DNA of 64,000 bases, from the NCBI GenBank assembly GCA_921293015.1, contig OV121088.1, forward strand, positions 33,641,645 to 33,705,644. The letters are read 5' to 3'. The notes beneath the pieces are model-generated. The model was not told the origin of the DNA and did no database searches. It saw nothing but the letters and a program-made list of their open reading frames with translations. The position numbers and the translations under genes are program-made. Positions 1-64,000 of this stretch are shown here, piece by piece (position 1 is the first letter of the stretch; each line of letters opens with the position of its first letter). The DNA comes from Phorcus lineatus (taxonomy: Eukaryota > Mollusca > Gastropoda > Trochida > Trochidae).

Positions 1-680
1 TGCAATTTCATAATTTCATTACTTCGGGCAGTTAATCGAATGTTCGAGTCCTCATTTAAACGTATTCGCCAACATTGCTACATCAACGAGAAATAAAGAT
101 ACAGAAAAAACGGCGATGAAATAACGATAGCCCCATATATAGGCCAAATATAACACCAATGAACGACACACAAGTCAAATTGAATAATATACTTGATGCT
201 GCAGGGTACTGTTCCTACTTTGTAATTTATATTCGTAACGATATGATCTTGAAACTCGGAAGTTAAACGAGATTAATACATAAGGTCAAGTGCTTCAAGT
301 GTCATGAACTTAACAAGCAGGGCTGATAAAATTTCAGTGAACAATTTGAATGTGTTCTAAAGTGCATCGTTATCATGATGATTTTGTTTACTTATTCTTA
401 TAATGTATCTAACTGTGTAACATATCAATCCATCATCATTGAAGTAGCTAAGAAATTGTTCAGTTATGTCTCAATACAATTGCCTGGCTGCACTACAGAG
501 ATACATGTACGTGTTACAATATCAACAAAGTTGCTATACATGTACGTTAAAAACCTTGTTATTACTATTATTAAACTATTTATACATAGCAGGGTTTTAG
601 CCAGGCTGTCCCCCTCGCTTAATATGAATAATTTTATATAGCACATCTCTTGTTAGTCTTAAATCCCTGGGAAACATAGT
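1..680. other. Unannotated AT-rich sequence
   Basis: No supportable gene. Short open frames on both strands lack coding character. The stretch ends where the 40-bp minisatellite begins. Confidence 0.5.
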
Positions 681-689
681 GTAGGGAAC

Positions 690-977
690 CTTGGCACACT
701 ATAAAGAACCTTGATATATACTTTGGTATCTTGGAACACTATATAGAACAGAGATATACAGTATGGAATATTGGTGCACTATATAGAACAGAGATATACA
801 GTATGGAATATTGGTGCACTATATAGAACAGAGATATACAGTATGGAATCTTGGTGCACTATATAGAACAGAGATATACAGTATGGAATATTGGTGCACT
901 ATATAGAACAGAGATATACATTATGGAATATTGGTGCACTATATAGAACAGAGATATACAGTATGGCATCTTGGTAG
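690..977. repeat. 40-bp minisatellite, left block
   Basis: About seven tandem copies of a 40-bp unit containing CTATATAGAACAGAGATATA and a TTGGTGCA or TTGGTA segment. The first copies (about 690-760) are diverged and the later ones nearly identical. The array is the left part of one block that continues after the 978-2091 insertion. Identical period and shared core (CTATATAGAAC) show that both blocks were once continuous. Confidence 0.93.
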
Positions 978-2091
978 TGTCACGCGGTTCGAGCGTGCGG
1001 CCTTTTTCCCGCCTCTCCTGTAATGTTCTTTCATAAAATATCACCAGTTATTGTATATATCGAAAGTACATATTATGTACTTTACATTCATGTATCTATT
1101 TTTATCATTCATGTCTTTATTCGCCGACTGTGGCTATTTTTATATGTTCAAATGTCATTTTCATGCTCCATTTATCAGCCTTATTACACGTAGCATTTAT
1201 ATGCCAATACACATGATATATATATATTTATACCTTCTTGTAGAGGAGTTTGCGCCCTTTACAATAAGCCATTGTAGGGCCCCATACCTTAAATATTAAT
1301 GTATCTAGGGATAGTTTAGTTTCCCAAAGAAACACAGATTCGAGATATCCTTACGATAGGCTACCATTCTGTTCTTCGAGCTAGGCATGGGTTACTCCGA
1401 CGTCCGCACGGAGCCAATAAATAGCGAGCTAAGCTCTGGTACCAGTAGTCTTGACTTGACCCTTGCTGGGAAAGGTCACGGGTGGACCTGGGACGTTGGA
1501 GGTGAATTGGTGAGGTTGATTTTCCTTTATTTTTCTCTGTATCTTTCTGGGGTATGTGATCACTTCCTTTAAGAACTTAAAGTTTTAACCTTACCTTCCC
1601 TCCCATTATTTGATAAGTTCTACTATACCTAAACTAGTGTTCTTATTCATTTACTCACTCAAGTAGTGATTAGGGATAATCTAAAGTACTGGGTGCATGT
1701 TGTTTATTCATCCCTATTGTTAGTCCACCCGTGCCCCGTTCCCTTCTCTTGTATATTCACGCCAAAGTGTTGATTTGTCTTATGTATGCTATCTTGTTAA
1801 GACGGCCATTAGCTTATCTTGTTGTTACAACGTCTGGGGGTATTCCCTACAATTTGTCTATTTGTGTATTCATGGGTTGTTGACTTCCTTAATTAGTTGT
1901 TAACTCCTGTTGAGTGGAATACGGGTAGCTTGTTGCTGTACCCGGTTACCGTCTTGTTTAGACTGCAAATAAACCACTTGATTCACGGATTGGCTTCTCT
2001 CTAGTTATTTATTGGCTTGTTTATTTTCTTTTCTTATCTTTCTGTCGGATAACGGGTCTCACCTGAGTTTAGATATCGTTACACCGTGACA
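978..2091. mobile_element. Probable solo LTR inserted in the minisatellite
   Basis: A 1,114-bp insertion interrupts the 40-bp array. It starts TGTCACG and ends CGTGACA, a 7-bp terminal inverted repeat with TG...CA ends. It is flanked on both sides by GTAG, and the uninterrupted sequence TTGGTAGACTATATAG is present in array copies near 2810, giving an internal empty site and proving a 4-bp target duplication. An AATAAA lies at 1968-1973, near the right end. There is no coding sequence. TG...CA ends, a 4-bp duplication and a late poly(A) signal fit a solo LTR (Gypsy or BEL type). A short non-autonomous DNA transposon is the alternative. Orientation would be plus if the AATAAA is genuine. Confidence 0.72.
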
Positions 2092-2937
2092 GTAGACTAT
2101 ATAGAACAGAGATATACAGTATGGCATCTTGGTAGACTATAAAGAACCTTGATACACTGTAGGAAACCTTGGTACACTATATAGAACCCCGATAAACTGT
2201 AGGAAACCTTGGTACACTATATAGAACCCCGATAAACTGTAGAAAACCTTGGTACACTATATAGAACCCCGATAAACTGTAGGAAACCTTGGTACACTAT
2301 ATAGAACCCCGATAAACTGTAGGAAACCTTGGTACACTATATAGAACCCCGATAAACTGTAGGAAACCTTGATACACTATATGGAACCCCGATAAACTGT
2401 AGAAAACCTTGGTACACTATATAGAACCGTGATATACAGTATGGCATCTTGGTACACTATATAGAACCCCGATAAACTGGAGAAAACCTTGGTACACTAT
2501 ATGGAACCCCGATAAACTGTAGAAAACCTTGGTACACTATATAGAACCCCGATAAACTGTAGAAAACCTTGGTACACTATATGGAACCCCGATAAACTGT
2601 AGAAAACCTTGGTACACTATATGGAACCCCGATAAACTGTAGAAAACCTTGGTACACTATATGGAACCCCGATAAACTGTAGAAAACCTTGGTACACTAT
2701 ATAGAACCCCGATAAACTGTAGAAAACCTTGGTACACTATATAGAACCCCGATAAACTGTAGAAAACCTTGGTACACTATATAGAACCGTGATATACAGT
2801 ATGGCATCTTGGTAGACTATATAGAACAGAGATATATGGCATGGAATATTGGTGCACTATATAGAACAGAGATACATGTATACAGTACGGAATATTGGTG
2901 CACTATATAGAAGACTATATAGAATATTAGCTATGAA
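2092..2937. repeat. 40-bp minisatellite, right block with second subtype
   Basis: About 21 copies of the 40-bp unit. Most belong to a second subtype with AGAACCCCGATAAACTGTAG in place of the AGAACAGAGATATACAGTAT of the left block. Single copies of the first subtype reappear near 2425 and 2785, giving a higher-order pattern. Copies alternate in small variants (ATAG/ATGG, AGGAA/AGAAA). Confidence 0.93.
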
Positions 2938-3051
2938 ACAAGGTTGAAAGCAAATCATCAATAACATATCGTTATCTAGTTCCTATAACTGCGTTATGTT
3001 GTGCATCTTCTTTTTTGATACATCGGACAAAGAAACTTCAACTTGGAAGTG

Positions 3052-3057
3052 TTTATT
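3052..3057 (-). terminator. Poly(A) signal candidate for gene A
   Basis: TTTATT on the plus strand reads AATAAA on the minus strand, 77 nt after the stop codon of gene A. Spacing is right for a short 3' UTR, but no transcript evidence is available. Confidence 0.4.
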
Positions 3058-3133
3058 GTGTCATAAAATCACAAAACAAAAAAGGTTAAATATCTTCAAA
3101 ATGAGACTGTATTGGTAACTAAGGCAATAGGCA

Positions 3134-6100
3134 TTAGTTTTTCAGGATTTCATAATTCGGACCCATCCTGAAGTTTGTAACCCTTTGCAGGGCATCGATG
3201 AAATTGCAGAACATTTGACGGGCTCTTCTGATTGAAAAATAATTTCTTTCATGCCGCGAAATGACATCAAGGTCTTTAAAGCTTGGATTGATAATGTCAC
3301 GTGGTACACTTATACTTGGATCCACTTCCGGTTGAAGCCTCGTCATCACGTAGTACATTTCACAGAATATTTCTATTAACTTCTGGTTAAGCGCTCGGAG
3401 TTTCCTGTCATATTCCACGGTGTCGTTCAAAGCCACATCCAGAAACACTCCGACCCGGGATAGTCTGCCAATAGCCTTGGAAATGATTGATTTCGTCTGA
3501 AAGTAATAGAACAGGATGAAATCAACGTTGTGGCATAATTTTTCAAATGACTGCGATCACGGAATTAATGATACAGTATATTCTACTAACATTAGACAGT
3601 ACAAATCTCTGCGTGTACATTTGTACCTCTTAAAATTTATATCTTCTCATTTAGCTTAATCGGTAATGACCAAAGTAGCATATATAAATCTAATAACTTA
3701 GATTAGATATATATGATATATATAGACATGTATCAGATTTATGAAATAGGCATAATCTATGTCAATTTTATAAACATATAATGCATAATGCACATTTTAT
3801 ATGCATAATGTTATTCCTATGTATACTGAAGATGATTAAAAATACACAATAAACATGAATGGTTAAAAAATTTAAACGAGAACATTTCTATATTACAAGC
3901 AATTACAATTTAAATACAAATAATTACTAAATAACAAGGTAATTCTCCACAGATACCCTTACGTTACAAACCTTTCTTGACAACTTTCAATGGTTCTGGT
4001 CCTCCTTTCACAAAGCGACCTTAACTAAGGTTAACCTTAACTCCAATGCTTTAACATTGCATCAAGGTTACCGTAAGGACTTACGATCACCTCAAGGCTT
4101 TGTGAAAGGAGACCCAGGTTAATTTCACGATATAACTTATCTTAACTGTATAAGTACTTTTGCTATCTTATCACGTATGACTGTATGGCAAACGTGCGTT
4201 TTTCGTATTGTTTAAAACCGGTATGGTACATACAGCGATTATGATTATTTAACTCTCTCATTGATCTTAAAGACATTTATTAATATTTAAAGTCACGAGG
4301 ATTATGTATTAATCTATCTATCTATCTATCGATGTTTCGATAGAGGATTTTTTGATAAGTGAAAATTAAGTATACAAATTATACTAATTAACTGGAACTT
4401 TGTAGAGGCGAATAGAGCAAAACGTTTTCAATTCATTTATATTCGTTTGCATCGATTTTCATTATTAGTGTTGTCAGTCACATCATTTGATTTAATCATT
4501 ACATGAAGAAAATGAGAAATAGGTTAATAGAATAAACTGTATTCCAGATACAGATTCACCTCTACATCATGTGACAAAATTAACTTGGTAAAAACAATAT
4601 GGTTGCTTAGTGGTTTTGAAAATTTTGGTAAATGCATATCACCTGAATCAATATAAGAAGGCCCCCTCGTGACATTCTCCCTTATTCAGAATCATCTCTA
4701 AAAGTTACCTTCAATTTTCCTTTCTTAATCTTTTCTACCGGTATAGTATCTAATGGAGATGTTCCCGTTTCGTGAACAGCTTCGCCCGATCTGTTTAATT
4801 CGTAGGCCTGTAAAAGAATGAAAATGCTGTTTATTTCATGTTAAGGCTTATACATTGTATGATACTAGTAAATGAATAAGTATGCTTTATTTCTTAACAA
4901 GTTTTGCACCCAAACTAAAATATTAATGTGACACCTTCAAACTGTCAGGAGATATTGTCTGAATGAATTATTGCCCACATAAAAATGATTTTGGACTGAA
5001 AATTTGAAAATGATAACAAACATTTGAAGCAATGATGAGAGTTATTAAATGGTACAAAAAGTTTACATAAAATCTGCGCTATAACAACTAGATCAAGGTA
5101 AGGGTGAACATGAGATAATCTCTATATTGTTGTTCGTTGTTCTTAGAAATCTTGTGTGTACTACAGTAGTAGACATCGAGGTAGTTCATAACTCGATTGT
5201 GGCATTATGGAAGTACATTAAAGGTTATATCTTAAATTTTGCATGATATAATAAATCAGGTAAACGTGAAGAACCATTCACAAGGACACATGTGACCATT
5301 GCCTGATGTATTTCCTTAAAAGACGAATGTATGATTTTGGTAATATATTTTTAGAAGAATTGTTGATACACTCGTTCGAAGTGCCTATTCTAGGTTTTCT
5401 TAAACACAGAAGAGAAGATAATTGAGAGAAAAATGTTGGTTCCTTAGATATACAACTTCCTTACTCTGAGAAGGTCACTTTTACAAAAATGATACCAAAA
5501 TAGTTTTCGAACAAGTGATGACGTCAGACGCTAGACTTAGTGTCCATTGAATTGCCTTCGTCATCTTAAATGTACTCATCAGAAAGCCAATCAAGAATGT
5601 ACAAAGCCGAGGTAAAGGCAAAACCCACCGTTTTGTGCACGAGCTCGTCACAGATTCTGACTGCCGTACGAGACAACAGCAGAATGAAGACGAGGGTCTC
5701 GTTGATAGGGCGGGGCTCCTCAAGGGGTGAGGGAAGGGGGGTCAGGTAGAGGGGGTCAGGTCCCGAAGGATTGCAGTCCACGCTCCACATGTCCTCATGT
5801 GAAGGACTGGATGTGTTTGTCTGGGTCAACACCAGAGGAACTTGGAAGCAGAGGAGGATGAGAACTGTAAAAGGCAAATGCAGTGTATTATTATAATGTT
5901 AAAGGTAGAGGATATTACACGAACTTCCGTGTAATACAATTTACCTAGCAAACTTTGATTTGGCATCGAATATAAAAAGATTTATTTGATCATTAACGAC
6001 TTGAAAATTGTTAATGGAATGGATTTTAATCTTTATTTACTAATCCACATATATCGAAAAAATAGCACTGAGACGAAACAGACTTTGAGTGGGATAGCGT

Positions 6101-6847
6101 CCAAGGAACAACGTCATGCCACAGCAGCAATGTATTGTGACAAGAAACCTGGAGCGCGTAATTATCATATTTGATATTTGCCTAGGCATATGAGCAAGGA
6201 CATTTACATCACATGAATAAACCCAATTACCGTGTGTGAAAACCACTATGTAGCGACAATGCCGTGAAGCAAAGCATTGCTGAAGTTACAGGTTATAAAG
6301 CATACGTCCCTCAATATCAATTTCAAATGACCTAGTTACGTGTTTATAATTTCCTGTATGAGTGCAGATACATGTATATGATTATTTTTTTGTTTTGATC
6401 TATACAATATACAATGGATTATGCTGTATTTGTTCAGTCACAGTAGGTAACTTTCCTTCAATTCCAAGTTTTACAGTGAGGGGAGGAATTCTAAAGGGAG
6501 GAATTCTCATGCTAAAGAACAATACCATTTCATCAAAAACCAAAAATAAATGTGTACAAACGTTTCCTTTCATGAAGATGTTACACACTGGCATATACAG
6601 TAGTATATATGATCACTTATCATTCATAAATGCGTTAAAATTGTATTTAACTTAAATGTCACTGACTTCCGTATTTCCAGAATGTCAACAATTCGGTTTA
6701 TAAAATAAAACATATAACGTAGGATATCTACAGAGGTGTGAGACATAGAAGTTGATGAAGCCTACAAGTCTACTCTCCTCTCGAACAACTCCCATTATGT
6801 CTATTAAACAGGTCAATAACGGCGATAATTAAAATCTTACCTTTCAT
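3134..6847 (-). CDS. Gene A: secreted helical cytokine-like protein
   Basis: Four-exon gene: 6847-6841, 5864-5629, 4807-4709, 3496-3134 (minus), with canonical GT-AG borders. Intron phases are 1, 0, 0; introns are 976, 821 and 1212 bp. Predicted precursor 234 aa. The first exon contributes only ATG AAA G. The signal peptide (MKVLILLCFQVPLVLT) is completed in exon 2. Exon 2 carries W-x3-C (WSVDC), N-glycosylation sites NTS and NET, and a helix around PRPINETLVFILL. Exon 3 is 99 nt. Exon 4 has LSRVGVFLD, IEIFCEM, VPRDII and ERNYFSIRR, which align with genes B, C and D. It is the most diverged member, with a C-terminal extension and four mature cysteines. Likely an extracellular ligand; receptor unknown. 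I do not recognise a named family. Splicing is inferred by comparison with the paralogues. Confidence 0.82.
3995..4119. repeat. Small hairpin element in gene A intron 3
   Basis: TCCTTTCACAAAGC at 4003-4016 pairs perfectly with GCTTTGTGAAAGGA at 4097-4110, and flanking bases extend the pairing imperfectly. The 80-bp interior is rich in TTAAGGTTAACC-like words. This looks like a short palindromic MITE inserted in the intron; its orientation cannot be set. Confidence 0.7.
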
Positions 6848-6909
6848 TGCGAATTTCTACAGTTACTCTCAGGGTTATCATATTTCAATGCAGATACAAC
6901 AGCGCGGGG

Positions 6910-6915
6910 CTTATA
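6910..6915 (-). promoter_or_regulatory. TATA-like box of gene A
   Basis: TATAAG on the minus strand, inside CTTATAAGCCCCGCGC, lies 63 nt upstream of the gene A start codon. This predicts transcription from about 6885 and a 5' UTR near 40 nt. Each of the four paralogues has a TATA element at a similar distance. Confidence 0.5.
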
Positions 6916-7581
6916 AGACACTAGACATACAGGATGTAGATGTTTTGCACTTGTGACGTAAACATAGGATTTATTGGGAGTGTCCCTGACAGGTGAATGA
7001 ATAAGATGACAAATTATACGAGCCATAATCAGCTTCCATTCAGCATACTTTCCTCTTGCATTTATTACATATTTTAAAGTAGTAAGTGTCATTGTTATTA
7101 ACTTGGAACTTGGACAATCAGAGGAATTGAGGTCATTAATGATCATATGCGTATTTTTCAGCAAACTTTCCTCAGAAATGTATTGTAAAATCTAGGATAG
7201 ATTTAAGTGACGACATTGTACTTTAAGAGGGGTCATGACTGACAAATGTAGGAGTAGGATGATAGATTTTCTTAATGCATCATAAATTTCCATTCAGCAA
7301 AATTTTCTCCGAATTTTATCTTTAAGAATTTAGAATTGTAAATGGGGTTATACCTAAAGACCGTATGTAGGAGTGAATCTATAAATTATCAAGAATGAGA
7401 ATTTTCCATTGAGCCACAATTTGCATTTTAAGTGGGTTTCCAACGAATGATAGCATGGAAAAAGATAATCAAATATCCGAAAGATGAATAATTTATATAA
7501 ATCTAATATTTCCCAGAATAGTCTTGAAAATGTTATATGATGCATAAGTACAGTGGGTTGCATATATCTTTACCTGTAGTG

Positions 7582-7755
7582 AATGCATTCAGATTGCAAT
7601 CTGATCGCAATCGAATGCGTTCAGATTGCACTCTGATCGCGCCTGACCGCGATCAGACAGTATTTTTATGGCAAATGACCGCAAAAATACCGCAAAAACC
7701 GCAAAATAACCGCAAAAAACCGCGAAATAACCGCAAAAAACCGCAAATGAACGCG
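7582..7755. repeat. GAATGC/GATCGC and CCGCAAAA short repeats
   Basis: 7582-7660 contains GAATGCATTC, GATCGC and TTCAGATTGC words in partly palindromic order. 7678-7755 follows with about six copies of a CCGCAAAAA-type unit of roughly 9-16 bp. The first part is related to the repeat at 12845-12960. Open frames across it (rich in R/N/K on plus, LRLF on minus) are by-products of the repeat. Confidence 0.75.
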
Positions 7756-8444
7756 AAGCAGCGGCAATCTAAATCAAGAGTCGGTAGATAGATTCTTTCA
7801 ATAAGAAGAGGTTTTGTGTTAATTACGCATTCGATGCTCTGAATGTTTCGTGAGGTGAGTTGGTGTTTAACTCTGAATGTTTCGTGCAAATAGGCTTTAT
7901 ATTATTTGAAATACAGAAGCAACGTTTTAGGTACACCAAGGACTGTAGATAGAGAGTCACTAGAGAGGTAATATACAGGCTCACTCGCCTTTGATATCAT
8001 AAATTACTTTATAATGTTAAACTGACATACTGATGAAATACAAATTTTATAATTTAAATACCCTAAAGTATTTTGTCCAGTATAGTATGTTTCATGAAAA
8101 ATATTTATAATATCCTTTATTTCTTATAGAAATTTTAATCATTCCAATCTATTTGCCTATTTTCACCAAATGCAAAATACATTTGTTCTTCACTTATTAT
8201 TTTTTAAATATTGAAAATAAAACTGAGATTATATACTAATACTTAAGTTACATGGAGTAGATTTGTTGTTACATGAATGTCCATTTCTTCCTTCGTGGCT
8301 TTAGATATGTCAATAATTCATCTCTGCACTCATAAGTTCAGTGATAAAACAACGACAAGCAACCATTCCACCATTAGTTATTTTAATCACTTTGTTTTCT
8401 TTGAAAAAATTATATTTTAATATTACAATGTATTTATATGCCCC

Positions 8445-8575
8445 TTTGTGTCTCATAGGCCGTTCGTTTTTGTTTTGATGTTGTTTAATTAACAAGTCTG
8501 TTGATATGTAATGTGATGTACAACATGTGACACATTAATGAATTATATTTCTTTTCTTCTTATTCTTCATCTACT
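8445..8575 (+). mobile_element. LINE 3'-end fragment
   Basis: The sequence contains TTGTGTCTCATAGGCC, then ACATGTGACACATTAATGAA, then a TTC-rich tail. The same order (TTGTGTCTCGTAAGCC ... CATGTGACACATCAATAAA, then TTC repeats) forms the end of the full-length LINE at 62830-62956 and recurs at 56715-56846. This is probably a 5'-truncated copy; its left border cannot be placed. Confidence 0.6.
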
Positions 8576-10796
8576 AGTACACAAACCAACCCCTCACACA
8601 GTGGTAAAAGCGGCGCAAATCAGGAAATTTCATCGAAACTTAAAACAATTCAACTCATCTATAGTTATACTTTTCACGTTTGCATTTAACTTCTTAACTT
8701 AAATCATACTTCACTTAACTTAAACTTATTTCCTTATTTATCTAAAGAACAATGAAACACTTGGTAAATAGGAGTAGATACTTTCAACAATTGGCTACTA
8801 GTTCTAAGTTTTATGTCAAGATTTAAGATTAGGCTTTTGCATTCTCAGTTTCCCCTGAATACACATAACCCCGAATACACAAGCAATTAATCAATTAGCC
8901 CAAAAGGGTCTCGACCGCAGCAACTTTTTGCACCTTTGATCAACAGCCGAGTACCACCCGTTATTTGCCACCGATTGTCAACTTCTAATTCGACAAGGTA
9001 TAACTAGGTGTTATTTGACTCATGCACGATTCGCTAAGCGCTCATATAGTAAGTAGTATATTAGCATCAAGGCTTTAGAATGTGGAAATGAAGAAATGGT
9101 CTTTCAAGAGTTAGCGGAACTCAGATGAAGAAATCACAAAAGAGACAGTCAAACGTAGAGTAGAAGTCTATGAAGTGACAATTAATAGATATCTAACATA
9201 TTTATCTCAATTTTAAAAAGTCACCGAAAAAATAGCAGTTAATGCCAAAAAAACGCGAATAATGATGATATTGCTAGTGTTACTTGAAGTCAACGAGGTT
9301 TTGCTCGTAAGATCTACCTATGCTATCTATATGTTTACTGTGTTTTCGGTCAAGGTAGGCGTGAATTCTGAAACTCGTCATCTGAATCACAACATTCAGC
9401 AACATTACTTTATATTACGTTGACAACCACAAAATAATATAAAAGCTGTTTTTATCTACGTTTGATATTATTTTAAAGAATGTTTTTAATTCATTCTTTT
9501 AGATCTCTATTTGAAAGTGGCATTTTAAATGTTTATAAAAGAATATGAAATTCATTTTAACATTTTCGTCAACATTGCCTTTATTTCCGCGAGCCTTTAT
9601 TAACATCTAATCTTTCTAGAATATAATACCATTAAAAGTAATGTATTAGCATTCAACGCATTGCAAAGCTTTACAACATCGCACACGATACATTTATATA
9701 TTTATTAAGCTGGAGTTTGGCTGTGAAATGTATTTTTACTGTAATATGCCTTGTTCTCTAAACGAGTTTCTTGTTTTGTGGGTTAGCTCCGCTGAGAGTC
9801 GAAAATGGGCGCTCTGTTATATTGCATAGTCTTTTGCATATTGATGAGCGAATGTAACTTTTATCTAAATGAACAAACCTTTTGAATAAGATTTGTATTC
9901 TTAGTGATATGGACGAAGTTAATTTTATCTTGGCTTCCCCAGAGCTTTCGTAATATTATTAAAAAACGTACTGCAAACCTGTACCATAATGTATAATATA
10001 GATTAACTTCTATTCTGCACTGTGTTAACTCTACAACACTGCAGTCACTTCGTTAACCCTATCAATACTTTTTCAACGTGGATCTGTACCTTTATATCTG
10101 TCAATTTAAGATACACATCTTTACCAAAACAACGCAAATCTTCGATCGATCAATACTTAGTTAAACAATGGTCAATAAAGGTTGTTAAATCGCATGCTTA
10201 TTGTAAAGTCTTTTGAACTATATGCTTCAAACACACGATCATCTGAAGTACCTGAGACACAATACACAGAGCTTGTTATTTTGTCGTCTGAAAGTCGGCC
10301 GGTAAGTCTAGACGTTGCACATGTTAGGTACGCGTAGCTGCATAATAAACATAGACTATCATCCGACTGTGACAATAAACAGGTTCGTTTATATATCATT
10401 GAAAATATATTACTTTTTTATCGAGCGTATTCCATTAACGGGGTATAAAAGGTTGATCTAAACCTTAATGAAAGTGTATATTGTCACGACTTTATGCGCA
10501 TTTTTTTTCGATAGATTATATATGTACATAGATATAATGATAATCAGCGTAACCAATTAAGCTTCAAATGATACCTCTCTGTAACAATAATGTTTGTTTG
10601 CTAAAATAATAGTGTCTACAAAATTCGTGCCTCTCCGTGCCTTAAGTGGCAGTTTCTTTAATCCATGTATCCCGAAGCAAAAACCGTCATTAAGCTAATG
10701 AAATAAAATTGAATAGATTTCCTGTTATGTCTACTGTTTCATTAATTGCATTAGATAGATGTCAATGAAGCATACATACATTTCCGTATTACAAGT
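8576..10796. other. No gene seen between repeats
   Basis: AT-rich sequence without supportable exons. The first 65 bases (CACACAGTGGTAAAAGCGG...) resemble 11950-12015, suggesting a degraded dispersed repeat. Confidence 0.4.
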
Positions 10797-11638
10797 AAAG
10801 TTTTTGTTTGGAGTGATAAATATGCTGTTTTAAAGAAACGGAATTGGAATTTCAGAGTTCACGTCAAATTTTCTGATATTGGGCTTCAACATTTTAATAA
10901 CATAAAGGTTAATTATCACATTCCCTTTGTTGTTTCTGAAGTAACCAGTAATTTATTTCATCGTTTTATCTTTATTTGGAAAGAATCTATTTCTAATGTA
11001 AATGCCCAAACTTGTAAAGGAGGTAATAAATTAAGAACTTATGCTACTTTTAAAAATGAATATCGCCCGGAATTGTATGTACTATGTCAAATGCCTCGCG
11101 CTTATAGACGTGCCTTAGCACTTTTTAGATGTGGCGTTGCTCCTCTAAGAGTTGAAACTGGAAGATATAATTGTACTCCTTTACAGGAAAGAACATGTTT
11201 TCATTGTGAGGCTTTTATTGAAGATGAGCGGCATGTTTTATTGCACTGTCCTCTTTATTCTATTGAAAGAGTTGTCCTTTTTAGAAAATGTCAAGAATTT
11301 AATGCTACGTTTATGTCTTTTAACGAATTTGATAAGGTAATATTTTTACTGTCCAATCCACAAGTGTCTTTTAATACAGCCAAAACCTGCTATCTTATTT
11401 TAAAGCGGCGACAGGCCCTTTTATATGGTTAACTTATATTGTAAATAGTTGTATTATTTACCCTGTATTCATTTTGTTTCTTATTTTATACGTTTATTAG
11501 TCTCTCATAAATCTGTAAAGATTGGCTCAACATTTTAATTCGATTTTTTTATGCATATATTACATTGATCTTTACCTGTATTTATCATGTTGAGGTGAGA
11601 CTCAAATAAATCATCTGTCTGTCTGTCTGTCTGTCTAC
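10797..11638 (+). mobile_element. 5'-truncated LINE, ORF2 C-terminus remnant
   Basis: An open frame ending at 11432 runs back to about 10797, where an in-frame TAA occurs. Its product aligns with the C-terminal end of the ORF2 at 58970-62377: NKLRTYATFKNEY versus NKLRTYRMFKSSP, FRCGVAPLRVETGRYN versus LRCGSLPLEIEIGRFN. A zinc knuckle C-x2-C-x8-H-x4-C follows (RTCFHCEAF...HVLLHC). After the stop come about 180 nt of 3' UTR, AATAAA, and a (CTGT)n tail at 11613-11636. It is a related but different LINE lineage from the full-length copy, which has a TTC tail. Dead on arrival by 5' truncation; the remaining frame is intact. Confidence 0.88.
11613..11636. repeat. (CTGT)n LINE tail
   Basis: Six CTGT units after CAAATAAATCAT, the 3' terminus of the truncated LINE at 10797-11638. 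Confidence 0.88.
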
Positions 11639-12844
11639 AAATAAAACACACTCACACAAACAAACAGTCAGTTAGACAGGCGGACACTGGTAGAGAGGTT
11701 TTATAATGTGAACGAATCAGACTTTAACATATATTTTATAAATGATTGAAAAATGTGAACAAATGCCCTTCAAAATCTGACCCCTGTAATGAGCAACGCG
11801 AAAATTACTTGACATGCGTTGACATAATCGTTCACATTCAAGGCATTATAATTGTTACCATTGTCTACGTTAAATTTGAATTAGAAAAAAATCATAAAAC
11901 AAAACCATTTTACCCCTAAAATCTAAACAAATCATCGATATACACCTCTCTACATCCAGTGTGCGATAACACAGTGGTGATAGCGGGACAAATCTGAAAA
12001 TTTCTTCAAAATTGAAGATAATTTAGGCCAACAATGCCTTGATGAACGAATCATTATGATTTTACAAAATCAGGTGTCTAACTTCATTTAAAGCATTGTT
12101 TGCCATTTTGATGTAAAGATTGATGTATTTCATTTATCATTAGAATGTTGAATCAGCAAATCTTAGCATAAAAACCGCTAAGAGTCGAAACATGTCTCTT
12201 CGTTGGTTTCCTTTGAAATGAAAACATTTGCAAATTGAATTCAAAATTTTGCAGTTTTCATAAACCAAGTAATCGTACGCGTATAAGGAAAGCTTACTGT
12301 GGTCTCCTCAGTAACGGTACAAAGACGGATTTACATTTTGTTATACAATCGAATGCTGATATATACCTATAAATCTATTGATTCGTCCCGCGCAATTCAT
12401 ACTCATGACGTCATCTACTTGATCGCAGCACACAAGTCATACACACACGTAAGACTGATTTAAAATGTGGAAGATTGCTAAGGATTAATGCTTGCATAGA
12501 AGATATGACTCACTAGTACTGACTTATGGTTTAAAACAATAATGATACATAATATTTGAAAACGGCAAGTACCTCTATCGTTCTTAGGCAAGAGAATATT
12601 ACAAACCTTGGATAACAAGGTTCTAAAACTTTTATAACTCTAAGTCACCAAGTGGAGTGGTACTTTCGAAATTCAATGTAATACACTTTAGTTGGCATCA
12701 GTGTTATCAATTAGAGTGAATGCTAGGTATATATACAATCCTATTGGTGTGAAACTTTTCTAAAGTAAACTAACATATCATAAGACATGTCTACAACAGA
12801 TTTGAGAAATTTTATAGAGTAACAGTCTGCGGTTGACCGCGAAC
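11639..12844. other. No gene seen; degraded dispersed repeats
   Basis: 11750-11800 resembles 13085-13135 (ATGCCCTT..AAATCTGA..). 11950-12015 resembles 8580-8645. No coding evidence on either strand. Confidence 0.35.
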
Positions 12845-12960
12845 TGAATGCATTCTGATCGCGATCGAACGCGTTCAGAATGCAATCAGATTGCGGTCGA
12901 ATGCATTCAGAATGCATTCAGATCGCGGTCGAATGCATTCAGAATGCATTCAGATCGCGG
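12845..12960. repeat. 32-bp tandem repeat of palindromic words
   Basis: About three copies of a 32-bp unit made of GAATGCATTCAGAATGCATT plus CAGATCGCGGTC; the last two are almost identical. GAATGCATTC and GATCGCGATC are each perfect palindromes. Related to 7582-7660. Confidence 0.85.
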
Positions 12961-13406
12961 TTTTCGGGTAACTAATTCTGCAAGGGTCTGTACTGGTAGG
13001 CAATTTTTCACAGCTGCACATAGAATATAATATTGAACCACCTTATGTGCAAAATTCATACTTTATTTGTCTGTCAAGTTTACATTATGTACAATGCCCT
13101 TTGAAATCTGAAATCTATAAATAGCAATGTACATGAGGTATTTTTTTAATACTGAGAGAATAAACATAAAACCTTTCAATTTTAATTGTATTTGATGTAG
13201 AAAAAGAAGTTCTCAATTCATTTCAGGAAACTGCATAAGTAACTTTAAACATATAAATGTATTGTCAATGAGAACAAGTGCCACGAAGAATACTAAATGT
13301 ATTAAGCTTAAAAGTAAATACTCGTATTCAAATAACTCATAGTTATATTCAGTTACTTATATTTCTTATATCTAATTCAATATAATATCTACATATAAAG
13401 CATTAT

Positions 13407-13553
13407 CCAAACAAAGGCATATCCTACCTTATTCGAGTAGGGACTTTTGCTATACAATCTAAAGAATGCCTGTGCGGCACTCATGCCGTATTATCAACTG
13501 TATCATGCATATATTTATCTTCAATTTTGGAGGAAATAAAGACGATCTATCTA
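13407..13553 (+). mobile_element. Short retroinsert with 38-bp target duplication
   Basis: A 147-bp segment lies between two 38-bp direct repeats (13369-13406 and 13554-13591) that differ at one base. The insert ends GAGGAAATAAAGACGATCTATCTA: a poly(A)-like signal followed by a CTAT tail, typical of a LINE or SINE 3' end. The long near-perfect direct repeats fit a target-site duplication from target-primed insertion and indicate a young event. No internal promoter boxes were recognised, so it may be a heavily truncated LINE. Confidence 0.72.
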
Positions 13554-13835
13554 TATCTAATTCAATATAATATTTACATATAAAGCATTATTATATTTCG
13601 AATGGTGAAATATGCCATTTATCGGTGAAAATAAAACCCGTATTTTCACTGAGTGAAATAAAAATGGTATTCTACTCTGTAAATGACGCAAAAATTATAT
13701 GACGTCGTCTGTGACGTCATGAAACAATTGAATGACGTCATGCAACAGCCGCGCTAGCGAAGCGTTTTAGCTTCTCCATTCATATAGTTAGGGTCATTTA
13801 CGGGGTTTTGAGAAATATAATAAATAGAACATTTT

Positions 13836-13974
13836 ACATTTCTCGTCGAATACCATGAATATCTCATCTCGTGAAGTAGAAAATCATATATTTACACTCG
13901 TGGCTACGCCACTCGTGAAAATATAAATTTCTACTTCACTCGATGAGATATCCATGATATTCGACGAGAAATGT
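13836..13974. repeat. Hairpin (foldback) element with ACTCGTG centre
   Basis: ACATTTCTCGTCGAATA at the left pairs with TATTCGACGAGAAATGT at the right. Pairing continues inwards (ATCTCAT / ATGAGAT, GAAGTAGAAA / TTTCTACTTC) to a palindromic centre ACTCGTGGCTACGCCACTCG. Arms are about 65 bp with few mismatches. It is followed by TATCCTCTGTTC. The upstream 200 bases contain three TGACGTCA-type words and may belong to the same composite element. Confidence 0.85.
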
Positions 13975-14361
13975 CAAATATCCTCTGTTCAGGAAACTGC
14001 ATAGTAACAAGTAATTGGCGAGATTTATTATCTCCCGTTGGACCAAATTTTGTTAAATCGAACAATTGTCCAACAATATAATCATTATCATGGATTGGAA
14101 TAAAAGAAAACTGAATTCAGCATTAAAAAGTACATTTGACGAAAGTTTATTAACTATAAACTACAACACTCATTTACATCTTTACCATCAATAAATAATT
14201 AAACAGCGCACATAGAATCAAATATATGTATATGATTGACAAAAAATGTTAAATTCACAACTCTCATGCATCAAACAATAAATAATTACACACGCGGAAA
14301 TGTTTCGTTCAGTACACTTTCGGCAATTATGCTCGATTAGTGAGGTCAAGTAATAAACAGA

Positions 14362-14496
14362 ATACTAAACTTCTTTCAATTTAATACTATTTTTGTTTAA
14401 ACTCCTTAATGATTTGGTATTAAACTCGCTTTCGCTCGTATTATACTTAATCATTAACTCGTAAAAAATAGTTTTAAATGGAAAGGAGTTTAGTAT
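14362..14496. repeat. ATACTAAAC hairpin element, copy 1
   Basis: ATACTAAAC at 14362-14370 pairs with GTTTAGTAT at 14488-14496. The interior contains TTTAATACTATTTTT, TAATGATTTGGTATTAAACT, the palindromic CGCTTTCGCTCG and TAATCATTAACTCG, and folds on itself. It is related to copies at 20831 and 24737. The open frame starting at 14478 begins inside the element and is not considered a gene. Confidence 0.8.
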
Positions 14497-15006
14497 CCTC
14501 TATATATGAAATGCTCATTCATATTTACATCAAACATTGTGCCAACATGGCAGAAGTAAAAAACATATTAGACAAAAGTGTAGATCTATACCTCGTTAAA
14601 CCGAACATAAAAAAACAATATACGAAAACAGAATCACATGATTACATATATAAAAACTTAATACTTAAATGTGACGAAATAATAAGTAAAAGGAGTTGAC
14701 CTGACTTTGAGATTCGATTATGACAATGGCTGCGTCGTTTTTTTTAGATGCAGTACGGTTTAGTATATGATCAAGTGATACTTTTCCATAATTTGAAACA
14801 AATTCCCAAAAAATTCAAATAATGGAATGATGTATGATACAAAAGCATGAAAGTATTCTTCTAAGACATAGGAAAACACGTCTTGACTAGTTTCTTGGGA
14901 ACATGACGAATCATGTTGTTTACAAATCAAAGACTCTAGTGTCAGAAATAAATAGGGAACTGATTCTCATCTATCTAACCAACTTCTAAATGCCCCTCAG
15001 CGAAAC

Positions 15007-17365
15007 CTAGCTTGATAGATAAACTGTTAACTGCTCAGCCATTTGTGAAAATATAACTCTTGTATCTCTCATTATCAGATAGTCTCTTTGATAACGATCG
15101 CTGACTGATTCAACGCTTCTGTAAATCGATGGTAATACGTCACGTGATATCCTCCGAGTTGGCCTATGACCTCGGCTATGTAATAGGATATGTATCTGGC
15201 ATAAAATCTCACGATACTTCGTCTTAAGATCTCGTTGTTCCTCTGTACGGATGTATATTGGATCGTCAAAGACCTGTTCCAGGAATACTCCAAGACGAGA
15301 AATCTGGTCATTCTGGTACGCCAACAATTCACGAATCTGAAGCGATTGAAAGAAATGGTGTACAAGATGTCACGTCATGTTACATAAAATCCAAATTGCA
15401 ACAAATATATAATATATACAACAATACTCAATATTCTTAGTAGCCCCAAGGCCATTATTGGACCTTCAATTATGGTGCCTGGTAATGTTGACACGCCCAC
15501 TCGAAACAAACGTGCAACGACATTGCACAGGAATTGTAATACATTGAAGATGTTCCAAAACATGTTTTAAAAGTTCAGTATGACCAAACAAGGGCGTGAA
15601 GATCATGATGTTACACCGTACACCCACCATCTTCCCCAACACCGCTTTAAGTTGCATCAGTCTTGATCAACTGATGATTTAAATCTTGCTACTTACACGT
15701 CTAGACCTATAGCAGCAACCTAGACGACACAGAAAAGTATGGGAAATGCGAAGTATATGCGTGGGAAGAGGCACACTTACATTCCTTGCTGCTGCATATG
15801 ATAACCTTGTTGGTATAGGAAACCCCAATAAAGGATCTACTCCATCAAGAAAATCTGCAGTCGAATCCCCAATCCATCTTATCTGAAATATTATCAAATG
15901 AAGTGAAATCGTGATAGATAAATATTTTAAAAAAATAAATGAATTTACTAATGAATGCTCCCTTTCAAAAGATGTAGTGTCTTATAAATAGTGTCTGATA
16001 AAGGGTTCCCTTAAAAAGTAACGTTTAGGGGGAAATAATTTGTTGCTAAACAAGCTCAAAGATTTTGGCCAGGTCGAAAGTTGATATTTGAAAGATGTCA
16101 CAGCTGAGAGAATAATTATTTGAAATGAGTCTAATTCTAATTTAATGTTCCACTCCCAGATTCGTTTTGTGACAGATAAAGCCAGCACACCTGTGAGATT
16201 TGACAATTTTATAATGTGTCCATACAGGCCTATAAAAGGTGAAGTAGGACTGATTCCTTGCCAAACCACAACCCATGATCAGTCTCAAAGCTGGTAAATA
16301 TTACGAGTGAGTGAGTGAGTAATTGTTTGGCATTTTTCAGCGAGTTTTTCGAACATTGTTTTCAATGTTAGAAGTCTTTATGGATAGGTTCAATGCACCT
16401 ACTATTCTGTTCTGAATCTCATAACACAGACGTCGTCCTGTTGCAAGCTTGACGCCGAGAAGTTGAAGTTCGGTAGAGATACCCCGATGTCTGTGAATGA
16501 AAATTGAGCCAACTCGGGAAGACACCCTCCCATCACATGGCCGCTCCCACAGGGCGCCATCCTCACCCTGGCCCATAGTCACCAGGGATAGGAACACTAA
16601 CATAGAACATTGAGAGCATTCTTAATAATTATATTGATGGTAATAATAACAATGTATTCGCAATTTGTTATTAACACTTACACAAAGAGGGTCATTTTAA
16701 CATTCTACTTATCCACATGCTTTCGGTGTTAAAAGTAATGATTGAACTATTATTAGTCGGTGCTTTCTTTTCCTATTTTGCTTCACGAGTTTCGACTATA
16801 AGTTACATTTGTACATAGCCTTTTCAGGCTTAACAGAAAATTAAGTAAAAAAGGTAAGAGGTGTTTTGCTATTTAAGAGATCTGCCATTCATATGAAACG
16901 TGATTGTCATTGAGAAATCTCAAGTACAATGCACATTCTTATTTCTGAAAATATCTTTCACAAGATCTCTTATTCAAAAGTGACTGACAAGAACAAGTTC
17001 GTTTACGTTTTCGGGTCGAGTCCCGTGCGGGATTAGTACTAACATCCTCAGATGTGCATGTTTATATTTTTGAAATAAAAGTTTAAATTAGAAAAAAAAA
17101 ATCCTCAGAGTCAGGCAGCCAGAGTGTTGTAATAATAAAGCTGTATTACAAAAAAAGTTTTTGTTATTTACAAAAAATGAGTATCCTGAAGGAGTTTAAA
17201 ACATAAATTATTCAACCTGACATTAAATTTCTTTTAAAAATGTAGGTTCTGTAAAACCAGAAAAAGGATCGTGAAGAAACCTGTAAGTATCGTTATCTGA
17301 AATGTCTTGCAATAAACTATTAAAAAAGTAGACTTGCCTGATATTATAATCTTTCCGAAGAACAT
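15007..17365 (-). CDS. Gene D: secreted helical cytokine-like protein
   Basis: Four exons: 17365-17338, 16596-16403, 15882-15781, 15336-15007 (minus); intron phases 1, 0, 0; introns 741, 520 and 444 bp. Predicted precursor 217 aa. Signal peptide MFFGKIIISVFLSLVTMGQG spans exons 1-2. Exon 2 has W-x3-C (LWERPCDG) and a helix through ISTELQLLGVKLATGRRL. Exon 3 (102 nt) shares I-x-D-x2-A-x2-L and GFP with gene C. Exon 4 has QISRLGVFLEQ, YREILCQI, ISRDVLP and RDYLIMRD, matching B and C. The first donor is G|GCAAGT, a GC-AG intron; all others are GT-AG. An upstream in-frame ATG at 17431 lies only a few bases past the TATA box and so should precede the transcription start; this is why 17365 is chosen. 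No N-glycosylation sequon seen. Function inferred as a secreted ligand. Confidence 0.82.
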
Positions 17366-17436
17366 AGCGTTGAAGAAAATAGTCAAACACTTATTGATAA
17401 AAAGACGAGAAGTGATTCTGTTCTCTAGCATCGTTG

Positions 17437-17444
17437 CTTTTATA
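17437..17444 (-). promoter_or_regulatory. TATA box of gene D
   Basis: TATAAAAG on the minus strand, 72 nt upstream of the chosen ATG. Expected transcription start is near 17413, downstream of the ATG at 17431, which supports the shorter N-terminus and its clean signal peptide. Confidence 0.65.
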
Positions 17445-17450
17445 CAAGTT

Positions 17451-20400
17451 TAAGAGAGGAAATTTGAGGGTATTTCAAATTTCATGAACATATAAAAATA
17501 AGAACATAAAAATTTCCAATGTTTGCATCTTGAGAAAAATGGGATTTCGTTCCCAACTAAGTTTGGGATTTTTTTAACGGATGTAATCATCTCCTCATCT
17601 ATTAATCACCTCAGCTAACATCTTCATGGAAGACTGATTTCAAATGAACAGTTTCATTCAAGTTTGGGTCTTTCATAAAAGTGGTGGGAGGGAGTCATGC
17701 AAGGATGCATACTATGTCATTACCTTTTCTGGAACGTTGGGTTTAAATCATTTCCCGACCATTCCCCTTTTTAGTTAGTCTAATCTACCGTGTTATTTTC
17801 ACATACTACAATACTTTCAATCATTGAAAAAGCGTACCTAGTTAACAAAAGGCCCATACTGGTTATATTCATATATCTTTGTCACGATTTTGGAATCTTG
17901 CACATACTCATCTTAAAATCATCCACAATCAATATTTAAATTTCATTTCATATTTTCTGAAAGTTTGCTTCCTCAGAAATGTTACCCATATTGTGAAACA
18001 AGGATGAGACGTGGCTTTATGCTTTTACTAGTACTGTATTGTTGTAATTCTTCTTGTAATAACGGTATATACTATATGTATATGTGGAAAATCGTGTTTT
18101 GCATGTCGAAAGATGTTTTTCATTAGAGTAAATGATACAACGGAAAATATTACAAAGAATTGTAAACGAGATCTATAAATTCAAGGGAGCATGTAAGCTC
18201 CGGCTGACATGGCGCTCTTGAACTTTTCAAGCACGAAAACCACCACACGGTGTTAAGGTATTGAGACGAGTGGTTGTGTAGTGGACAAGTCTGAAGAAGT
18301 ATACCTAAACAGTGATATACATGTAGAACCTGTTGTCTTTGAATATTCAACTTTTGTGGTTGTATTTGTGTTTAACCCCAACACAAACGAAGTTGCGATG
18401 GGTATTATAAAAACGTGCCCCATCTGTCCGTTCGTCCGTTAAACACTGTGTCCGGATCATAAACTTGTAGCTAATCAACAAATTCAATTCAAATTTGATA
18501 TTTGACGTGTCATTATTTTGTGGGAGTTTTGGAAAAAAATGATGAATTATTAAGAACTATTTCAAATCAGATTCACAACTTCTAAACAAATCAGATTTTG
18601 GAAGACAAATTATGTTTATTGAAGAAAATTGTGGAAAGTCCTGTCTGTATTAAAAATGGTTTCTTTTCTTTGTTGACAGGGATCAAGAAATACACACACA
18701 ATGATTTTTCAAAAATATTTTAAGGGATTAAATTTTCGGGCCCAAAATGATAACATCAGAAGAAGATTGAAATGAGCAAGTCTTCTCTGCCTGTGTTTTT
18801 GTTGTCTATTAGGATTTAAATGTGTATTATGATCACAAGAATGATTTGAAAATATTTCCATTGAATTTTGTGAGTTTTTCCAAAGTAAGTGGATTTTATG
18901 TTGTTTGATAGTTTTATTTTGTATTGAATTGACGTCTTTACCATGTTAGGAGAAAATCATAATTTTGATTGTCAATGCTCGTCATTAAGACGACAAAAAT
19001 CTCTGGGACGCTTCATTTAAAATTTTAAATATATTAAAGATTAACGTATTCTTTTTTATGTTCTTGCGTTTAATCTTAACAAAGTTAGCATCAGTTTTAA
19101 GTGGATAATAATATAATAATGTCATATAATGTAGATCTCATTAATGCATTGCACCGAAAAAAAACTTAGGTTTGTGATATCACATGTAGAAGTGAGGGGA
19201 ATGCTAGATGCTGTTTTCTTGCAAACGTTGTTGAATGCAAGTAGCGACCAGTTGGTGTTTGTACGGGTTGACGTCCAATTCATGGTCTTTGGTCTGTACT
19301 AACTCTTTCATTGAATCTTCTCACTAGCGTGGAAATTACATTCTCTCCCAACAGAGATAGTTCATAAATTCTTATTCAACCTTTGTCTCAATAAAGCTTT
19401 CCTCGGTTTTGAAAGGTAGAAGCCTAATTGTATGTTATTAATAATATTAATTGTGCAATCAGCGACGCCGTTTAAAAATTCATCATTCAAACGACTTAGT
19501 TATTTCCGTATGCTTTCGAATAGCTAAACTGTATTTGAATATACTCTTTGCACTAACAGTCTTCTTTACGGTGGACATTCGCCTTATTTAACGACTGCAT
19601 CGTTGTAAGGCCTCGTTGACAAGAAATATGTTATCCATACATGCAGCGTTGTCATTGGCTGAAACACTGTAAGGTAGTTTATGTTACAAAATTTTGTCGC
19701 TAGCTTTACCAGTCGGAATCTCGAGACAATCTCCTTTTAGAACAGAGGTTATGACGGAATTAATGACGGAGCTACCTTTGTGAGGTGAGAATGAGTGTTT
19801 GTCCGAGCCTTGGTCAGCTTGCCTTAAACTTTCGACATTTAATACTTTTTGGCAATCAAAAACGAATGAGATTGAAGATATCCCCACGGAATTGAAGATC
19901 TGGTTTCTCTCGCTGGTTAATGAAAGCGATAGTGAAAGATATGTAAGCCCGTTGTGTTTTACCCAATGTAATCATTCAATTTTGAGAAAAAAATGATGGT
20001 GGCATTAGTGATGATTCGTTTCACATCCAACCGTTTCATAGCCACAACAACTATTTAACTCGTTACAAAACGATGGTCACTTTTGCATATAATTGCACAT
20101 GTGCACATTCCCCATGCAAGGATATGACACTGGTTATGTTTTAGCTACGATGAATTAGTAAGCTCATACAAGTGTTAAAATCTTTTGATGTTTTGTTGGA
20201 ATGCAAATAAATATTCCTGGTTGTCTCACAAAACAATCTTAATCTAATTATGAAAACTGTGTTTATGTTTCATTCCAATCAATTCGCCCTTCCTTTTAAT
20301 GTTTTGCGAAACCAGGCAATAAAAACTTGCTGAAACCAAATAGAAACACGTTATTGCCTTATAATATCCGCATTCCCAGAAATGCCTTTGTCATTCAGGA

Positions 20401-20830
20401 CTCAAACAGGTTAATCAACACATTATAGTTTTACATACAGGCTATGTCGAAACACATAACGTAAACACAGTAAATTTTGTAGTATTTTGTACCTTAGGGC
20501 TTAGGATATTGTGTTTGGGACATCCTCCAATAAATTCATACTATTGCCATGTGCCTCACTGCAGAGGAATGGTATTGGTAAAAAGGGCTGTGTTATGATT
20601 TTAGTAAATGTTTAAATCGACATTTTGTATGCAACCATTATTACTCTTCCGTTGAAGACACCTCCGTTTAATAAATCTACAAAGTTTTTGCACATTGTGT
20701 AATTATAACATCGCGTGTTGATTGACGTCACAATCGTTAAGCATGACGTCACAATGTTAGCGGCGCGGTGACAATGGTATTCTCGGCGATTTTCATGCTT
20801 TTTCTTTGACATAATTAAAAAATAAATAAA
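17451..20830. other. No gene seen between D and B, left part
   Basis: AT-rich sequence without supportable exons on either strand. 18370-18480 (GGTATTATAAAAACGTGCCC, then CCGTTCGTCCGTT and TGTCCGGATCATAAACTTG) has the composition of a dispersed repeat. TGACGTCACAAT occurs twice at about 20723 and 20743. Confidence 0.35.
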
Positions 20831-20952
20831 ATACTAAACTCAGTCCCGTATAATTACATTTTTATGAAACTCGTGAATGGTATTGGTATCTAACTCGCTT
20901 TCGCTCACACTCGTTTCATAAATATGTTATTAAACGGGACATCGTTTAGTAT
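20831..20952. repeat. ATACTAAAC hairpin element, copy 2
   Basis: ATACTAAAC at 20831 pairs with GTTTAGTAT ending at 20952. Inside, GTCCCGT pairs with ACGGGAC, and ATTTTTATGAAACTCGTGAA with CTCGTTTCATAAATAT, around a centre ACTCGCTTTCGCTCACACTC. The outer flank TTCTCTA matches the family terminus AGAGAATACTAAAC. The middle differs from copy 1, so this is a subfamily. Confidence 0.8.
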
Positions 20953-21789
20953 TCTCTATTTATGTTATGTAGGACCGTTCTATGTTCTACGGGGATGTCA
21001 CGACTGTTGCGGCAGAGTAATAATACCCGTAAATAAGATGTATAACTTTGGCTTCTTAGAATGTACAAAGTATCAGCTTGTTTGATGACTATGAATCAAT
21101 ATGTAAATTAAGTGAAATCATTTGAACATAATTTAGCCTATACGGTAATTCAGATCCGTTAAAAGTCAAATATCAATTATAAAAAAATTGTTGGTTTCAA
21201 TAAAGCCATATATATATGTATGTGTGTGACGTATACTATATGCTAGAAGCATGTATGTATGTATTTGCATATATCAGCACGTCATCATGTCAAACCTCAC
21301 TTGTGTCATGTGAATATCGTATGTTAAAATGTTAGCACTTATTTCTCATCAGCCTGTCTTATTATCACGCGGCATGTAACAACATATTCGCGTTACAACA
21401 TTCCTCTTCCTGGACAGATTGCGTTATGTCTGTATAAGTCATAAATTCGTATCATAAGTTCACTTCTGACCAAAACATTGGCAAGACCTGAAAAATGTGT
21501 CATCATTTTGTGTACATACTTTTTTAGTCATCGCGTATTGCAATTAATTTCAGACGTTATATTGTTGAAAGATTAATTATGTATCAGTTTTGTCACGTCG
21601 CCCGGATGTTATTACGCATATTACAAGCTTAATGATTTCTCCTTATAGAATATTTATGTCATATCATGTGAATATTTTATTGAACAGGGAGACGGTTACG
21701 TTCATGAATTACATTACTGCTAATGTTGTCAGATATGTCACAATAGATCGAACGATTTTCTTTATGTTACCACCACTGGACTCAATACC

Positions 21790-22090
21790 TTATCGTGGTG
21801 TGGTGGTTTGCGTGCTTCAGGGACCCTGAGAGCTATGCCAACTGGAGCTAACAGGCTCCTGGTAGGGACACCCAAGCTGGACAGGTCGACGGGTAGAAGC
21901 CAGACTAAATTTGAGTCCTTCTAAAACCTGCTTTCTATCTCTCACTATGCCTTTCATTCCGTCTTTTCCCTCATCCTGTCGATCCCTTTCTCCCTGATCT
22001 GTCGACTCTCTTTTGGATGCTTGTCATCCACGTGTTTAATAACTGAAATATTGTTCAAAGCACGTTAAACCCCAACTCACTCACTCACTC
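21790..22090 (+). repeat. Dispersed repeat ending GTTAAACCCCAACTCACTC
   Basis: Contains AACAGGCTCCTGGTAGGGAC, CCAAGCTGGACAGGTCGACG and a pyrimidine-rich middle. It ends ATTGTTCAAAGCACGTTAAA, CCCCAACTCACTCACTCACT. The last ~30 bases match the 3' end of the SINE at 32170-32430, so both families share a 3' domain. Left boundary uncertain. Confidence 0.6.
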
Positions 22091-22634
22091 TTTATGTTAT
22101 TAATCGTGTGGACTTGCATTTTGATACCCTATATGTGTTGTGTTCATATTATTATAGAATAAGATAAAGAAAGGCATGTGACCTTATCATCACGAAAACA
22201 TTTTAAAGAAAGAAGAAATGGAGAATTATAAATTTTCATCAATGTTGTATTATTATTACATAAAACACTAACGAACGACCACTGCGTAATAGAGGGTACC
22301 AAAAATGCCGGATTTCTCCATTTTTATGTTACTTTAACAACACATTTCCAAACATTAATTTCAAAGGGGAATTTTAGAAATTGCTACACGGAAGAAAAAA
22401 AATTTGTCAAAGAAGATAACCACTATTAGGCAGGAAAGACATGTCTAGAACTTACGGTAAAACGTTATGAATGAATTTTTCGTCGGCGTTTCTCCACGAA
22501 GTAACGCCTCTATAGCTTGTGTTGGATTTACCAGTTGACCAACACCATATTTAGACATCCTGGAAAATTAGCGAAACAATTAAATTAACAAGCTAATTAA
22601 CTAAAAATAACTTTAGTTCCGCAATTTGTCCGTC

Positions 22635-22642
22635 TATAAAAG
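22635..22642 (+). promoter_or_regulatory. TATA box of gene B
   Basis: TATAAAAG, 68 nt upstream of the ATG at 22703; predicted start of transcription near 22665 and a 5' UTR of about 38 nt, CT- and A-rich. Confidence 0.7.
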
Positions 22643-22702
22643 AGCCCTGCCAGCACGACCAACTCCAACTAACCATCTTCTCTCTCCAAGTCAGTTTAAG
22701 TC

Positions 22703-24761
22703 ATGGCTAGTTTATTTGTCTTCATTATTTCAACAGGTGGGTTTGACTACTTTAGTATCACTGTCCTCACTATTTTTACAACATCCTTCCAAATACAGTG
22801 TTTGATATAAGGAACGGGTTATTTCATATATCTTTACAGAATGTTTTAAACATCAGAAAACAATGATAATGAAAATAGATAGATGATATAATATTAAAAA
22901 ATTGATTTTGATTATCAGTAAGAATTAATGTAGACCGTGAAAGCGCGGCCTAACGATCCTTTTGAGACAATATGGCAAAAAGATAACAGTGTAAATTTCA
23001 CGATAAAGACATCGAGGTTCAGAACATCGTGTTGCTCTTATGAATGCCACTTCTAATTGCCCATTAAAGACCTGTTCCGAAGACGAGGTTTTGCAATAAT
23101 TAAATTTTGATGGATGTATCAGAAGCAAACGCGAATAGGTGATACATGAATATGTTTTAAAGTAAGTGTTGTTATTACTGCTGATATTTTTTAGTTTGTA
23201 TTGATAGAAATATTTTTTTCTTCACAGTTTTTTATTCCTGGTTTGATTTCAACTTTGTGAAATCCGCTCCGATGCCAACAGGAAACGGCCGCTGGGTTAA
23301 TCCGTGCGGCGGTAGCGGTCCCGTCCAAAAAACGTCACTTATTCCAATCGAGGTGCTGCCCCCGAGGCCAATCAGCGAAGACCTTGTTTCTCTGGATCTT
23401 ATGTTGCAAACCGCATCAAGCGTTGCTCAGGAATTGTCATACATAATCGTAAGTATTTACACATTTTAAGGTTATTAACAAGAAGTGACGTTAATAGTTA
23501 TAAGAACAATAGACATCCCTGTATAAACATGATTCAGTTGTGATAAAAACAAGACGCTTTTGAGTCAATGTCTGCTCCTTCATTAGGTAAAACGGGCGGA
23601 TTTTCAAAATGTTGTTCATATACCTTCAACGACATAGGGATGCATTTATTCGCAGGAACTATGTTGTATAGTCTTAGCAAATGCGTTGTTGTCTAGAAAT
23701 ATTTCGAATTCATAGCATATATTCGTAATTTGGAGCAGTGAATTGATTTCAGAATATATTGATTTTTTTCATAAGAATAGATTTTTCCAGGGTTACGGTT
23801 TGATGAAATCGTTGAGATTCAAGTGTTTTAAAAATTACATTACTTGTGTTTGAAATAACAATTGCTCAAGATCGGTTGCTGGTAAGAGAACAAGCTTTAC
23901 CGTTTCCGTAATACCACTGTCTGAAACAAAATATTTTCAATCGTGAAAGAAAATGTGAATAAGCATACAATTTCTTCTTTTGATATCTAAATTCGTATTT
24001 CCTTTAACAGAAAACTAGAATATGTGGCGACGCAGGAAATGCGCTTGAACAGAGAAAACATGTTCTGGACGGATTTCCTGACATCAATGCAACATATACA
24101 CCAGGAATAAATGTCAGTTTGTACTAGAATGTTTCATTTTCTCTTTCTGTATTAAATTGATTAACTCATTTAATTATTTAATCATTTGTATGTTTTTCTT
24201 GTTTTCTATGAAATATCGGAAATTTCAATATTGTGTAATTTGCATATCTCATTAGAATTTTCTCACTTATTATTGATGACCCCTACCATTTTTGAGGACA
24301 CTAAATTTTATAAACAAATCAACGCCATCTGTGTCCAACTGTCCATTAGCTAATTTTCAGTACAAATAAAAACTAACCAATTCAAACATGCTATTCACAA
24401 TTTTTTTAAATTTCAGGTCGAGGAGATGCTTATGAGAGAATTCGAAAGAATTTCCAAAATCGGTGTATTTCTGGAGCAAGCAGCCATTGATACGTACGAC
24501 TATACGAAGAAAGTACGAGACCTGGAGGACGAGTACGTAGAGATACTGTGTCAGATGGATCTGACTCTGGATTTTCTCAACCAGGAAGTGACGTCACATG
24601 TGTCACGTGATATAATGCCTGACTATATGCGCCGTATTACCAGTATATCGGTCATAGATCAAAGAAATTATCTAATAATCAGAGATACGCTTATAATATT
24701 TGATATTGTCAGAAAGGGTATCTCTCAATACATAGAGGATACTAAACGACCTTCCATTTAA
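22703..24761 (+). CDS. Gene B: secreted helical cytokine-like protein
   Basis: Four exons: 22703-22736, 23228-23448, 24011-24112, 24417-24761; phases 1, 0, 0; introns 491, 562 and 304 bp. Predicted precursor 233 aa. Signal peptide begins MASLFVFIIST and continues in exon 2 to about FVKSA. Mature chain: GRWVNPCGG (W-x3-C), helix A over EDLVSLDLMLQTASSVAQEL continuing into exon 3, a loop with sequon NAT, then exon 4 with ISKIGVFLEQA (helix B), a helix holding VEILCQM (C), the loop VSRDIMPDYM, and a last helix with QRNYLIIRDTLIIF (D). Very close to gene C (about 90% identical in shared exon 4 residues). The last nine residues (IEDTKRPSI) and the stop lie in a hairpin repeat, so its C-terminus differs from C. 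Likely an extracellular ligand; receptor unknown. Confidence 0.87.
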
Positions 24762-24840
24762 TACTATTTTTATAAAACGAGTTAATGATTAAACGAGCGA
24801 AAGCGAATTTGATACCAAATCATTAACGAGAAATAAGATA
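24737..24840. repeat. ATACTAAAC hairpin element, copy 3, overlapping gene B stop
   Basis: AGAGGATACTAAACGACCTT matches the terminus of copies 1 and 2. TTTAATACTATTTTTATAAA, then CGAGTTAATGATTAAACGAG, then GATACCAAATCATTAACGAG follow, with the central GAGCGAAAGCG. The right terminal arm seems to be missing or diverged (ends near AGAAATAAGATAG). The left arm is read in frame as the C-terminal codons and the stop codon of gene B. Confidence 0.78.
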
Positions 24841-24849
24841 GCAATAACA

Positions 24850-27800
24850 CTGCCCGTTACCCATTGACGTATGTCATGGCTATTTTATTATATTTATGAC
24901 TGTCATTCGTCATACGAGCAAACGTTCATTCATTATATAACACCGTCATATTTTCCCCTTTCATTTTATTAAGTTATTGAAATTTACATTTCGTTTATTA
25001 CCAGTTAGGTTTTTTTATATCTATCTCTGTCAATTTCAACCACAGGTTGTTCATGATATCATTATGGTTTGATTCAAACATTAATCGCATTTGTGTTCTT
25101 TTTCAAGGGTAAATTATTTAATATGGGAACTGATAAATTGTGATATGTGACATTGGTTGAATATGTAAACTGATGAATGATGAATTGTTCCATTCGTTGA
25201 ATATGGGAACTTTTTACGTTAGAACTGAAATCTCACCCAGTAAACAATTATGTAGTGAACATTAAATAGACTTTTAACAGCCAACATCAAATTCTAACAT
25301 TTACAATTCCTAGAAGGGAGACTTGAATGATCTCAGATAGCCATATATGTATAATATTTATAAACGTGATCCAGTCGAAAATTGGAATTTATACTATATT
25401 TTTAAGTTTAATGAATACTTGATGAATTATAATACTCATTTTTTAATATTGCTCTACCTGAGGGTAAAAAATCGTTTGAGTGATATTGATATAAATTATT
25501 ATTTGTTTAGATTTTCATAATATTTGGAAAATCCGGTTGGTTATGTTTTTAATACTCAAACCGAACTGTGTTGTACATTTTTTACATACAGTTTTGTGTT
25601 ATCAGTTGTGTGTATATTGCCAAACTTTATTGAATTTATGAATCATATTATAATAAAACATTAAAAATAGCGGTTGTTTTGTTTGCTGTGGGAAAGACCT
25701 ACTTATTGGTAATTTTTTTCTCAAGATGTAGATCACCAACTTGACTTCTGTGAATAGAGAGTGTCAGACAGACAGACAGAAAAATGTGTTTCTCAACCAA
25801 AAATGGTGGTACATGAGAATATGAATAACAGGTATCAATAAAATATATTCAGTTACATGGCCAGTGACTGGACATTGTCACTGATTATTACTTCAGCAAT
25901 TTAAACAATGCAATAAGAAAGGACTTCAAATTCTGTAAGTGCTAAGTATATAATTTCTTTAATGAAACATGCTTATGTAGATCACCGGTTGTCTTGGACA
26001 TGCTTGGGGTTTTTTTTAACATCTGAGTCAATGTATAATCAACATGTTCACATATTTGAATACTATTTAAGTTAAATATATAAGAAAAACTTTGTTTACA
26101 ATAGCTTCTTATTTTGAAGAGACAGAATATTTTAAGCACCTAAACACCTCGTTTGTCATCAATCGATGACCTCACCTCGTTTGTCATCACTCGATGACCT
26201 CATAATGCATTTGCATCACTAAGAACACTGATGACAATGCTTTGACTTCACAATGTTGATGACGCCACAGTGCTTTGATGTCATAATGATGATGACGTCA
26301 CAATGCTAAGACCTAATTGTTCAAGATGCAAATGTAAGTTTATAGTGAGAAACATGCTTTATTACCGAAAATTGACGAAGCATTGATTTGAATGATGATA
26401 AAATCTCACCCTGCATTGTGTCTTCTGATATTATCCCAAAAATGGATGATTTGTTAGGATGGATTGTTTACCACAAATGTTTACATTAAGCTACTTTATA
26501 ATCTATTTATTTATTTATTTATTTATTACTTTTCTCTAAAATTAATTCATCTTCTTTAGACTCCAAATCATAACGTTATAATTATAGTATTATGAGACAG
26601 CATTATGTATATGCAGTCAGCATGACATTGCATATGTGTGATCATGACGTGTCGTGTCATTATCATGTGTTGACATACTAAAATGAAATATTAATGCACT
26701 GTCTTTTTTTTATCGACATCACATATCATCGACGGCGTCAAATTAATCTAACGGACAGAATACTTGAGTGAATATGCTAATCTCTTGCTTTTCGATCACT
26801 TACATATCAACACAGGGGGAAAAGGATATCGAATGTTTGCAACATTTTCCAAAATCACTATAAAGCATGTCAAGAGACTTGACTTTTTGTGTAAGACGCT
26901 TTCCTCTATATGTATTTGAAGTACAGTATTTCTTCCAAATGAAGAAATATCGTCCATGAAACTTGTTTTCTTATGAACTCTAATGTATGTAATCCATGTC
27001 ACTTCCATTGACATGAAAATGCGGTTAATATTTTAATGATGACACAAGGTCTAATAACAAGTATGTCCCAGCCAACCGGTGGCATTGGCGTTTCAAATTT
27101 ATTGAAGAACCACCCACTATTCACATAAAAAATATTTGTTGTTGTCCTTGAAATTCAGAAAATGAAACCTTTAAAAGAAGAAAACCACACAGATATATTC
27201 AGATATATTTATTATAAAAAGCATCATAAAAATCTATAAAAAATATATAAAATATTTTGAACATGATAATTGATAACAACAATTGGTATGTTTACATCAC
27301 AGTAAGATTCGTGTATAAAAACACATAAATACCAATATATCCTGATGTGTTAAACTTTGCATACGCTCACATACTAAAATGGAATGTTCTTTTTTGCTGT
27401 ACATTCAAATAGGACATGTAAATATGAAAATAAAAGTAATGAATATAACATTTATGTAGACGCATTATAACTCTTGGTAAATTCTATAGATGTAACGATC
27501 TCGAGATAGCATCTCTTGGACGTTACTTTGAGACATTTTGATTTCACAGGTAGCGTTCAACTTTAATACCGAGGGAAAACAATAAATATTACAAGTTAAA
27601 GAAAAAGATTATAAACATATAACAGAATACGTTACTTGTAGTGTCACACATGTTTTGTTACACACGTGTAAACATGTGTTTCGTTGATACATATTTTGAT
27701 TCCATACTTCGTTATTTAGGGAATTCAATTTAACTTTGATTTACAGGAACTTGCTCGTTGTATCTGTTAGTAAAAGTGAAAAAGATGAATTCACATTCGT

Positions 27801-28209
27801 AATGTCAAACTTCAGCATGACTTCACAATGTTCATGATAAATTCAGTTTTAACGTCATATTCTCAATATCACAACTCATCATTCATCATATGATATATTC
27901 AAGTAATTTACCCTTAACGTCACATCATAATACTGACATAGCATACAAAGTCTACAAATGTGGTGAAGGGGGAAATACACAGTATGTATAAACGTCATAC
28001 GTATCGCATGATAATGTCATGAACAATTGTGGTATACCTTAATAACTTAAATGAAGTGGAGCAACAAATATGTAGCTCAATAAATAGATGAGATGTAAAT
28101 AATTTTGAAAAATAATGAATAATAAATAAAACAGGAATGAGACACATTATCAAATAAATTAGGCATGTCACTGGGTAAAAGGCAGTGATATACACGTTGC
28201 TGTGGTTCT
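24850..28209. other. Intergenic region between convergent genes B and C
   Basis: No gene seen. Contains AATAAAA near 25654 (possible distal poly(A) signal for B), a (TTTA)n run at about 26501-26527, a cluster of TGACGTCA-like words at 26160-26310, and AT-rich sequence. A short CAGA run lies at about 25767-25781. Confidence 0.4.
26150..26315. repeat. Degenerate GATGAC / TGACGTCACAATG repeat cluster
   Basis: Two copies of CACCTCGTTTGTCATCA plus CGATGACCTCA, then irregular copies of GATGACxTCACAATGCT. Similar clusters occur at 20720-20760, 31130-31180, 36285-36330 and 50110-50165. Confidence 0.65.
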
Positions 28210-30093
28210 TTATAGGTTGTGTTCTTGCTTGTATTGAGAAATACCCGTTTTCACCATATCAAATATTATTAGGGTATCCCTGACAATTAGATAATTTCTT
28301 TGATCTATTACCGAGATACTGGTAATACGGCGCATATAGTCAGGCATTATGTCACGTGACACAGGTGACGTCACTTCCTGGTTGAGAGAATCCAGAGTCA
28401 GATCCATCTGACACAGTATCTCTACGTATTCGTCCTCCAGGTCTCGTACTTTCTTCGTATAGTCGTACGTATCAATGGCTGCTTGCTCCAGAAATACGCC
28501 GATCTTGGAGATTCTTTCGAATTCTCCCAATAGCATGGCTTCGATCTGAAATAAAACATATATATAAGTAATTGCATGGAAATTGTACAGGTATGTAGCC
28601 GCTACCAATGTACACAATATTAGCTTATTATCCACAAAGATGTATCGTCTTGATAGGTGAGTGTAATAAATTATAAAAACTTAACAAATGTAGATGTACT
28701 TATCATTTTGAAACAACTACAAAATAACAGTTTCAGGGTAAAACTTAATATAAACTTTAATTTCGTAAAAATATCAATGAATACGATAAATGTCGGCATG
28801 ACCAAGTTCAACTATTGATGAAATTGTATGGATAATAAAATGTTAATTGTTTTCATGTGAATCAATTATTTTCAATTTTGAATGACAAATGAGAAAAGTT
28901 GGAGTAAAACTTACAGTTATCCCTGGTGTATATGTTAAATTGACGCCAGGAAACCCGTCCAGTACGTGTTCTCTCTTTTCAAGTTCATTTGCTACGCCAT
29001 CAGAAATTCTTGTTCTCTGTGGATAAAAGATGTAATGTGACGAAAAGGGTTGGAAACTGGATAACATGAATTTCGGAACAAGAGATACAACATCAGTTGA
29101 TATGATTAGCCCTAAAGGTTATAAATATAAATCACATGTATATCATTATTATATATGATCATCATTATTAGTTTCCAATATCATTATTATACATTAAAGT
29201 TGGATAATTACACAAAGTACACGTCTTCTTGTCTTTATGTTATTTGTTATAACAGGCCTGAAGAATTCGTGTCATGATAAATGAACATAGACCCATTTCT
29301 AAATATGTCATCATAATTATTCAAAAGAGAGAAAACTTGATGGAAAGGAATGGAAGTGACATTGATGAATTGTTGGGGCTGAATAGAACGGGCTTGAAAT
29401 TCAATCAACACCCTTTTCATAATTTACATAATGCTCAATTAATAACATTTTATCTTTTGGTTTACTTACGATAATGTGTGATAACTCCTGAGCCACGCTG
29501 GAGGCGGTTTGCAACATGAGATCCAGAGAAACAAGGTCTTCTGTTATTGGTCTGGAGGGCGGAGTCTGAACAGGAATGAATGACATTTCTGGGATGGGAT
29601 CGCTACCGCCGCACGGATTTACCCATCGACCGTCGCCAGTTGGCAGTACTGGAGCGGATTTCACGAGTGCGATGTTTACACAGGAATATAAAACTGTAAG
29701 GCAAAAGAAATAAGTCAGTCAATACGAATCCGAACAAATGTGAGCTGTTTCAATAGTTTTAAATAATGATGTCCATTTTTGCTAAATTTAGAGGCAATTT
29801 TCTCGTCTGTGACAAGTAAATTGTTTTTGAGTTTCCCATCGAAGGGAGGTTACTCATGTACGTTGGAAACTTTTGAACAATATTGAAAGAGTTTTCTTCA
29901 AATTAAAAGAAGTACAATCATTATCCAGTTTTTTCGCTAATAACTTATAATAAGAAATAACTCGTAGAATTTAAAGTTAAATTGCAGGCTAAATTTTCGC
30001 CATGGAGAAATATATTAGATCACTTGTAAAGTAAACTTCGTTAATAGTATTGTACCAACCTGTTGAAATAACGAACACAAATATTCTATCCAT
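28210..30093 (-). CDS. Gene C: secreted helical cytokine-like protein
   Basis: Four exons: 30093-30060, 29693-29470, 29016-28915, 28545-28210 (minus); phases 1, 0, 0; introns 366, 453 and 369 bp; all GT-AG. Predicted precursor 231 aa. Signal peptide MDRIFVFVIST continues as VLYSCVNIALVKSA. Mature chain: GRWVNPCGG, helix A EDLVSLDLMLQTASSVAQEL, an exon 3 segment with sequon NLT, helices B and C in exon 4 (ISKIGVFLEQA, VEILCQM), VSRDIMPDYM, and a last helix QRNYLIVRDTLIIF. The mature chain has only two cysteines, the one in W-x3-C and the one in EILC, so a single disulfide between the N-terminal segment and the third helix is the simplest reading. It lies tail-to-tail with gene B, 3.4 kb apart. 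Likely a secreted ligand; function inferred. Confidence 0.87.
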
Positions 30094-30174
30094 GGCTTCA
30101 GATGAGTTTAAGCTTATAAGTCTTGTTCGATGATATGCAAGAAAGTGAATGGTCGAAAAGGTGAAATGTTCTGG

Positions 30175-30182
30175 TATATATA
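30175..30182 (-). promoter_or_regulatory. TATA box of gene C
   Basis: TATATATA on the minus strand, 82 nt upstream of the gene C ATG, predicting transcription from about 30150. Distance is slightly longer than in the paralogues. Confidence 0.5.
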
Positions 30183-30199
30183 CACGAACAGAAAACGGA

Positions 30200-32165
30200 A
30201 CAAAGATATTTTTAGTGAATTACCTTTGACAATTTATTTGATTCTCCAAATTTCCCAACCGGGATATCATTCACCACAATGTTGCTTAAATCAGGTAAAC
30301 CCAAAACCCAGCAAAGGGGGCGGGATTTCGCTTGGGAACAACGCTGACAAAATTCATTCATAACTTCAAGCCATTATAACAGGACACAACTTCCCAGACC
30401 AACTACGGTTACCCCCCTTGCTAAGCGCAACTGTTCTGGTAATGTTTACGGAAACGTCTCCTTGTGTTGTGTGGTATGTAGGATTTCCCGCCATTAACCT
30501 ACAGCGGTGGGAGTGTTTTCTTCATTGAACTTTATATCCTATTAACGAAGGAAATTTGATTTTGATGTTGCCTTCCATGACGTTTTAGTTTATCGCTATC
30601 TGTGTTTTTAACAGGATAGTCAATCAAGTGACATCATTGTTACATTTTCACCAAGTAATGAAATATTTCAAGGATGTGAAATTATATTTTAGACGTATAT
30701 TTACTTGCAATTAATCATAGGTAGTTTTACGTATGTACATTTTGGGATGTCCTTTGATTATATTAATACTTCACAGAAAAAGATGAAATAGATTATCTTT
30801 ATTGTGCTTAATTTCAAAAAATCTTAAGATATGTAGCTCTATATATTCATTTTATGTCATCTGTTATGATTACTCAATGCCTCCAGAAACTACCAACAAT
30901 TAAAAATAATATCACATGTGTATAATCCTTTATTAATTTTAATTTAATGATCTGATCACGAATTGCATTTTCTTCCTTGTGATAACTGTCGTCTATGCAC
31001 TATAAGCGTTGTAACATATTTGTATATTAAGTCACATATTTTAAAATCAAATTGAAGTTCCAACGATATTTTTTACCAAATCATGATGATGTTATGTATT
31101 TGCTGTAGAATGCGAGAGCGGTGATATCATTGCGTTGTGACGTCATCAGATGATCGACGTCATGACATTATGACTCATGTAATAAATTATCGTAAATATT
31201 TTGATGTTATAGAGTTGATGCTAGGTGTGCTTGACACAAATCATTAGATCAGAACAATGTATAAGTTTTGGTTGATGAATTTCTTACAGTTGGCTCCTAT
31301 ATGAACATATTTAATATATCATCATGTTTATGACGTCATGCCAGTGTCATGTCTTTGCTTCGTGAATACAAAGTGGTTTGATATAATGCTGTTGAAAAAG
31401 GCAGTGCATTGGGTAAAATTTCCTGTCAAAACGATATATCATAGGAGATAACATATTAATAATTAACTGACCAGCAATTCAATCATATCAAAGTCTTGTA
31501 TAATCTTGTAACCATACTTCCTTAGCTGGGATGATGTACTTCGTCTATTAAGCATTTCTTTTAAAACAAAACATAATAATCAATGAAATTACACGAAAAA
31601 GGAACACAGAGCCTTGATTCACAGATAAAGCACAGCGTTAAAAATATTGATATATTTGTTTAAAGTGGCCAATAGTATCCTTTCCTTATCTCTTTTTGAT
31701 TTTTAAGTTATTGGAACAACTGAGTGAAAACCAATGTTTAAGATAATTTCAAAACGTAACAACACTAATTATTTGATATTGTTTAAATAACATTTTTTAT
31801 ATTCATATATCTGCATTAATGGACCTTTCTTGTAAGGCATTGACTAAAACTGACCATTGCAGCATTTTCTTAGATCATTCACGTCAAATTCTGATGCGTT
31901 ACGAAACTACGCTCTTTTGTGTTAGCAATCTGGTACAGCATATTCAATTCATATACATATTCTTATTGACTTCATAATTGACTTCATAAGAAAGTAATTG
32001 GTAATCTTTTACATATAGGCTTTGCCCATTTATGAGCCGAATGTGAGAACCTTTTCATTTCATAACCATAAATATAGCACTTTATATATTCTTTCATCGC
32101 TATGAAAATAGAAGGTTCAGTTGCTACGACTATTCATTTCATCACCACTATTCATTTCATCACCT
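30200..32165. other. No gene seen
   Basis: AT-rich, no supportable exons. GTGACGTCATCAGATGATCG and ACGTCATGACATTATGACTC at about 31137-31178 belong to the dispersed TGACGTCA-like repeats; a further TGACGTCATG lies near 31331. Confidence 0.4.
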
Positions 32166-32169
32166 CACT

Positions 32170-32430
32170 TGGGAGCGGGATCAAAAGGTCAGGGGTTCGA
32201 ATCCTACCAGAGTCTTGGCAGTTGTGTTTATAGTAGAGGACAGTTAGGTTTTGGGTGCAATGTTACACTGAATTTAACGTCTCGCTAGTTCCAGCCGATG
32301 CTCGCAGGTTTCACCACATTGTATAGTCACAATGGTGTTTGAGGGTGTTGCGGTCACTAATACTAGTAGCCGTGATATAAGTGAACTACTTTTGAAAACG
32401 GTGTTAAACCCCAAATCGCTTGACCTCCTT
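32170..32430 (+). mobile_element. tRNA-derived SINE
   Basis: A pol III B-box-like GGTTCGAATCC at 32194-32204 sits in a tRNA-like 5' part (GTCAGGGGTTCGAATCCTAC). A unique body of about 150 bp follows, then a 3' end TTTTGAAAACGGTGTTAAAC, CCCAAATCG. The 3' motif recurs at 22050-22085 in another repeat. A clear A box was not found, so the 5' end is approximate. The combination of B box and shared 3' tail is typical of mollusc SINEs. Confidence 0.68.
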
Positions 32431-35400
32431 CACTGTAAGTAAAGCAGCTCAGATCCCTCCTCTCGCGCTTTATCCCCAAACGTTGAGTTATGCTTATGAC
32501 GTCACAACGTACACGTACTTCAAACGTTATCCAATTATTCCTTTTGCTCCATTTTCTTGTCTTCTTATGTCGTATCATTTATCACAATTAGTTTTATTAT
32601 TTTGTATTTATCATTTCTAAAATGTTCCTCCGATTTCTACAATGATTATACTTTCATAAATATTTATCACATTCTTCCATTACATATATTTTTCAAATAT
32701 CTTACTAGGTATTTCAAATTTCATGTGTTCATAATTTTGCCCATTTTGTGACATGGGATTTTCTTTTACCATTCGACATATTCCAGTCTCAAAGAGGGAG
32801 TCTCGACAAGAATTTCTAAACAACCTCAAAGAGTTGTTCTCGGGCTTCCGACAGGTTCCCCTCGCCGCAAAATATTACAACTTAAACTACCTTGCAAAAT
32901 TTCAGCAAATGAAAACACCGCATGCACGAATAATAATTGTCGTCACACAGGCCAATACCATGATGCTGTTGCTGGGTAATGCGAATGTGCTTTGTCAAGA
33001 TGAATCTCAAAGTGAATAGTGTATATATTCGAATAAGTTTAGCTTTCCGGAACCATACGGAAATATCTGAGGCGTTTTGAACGATAACTTTTAAAACAAT
33101 TGCTTCCAATCAGACTTCTACATTTCAAGACAGAGAAACGCTTGTTGGACAAAGGTTGTATAACTATAAGTAAATAGCTTGTCTACGGCTAAACAAAATT
33201 GTTTACATCGTTTTTTAATAGCAATTTCCCCAACTGTCTTTCAAAAAAATAAGATACAGGTTTTGAATTCACCTTGAATCTCAACTGCGTAGATGTTTAT
33301 TATGCATTAACAATTGCACGTTTTCCTAATTTTTATCAGCCTTATACATTTTTTGTCGCGTACAGTACATCATTTCTGCCAAACCTTATTAAACGACGAG
33401 ACACTACGAATAGAAATACCTGTAAACATCGCACAATACTCAACGGTCTTAGCAGAAGACGACATATAACAAACCCGGAAATATCCGGCTCTATGTTATG
33501 ATTACCCGAGCCATGGAGGAATTCCTAAGTACGTCTCTCATGTAGACGCGTGAATGCAAGTTTTGCAGGATATGTCGAATAATTAGTTTCGGGAACGAGG
33601 AAGGAAAACTTTCTCAATCGTTTCGGTTTAAAGGCATGAATGGCAAATTGTCAGGTTAATATTTTTGACGGTCTTGTAAAATTTAAGGTTTTGATTATCA
33701 TAATGATCCTTATGTTCTGATCATATCGGCAAGAGGGTTTTGATATCTACCATCTCGATGATTTTGATAAATGGATTAGATATGATCTTGACGATTTGCT
33801 CAACTTAATATTCATCATTTTGTACTTTTGATAACCACTCATTTATGGTCTTTTTGACTTTTTATCTTCATTAATTTCACGATTTTTATGAACAAATATA
33901 TTTTGATCTCTAAGCTTTCAAGAATCTTGCTGCTTTTTACCCTGGTGGTCAAGTGGATACTAACCCAATATTGCAACTCTTTGGTACAACGTTGCAACAC
34001 AAAGTTTCAGGGCTAGTATAAAACCTCATCAAGGAGTGAGCCGTGAAACTTCGTGTCATGTAAAATAATGAAAGTGAAATCTATATCAAGCTCTGTTTTA
34101 TGGCCAACCAACTTCTACACGACCATCAAGAAACCAAAACTCCAAAAAGGAGTGTTGCATCTTTCTCCTTGCAAATACATATCTTTTTAGAAACGAATTT
34201 TTTCGTCGATAGATTTTTAAAACATGAATTCATAACGGAAAATATTACTTTTAGAAAAGAATTCTACAATAAAAATATAAAAAAGATGCCATGATTGAAC
34301 TGAAATTGTGAAAAACAATAACATGAATTTGAACATCAAATGTTGCATACACAGTCTAAACTTATTCATTCTTTATTAATATTCACACATTTAAAGAAAA
34401 ATACCAAAAAAGTTTAAAAACTCGTGACTTTTTACGTATCACATAAAGGCACTAAGACAAAGTAAATGTTTGTTGATAATCAATGTTGGTCAGGATTTCT
34501 ATTGAAACAAAAACGTGTAAAATCAGATCAAACTTATATGAAAAACGTCAGCATTCTTTGAAAAATGACAAAACTGAGCAACGGAAAACGTTAAGAAAGT
34601 CGCAACGTTTCTTGAATTTTCATTGACATCATGTCTTAAGTTGGTTGAAGGATATTTGACTACCACAAAAAGAAGAAAGTAGTGGTTATTGTCCACACAA
34701 AGGAAATTATTCCCATGCATTAGACCAAAGTTTATGTTTGTTCTTAGTGACGTCATTCTTGACATAGTTATCGATCGACACGTCGGGGTATCGGTAAAAG
34801 ACTCTTTTCAGGTGAAAAAAAAGCTACTTGACCTCTCAGTGGACATATAGCACCAAATAACGTTTATCTTTTGAATCTTCAGCTTAATTACAATCTTGCG
34901 TACTTGGATGCTTATCTTAATTACTTTAATTTTAATACTAATTTATGTATTCCACAAAACGGTAGTTACAACACCTCAGTTCTAACAACATTATGCACAC
35001 ATATGAAAGATAGAGAATTTTTTCTTAGTTTGAACTGCAGTCTTTCTTATCAATAAACACTGTTTAACTACACTGGTATGCTCTCCACAAACAAGTCGAA
35101 TATAGAAATAGGTCATACTCTGAATACAATATGACCGGTATTTATTTTACGTATGTTGGATTTTTGCATCAACATTCAATATTTCAAAGTTGAAATTTTT
35201 ACATGTAAAAGCGACAGTCGCACGTTTTTTTAAACAAATAAAGTGATCCTACCAAAACAGATATAAATGTTTCCAATTTCAAAAAAATGTTTTAAGCAAA
35301 AGAAGCAGTTTTTAAGCGACCCTACATCTACATCAAATAATTAAAATCTGTTCACAAAATCTTGGCCGCCAGTGAGTTTTGCTAGGTACTTTCTCTACGA

Positions 35401-37990
35401 CTACAGGTGATCGAGTTGAGTAATGAGATGTTTTGCCCCCTTGAAGATAATACATTTGGCAACTAAGTTTTATTAGAAATAGATTGGGTTTTTTAAAAAC
35501 GTGTTACTGTCCCTTTAACAGTTTTATCTGAATTTAAAGTTAAAAGAATTTTCCTTTCGAAAATATTTGAAATGCCCTGCAGTTTTTTGTAAGAAATAAC
35601 TCGTTTGCTAGTTTGTCTTTATTAATAGTTGTAATGGGTCAATTATTTTGAAAAGCATATTCTAGTTTCACTATCACTTTCTACTTTCATTCACAAACTG
35701 ACAATAGACAAACTGCTCGTGAGGTGCTGTAAGAAGGTGGGCGTCAAGGGTGACTTCTTCAAGTTTGTTATTGTCAACGAAAGAGGGTCACATTGACAAT
35801 AAACATGTAGTAGTAAATCTGCACTCCGGGGCCTCGTATAATGTAGACTTGACCTCTGAACGCGAGCGTCTTTCTAGATTTGCTAAAATATCTTTATCGA
35901 GTTCCATTCAGAGTTCGAAAGTAAGAAAGGACACAATTTTATGCAAGAACATGTCATTATTCATGCTTCAGAACAATGAAGCAAAATTTTTCGAAACGTC
36001 GCACTCTAAGAATAACGAAGTTAAGATGTATCTTATTTACTAATTTTTAATTGTAATTGATTTACTACGACTTGCATTTAATATTAAGAATTAATAACCA
36101 CGTCAAATATATATAGTTGTTTTTGGCTATCATTCAATATTGTGTTCCATGGAAGGTATCCAATCAGTTTATCTACTTATAATTACCCTTGTAACAGTAG
36201 ACGTTTCACAAAAAATGACACCAAAAACAATTTATATTAACATTAGCAAAGACTGATTGCGCTATCATGCCAAAAAAACCTGATGACATCAAAATGTCAT
36301 GACATCACGAAGTCGTGATACTATGACATCATTCCATTGAATTTCTAATAACAGTACTGTGACCGTGTAAGAAGAATTATTATTTTAGAAACAGAACCTC
36401 ACTCTCGTGTCTTATCATAACAAATATCTATTATCAACACTCATTCACAGATACAAAAATATCCTCTTTAAGCCTCGGATATTTGTAATAATAATCAAAT
36501 CGTGTTGACGTTTTTGATGTCTGAAGAAATTCGCTTGGGATGTTCTTCTTCAGAGTCCTACCAAAACTGTTTCCATCAAGGACGATGAAATTACGATCAC
36601 TATTATGAGCAGAGGTAATCACTATTTCATATATCGGGGGAACATAGAATTTCGAAGTTCGCTTTACAAATACTTGGGTACTGTTTTGCACTATTTCATA
36701 TTTCCGGGAAATATTGACTTTTTAAGTTCCCTCCGAATGACTCCTCCCCATGTAGTTTTTCGGCGTATTTCATATTTCTGGGAAATATTGATTTTATGAG
36801 TGTCGAAGAAATAGGCCTATATTTACATAGCCTTTTGACATCCTCGGTGTATTGGCGCATTGGTATTCAAGGTGAAGGGGTTTCGTTAAATATCATTTTC
36901 CCTTTAATCTTATTCTTTACACATTCACTTACTTGCTAAACTATTATTCCTGAGGAATTGTGACTACGATGTAACGTATTGGTACTCATTGTTTACTTAT
37001 AACATAGACATCTGCTATTGTAGAATGTCCTGGAATCATAATATTAAACGCCCTTCAAGTGAAACAACAAAGTTTTTTTGGCTAAAGAAATAAAGCGGAA
37101 GTTATACCTATGAACTCTTATATTCTTACAACGTGTACCGAAGACTTGTCGGTGAGAAATGTGTACTTAAAACATTGACAAACATCGTGAGACCCGTCAA
37201 CAAATGTATAAAACTAGTAAACTCATAGTGACATTGACGCCCATACGGCGATGCCAGAAGTTCCGTGGGCAAAGGTAGACCCTTCAACAAAGTCGCAAAC
37301 AATGTTGTTATACTTCATAATGAGAGTAATATGTGGTATCTTAAGGTATACAAAAGTTAGCAAATGATACTGTCAAAGGTAAGTGAGTTACACATATACA
37401 AAAGCAGGATATCTATCTGGAGTTTGCTCGAATCTGATGAATAGATGTAAAAAAATGCGTTTCGCTCTAGCAAATTTATGGCTATTCGTGTTTCAGCAAA
37501 TAAGGGCTATTTTCCAATCACGAAATCGCACCTAAGTAGTTCTATAAGTAATTATATCCTGCAAATGTACTGGGTTATGGGGTACACAGTGCAGGTGTAC
37601 CGAATCGTAGGTGACACACTACAGGTGTATTCAGGTCGGAAGAAAGAAAACCCATCTAAATCATTCATTCATACACGTTTGTCTTATCTTATATTCCTGG
37701 AGAATAGTAACATTAAAAGTTCCTATGTTAGGTAGGGCACTCCCACCTTTCAAGGAATGTCGGTTTTATCAAAAGGAAGAACCCTTAGTCGTCATTTTCT
37801 TCTGCAGCTTTATATTCATAAATTTTCCTTATATTAATTTCTCGATGAATATATTTCCGTAAAAAATGGTTACCACTGGAGGTATACTAACGAAGGTATT
37901 TTCCATAATCAATTACGTCAGCATAACTTTGACAATTTTAGCATAAACGTTATGAGACGATAAACATGCACGGACACGGCCATTCTCTCA
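32431..37990. other. No gene seen
   Basis: AT-rich with scattered short frames lacking coding character. 36620-36800 contains three imperfect copies of CATATTTCxGGGAAATATTG spaced about 75-80 bp. 36285-36330 holds degenerate TGACATCA words. No splice-supported exons recognised. Confidence 0.35.
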
Positions 37991-37994
37991 CCAC

Positions 37995-38031
37995 AGAAGA
38001 AGAAGAAGAAGAAGAAAGAAAGAAGAAAAAT
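37995..38031. repeat. (GAA)n microsatellite
   Basis: GAAGAAGAAGAAGAAGAAGA grading into GAAA repeats. Confidence 0.9.
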
Positions 38032-38215
38032 ATTTTCTTACAGTGTCACATGCTGTAAAACATAACAGAACACTTTAAAATTACATGTTAAAACAGCATC
38101 CGGCCAAGTGGCCTATGAGACACTCAATACATCTAGGTTTAAACGAAAATGTAAAATAAACATACATTTCAAAACTTCTGTTGAAAAAAGACTAAACATG
38201 GACATATATATGCAA

Positions 38216-38410
38216 GGAAACACACACGCACCTACACACGTACACATTCGCACATACACATACGTACATACAACGATACATAGAAAGATATACATGCATA
38301 CATACATGCATGCATACATACATAAATACATAAATACATAAATACACACATCATACATACAAACATACATACATACATACACACATACAAACATACATAC
38401 ATACACACAC
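38216..38410. repeat. (CATA)n / (CACA) microsatellite
   Basis: Long imperfect run of ACATACATACATACAT with CACACA interruptions. The cysteine- and tyrosine-rich frame on the minus strand (YVCMYVC) is an artefact of the repeat. Confidence 0.93.
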
Positions 38411-40129
38411 GTTTAATTGAGTTTTACAGAAGCGCGAAATATGAACAAATGTAAGAGAGGTTAACGTCGGAAGAAATTTCTCGAGTTGCCTCTGTGAAGA
38501 TGGATCGTGACTCCGTATATATTTACAGTGACCATCCACGTTGCAAATCATTGAATTTCATGTACATGAATCCATGGGAACTCGGAGTATATGGATTGGT
38601 ACCCTCAACCAACCATTGTTTAACTCAGGCTGCAAATTACAGAAGAAAATGTACATTAACATATTTATACGACATACAAAATATAAATCAAATACAAATG
38701 GTATATTATATACCATATGCTTAATGGTTATGGATATCATATCGTGACTATTGACTTAATAATCTCACAGAAGGTTGACAATTAAAGTATTGTACCTACA
38801 TATAGACTTTAGATAATGCAAAGGATATTCATTTGTACATGTACGGTCTATCATAATTACATTTGTGAATAAAATTTTCACGCTCTAATTTTTTAAATAT
38901 AACTAGATAATCGAATTCGTCATCAATATCATTTAAATCACTTTCTATCATATTCGGAACTCATCGCCATCAACGTGTTACCCCATGACGGATAAAGTTT
39001 CACATGGTCATGGGAATTACGTTTTTTTTTCCAAAAATATCTCGAGGTATGTTTTGCTGCTGAAACTCCTTTTAATTATCCATTCAGTGAGTCAAGGGTG
39101 TAAGTGTCACCGAGACAAAAAAATATTAAATTTCATATTGAATCCCTTCATATTAGAATGGTTTGCTCGATGTATAACCCCTAAAAACGTAATGAACTGC
39201 TTGGATTACTTTTGGCTGCGCGAATGAAAATTAAGACGTACTAGTTGTTCGTCGCACAGGATATTCAATGATCGAAATTTACTTGGGTAAGAAAAAAATA
39301 ACCAACTCGAAGCTTGAAATTGGATGGACGTTCTTAGATAAAAAATAATCATTTCAATAGTTTGTAACACCCGTTGGGCACATCCATCACAAACAAAAAT
39401 CCTTGCTTTGCGAAATAAAAGCATTGTCTAATTTGGTATCTGAGATGCATTTCTGTTTCTTTTTTCGTACCATATCTCAAATTTTGGAGAATATTTGTAC
39501 AATATGACGGTATGCATAAAAAATAGTGATACATGATTACACGATATGTATAATATTCTTGGGGAAGTTGATTGGTCACCGATGGAGTGCATCTAATGAT
39601 ATCTCTCTGATTTATTATCATGATGTAAGAGAGTATCGATTACAAATTGTTCTCTCGATATCTCATTGTCGTAACCTAACATTTAACCATACATTTATCA
39701 ATAGAGGACAGGAAACGATGTGACATACATGCAAACATAATTTCAAATGTAACATTAGCAACCAAATATATATAAACATCGACTAAAACATTCAAGTGAC
39801 GGAAGTGAAGTATGTGCGGTCATTTTCACTTTTACCTTGACACGTATTGCACCTTATCTGACTACTTCTGGGGAAAAAAACCCAGCTCATCAATCACTTG
39901 ACATAGGGAGCCGTTATTAACATATCTGAAATGGACGAATGCCTTGGCATAATGCCAAGTGGGTCAGAGGCTATGAATAGGAACACGTTTAAGCGGCATG
40001 TTATAGTACGTTGAAAATCTTTGTTCTTTATTGAATGGGAATTCAGCATATGTTGTTTCCGCCCCTTTTTGGGAAATTTGAATTTTTCGTTTTTACATGA
40101 TTATTTTATGTCTTGAGGTGGTGGTGTAA

Positions 40130-40270
40130 CGATTCATCGATAGTATCGATGTTTGGATCGTCTACTATGCGATACGAGTGCATCGATGCAAAATATATAA
40201 TGACAATGTATCAGGATATTTACATCGTGAGGGTTTAAATCGATGTATCGCGATAAGAGACAATCCCGAT
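40130..40270. repeat. ATCGAT-rich imperfect palindrome
   Basis: CATCGATAGTATCGATG near the left end and ATCGATGTATCGCGAT near the right end, with GTGCATCGATGCA between. Resembles a degraded terminal-repeat element, but no target duplication was found. Confidence 0.45.
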
Positions 40271-41663
40271 ACTATTAACATAATTTGTTTCAAAGAAAAA
40301 GGTATATAAGCTGATAAAGTTTCTATCCTATTTTAGAGTCTACAGTGATTAGACAAACAGAAAACATATAATATTTTTTATATTTTATCCGCATTTTCAG
40401 TCTCTTTGTTTTTGTGATTTCCATTTATGTCATTTTTGACAGGTTTGTTGCTAAGAAATAACATTACTTTCTTATGTCCTATCTATTCTGTCTTCTTTCA
40501 TAAACTGTAGATAATCGGGGTACGTATTGTATCGCTACCATGGTATCATGGTGATAATCGTCTCGCAGGTTCCTTGGCAATACTTTCTTGATATATCGTC
40601 TCGTCTAATAAAACTCGAATCGGAATATATCGTCTCGGCAAAGGGGCAACCGATTTTGTTTGCTGTAATACATCAATTGCATTTCTTTTGACGCCAGTTT
40701 CATAAAAACTAGCTTTAAGTTTTACGTTCCATCGCAGGAACCTCTTCAACGTGTAATATTACAGTAATTCGTAACTACGACGGTGACTTGTGTTTTCCAA
40801 TTGCTGTTTAGATTTCAACTTACCTATCTTATTTGACACACATATGTTTGCCTCAATTTCAAGTGTAGTAAAATAGCTATTTATTCTTATAGTAAAATGT
40901 ATTCTGCTTGTTAAAAATCGTTATATTCTTATTTTTATGTCACATAGTTTTGAATTCAAATTAAATATTGTTTGTCTAAAGTATCGACTGATTAAAGCAT
41001 ACATAATCTCTTTTTTACAAAACGGCGCATTCTAATTTCTATTCTGATGTTTGAATAAACGGAATCACATCATTGTAGTGCGTGAAGCTAATTTTGATTA
41101 TCGTAACATTACTTTCACCAACTCCAACATGCAAAGGAATATTTGGATACCAAAGTTGAAACTAAATACTCCTTTTTTGTGGTTGGTTTGTTCATAATTG
41201 TTCTTTTACTCTCACGCAGATCCTAGTGGAATAAAGTACAAATGTATATCCATGGAGACATTAGAAGTGACTAAACGTGGGCCAATACGCTTCTGATCAT
41301 GCGCAGATACCCGATTGGAGAAGATTAATAAGTTCGATCTTTAAATTAGTGGTATTGAATACATGTATGGTCTGTAAATATTTGACAAATCAAATTTTAA
41401 GGATTTAACTCATAATGAATAAATGTAAACAGAATACATTACAATTATAAGAAAGATCATGTTTTATGTATAAAGCGGCAAGATTCGAACCCGCATCTTC
41501 AGCTAGCCTACATACATGTATTGACAGCACCGAATGACTTCCTTGATCACTCATTGTACATATATATATACATGCAATCAAATGGTCATAATGGTGATTA
41601 TGGTTAATTTTTTATTTACCTTTGACAGGTAATGAGAAGAGAGTTGTACTGGTATTTTCATTG

Positions 41664-41722
41664 ATTATGATGATGAAGATAATGATGATGATGATGATGA
41701 TGATGATGATTATGATGATGAT
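41664..41722. repeat. (GAT)n microsatellite
   Basis: About 17 GAT triplets with two interruptions. Confidence 0.92.
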
Positions 41723-42948
41723 ATTGCCCTGACTGCTCATCGGAGAATTTAAGTTAACTGCTGTAAGCAATGAACAAGTAAGTTTTGATTGTCAGTCAAT
41801 GAGGTACATTGTACGTTAAAATCTTATTATTATCATTGATGAATCATATTTTAAAAACAATGACGAACATTAGTAAATACATACAGTGACAAATAAAAAT
41901 ACTATTTATGGATCCGATAATAACTCAGATGTCATGTTTTCACAAATCATGCGATTTAAAGGAATGGTACAGGGTACAACTCGTGCTACGTAGTTAACAT
42001 AGAAAATTAAATAAACTTATGACATCAACTTGTGTCAGACACACCCCGATTACAATAACACGCAAGCTCACGGCACATGAATATTGAGTTTCACAAAGTG
42101 AACAATGTAGATAAATACTTTGAGACGATATCTTATAACTTGTAAGTGGGGGATATTATCGTCACTTAGAAATATAGGTCGAAGGTACATGCATGTGTAG
42201 GTAGCATTCTTCTTGTTTAACTTAGGGGTCCAGGGCATTTAATTAACGAAATTTGTCATTGCAATGTTTAATCAATCTTAAGTTGTAATATCTATAAATA
42301 TATTTATCAATGTTTTGACTTGTATATTTAATGTGTAAGATTCAGACGTGCCTGTATAAGGACTTGAAAGTTTTAGCTGGCATTTTTTATAATTGAGCTC
42401 ACCTCGAAATAATTTTGAGAGGGTTCCAACTCATCAACAAAATTAGCTTAACGTCATACACCGACATTTGTCACATTGGCCGAACAATTTACTCCAATAC
42501 AATTACTATATATCTAAACCTAATATAACTTGTGACAATCATGGTTATAATTGATGAATACCTTCAATAAGGTAACTGAACACGTAAGACAAATTTGATG
42601 GATGAAGTGAAGGTTTTGGAGTTGAATTGTTTAAATCGCTCGGGAAAATAGTGAACCACCACCCCTTGCCCGATTTTCAAAATCATTGGTTCCATCATCC
42701 AATCCTCAGAAATTCTCGGGCGAAGGCCCATTATAGAATTGAGAGTTAAAAGTTGATTCTAAAGTTAACCTAATTCATTTACACTAACAACCCATTTCTC
42801 AAAAGTAATTAAGCGAGAGAACAATAAGTTGACGTCACAAGTGAAATTTCACACCCTTTCGTCACCCGTTAACCGGAGTGACCTTGACCTTGGAAAAGCA
42901 GACGACCGAACCAGGAAGTAAGTGCGCTCTCATACGCATAGAAAACTG

Positions 42949-43077
42949 TTTAGCAGACGACACAAGAGGGTTTTAGTTATTATTCTTTTATATATATAAA
43001 AGAATAATAACTAAAACCCTCTTGTGTCGTCTGCTAAAAGAATAATAACTAAAACCCTCTTGTGTCGTCTGCTAAAC
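42949..43077. repeat. 90-bp perfect palindrome with a duplicated arm
   Basis: 42949-43038 is a perfect inverted repeat: TTTAGCAGACGACACAAGAG at the left, its complement at the right, centre ATATAT. The right arm (AAGAATAATAACTAAAACCC...TCGTCTGCTAAA) is repeated once more in direct orientation to 43077. Related CAGACGACC words occur just upstream at 42900 and again at 44490-44530. Confidence 0.95.
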
Positions 43078-43080
43078 AGC

Positions 43081-43362
43081 TAAACAAGTCTTTTCAACAG
43101 TATGGAGTTTTCTGAACATGGCAAATACATAGGTACGCATGCTTAACAATGTAACAATGTACAATAGACTTTGATTGATTAGCAGGTGACAAGTGGTAAC
43201 CTCGATTAGCTAACAATGCGCTATTTATGAGGGATTAAGATTTGAGTTATTGTAATAGCCTCTTCCTGGTCGGTCCCAGTCCATCAATTGTCAATTGCAT
43301 GCGTACCTATATATTTGCCATGTTCAGAAAACTCCACACTGTTGAAAAGACTTGTTATCAAG
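43081..43362. mobile_element. MITE-like element with 58-bp terminal inverted repeats
   Basis: AAGTCTTTTCAACAGTATGG...GGTACGCATGC (about 43085-43142) is matched by its complement at 43298-43358 with two or three mismatches. The 155-bp interior has no coding capacity. It abuts the palindrome at 42949-43077, and the word CTAAACAAGTC / GACTTGTTATC borders the ends. Probably a non-autonomous DNA transposon; transposase family unknown. Confidence 0.78.
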
Positions 43363-43434
43363 TCGAAATGCGACGCATCCAGTCATCATTAAAATGATAT
43401 CTACAGCAAGTGCCGTCTGAAGTATTTTATTTTC

Positions 43435-43438
<4 letters not shown>

Positions 43439-43471
<33 letters not shown>
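43439..43471. repeat. (TA)n microsatellite
   Basis: About 16 TA dinucleotides. Confidence 0.95.
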
Positions 43472-43473
<2 letters not shown>

Positions 43474-45059
43474 ATTTGAATAAACTACAGCGTATTACTA
43501 GGATAACTTCAAATTTCGTCTCCATCAGTCCGTTGTTATCGTTATAATATAAATGAAGATGAATAAAACGGATAAATATCTGAATTCATTATTGAAATCT
43601 ATTTTTCATTTAATCAATACTTTTAGATATTTTCATGTCGCCGCCATGTCATGCACCCATACGTCAAACGCCTTATGGCATGATAAAACCATTTTGGTCG
43701 TATTTGCGAACACAGGTATGGCCACAACACGAAATATTGATTCATGTTAACTGACACATCGAATCGTCACGAGTAATTATAATAAATGACGGAATTCATT
43801 TATAACTTAAATGATCGAAAATATTTATGTGAGAACATTCTTTCTTTTCATCAGAATGTGAACTTCATTAAAAACGATGTAACCCCCCAATTAAAAAATA
43901 TTATTGGATGTTCAATCCTTGTTCAACGATGTCATTGTGTCCTGTAGGCTCTCACAGGTCTTGCGTTTTGCTAATGATAAGTTAGTAAGTAGAGAAGTTT
44001 CTGTAATTTCTCCAGATTAATATAAAATTAATTGAAGACAGAATATAGTGTATTTTTCGCTAAATCAAGATATCAGACCAGTTGATCCAAAACGCAGAGA
44101 GTGGTAAAATGTTTATGATGTAAATGACAATTAATTTGTCGCCCAATTTTCTCCTGGTAAGATAAATCAAGTTAAGAGTTAAGATTGTGTTGCATACGTT
44201 ATGCATGAAGTATTCCAAGATGACATATTACTCGCTAGAATGTCACCTGTAATAAAACCTTAGCAGGTTACTATCTGCCCTGAACAGATTGGTGTACAAA
44301 ATACTTAAAAATATAAACGAGCAAATGAATTGTGAGTTAGCGTACACCTATATAAATTACACTCAACATCTTTCTCTTTTAAAAACACAAATAAAACTCT
44401 TAAATGATGAAATTTAAGGTAAATATCTTGATGTAATAGTACGACGTGAATTATGAAATTTACCTCTAATTCTTCACCTTAGAGGAGCAGACGACCAAAC
44501 TAGAAAAAAGTGTATGGCAGACGACTATGAATCAAATTCATGTTAAAGACGTTGTGCTATGCATGAAGTATTTCGAGATGGCAAGTTACTAGAAAGTCTC
44601 TAATTACGTCTATTTAGCGCCAGAATATGATCATTATATTCTCAGTTCTTGAAAGAATAAATTGTGGTATGTTGACATTGGTTTTCGTTAAGAGTTAAAA
44701 TGTGAATAAAATGTAATGTACTTGTTCTTTTAATGTTAACGTTTTTCCTTTTAATTACTGTAAGTTGGTCTAAGGCCACCAAGCATTCTTTTTCTATCAT
44801 TCCAGTAGTGTTAAAGTAGTAGTGAAGCACACTGTGCGTAGTGGCATCTCCTTGCTTCTTGAAAACTATCCATGTAAACTTATAAGACAAAGGTTGAGAA
44901 TGAATTTGTAACAAATGGTATTCATTGTTAAATAGGTAGGAAGGGAGAACGGGCATTAACAAATTTAAACAATATAGACATTTTAAATTTGATTATAACT
45001 CTGAATGATATATTGTCACTCATATGCCTAGATATTATAGGTCTGCGCCTGTTTTATAT

Positions 45060-45132
45060 ACGGATTATATGTACAAATGTAAATATATTTCATGCAGACG
45101 TACATAAACTATCATCTGTCTGTCTGTCTGTG
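45060..45132 (+). mobile_element. Possible retroelement tail with (CTGT)n
   Basis: ACATAAACTATCATCTGTCT and three further CTGT units resemble the tail of the truncated LINE at 11613-11636. No coding remnant is visible upstream, so this may be only a microsatellite. Confidence 0.35.
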
Positions 45133-48100
45133 TTAATGGGGTGTGTCATTTAGGCTTCTGCAAGCGTTGTTTGCTTTCATGAACCACAAGTAATTTGTAT
45201 ATCTTTGACATTCGTGGACGAATGTTACGGCAGAGGTAGATGAATTAAACTTAAATCAGCACGCATTAACTACATATATTAAAAAAGACGATATGCATGT
45301 ATATGCGTACGTGCACGTAAACATCATCATCACAAAAGCCACACCTCAGACCAGCTAAACATCCGTTATGTCTCTGCTGGTCTTGGGCGTTTCTCTTTTG
45401 AAATCTATGCATCGCTTATGGGTGAAACGGTAAACAGCTTCATTTTTTTCAAAAGCTACCCTTCCTTTTGATACACAATGCATAAAAACCTGTGAGCATT
45501 TTCACGTTATACCTCACCAAGGAGGTGATCATGATCTCAGAACGACGGTACATGATCCTTAAAGATCGACTGAAATGCCCCATGGCAGCTTTCGTGATTC
45601 ATCAAAATTTATTCAAATTTGACAGTGACTTAACTGTACATTTCTGACACTAACCAATAAACAACGTTTTCAAAACACCAGCTAATAAGCACCGTTCAAC
45701 AGAACTGAAAGGGCCCGTGATCACTGAAGCGTGAATCCTGCCACATGACTTGTCAGGCACCAGGTTCCCATTTTGATATCCCAACGCATTCAAATTTACT
45801 TCTTAATCTACTGGTATTTAACTACACCTATTCGATTTCAAAGCCTTGAACCCGTTGCTAACTAGCGACATATGTCAAAAGTCCTAATAAAAAGGCGCAA
45901 CTCTTGGCATTCAACTGCTACTTAGATATAATGTCATGACGTCCAATGATTTTAGAGTATGTATTTCACCAATGAATTAAGAGAAGGAGATTTGGCTCAT
46001 GCTGTTCTACCGATGATGACAATCTTGTGAAAAAGTAGATCGTTTGGTACAGTTACAAAAAATCTTTACATTTATAAAGGATGTTTCTTACGCTTGAGCC
46101 AGATATGTTATTATATCACTGATTGTTACATTCAAAGACACAGACATAGCCACACGATATCAGATGCAATATTAGATAACAAGATACGTTACATAACTAC
46201 AAAGGAATCACTTTAGATCTAAGTTGTCACGAAACTTTAGTAAAAGAAAGTCATTAAAGTGAACATATACGACATTGTATCCTGTTCATTAAAAACTTTC
46301 CTTTTTTCGAGACAATTTACACTTCATATTGATAGATTTATAATATAACAATACGTGTTATTCAAAGTTCTAAACGTTTTTATATATAAACCCACCCGAG
46401 AAAGCCGCGTCCAGAGATTGTCACACCCCAATCAAAGTGGATATGACGATTGAGAAACGACGTTGATATCATGATGCAGTAATAGATCGTATTTATGAAT
46501 TTTTCGGTCATGCTATCGCCCCCTATTTGGCTGTCGAATTAGCTTACAGATACAGAAAAAACAAAGAGCTGGAGTTTCAGTGGCCGGAAAGTACGTCACG
46601 CACCGGGCGTGGCTTTAAGTCATGCTTCTATGATTTCGTCAAAGCTTTCCCAAGTCTAATGTGGCGGATATCCAAAGCAGGAGTATAAAAGGTGTGTTAG
46701 TAGTCGAATTAAAGTCTATATTTCTCATTTGTTTGGCTCCCTTGATTCTAATACATAAGTGATACAATTACATATAATAATTTGCAATAATCAAAATCAT
46801 GCGTTACGCCTCCTCCTTAAATCTTACGTGTCCTGTATCGAGTGCTGGTCCAGGTTTCAGAAGGCCCCCTTAGTGTTAAGTGTGCCCTGAACTCGTAGTT
46901 ATAACATTGAGTTACAATCACCTTAGACTACGTAATTTTGTTGTCCATCCATGCCTTTATACATTAACCGCAGTTAAATTCCTGGCGAACCTTTTTTTCA
47001 TGTGAGACGTTCGGATAATCTGTGTGTCTGTCACAGACAGTAAGATATATATAAACGTCTCATCTTATCGATTTACCAAAAACAAAAAGGGTAAAGGCAT
47101 AGAAGTGTAAAAAGTGAGCCACAAAATTTAGATATGAGAGATTATATTTATAGAATTATATATAAATATAAAATAAGATGTTTTATGGATAAAGTAAACC
47201 TGAAATTTAAAAAAAATAGAAAATCGTTCCGATTTGATTTGCCATACCGAGCATTCAATCAATTCTGTGATTTACTTAAAGTTTATTATTGCCTTACAAT
47301 CTCAAGCAAACCTATAGCAAACCCAAGCTATAATGCCGAGTTTGTTCAGCAGGCGAAGGCTTCTTTCAGAGTAATTCGGCACGCCTTGACACTCTCTTTC
47401 TTGCTTTTTTGGCAAGGACAAGGAATCTTTATGGTGGCTGATGTTTTCTATTCCTGTCGTCTGAAAAAGCGAAGACGTCACCAGCGACCCTATTTCTGCT
47501 ACACTTATATTCGATACTACTTGTAAGATTAGCAAGCCATTCAAATGTTTACCTGCCCAGTTATAAACCACACCTTACATCGATTACTTTGACAACTGTC
47601 AAATCAACTCTGAATAGGTAACAGCGTGACATAATATTAACATGTCACTGTTTAGTGCCACACTCTACAAATCCGAAAACGTACTCTATATATCGCAAAG
47701 CGGAATAAGAAAATATTAATCTAGAAAATCCAAAATTTATTGTTTCAATATTCTGTCTATGATTACAAGGAAAACAATAATTCAAGGAAGTCAGTTATAA
47801 ACAATTCACTGAAAACACAATTTATTCTCTAAAGTAACATTTAAAGTAGATATCTTATCATTTTCTTTGTGAAAGTGGTACGTGTGCGTGATTTAACAGT
47901 GTAAGACTTCCGAGTCCGTGAAGGCATCAAGTTTTGTGTAGTTTACTGGTGTACAATATTGAAATATTCACAATAATCGTCATACATTGTCTGTTTTTCA
48001 TATTGGATCCGCCGATAATGGCTGAAATGGCTAAACAATAACTCATTCACTCATATTTGATTTATTATCAAGCAGTTTAACGTTTGATGATTAACTTTTA

Positions 48101-49798
48101 CATGATTAGTTACTTTTTGATGAAATAATACTGTTGACAACATTTGGCATATGTGAACAATACAAAACACGGTGTTTTTCTTTATGGGGTATGTAACCCC
48201 AAAGCTCTTTCCTACATTTCATCCCCCAAACATTTTTTTCACATTCAAAAATGTTTTTTTCAGAGACGACAATTAGAAGTTTCGATCTGTGCGAAAATCA
48301 TCGTGAGATCATCATTCGCCGACCCTCATAGTTATCATCACATCGCGAAAATTGACCATCATTCGCATCCTGGGCTTCTGACAGAGATAAATATCACAGG
48401 ATTTACGCATTATATTTTCTCAGAATCAGCCAAATTGTCTACATTTTTTACTAAATCGTGACCATGCATCTACTCATTAACCCAATGCAACCGGTACTTG
48501 CGATGCCTTTTTGGCGTTTTAAAAAAAATCATTTAAATGGTATCTCGGGGATTTGCTTGAGATTTTGTATGCATTTGATACTTGGAAAATGCAATTTATA
48601 CTGATACGAATTTAAAGAGCCACTCCGTGAGTTGTTGGAGTCATATATGCCAAACGTAATCAATGGTGTCATTTGATCGCGAAGTATCGACTGTTACCAA
48701 AACGACACATTTTAAAGCTTATCGGTTTTTACAGTGACAATATGAAGGTAGAACGTCGCAATTATGATCGAAAACCGGACAGTGGTGCGCGTCAAATTGT
48801 CAAACGTTATTTCGGAGACTTATCTAAAACAGCCAGGAGGACATTTAGGAGTTGATAGCGTTTGTTAGGTTATATAACTAGTATCCATGTATATTGGACG
48901 CGATATCTACACCTCTGTGCATTTATAAGGCTGTTTTTATATTTTCATGGAAAACCAGTATTTGTCATATATATGTCTTTTGAACATGAAAAGTGAAGAT
49001 GTTTTGATTTTATATCACATTAAGGTTCGTATCAAAGGTAAATAGTATGTTATGAAAATAGAGAGTAGCTCTTTAAAGCATATGATTCGGCATAACCTAA
49101 AATCTTTGGATGGATGCAATCGTCTTACATGGTCTTCAAAGGTAGAGTTGCTCCTTTTCTACTATTGTTTTGGGTTTGCCTGGATTCGCAGGAAGAGATC
49201 TAATTCCGAATTATATTTTTTAAAATGAACGTCGTTATTAACGTCACAACAAAATCAAAAGACTTTTCAAAGAGGACATATAACTATTTTTTGATTGACT
49301 AATTCCATTGTGTTTGAAATTGTGATTTTAGACAACAACCAATGAACAATTTATATGACTAACGATGATGCATAGATAAATGCAGTTTATTACTTATCTC
49401 ATTAAAGGGAACTGCCTAATTTTACCCATTGTGAAATATTACATCACAAAGAAGTAGATGAATCAAATTGTAAATAGCATTAAATTACCATCAAAGCGTG
49501 AACAATATGCTATGTACTTATAGGCCTATTGTATGTCTGATGTGTGTCATAAAGATAGTGTTTCCTGTAACGTCATACACAGAGATGCTCCAATTGTAGG
49601 CTTTCTGGTCGGAAACCCGTGTCTTTATCTGATGCTTGTTGATGAATGCATGAAATATCAGGGGCGGATCCAAACTTTCCTAAAGGGAGGCATTTACTCA
49701 TTTGAAAGGGTAAAGGGTCACCCTTAAAGTTTATTGACACATAATTTGATATCTGGATAAAGAGGGCTCGAGTCCCAAGAACCCCAATTGAATGCGCC

Positions 49799-49866
49799 AC
49801 TCTGTACTCTCTGTACACGCGAGCTCTGTACTCTCTGTACACTCTGTACACTCTGTACTCTCTGGT
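49799..49866. repeat. CTCTGTACA short tandem repeat
   Basis: About seven irregular copies of CTCTGTACA / CTCTGTACT, unit 9-10 bp. Confidence 0.85.
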
Positions 49867-52800
49867 ATGCAGACACACACAATGGCGAGCGTTTTGTTCA
49901 GTATGTTAGCAAAAACGTTGATCAGTGCAAAACCACAAGTGTTCGTATGTGCATTTATCATCCAAAACTCTTTTCCATAGGAGATATCGCTCGTGGGAAA
50001 TCAAGCGATATCTCTTGGGGATATTTCTTTTTGACATTAGATTTTGAACAATGCCCTTCTGATGCAAAGTACATGACATCACAGTTGTTTTACATCATTA
50101 AGTGATGAAATCATAATGTTATGACGTCATAAACATGACGACGTCACAATGCTATGACATCACCGCACTTGGAGTCTTTGGTTAGTACGGTGTTCAGTAA
50201 TGTACATGTGTCATTCAAATGAATGAAAAATGATTTTGGATGATGAAAAGAATCTCATATAAAATATAAAGAATCAAATATAGAAACACTCGTTCATGAA
50301 GTAATTATGAAAATAGAAAGTTTTATCTTAACAGACACTTTTTCTTACATTCCCAAAGCGACGTCAGCTCATTACAAGACTATTTTTATGTTACTTTCTG
50401 TGTCATTGAGATTTACGTGCGTTGTTAGTTTCATTATAAGTGTACAAACGAGGTGCATTAACTCGATCGCCTGGCCTAGTACGCGTATTTGGATTTCGCG
50501 CATCCAATCAGGGCTAAATAGCGAAGACGCGAAATGGCGAAGTCTCAGAATTGAGACATCGCTGAACTCCGAATTATATACATGTACCAAAACTCGGCTT
50601 GAAAAATCTTTGAAAGCGCGTCGTCAGTAGAGTTTATAAAGGCAACAACTCACATGAATATTTCTTAAATATCAAAATTAAAGGTATTACAAACGATCCG
50701 CACTCAGGTACATCAAACTGAATGGCTTTTATGGAAGATGTGTACCTAATAAGTTTACACTGTTAATTCTAAAAGACTGGAGGAAATGTAAAGTTGGATA
50801 AAATCCACAAGATATGCGGTTTTAGCCGTTTTCGAATGTGCATTCAAACTGAAGACCGATTATATTGAAGGACCCAATAACAATGTTTATACTCTTTATT
50901 TAAAAATCGGCGCCGTGACAGAATATCTTAATAAAGAATATGGCATCCGTTGATTTTAGTTAAGATAGTACGAAGTATTCTTATAGTTAAGCCGTTTACT
51001 ACAAACGCTTTTAGCCGTTTTGTACAACCGACTCCCACGTTTTATATCATATCCCTCAGTGACCTAAGCAATCTTAACGTTTTCATTATGGAATTCAGGT
51101 CAGTGGTTTAACACAAAATTACTTTATTGAATCGATAGAAAAGTAAGAAGAGTGCACGTGTCCTCATATGCCCTAAAATAGTCAACTTGGGCGTGAAAAT
51201 ACATACCATGGAACCTTCGAGTAACATGTTATATATTCATAGTTATGTTTTATTATCAAAAACCACTTCTGGAGCGGAACGCCTCAAGCATTGAACGCAG
51301 AAGCTCTTCTTGTGAGTATCAACTGTAAACACACTACAGAAAAATCTCGTTTGTGGTTTACATATGTTGGATCACTTCATTTGTTGAAAAATTATCATAT
51401 CAATGGATTTTCCTCTCTTTTACTTTAATTCAAAATATTTATCAGACCGAAGCGATCTGAATTTACGCTAACGTGAGCATGACGTTTGATGAAATACCGG
51501 AGGTTTGCATTGAAGAACCAGTAACGTTATCTTTGTTCTGGAAATTCCTACTCCTTCCCTTAGCTCCGGGTTTTTTCCTTTTTTTCTTAAAAAATGATTT
51601 TAAAGGAAACTTTTAAGATATGTTCAACCTTTATCTTTAAAAGTGTTAGTCGCATAATTTGTCCTAAAGCGGAATATGATTGTAAACAGATAGAACTTAG
51701 ATGGATATGTTTTCCAAAATAGACAGATCTTCAGAACGTTTTACATAGGAACTTCGAGCATAATAATTATAAACTAAATCGAACGTTCATCAATCGGTAT
51801 TTGATTGAGGCATTTCTATTTCTCTTGGTATTTATATACAAAATATAGAATTATGATGATTATATTCAAAATATGTACAAAGAATGTATTTGAATAGAAA
51901 ATACATTCCCATAAGGTAATAAAAACCGAAATTAATCCAGGAAATTAGTTAATTTCGTATTTCTCTTATAGCGATTACAGGTTAATCGTTAAGACCTAAG
52001 ACTATCTATTTTCATTGTGACCATGCATTGTAAAGGACTTTATTTATGTGTAAAAAATACTCTCCGCTATATGAATATTTCCCATCAATTGAAAATATTG
52101 TTAAGAAATATTGTAAAAATAGCAAGTTTAAACACATTCTGAAAATATACTTCGTATAACATCTACATACATTTAAAAACATCATAATATACATCATCGC
52201 AGTTTTAGATAATTTATATTGTAATACTATAGTAAGTGAAGTGAATTTATGATTCATGAGGTATCATGAGACAGTAAGATGGTGTCAGAAGGTACATGTG
52301 TAGCTATGTTCAGTTTAGAGAATATTTGTCCTTTTCTACAAATATACCACGTTTATTCTTTTCGAATGGAGTAGATAAGATATACTTTTCTGCCTAACAA
52401 AATGAGATAAACATGACATTAGTAACAATAACGATTTTTCTATATATTCTACGATTTGATCGTTGCATTTTTACAGAAATCTGAGCAAACTGACGTGGAG
52501 TCGGCCCCAAAAGGCCTTGTCGCCTAATGACAGTTTAACGTCATGATTGTGTCATTTCGTCAGGTCATTGTTGTTGTCAGACACTATAGTGAGATAATTT
52601 TCACTAGTGAATGATAACTCGGTTTACTTTCAGTCGTAGATTCCGGTATTTCATCGTCAATCATATACTAATAGCTTTATAACTAACTTTTGTATTCATT
52701 TGCCATTAATTTCCAAAATATTCTGCACTGCCAGTGAAGATTAAAACCTCGCTGAGATATGTCTGACATTTGACATGAAATAAAATACATCCCATATGCT

Positions 52801-55099
52801 TTTTATCTTTCTCATTTCAAATACATGGTATTGGGTAAATTTTAAATATGTATTTCAGGTTGTTCTACGTATATGTTATGATAATCAAATATGTATGATA
52901 TCTGTTTATAACCCGACTTGAATATTAGTAATAACGTTCTTTAACAAACCATAAATTATATATAATATAACCTATTAAACCATTTGTTCAGATAAAGATG
53001 ATTAAAAGATGCCGTCAAAGGAAAATCACACCTTTTTCAAAACGGAAATTTAGTTCAGCTTTTGAGGTGTCTTTTAAATTTCCAATTCATAAGTTTATTT
53101 TCATCTTAAGGCTACGTAAGACGAGAGTAACGAAAGGAGAGAAAAACGCGCTTCGCTTCAGTGCACTGACACAGTTTTCACACAATCGCTATATTTAGAA
53201 CAAGAGAGAATTGGGGGCTTACCCTAGAGGTTTGCCTTTGGCCTACGGTCATTCCCAAAGTCAAAGTCATCCAAACTGACCACAAGAAATTGACTTGACA
53301 CGTGAATATTTACGGCTAATCAGGAACTCGTTATGACAAGTTCTACAATTTTCAGCCAATCACAGGCTTGTACAAGACTGGCTACGCATTGTATAGATCG
53401 TCATAGTGATGAACGACATTCGTGTTATTGCATTGTTCTGTGTAATGTATTTGGTATTCATCACCAACTCTGTGTAAATATCTTGTTTATACCAAGCCCT
53501 GATTTTTTTATGTCTTAATTTTTTAAAGAAAAATATATCGAATGAGCATTTATCACAGATTATAAAATAAAATCCACTTAAAATACTTAATTAAACGAAA
53601 TAGAAAAAAAAAAGATTTTTTTTTCAAAGTTGAGAATGCGTAAAACCATAAATTCTGTTTAAACCTTATTTCCATATGTACACAAATCCATGAACAAAGA
53701 CCAAGGTTCTTTTTTTATGCCATCCAACTTACAATGAATCAATATGATAGAAATGACATATCCGAAAGACTTACAATTCCTTTGCGACAAAATACCTTAT
53801 ATATGGTTTAAATTTTGTCCTTTTCGTACGATTAGTTTTTTTTCAAATTCGTAACGTTTTTCATATCGAAAAATATGGGCCTTGTAAATACAAAGTCATT
53901 TCTAGATGAAAACTTTATTCATGACAATAATCTACTGCCATTCAATATGAGTTGTACTTCAATAACGGACCTTAACAAACTCTACGCAGCAACATTTCAA
54001 TCTAAAGTAATTGTACGGGCGCTTCATATACATTGTCCCCACTAAATGATATGATTTGACAATGACAAACACGTTTAACCGATCTATATTACATTAAACA
54101 TAAACATGAATCATGAATAATAAGCTATTATTAGAATCATCAATCTGATCACCTACTATATAAATATTTTTATAATATATTATGAATTGCGATATAATTT
54201 GAGGATATTGTGAGAGAGTGTTGTCATAGTGACTCAAAATTGTTTACATCTAAAAGCATGCGCCGTTAAGCGCGCCGGATGCCATCAATGTCCGGCGGAA
54301 TTTGAAACGAAAGACAGACCTTTAGTCACGTGGGGCCTACGTCCCTTACCCCCATTCGTTTCTTCCCTCCCCTCCCGGATGTCTTAATGTCGTCATGTTG
54401 TTTCATGTCTTTCCGTTCAATATAGGTCTGCGTGATTTAATTGTGTAATATCTTCATCATCTCTGGTTTGTAGCGATAAGTATACAATCGATATAAGCAA
54501 TGGAAATTCATATTTATTTTATTTGATTAAAATTTACTGATACTGTATAAAGATTAACATATCATAGTCTATTCATAAGAAAAATGAGTATTCGTCTAAT
54601 AAAACGCTGTATAGTGGCCTCGGATAAATGAAGATATATTTCAAAATGTAGACTTAATTTTCATATGGATAGGATTTAGTCTTAACTTTATATTTTAAAA
54701 AATCAAATAGACTATTAGCAAATCTATGCATAGATAGGGTATTTCTTATTCAGCAAATATCAATTGAGAAACTGCAAATTCCAGACAATAAAAAGTTCAT
54801 AATTACATATTAATGACTTCCCGTCTACAAAATACCTAAATGAATTGATGAATATATCACTTAAAAGTCATGTCCTGTGTCTACTGTTGGTTTACCAAGA
54901 TCTCTTATATGAATTCATATAATTCATAAATTGTCTTTGGATAAGCTTTTATGTTAATACATTTTCATTAAAATAAAAAATCAGACTATAACTTCGTTTT
55001 TTTCCTAGATTCAGATGAAAAACACATAACAATTAATGTTTTAATAATCTACAAAATCGTCGGGGATACACTTTCTCTATTTATCATTTCTTCAGAAAA

Positions 55100-55312
55100 T
55101 ACTTGAACATCAAACTCTAATTCGTAATTTTTTAAATCAGTAATCATGCTCTACCATTGTCTTTGTAATAACTTGAACATCAAACTCTAATTCGCCATTT
55201 TTAAATCAGTAATCATGCTCTGCCATTGTCTTTGTAATAACTTGAACATCAAACTCTAATTCGCCATTTTTTAAATCAGTAACCATGCTCTACCATTGTC
55301 TTAGTAATAACT
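55100..55312. repeat. Three tandem copies of a ~69-bp unit
   Basis: Each copy runs ACTTGAACATCAAACTCTAA, then TTCGxxATTTTTTAAATCAG, then TAAxCATGCTCTxCCATTGT, then CTTxGTAATA. Copies differ by a few bases and single-base indels. Confidence 0.92.
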
Positions 55313-56714
55313 GACGTCAGATACTCAGACATATTGTACAGTTTCATGGTTTCGGTATTCTCATCATACGAAATCGAAAGTAGGAGTCATGGAAAGCTGT
55401 TCTATTTATAGAGGCATGACCTGAACATTCCAACATTAAACTATGTATATCACCCGGAAGTGATCAATGGGAACAAGCGCAGATGTGCTCGTTTCCCGAC
55501 AACTGCGAACATGCAGACTGTAGGCCAGTCTTTAAACAGGCTGACGGTGCGCCATATTGTTTTGAGGGAAAATGACACTTCACTTCTCTTTCTTGTTTTC
55601 CTATGTGCGCTCTCATTTATTTAGTTGTAGAATCTAAATCAATCAAAATTCTTCCCTTATTAACATGTTTCATCTGGGTAATGTTATAATCATGTACTAT
55701 CAACATACTTGTATAAAAGGAAATGTGCCCTTGAATGTCATTCCTGCACAATAAATCCATATAGGGCTGTCCATTTAATGTGTATGGACATAGCGCAATA
55801 CCGTTTCATCTTATTTCAATGGTGGCATAGATTTGATAACTTTTATAAATTTTGTATGTTTTAAGCTGTGTAGTCAAATATGTTTATTTGTAATAGAATA
55901 TACTGACACCCCGCCTCTGAAAATAAGTTTAATTGTATAGTGACAAAAATAAATATATAAAATTGTGAACTAATTAAAGAGATATTTTTTCATCTATCAC
56001 CTGATAAAATATTGATAATAAAATCGACAATGTCTCTAACTTATTTTGTCCAAAATATATATTCTTATACACGATGATCACAAGAAGTGGTTTAATTTGC
56101 TTACTTTAATATTGAAGGAAGACTCAGAAAGTTCTGTAGACAATAAGATTAATACAACTTTGGTTAAATTTGAGAAACATGACCACAGTGAAATATTATG
56201 AATCGAAATATGATATAGTCGAATACAAGTGGCCATTTTTTAATTGTATACATTTGACATCGAAAAAAAGTATTTAAAAAAACAAGAGAAAAACACTGTT
56301 CTGCATTTGTAAGAAGAAAACAAAAACCATACAGACTAAAAACCTTGTCTAGTCCATTATTTGTTCGGAAATCAGCCAATAAAAGCTACGTAAAAGAAGT
56401 GTCGGTAACAAAGTGGATTACATGAGTATGTCAATGACGATTTGTAGGTTGGAACAGCTCGCTTCGCATGAGGGTGTGATGACTATTTATAGAAAATTAT
56501 GCTTGGGAATTCACAATAGATATAGGCTGGTTGTATAATGTCCAGTGGTCAAATTGATATGTCATACAATAACCGCAATATGATTGTTAATTATATATTA
56601 TCAAGTATATGTTCCACACAAAAAAAAACCAGTTACATTATGAATTTATTTTACATATGTATTAACTTATATGATTGATTTTTTATAATGTTGTATAATT
56701 CATAGTTTATATAC

Positions 56715-56846
56715 TTTATTGTGTCTCATATGCCAATGATATGGCTGGGTGATATCTTATACTCTTTTGTTATTACAATTGATAATTTCAACTGTAACAT
56801 ATCATGTGACACTTAAATAAAATATTTCTGTCTATCTGTCATACAG
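56715..56846 (+). mobile_element. LINE 3'-end fragment
   Basis: TTGTGTCTCATATGCC, ATGGCTGGGTG, CATGTGACACTTAAATAAAA and a CTGTCTATCTGTC tail follow in the same order as in the 3' end of the full-length LINE at 62830-62956. Left border uncertain, probably upstream of 56715. Confidence 0.65.
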
Positions 56847-57940
56847 ACATTTCAATGTTTGACCCCAAAACCTTGATCGGATAGTGGTCAATTCACCTCA
56901 CATACATGTAGAAACCCTACCAGGATATCCAAATTTGGTATTATGACTGACTCATTTACCAATATATTCCCTTTAGTTCTTTACAAGCAACTGACATGAT
57001 GATGAAAATGGCATTTTAACATTTTGAAACGGGCCCTGTTGAAATATGGGCTAGTATTGAAACTGACAGTGTGATATTTATAGTCTCTGAAAAATGTATC
57101 AGTTTCTGATCTTTTTTTAAAAAAATAGATTAGATCTTTTTTAAGAAAGAAACCTCTCAGATTCAGAAATTTTAGACCAAAATCTAGACTTGCTTTTAAA
57201 GGGACTATTATGTTGCGGTCTTGGGTAAAGAAGAAGCGAATATTCAAAACGGTCTTAGAGTAAGACTAACTAATTTTAACTAACCGTCTTTTAAAATAGG
57301 AAGGTACTGAAAAGGATAGGTCCCCATTTTCTAATGATTAATAAGTAAAAGGGCTCGTTTGAAAAATGAGAAAAATTAAAATTAACATTACACCGATACA
57401 TCAAATTATCTCTATTTAGAATTTATCAATTAACTAACAATTGTAGGACACTTATGCAACATCTTAGGTTATAACATTTCACAGCTGGGTCAATATGGGA
57501 AAAACTGGACTTGCACAGGAAATACAGGGCCATTAAGAGATAAACCAGACCAGTAGGTCTCGGAGCATGCGCAGACACACGAAAAGAGAAAGAGCCACGC
57601 TATCGCTGCAAAACTTTCATCAGTCTACAAACATAATTTAAAGTTTTTATTTTGATGAAAATTAATTACAGAGAAGTATTTAAGATCAAAAGAAGTTAGT
57701 TAATAAAATTGGCATCAATTCAGTATTTCGGTACAGGTCCTCAGTCCTTTGTATTGGAATAGAGAAGACGTGTGAAAGTTGGCTCCGACAATTTTGTCAA
57801 TCGAATCGGCTTAAATCAAGACAAATTCAAGCCATCAAGTGAAATCAAAGCATAAATTAAGGTGAATATACACATTGCATTGTGTTTAAGACGATATTTA
57901 GCCAATATTACAAAAAAAGGAACTTTATTTACAAAACTGT

Positions 57941-58867
57941 TTGAAAATGAGTGAAGTAACTGAGGCCATGAACTATGTTGAAAGTGTAATGTCAAATTCG
58001 AACGTCGTAGCCACTGTAGAAAATGAATGTGAACCCTCGGCGCCAAAGAAACAGAAAATTAACTCTTTAAACGCCGATGAAACTCCAACTGACATGTTGA
58101 ACTTAGACGGCCAAATCGCGGGGGACTATTCGGCGAAACAATCGTCTGCTGTATCAAACGCTGACTTACTCAGTGCAATAGTGAGCATGCAGAATACTTT
58201 CTCACGCAAGCTGGACAAAAAATTAGAAGATTTAGAAGATAGAATTATGAAGCAGCTCACGCAACTCGTACGAGTTGAAACCCAGAAACTCAAAATAGAT
58301 CTTAAGAGTGAATTTGATTCTGAAGTTGAAATCATTACTGAAAAACTTACTAAACTCCAGAAACAGCAGTCCGAAGACGCTAAGAGAAGTGTTGATATTT
58401 GTGATAATCTCTCAAAAAAGTACGTTACGATGGAAAAGACATATTCCGAAGTCGTAAAGAAGTGTACTAAAGATGAAAATGAGTTTAAGCTGATAATGAG
58501 AAATCTCCCTGTTGACAGGCAGGAATCTCGTGATACAGGGGTGCTAGTTCGATCTGTGACCAAGGTGATACGAGAGGGACTGAAACTGACCGACGTCATC
58601 GTCTCCGATGTAACGAGGAAGTCTCGCAGTGACAACAAACCCGGCGTCGTCTTGTTTACAGTTGAGACACGTGAACAGAAGAAGAAACTGCTGCAAAACA
58701 AGAAACAGCTGAAAAATAACCCGGACTTCAGCAAAATCTACATCGACAACGCCTTGACACAAGAAGAGCTGGTATCCAGATCTAACATGAATACACTCCT
58801 GAAAGAAATAGGAAAACAGGGATCTCTCCGTTTCCATGGAAAACGACTGGTCCCCGCGAGAGACTAG
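57941..58867 (+). CDS. LINE ORF1: coiled-coil RNA-binding protein
   Basis: 308 aa. In LINEs of this layout ORF1 protein binds the element RNA and forms the retrotransposition particle. An acidic, low-complexity N-terminus (about 1-70) contains a basic PKKQK. A long coiled coil follows (about 75-165; heptads in KLDKKLEDLEDRIMKQL and EKLTKLQKQQ). A globular RRM-like part starts near FKLIMRNLP (about 183) and contains KPGVVLFTVETREQKKKLL. A basic C-terminal region ends LRFHGKRLVPARD. This order resembles L1 ORF1p. An alternative start is the second Met two codons on (MKM). It stops at a UAG in the same frame as ORF2. A 202-residue frame on the opposite strand is a shadow. Confidence 0.9.
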   Translation: MKMSEVTEAMNYVESVMSNSNVVATVENECEPSAPKKQKINSLNADETPTDMLNLDGQIAGDYSAKQSSAVSNADLLSAIVSMQNTFSRKLDKKLEDLEDRIMKQLTQLVRVETQKLKIDLKSEFDSEVEIITEKLTKLQKQQSEDAKRSVDICDNLSKKYVTMEKTYSEVVKKCTKDENEFKLIMRNLPVDRQESRDTGVLVRSVTKVIREGLKLTDVIVSDVTRKSRSDNKPGVVLFTVETREQKKKLLQNKKQLKNNPDFSKIYIDNALTQEELVSRSNMNTLLKEIGKQGSLRFHGKRLVPARD

Positions 58868-61800
58868 GGGTCTCTGCGGCTGGGATTTTGGAACGCTGGG
58901 GGGTGGTCAACAGGTGTAAACAATAACAGTAAGTTTAGAGAAGAATTAGTTAAGTGTAGTGATGCAGATGTGTTTGGAATCTGTGAAACGTTCCTTAGAG
59001 ATAAATCTAATTTACATGTGAATGGATATACATGGATCGGCAATAATCGATCTAATGTAAATAAACGCGCTAAGCGTGGGTCAGGTGGCGTGGGTGCATT
59101 CTTCAAAGAGACATTTTTGGAGCGCTTCATCGTGACGGTGATTGACAATGATACTGATGATATAATATGGTACCAGTTAGTTTCAAAAGGTGACAATGAC
59201 TTCAAAATTATTTTGTGTGTATGTTACCTACCACCTAAATGTTCAACCCGTTCTGTTGATGGTGAAAAATTTTATGAAAAATTATTAGAAGATATTTACT
59301 TGTACCAAAACGACGGGATTCTATGTATGTGTGGTGACTTGAACTCGCGTCTAGGTAATGCTCAGGACTTTATTGAAGGCGTGGACTCTCTCCCAGAAAG
59401 GCAAGTGATTGACTCTGTTGATAATGCCTATGGTGGATTACTTTTAGATTTTTTAATTCAGTGTAACTTATGTGTGTTGAATGGGCGAGTCGGTGAGCAA
59501 GATTATACATATGTCAAAAATGGATCGTCAGTTGTCGACTATGTTATTGGTGCGCATGAGCAGTTATGTTATTTTAAATCATTTAAAGTTTTAACTATGT
59601 CTTCACTTGTTAATGCAGGTAATGTACCAGACAATATTCCTGACCATTCTGTACTAATGTGGGATATTACAGCTCCAGCCAGTTTAAGCTCACAGCCAGA
59701 TAACCAGTGCAGTACAGGTAAACAAAGCAGTCGATACAGAACTGATAGAATAACAGATTCCTTCTTGTGTAATGATGAGTGTATATCTGAACTAAACTGT
59801 GCTATCGATAAGATCGAGCAGAACCTTAGCTGTGAACGTAACATTAATGCTGCATACACGGATTTTCTAAAATTGATGCATTCAGAATTGGAAAAGTGTG
59901 CTGGTAGGAATAAGCCTATATCAGGTGATAAAAGGAGTAAATCATTTGCAAAACCTTACTGGTGTCACGAACTTCAAACACTATGGAATAATTCTCAAGA
60001 AGCTGAACGCAATTGGTTGAAATGCAAGTCTTCAATTCATAAACGAAGTTATAAGTCTATATTTATAAGTGCCAGGAAAAGATTAGATAAATCACTACGT
60101 AAATATAAACGCCAGTATCAGGCCAGTGAGCAAGAGCGGCTACTTCAAAAACATAACAATCAGGATTCTAGGGATTTCTGGAAAACAATAGGAAAGATAG
60201 GCGTGAGCAGTGATAGATCTAATGCGATTCCATGGGAAGTTGTGACGTGTGATGGCGGCGTGACGTCAGATAAATCTGCTGTATTAGAAACATGGAGAGG
60301 AAAATATAGTTCACTTTTCGAAGTTGACAACAACCCTAGTTTTGATGAGTTACATTTTTCCAAAATAAAGGAAGATCTGGCTTCAAACTGTATTAATCAC
60401 GATGAGTGCTCTGAAAGTAATGTTCTGAATTCTGAGATAACGTTTTGTGAAGTTCGAGATGCTGTATACAGGGCTAAACGTGGAAAGGCATGTGGGCTAG
60501 ATTTAATCCCTGCGGAGGCATTGAAAAATGGACGTGCTGTTGAATTATTACATAAACTTTTTACCTTTTGTTTCAATCACCATACCTGCCCAGATGTATG
60601 GAAACAAAATATCATCTATCCTATCATAAAACCTAATTCGGATTTACGTGACCCTATGGGATATCGAGGTATTTCACTTCTGTCAGTGCCTTGTAAAATA
60701 TACAGCGACATCCTTAATTTTCGTCTTTCGTCGTGGTTAGAAGATAACAATATACTCTGCGAAGAACAGAACGGATTTAGACGTAAAAGAAGCACACAAG
60801 AGCATCTATACTCCTTATATTCTGTGGTTCAAAATCGGAAAAGTGCTAAAAAATCAACGTTCATATGCTATATCGATGTCATGAAGGCCTTTGATAAGGT
60901 TAACAGAGACTGTCTATGGTATAAACTTCAAAGTCTAGGTATTTCAGGAAAGTTCTATGAAGCTGTCAAGTCTATGTATGATAATACTTCAAGCAAAATT
61001 AACGTGAACGGATACTTCACAGATCCATTTGACGTATACACCGGTGTTCGACAGGGATGCGTGCTTTCCCCTACACTTTTCTCCATTTTCATTAATGACT
61101 TGGCAAGTGAAATTAATAGCTTAGAAGTAGGAGTGAAGATTGGCGAGAATATATTAAGTCTACTTCTTTATGCGGACGACATCGCTCTTATTGCGCCAGA
61201 TGAGTATAGTCTCCAGTGCATGCTTGATATAGTATCTACTTGGTGTTCTAAATGGAGACTGTTCGTCAACATCGGCAAAACGAAAGTCGTACATTACCGC
61301 ACAAACCAAGTGCCCCGTTGTGATAACGTTTTTAAAATTGGGATGGATACTATTGAATATTCTAATGCATATAAGTATCTTGGACTCTGGCTACATGAAA
61401 ATCTTGACCTTAATATTACAGCTAAAGAACTTGCGAAATCTGCAAGTAGAGCCCTTGGCGTAATTATTGGAAAATTTAAATCTGTGGGAGGTATGTCACT
61501 GGAAGTTTTTAATACGCTTTACGGTACCTTAGTTCAGCCAATTCTATCATACGGCGCTGCTGTATGGGGATTCAGGGAGTTCAAGTGTATTAATAGTGTC
61601 CAACACCGTGCGTGCAGATTTTTCCTTGGTGTGGGAGGTAAAACACCAAACATAGCAGTGAGAGGTGAAATGGGCTGGCTTTCACCATTAACATTACAAC
61701 GTATAGAGGTCGTGCGGTTTTGGAGAAGATTATCACTTCTAGACACCGAGAGACTCGTGAGTTCTGTAACAGCCTGGTCAAAAGGGTACCGTAAATCCTG

Positions 61801-62377
61801 GTATAATACCATCCTTCTGTGGTTACAATCCCTCCATTTGAACATAAAAGACGTTAAATTGCTAACATTTCAGGATTTTCAGTTGATCAAAGATCGTTTA
61901 GCTGGTTTAGACACTGAAAATTGGTGGCACGATATGTGGAATGATAGAGGTCTGTTAAATGGAAATAAGTTGAGAACATACAGAATGTTTAAATCTAGCC
62001 CAAATACAGAAGCGTATCTCACTCAAGTGACAAATCGACAACATCGCAGCCTGTTGGCTAAATTGAGATGTGGAAGTTTGCCCTTAGAAATAGAGATTGG
62101 AAGATTTAATCGCCCACCTACCCCGTTACACGATCGTCTGTGTTTACTGTGTGATGCAATTGTTGTGGAAAATGAAATCCATTTTCTTGGAGAATGTCAT
62201 CTATATAAGGATATCCGTTCAGGATTATGGAAGCAAGCTACAGATTTGAATTGTGATTTTCCCTTGTTAACCACTACCGATAAATTAATATACTTAATGC
62301 AAAATTATCAGCTTTCTAAATCTTTAGCCGCTACTGTAAGCAGCATGTTCCAACTTCGTCGCTCGAGAAGGCTGTGA
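58868..62377 (+). CDS. LINE ORF2: endonuclease-reverse transcriptase
   Basis: The frame opens right after the ORF1 stop and runs 1,169 codons; there is no ATG near its start (58970 is a GTG). Endonuclease/exonuclease/phosphatase domain: LRLGFWNAGGWS immediately after the stop, then GICETF, CGDLNSR at about 59330 and PDHSVLMWD near 59640. Reverse transcriptase: GYRGISLLSVPCKIYSD near 60660, FICYIDVMKAFDKVNRD near 60860, GVRQGCVLSPTLFSIFIND near 61045, LLYADD at 61163-61180. C-terminal zinc knuckle C-x2-C-x9-H-x4-C near 62140-62200. It nicks target DNA and copies the element RNA there. The endonuclease core begins directly at the stop, so a separately initiated protein starting at 58970 would lack the first motif. 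This points to readthrough, reinitiation at a non-AUG codon, or a recent nonsense mutation. Confidence 0.95.
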   Translation, partial: GSLRLGFWNAGGWSTGVNNNSKFREELVKCSDADVFGICETFLRDKSNLHVNGYTWIGNNRSNVNKRAKRGSGGVGAFFKETFLERFIVTVIDNDTDDIIWYQLVSKGDNDFKIILCVCYLPPKCSTRSVDGEKFYEKLLEDIYLYQNDGILCMCGDLNSRLGNAQDFIEGVDSLPERQVIDSVDNAYGGLLLDFLIQCNLCVLNGRVGEQDYTYVKNGSSVVDYVIGAHEQLCYFKSFKVLTMSSLVNAGNVPDNIPDHSVLMWDITAPASLSSQPDNQCSTGKQSSRYRTDRITDSFLCNDECISELNCAIDKIEQNLSCERNINAAYTDFLKLMHSELEKCAGRNKPISGDKRSKSFAKPYWCHELQTLWNNSQEAERNWLKCKSSIHKRSYKSIFISARKRLDKSLRKYKRQYQASEQERLLQKHNNQDSRDFWKTIGKIGVSSDRSNAIPWEVVTCDGGVTSDKSAVLETWRGKYSSLFEVDNNPSFDELHFSKIKEDLASNCINHDECSESNVLNSEITFCEVRDAVYRAKRGKACGLDLIPAEALKNGRAVELLHKLFTFCFNHHTCPDVWKQNIIYPIIKPNSDLRDPMGYRGISLLSVPCKIYSDILNFRLSSWLEDNNILCEEQNGFRRKRSTQEHLYSLYSVVQNRKSAKKSTFICYIDVMKAFDKVNRDCLWYKLQSLGISGKFYEAVKSMYDNTSSKINVNGYFTDPFDVYTGVRQGCVLSPTLFSIFINDLASEINSLEVGVKIGENILSLLLYADDIALIAPDEYSLQCMLDIVSTWCSKWRLFVNIGKTKVVHYRTNQVPRCDNVFKIGMDTIEYSNAYKYLGLWLHENLDLNITAKELAKSASRALGVIIGKFKSVGGMSLEVFNTLYGTLVQPILSYGAAVWGFREFKCINSVQHRACRFFLGVGGKTPNIAVRGEMGWLSPLTLQRIEVVRFWRRLSLLDTERLVSSVTAWSKGYRKSWYNTILLWLQSLHLNIKDVKLLTFQDFQLIKDRLAGLDTENWWHDMWNDRGLLNGNKLRTYRMFKSSPNTEAYLTQVTNRQHRSLLAKLRCGSLPLEIEIGRFNRPPTPLHDRLCLLCDAIVVENEIHFLGECHLYKDIRSGLWKQATDLNCDFPLLTTTDKLIYLMQNYQLSKSLAATVSSMFQLRRSRRL

Positions 62378-62925
62378 AAATAACAAGTCATTCCAACAAA
62401 TATCATAAATGTAAGACATTTAAAATAATACTTTTAACATGAATTGTTTTACTAGCATGTGTTGTATTATATGTTTTTGTCTGTGAGACTGAGAGTGGGT
62501 GTATTGTTTTTGGTCTTAAATTTGGTATGAATCAGTTTTGGGCCGAGAGTTTGTGTGCGCACGTGTGGGGGTCGGGAGTCGTGTGGGTACTGTCTGTGAT
62601 TGTGTTTGAATGAAAGGTTGTGTCTGTGGGAGAGAGGGGCGAATGTATACTGTGTGAGACTGATTTTTGACTGATGCGTTTGTATATCGTGGTTTCTTAT
62701 GAGTGCAGTAATGTATGGAGAGTGTATGTGGGGTGGGGTAAGAATGGGTAATGTGGTGAAAGGTGGTGCGAAATGTGATCAATGCAAATGTATTGTTGTA
62801 TTTGTTATGAATTTTTAATTGTAATAGTATGTTTGTGTCTCGTAAGCCTTATGGCTGGGTGCTGACTTTTAACAGCTTTTTATATTGTGATATATATGTT
62901 CAGCATGTGACACATCAATAAAATA

Positions 62926-62956
62926 TTCTTCTTCTTCTTCTTCTTCTTCTTCTTCT
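62926..62956. repeat. (TTC)n LINE tail
   Basis: About ten TTC triplets directly after the AATAAAATA of the LINE; they form its 3' terminus. Confidence 0.9.
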
Positions 62957-64000
62957 GTATTGGCCCTCGACTTCACCTCGCGCCAATAACTACAAATACT
63001 TATAACTTAATACAAATAATTAATAACATTATAACATTGAAATAGGAGGTATATGACTTTCCACGTGGAAACAGGATATGAACTATAAAGTGATACATGC
63101 GAAACCTTTACATAAATTGTACTGAAGTCGAAACATATATACACCACGTCTCCTACCAGATGAGTGATAAATACAATTTTGTCAAGATTACTTTTTTGTT
63201 TGTTTTTTTACTTAGAAAATGGATCTGTCAACTAAAATCTTCACTTGATTTTAAGAAAGAAATGATTGTTGGATAATTTAGATGGTGAGTTGAATAAGTG
63301 AAAGAAACAATGTTGGGCGGATTACTGAACAGTGGCCGGTGTTGTTTATACAAGACGACACAGTTGAGTTCGCGTATGGTCAGTAACTGATTGCAATTGA
63401 AATACTACTTAAAAAGCATCCAGTCCAACATTTGGTTTTGAGGAAAATGACAGGAAAATAGATAGGTTCTGTACTTTTATAAAATAACAATATAGAAATA
63501 AACTACAGCTGAATACCGAAAGTTTGTTCACTTACCACTGAATCATAGTGCAAATATCATGTAGTTTTGGTTTCGTTTCAACGTCAATAGAATAACTTCA
63601 GCAAGAATGACATTGGATCACTCACTGTCCATGTGTGAAATAGCCATTCTTGAACTCATTTTGGCAATGTCTGGTCACTCGTGCAAAAATTCGAATTTAG
63701 GCATATTGATAAAGACAGAAGGGGTCGCATTTTCGAAATTTCAATTTCGTTATATGTCGAATAAAATGTTCCATATCGACTATCTGAGATTAAAACCAAC
63801 ATAATCACATTGACTTTGTGCTAAGAAACAAACGTGACTAATGTTTAAAGAAGTTGATAACTTATAAAGGATTTTATGGAGAAAAATATAAATTAGTGAT
63901 TTCGGAATTTTGACCCCTGGTCACTTCAATGACCTGCCAAAACTGTTACAGGTAATTATGGGGTACGATAAACCTATGCCTTAAAGAAGAATGGATCTAC
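62957..64000. other. No gene seen
   Basis: AT-rich flank downstream of the LINE. A 65-codon frame at 63607-63804 has no recognisable features. Confidence 0.4.

Follow-up and report, generated by a model that had tools for sequence, protein, structure and literature searches.

Four clustered genes in the genome of the snail Phorcus lineatus probably represent a new vetigastropod family of long-chain cytokines of IL-6/IL-11/CNTF type, secreted and built from four helices. They lie in a window of 64,000 nt (GCA_921293015.1, contig OV121088.1, 33,641,645–33,705,644 of the forward strand), and all coordinates below are those of the window. A sequence-only reading of this DNA had described a cluster of genes A, D, B and C; when the exon models were re-read in the window, all four were placed as described.

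Genes A, D and C are encoded on the (−) strand and gene B on the (+) strand. In gene A, exon 1 (6841–6847, ATGAAAG) ends in phase 1 and is the least certain exon of the gene because it is short; exon 2 (5629–5864) encodes the remaining signal peptide, the W-x3-C motif and the greater part of helix A; exon 3 (4709–4807) completes helix A and carries the first long loop, and exon 4 (3134–3496) supplies helices B, C and D, the third loop and the stop. Gene B begins with the start of the signal peptide (exon 1, 22703–22736, ending in phase 1), followed by W-x3-C and helix A in exon 2 (23228–23448), exon 3 (24011–24112), and helices B, C and D in exon 4 (24417–24761). The first exon of gene C (30060–30093) likewise encodes the start of the signal peptide and ends in phase 1, and exons 2, 3 and 4 occupy 29470–29693, 28915–29016 and 28210–28545. 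For gene D, exon 2 (16403–16596), with W-x3-C and helix A, exon 3 (15781–15882) and exon 4 (15007–15336) were placed. The candidate lists for the window contained no exon 1 upstream of it that combined a good donor with a signal-like peptide, and either an upstream exon 1 was missed or the protein starts at an in-frame ATG at the beginning of exon 2 (ORF 16337–16603). The predicted proteins have 234 (A), 233 (B) and 231 (C) amino acids, and D has 208 plus any share of a first exon. The earlier description of four-exon genes with precursors of 217–234 amino acids consequently holds for A, B and C (231–234), whereas the four exons and 217 residues ascribed to D are unconfirmed because no convincing exon 1 was found.

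All placed introns of the four genes have GT-AG ends. A, B and C have introns in phases 1-0-0, as does E, a further copy; both later introns of D are phase 0, and its exon 2 stays in frame provided that it starts in phase 1. The pattern in A, B, C and E, a phase-1 intron inside the signal peptide and phase-0 introns thereafter, is that of the vertebrate GH, EPO and IL-6 genes. A literature search on the intron phases of these vertebrate genes found no text, and fish type I interferon genes have four phase-0 introns according to the part of PMC4929537 consulted. Judged by hydrophobicity alone (best 12-residue mean within the first 30 residues), A (2.71), B (2.43) and C (2.28) have predicted signal peptides; the same measure is 0.31 for the part of D that could be read, and the N-terminus of E is hydrophobic as well. 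B and C are 76% identical and are under purifying selection relative to each other (dN 0.126, dS 0.431; NG86).

The motifs singled out in the sequence-only reading proved to be real family features. An alignment of 11 sequences (A–E and six abalone proteins) has 13 invariant columns, including W-x3-C, a cysteine in helix C, the third-loop RD and the R-x-Y of the last helix; the cysteines of W-x3-C and helix C are the only two that are invariant. Within the window, the A query matches exon 4 of B (E 1e-10), and the D query matches exon 4 of C (2e-18) and of B (3e-18). The abalone proteins are 44–55% identical to B. A set of 5.8 billion proteins was searched with B, with a ten-sequence alignment and with residues 110–234 of A; all matches returned were from abalone, and A alone gave none. 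In this search, the family was seen in vetigastropods only.

The family also extends beyond the window, and copies other than A–D are lettered from E onward. A first profile built from A–E and the abalone proteins found copies I and J at E 0.38 and 0.78, respectively; after F, G and H had been added, the second profile found them among 5285 ORFs at 4e-4 and 2e-3, against 0.63 for the best reversed-ORF control. Certain membership of J–M has been dropped for now: profile-profile comparison with A–E and the abalone proteins gave a probability of 0.75% (E 0.075), no better than the column-shuffled control (1.46%, E 0.035) and only slightly higher than the reversed control (0.41%). They are tentatively kept as family candidates on the strength of the shared stretch of contig, phase-0 introns and an RNYIVMKD-like motif. 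An exon-2 profile recovered only its own members, A–E, and no exon 2 of F–M below E 0.37. In viral contigs, 40 stretches fitted a pattern, and 0 of the 40 encodes a relative.

The predicted fold comes from AlphaFold2 models of two of these abalone relatives, 57% identical to each other, which served as stand-ins for the spliced proteins of the window. Both models contain helices at residues 61–90 (+92–99), 120–144, 149–172 and 198/196–227, in which the first and third connections are long loops and the second is a turn of four residues. For the abalone relatives, the prediction is an up-up-down-down bundle of four helices with two long crossover loops, which supports the long-chain class I cytokine-like design first proposed for the four genes. 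The alignments beneath the models are shallow, single exons making up 8 of their 14 rows. The models average pLDDT 67.1 and 70.9 with moderate pTM, the five models of each job ranging over 46.5–67.1 and 43.5–70.9, and pLDDT falls below 50 before residue 57 and in parts of the loops. The 50 PDB rows listed by VIA for each model are long-chain class I cytokines, judged by entry title, with Z ≥ 14 through rank 50 in both cases. The models superpose on IL-11 at 2.3 Å over 164 residues, and all four of their helices overlie those of both IL-11 and IL-6. The best Foldseek E-values are 6.5e-3 and 5.7e-3, none being below 0.001, and the structural matches listed for both models are almost all cytokines, spanning residues 55–230. 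Two Foldseek rows (Prone8) are unrelated. A fold search among viral proteins gave several viral IL-10 homologues with weak E-values.

At the level of sequence profiles, a Pfam scan of A–D at E up to 10 placed no family above cut-off and listed no cytokine family; its sole listings, DTX3L_a-b (0.06) and DUF1029 (0.92), were both under cut-off. Two outcomes had been named in advance as evidence against a cytokine, a confident fold of another kind and a strong match to an unrelated secreted family, and neither appeared. Profiles of the named IL-6, LIF/OSM and CNTF families gave A–D no match above the curated cut-off, and for this reason the four proteins are left outside these sequence families. 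Pfam, which presumably includes an Unpaired-type family, listed none for A–D at E up to 10. Profile search of the PDB found no named cytokine, the best match being a SNAP25 fusion (E 0.056). On the receptor side, the IL6Ra-bind profile (PF09240) matched nothing in the P. lineatus genome, a result that is uninformative because none of 14 control genomes matched either.

Three other explanations bear on these results. The long-chain cytokine fold may have arisen by convergence in proteins with another job, such as antimicrobial, egg-coat or gamete proteins, pheromones or mucus effectors, rather than ligands of class I receptors. Fold alone is no proof of function, the family is limited to vetigastropods in the searches made, and its copies diverge quickly in a tandem cluster, a habit of many reproductive and defence proteins. 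Convergence is nevertheless unlikely: unrelated helical bundles are nearly absent among the listed matches of both models, which are nearly all cytokines over residues 55–230, and the conserved positions comprise not only core residues but also surface-type ones in the third loop and where helix D begins, regions in which IL-6-type cytokines contact their receptors.

Far less probable is an error in the fold itself, in which AlphaFold2, given 14-row alignments, filled in the bundle that it remembers best while the real helices are arranged differently. The moderate pLDDT and pTM and the spread among models would fit such an artefact, but two queries 57% identical to each other yield equal helix limits, intron positions coincide with helix ends, and Z stays at 14 or above as far as rank 50. 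Equally improbable is a class II helical cytokine of the interferon/IL-10 type, despite the viral IL-10 homologues in the viral fold search and the mollusc interferon-like protein described in the accessible parts of PMC8218723 and PMC9756803, of which the snail genes would be kin. No class II cytokine is among the 50 PDB rows listed per model, which are filled by IL-6-type cytokines, G-CSF and prolactin-type hormones, and the long first loop and four long helices suit the long-chain class I plan; a family's absence from such a list is no proof against it.

As long-chain class I cytokines, the proteins would be secreted and would fold with the W-x3-C cysteine tied to the invariant cysteine of helix C, a disulfide that is a guess because the N-terminal residues score below pLDDT 50 and the position of W-x3-C is unreliable. 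The folded ligand would bridge class I receptor chains of the Domeless/gp130/IL6R-like type, for which R-x-Y-x3-R, conserved close to where helix D starts, is a candidate contact, and bridging would switch on JAK and STAT. Clustering and strong divergence of the copies suggest several ligands subject to immune or reproductive pressure, not a single housekeeping hormone.

By predicted fold, the closest vertebrate system is that of the IL-6/gp130-type cytokines (IL-11, IL-6, CNTF, LIF, CLCF1 and IL-27 p28), the nearest member not being settled because rows within 1 Z unit tie. The best matches share 7–12% identity in their aligned rows, and the snail and abalone family differs in having the W-x3-C and helix-C cysteines as its sole invariant ones. 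Prolactin/growth hormone and G-CSF are also long-chain class I ligands, with Z somewhat below that of IL-11 and without a sequence match. The insect Unpaired proteins (Upd1–3) are the reported invertebrate ligands of the IL-6-receptor-like Domeless. Upd3 is termed an ancestor of four-helix bundle cytokines in a title cited in PMC7378365, and the portion of PMC5385356 consulted places Upd2 homologues in 12 Drosophila species only. The proposition that invertebrate helical cytokines are scarce beyond Unpaired stands with one qualification, oyster CgIFNLP, described in the available text of PMC9756803 as resembling class II helical cytokines. CgIFNLP and a shrimp IL-like C-type lectin have been proposed as ligands of JAK-STAT receptors (excerpts of PMC9756803, PMC8218723 and PMC13203501); as described there, the former is class II-like and the latter a lectin, which sets both apart from the snail family.

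The recent survey in PMC13203501 finds IL6 in vertebrates only, although molluscs are reported to have IL6R-like receptors, JAK and STAT, and it proposes that the molluscan receptors must have other ligands. A literature search on an abalone receptor gave no mention of abalone among the matches listed. It is conceivable, though doubtful, that this locus of at least eight, perhaps 13, fast-diversifying IL-6-class genes supplies the missing ligands of the IL6R/Domeless-like receptors of molluscs and descends from a common ancestor with Unpaired and the IL-6-type cytokines of vertebrates. Class I cytokines would then be older than the split between protostomes and deuterostomes, and would have gone undetected only because their sequences drift so fast.

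The snail family is a concrete candidate for the gastropod ligands of the reported molluscan IL6R-like receptors, and farmed abalone carry named orthologues that are open to binding and signalling tests. If the assignment is true, IL-6-type ligands would be documented as far as Lophotrochozoa, and the family's gene structure and fold would offer an anchor for the question of a single origin of class I cytokines before protostomes and deuterostomes separated.

The window carries a real family of four genes, A to D, for putatively secreted helical proteins, with B on the plus strand and A, C and D on the minus strand. Scripted exon cutting at GT-AG borders returned the coding exon sets that the sequence-only reading had placed by hand, at the same coordinates for all four genes. 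The four-exon layout also holds for A, B and C, whose complete reading frames encode 234, 233 and 231 aa, respectively, with intron phases 1-0-0. D shares the later 0-0 phases and has a 208-aa frame counted from exon 2; two upstream scans found no convincing exon 1, and the four exons and 217 aa proposed for it stay provisional.

Within the window, B and C as tblastn queries detect A and D, which are 22-33% identical to the other genes over aligned codons. B and C share 76.1% identity across 230 codons; their dN and dS are 0.126 and 0.431 by NG86, or 0.135 and 0.353 by YN00, and they are therefore under purifying selection. Exon 4, which codes for the last three bundle helices, is their most conserved part (85.6% identical residues, dN 0.077, dS 0.326), exons 1-3 being less so. 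For the remaining gene pairs, synonymous sites were saturated or no estimate was possible.

The window also holds other elements. Minisatellite arrays of a 40-bp unit occupy 697-975 and 2128-2912, just downstream of A; the unit is repeated 7 times in the first and 17.5 times in the second, and a further row has 3.5 copies. A retrotransposon-like ORF pair spans 57941-62377 and includes a 1135-aa ORF that matches the reverse transcriptase family RVT_1 (E 2.2e-38); a 119-aa ORF at 11073-11432 has no Pfam match and, on visual comparison, looks like the C-terminal portion of this 1135-aa protein.

The cluster extends beyond the window. Searching all six frames of the genome (957.8 Mb, 74 contigs) with B exon 4 at E up to 0.001 gave five loci, all on the same contig: A to D and a fifth gene, E, 15 kb past the window. 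E has minus-strand exons at 33724292-33724304 (13 nt), 33722483-33722715 (233 nt), 33721915-33722025 (111 nt) and 33720689-33721036 (348 nt), and encodes 234 aa with phases 1-0-0 and the N-terminal W-x3-C motif. Around the window, 304 kb (110 kb added on the left and 130 kb on the right, where coverage ends at 33,835,640; 5285 ORFs) was searched with a profile of exon 4 from A-E plus abalone. Three more ORFs emerged, G (E 1.5e-11), F (E 3.9e-9) and H (E 8.5e-7); the 110 kb left of the window held no copy above threshold. The solid count is thus eight exon-4 copies (A-H), with most or all exons assembled in five.

Five further copies, I to M, are tentative members. Adding F, G and H to the profile brought in I (E 4e-4) and J (E 2e-3), the best reversed ORF scoring 0.63; F, G, H and I each have a phase-0 acceptor at exon 4. 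J exon 4 in turn matched K (55% identity), M (52%) and L (51%) on the contig, as well as two poor fragments near K and a distant chance-level match (E 8.9). J-M have three coding exons with phase-0 borders and a start codon right behind an acceptor, the end of J exon 3 being uncertain. Membership is tentative because profile-profile comparison of J-M with A-E gave no link (probability 0.75%; a column-shuffled control, one of five, reached 1.46%, and the reversed alignment 0.41%). With these included, 12 of 13 exon-4 copies lie on the minus strand, the exception being B, and A to J spans 157 kb. Outside the window, eight or nine copies or likely copies (F, E, H, G, I, K, L, M and J, with I-M tentative) fall in 33712449-33802295 of the contig, all on the minus strand. 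Broken or partial J-M-like pieces at 33768732-33769003, 33776012-33777498 and 33787345-33788849, together with longer stretches common to the regions upstream of K and of L, point to recent duplication and decay.

Relatives elsewhere were found in abalone. Among 5.77 billion proteins, at E up to 10, B matched six clusters at 44-55% identity (two from H. rubra, one from H. cracherodii, two from H. rufescens, one from H. asinina), all annotated uncharacterized. A ten-sequence alignment recovered the identical six proteins among 2660 candidates, and residues 110-234 of A found no relative in this database. Abalone members are probably clustered too, since H. rufescens P0003 (LOC 124113408) and P0004 (LOC 124113411) are listed on one contig of 6,967,830 bases. 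A strong match to an unrelated secreted family, which would have argued against a cytokine-like design, did not appear: no Pfam family exceeded the cut-off for A-D, and the top row of a PDB profile search was a SNAP25 fusion at only E 0.056.

Conservation and structure prediction agree with the anatomy described from sequence. Across 11 aligned sequences, 13 columns are unvarying (P0002 numbering): W36, C40, P108, S132, V136, F137, L138, D144, C164, R183, D184, R202 and Y204. They include both residues of the W-x3-C motif, as had been read by eye. C40 and C164 are the sole invariant cysteines, which suggests a disulfide tether between the N-terminal segment and helix C. AlphaFold2 was run on the abalone proteins P0002 and P0004 (57% identical), each with a 14-row alignment of six abalone proteins and eight contiguous pieces of exons 2 and 4 from A-D. 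Mean pLDDT was 67.1 and 70.9, and pTM 0.64 and 0.68. Helix limits are concordant (61-90 plus 92-99, 120-144, 149-172, and 198-227 or 196-227), with pLDDT of 77-95 in mid-helix ten-residue blocks and below 50 before residue 57 and in loop stretches. Loop 1 has 20 residues past the short 92-99 helix, turn 2 has 4, and loop 3 has about 25, including a short helix. When superposed, the predicted models match the up-up-down-down plan with long first and third loops that the sequence-only reading had proposed. Intron 2 falls at the end of helix A (residue 86 in A, B and C, 85 in D, 83 in E) and intron 3 at the residue preceding helix B (119 in A, B, C and E, 118 in D). R202, Y204 and R208, the last kept in 10 of 11 sequences, lie four to ten residues into helix D in the first model; cytokines of the CNTF/LIF type have a receptor contact where this helix begins.

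Among the papers listed on mollusc or lophotrochozoan helical cytokines, none reports this family, which does not prove absence. The closest published claims found are insect Unpaired (PMC7378365, PMC5385356), oyster CgIFNLP, an interferon-like protein likened to class II helical cytokines (PMC9756803, PMC8218723), a shrimp IL-like lectin (PMC13203501) and a putative CRLF3 ligand in insect haemolymph. The family resembles IL-6-type cytokines by predicted fold, but lies outside all their named families by sequence. The receptor profile PF09240 (IL6Ra-bind) had no match in the snail genome, but had none in 14 of 14 control genomes either, which makes this absence uninformative. A survey records IL6R-like receptors, JAK and STAT together for Mollusca and finds IL6 in vertebrates alone, and its authors propose alternative ligands (PMC13203501); this distribution supports a cytokine mode of action. 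Judged by its predicted fold, the family would work like IL-6-type cytokines. Most likely, the proteins would be secreted, fold as a long-chain helical bundle and cross-link receptors, presumably of class I, on target cells, which would then activate JAK and STAT.
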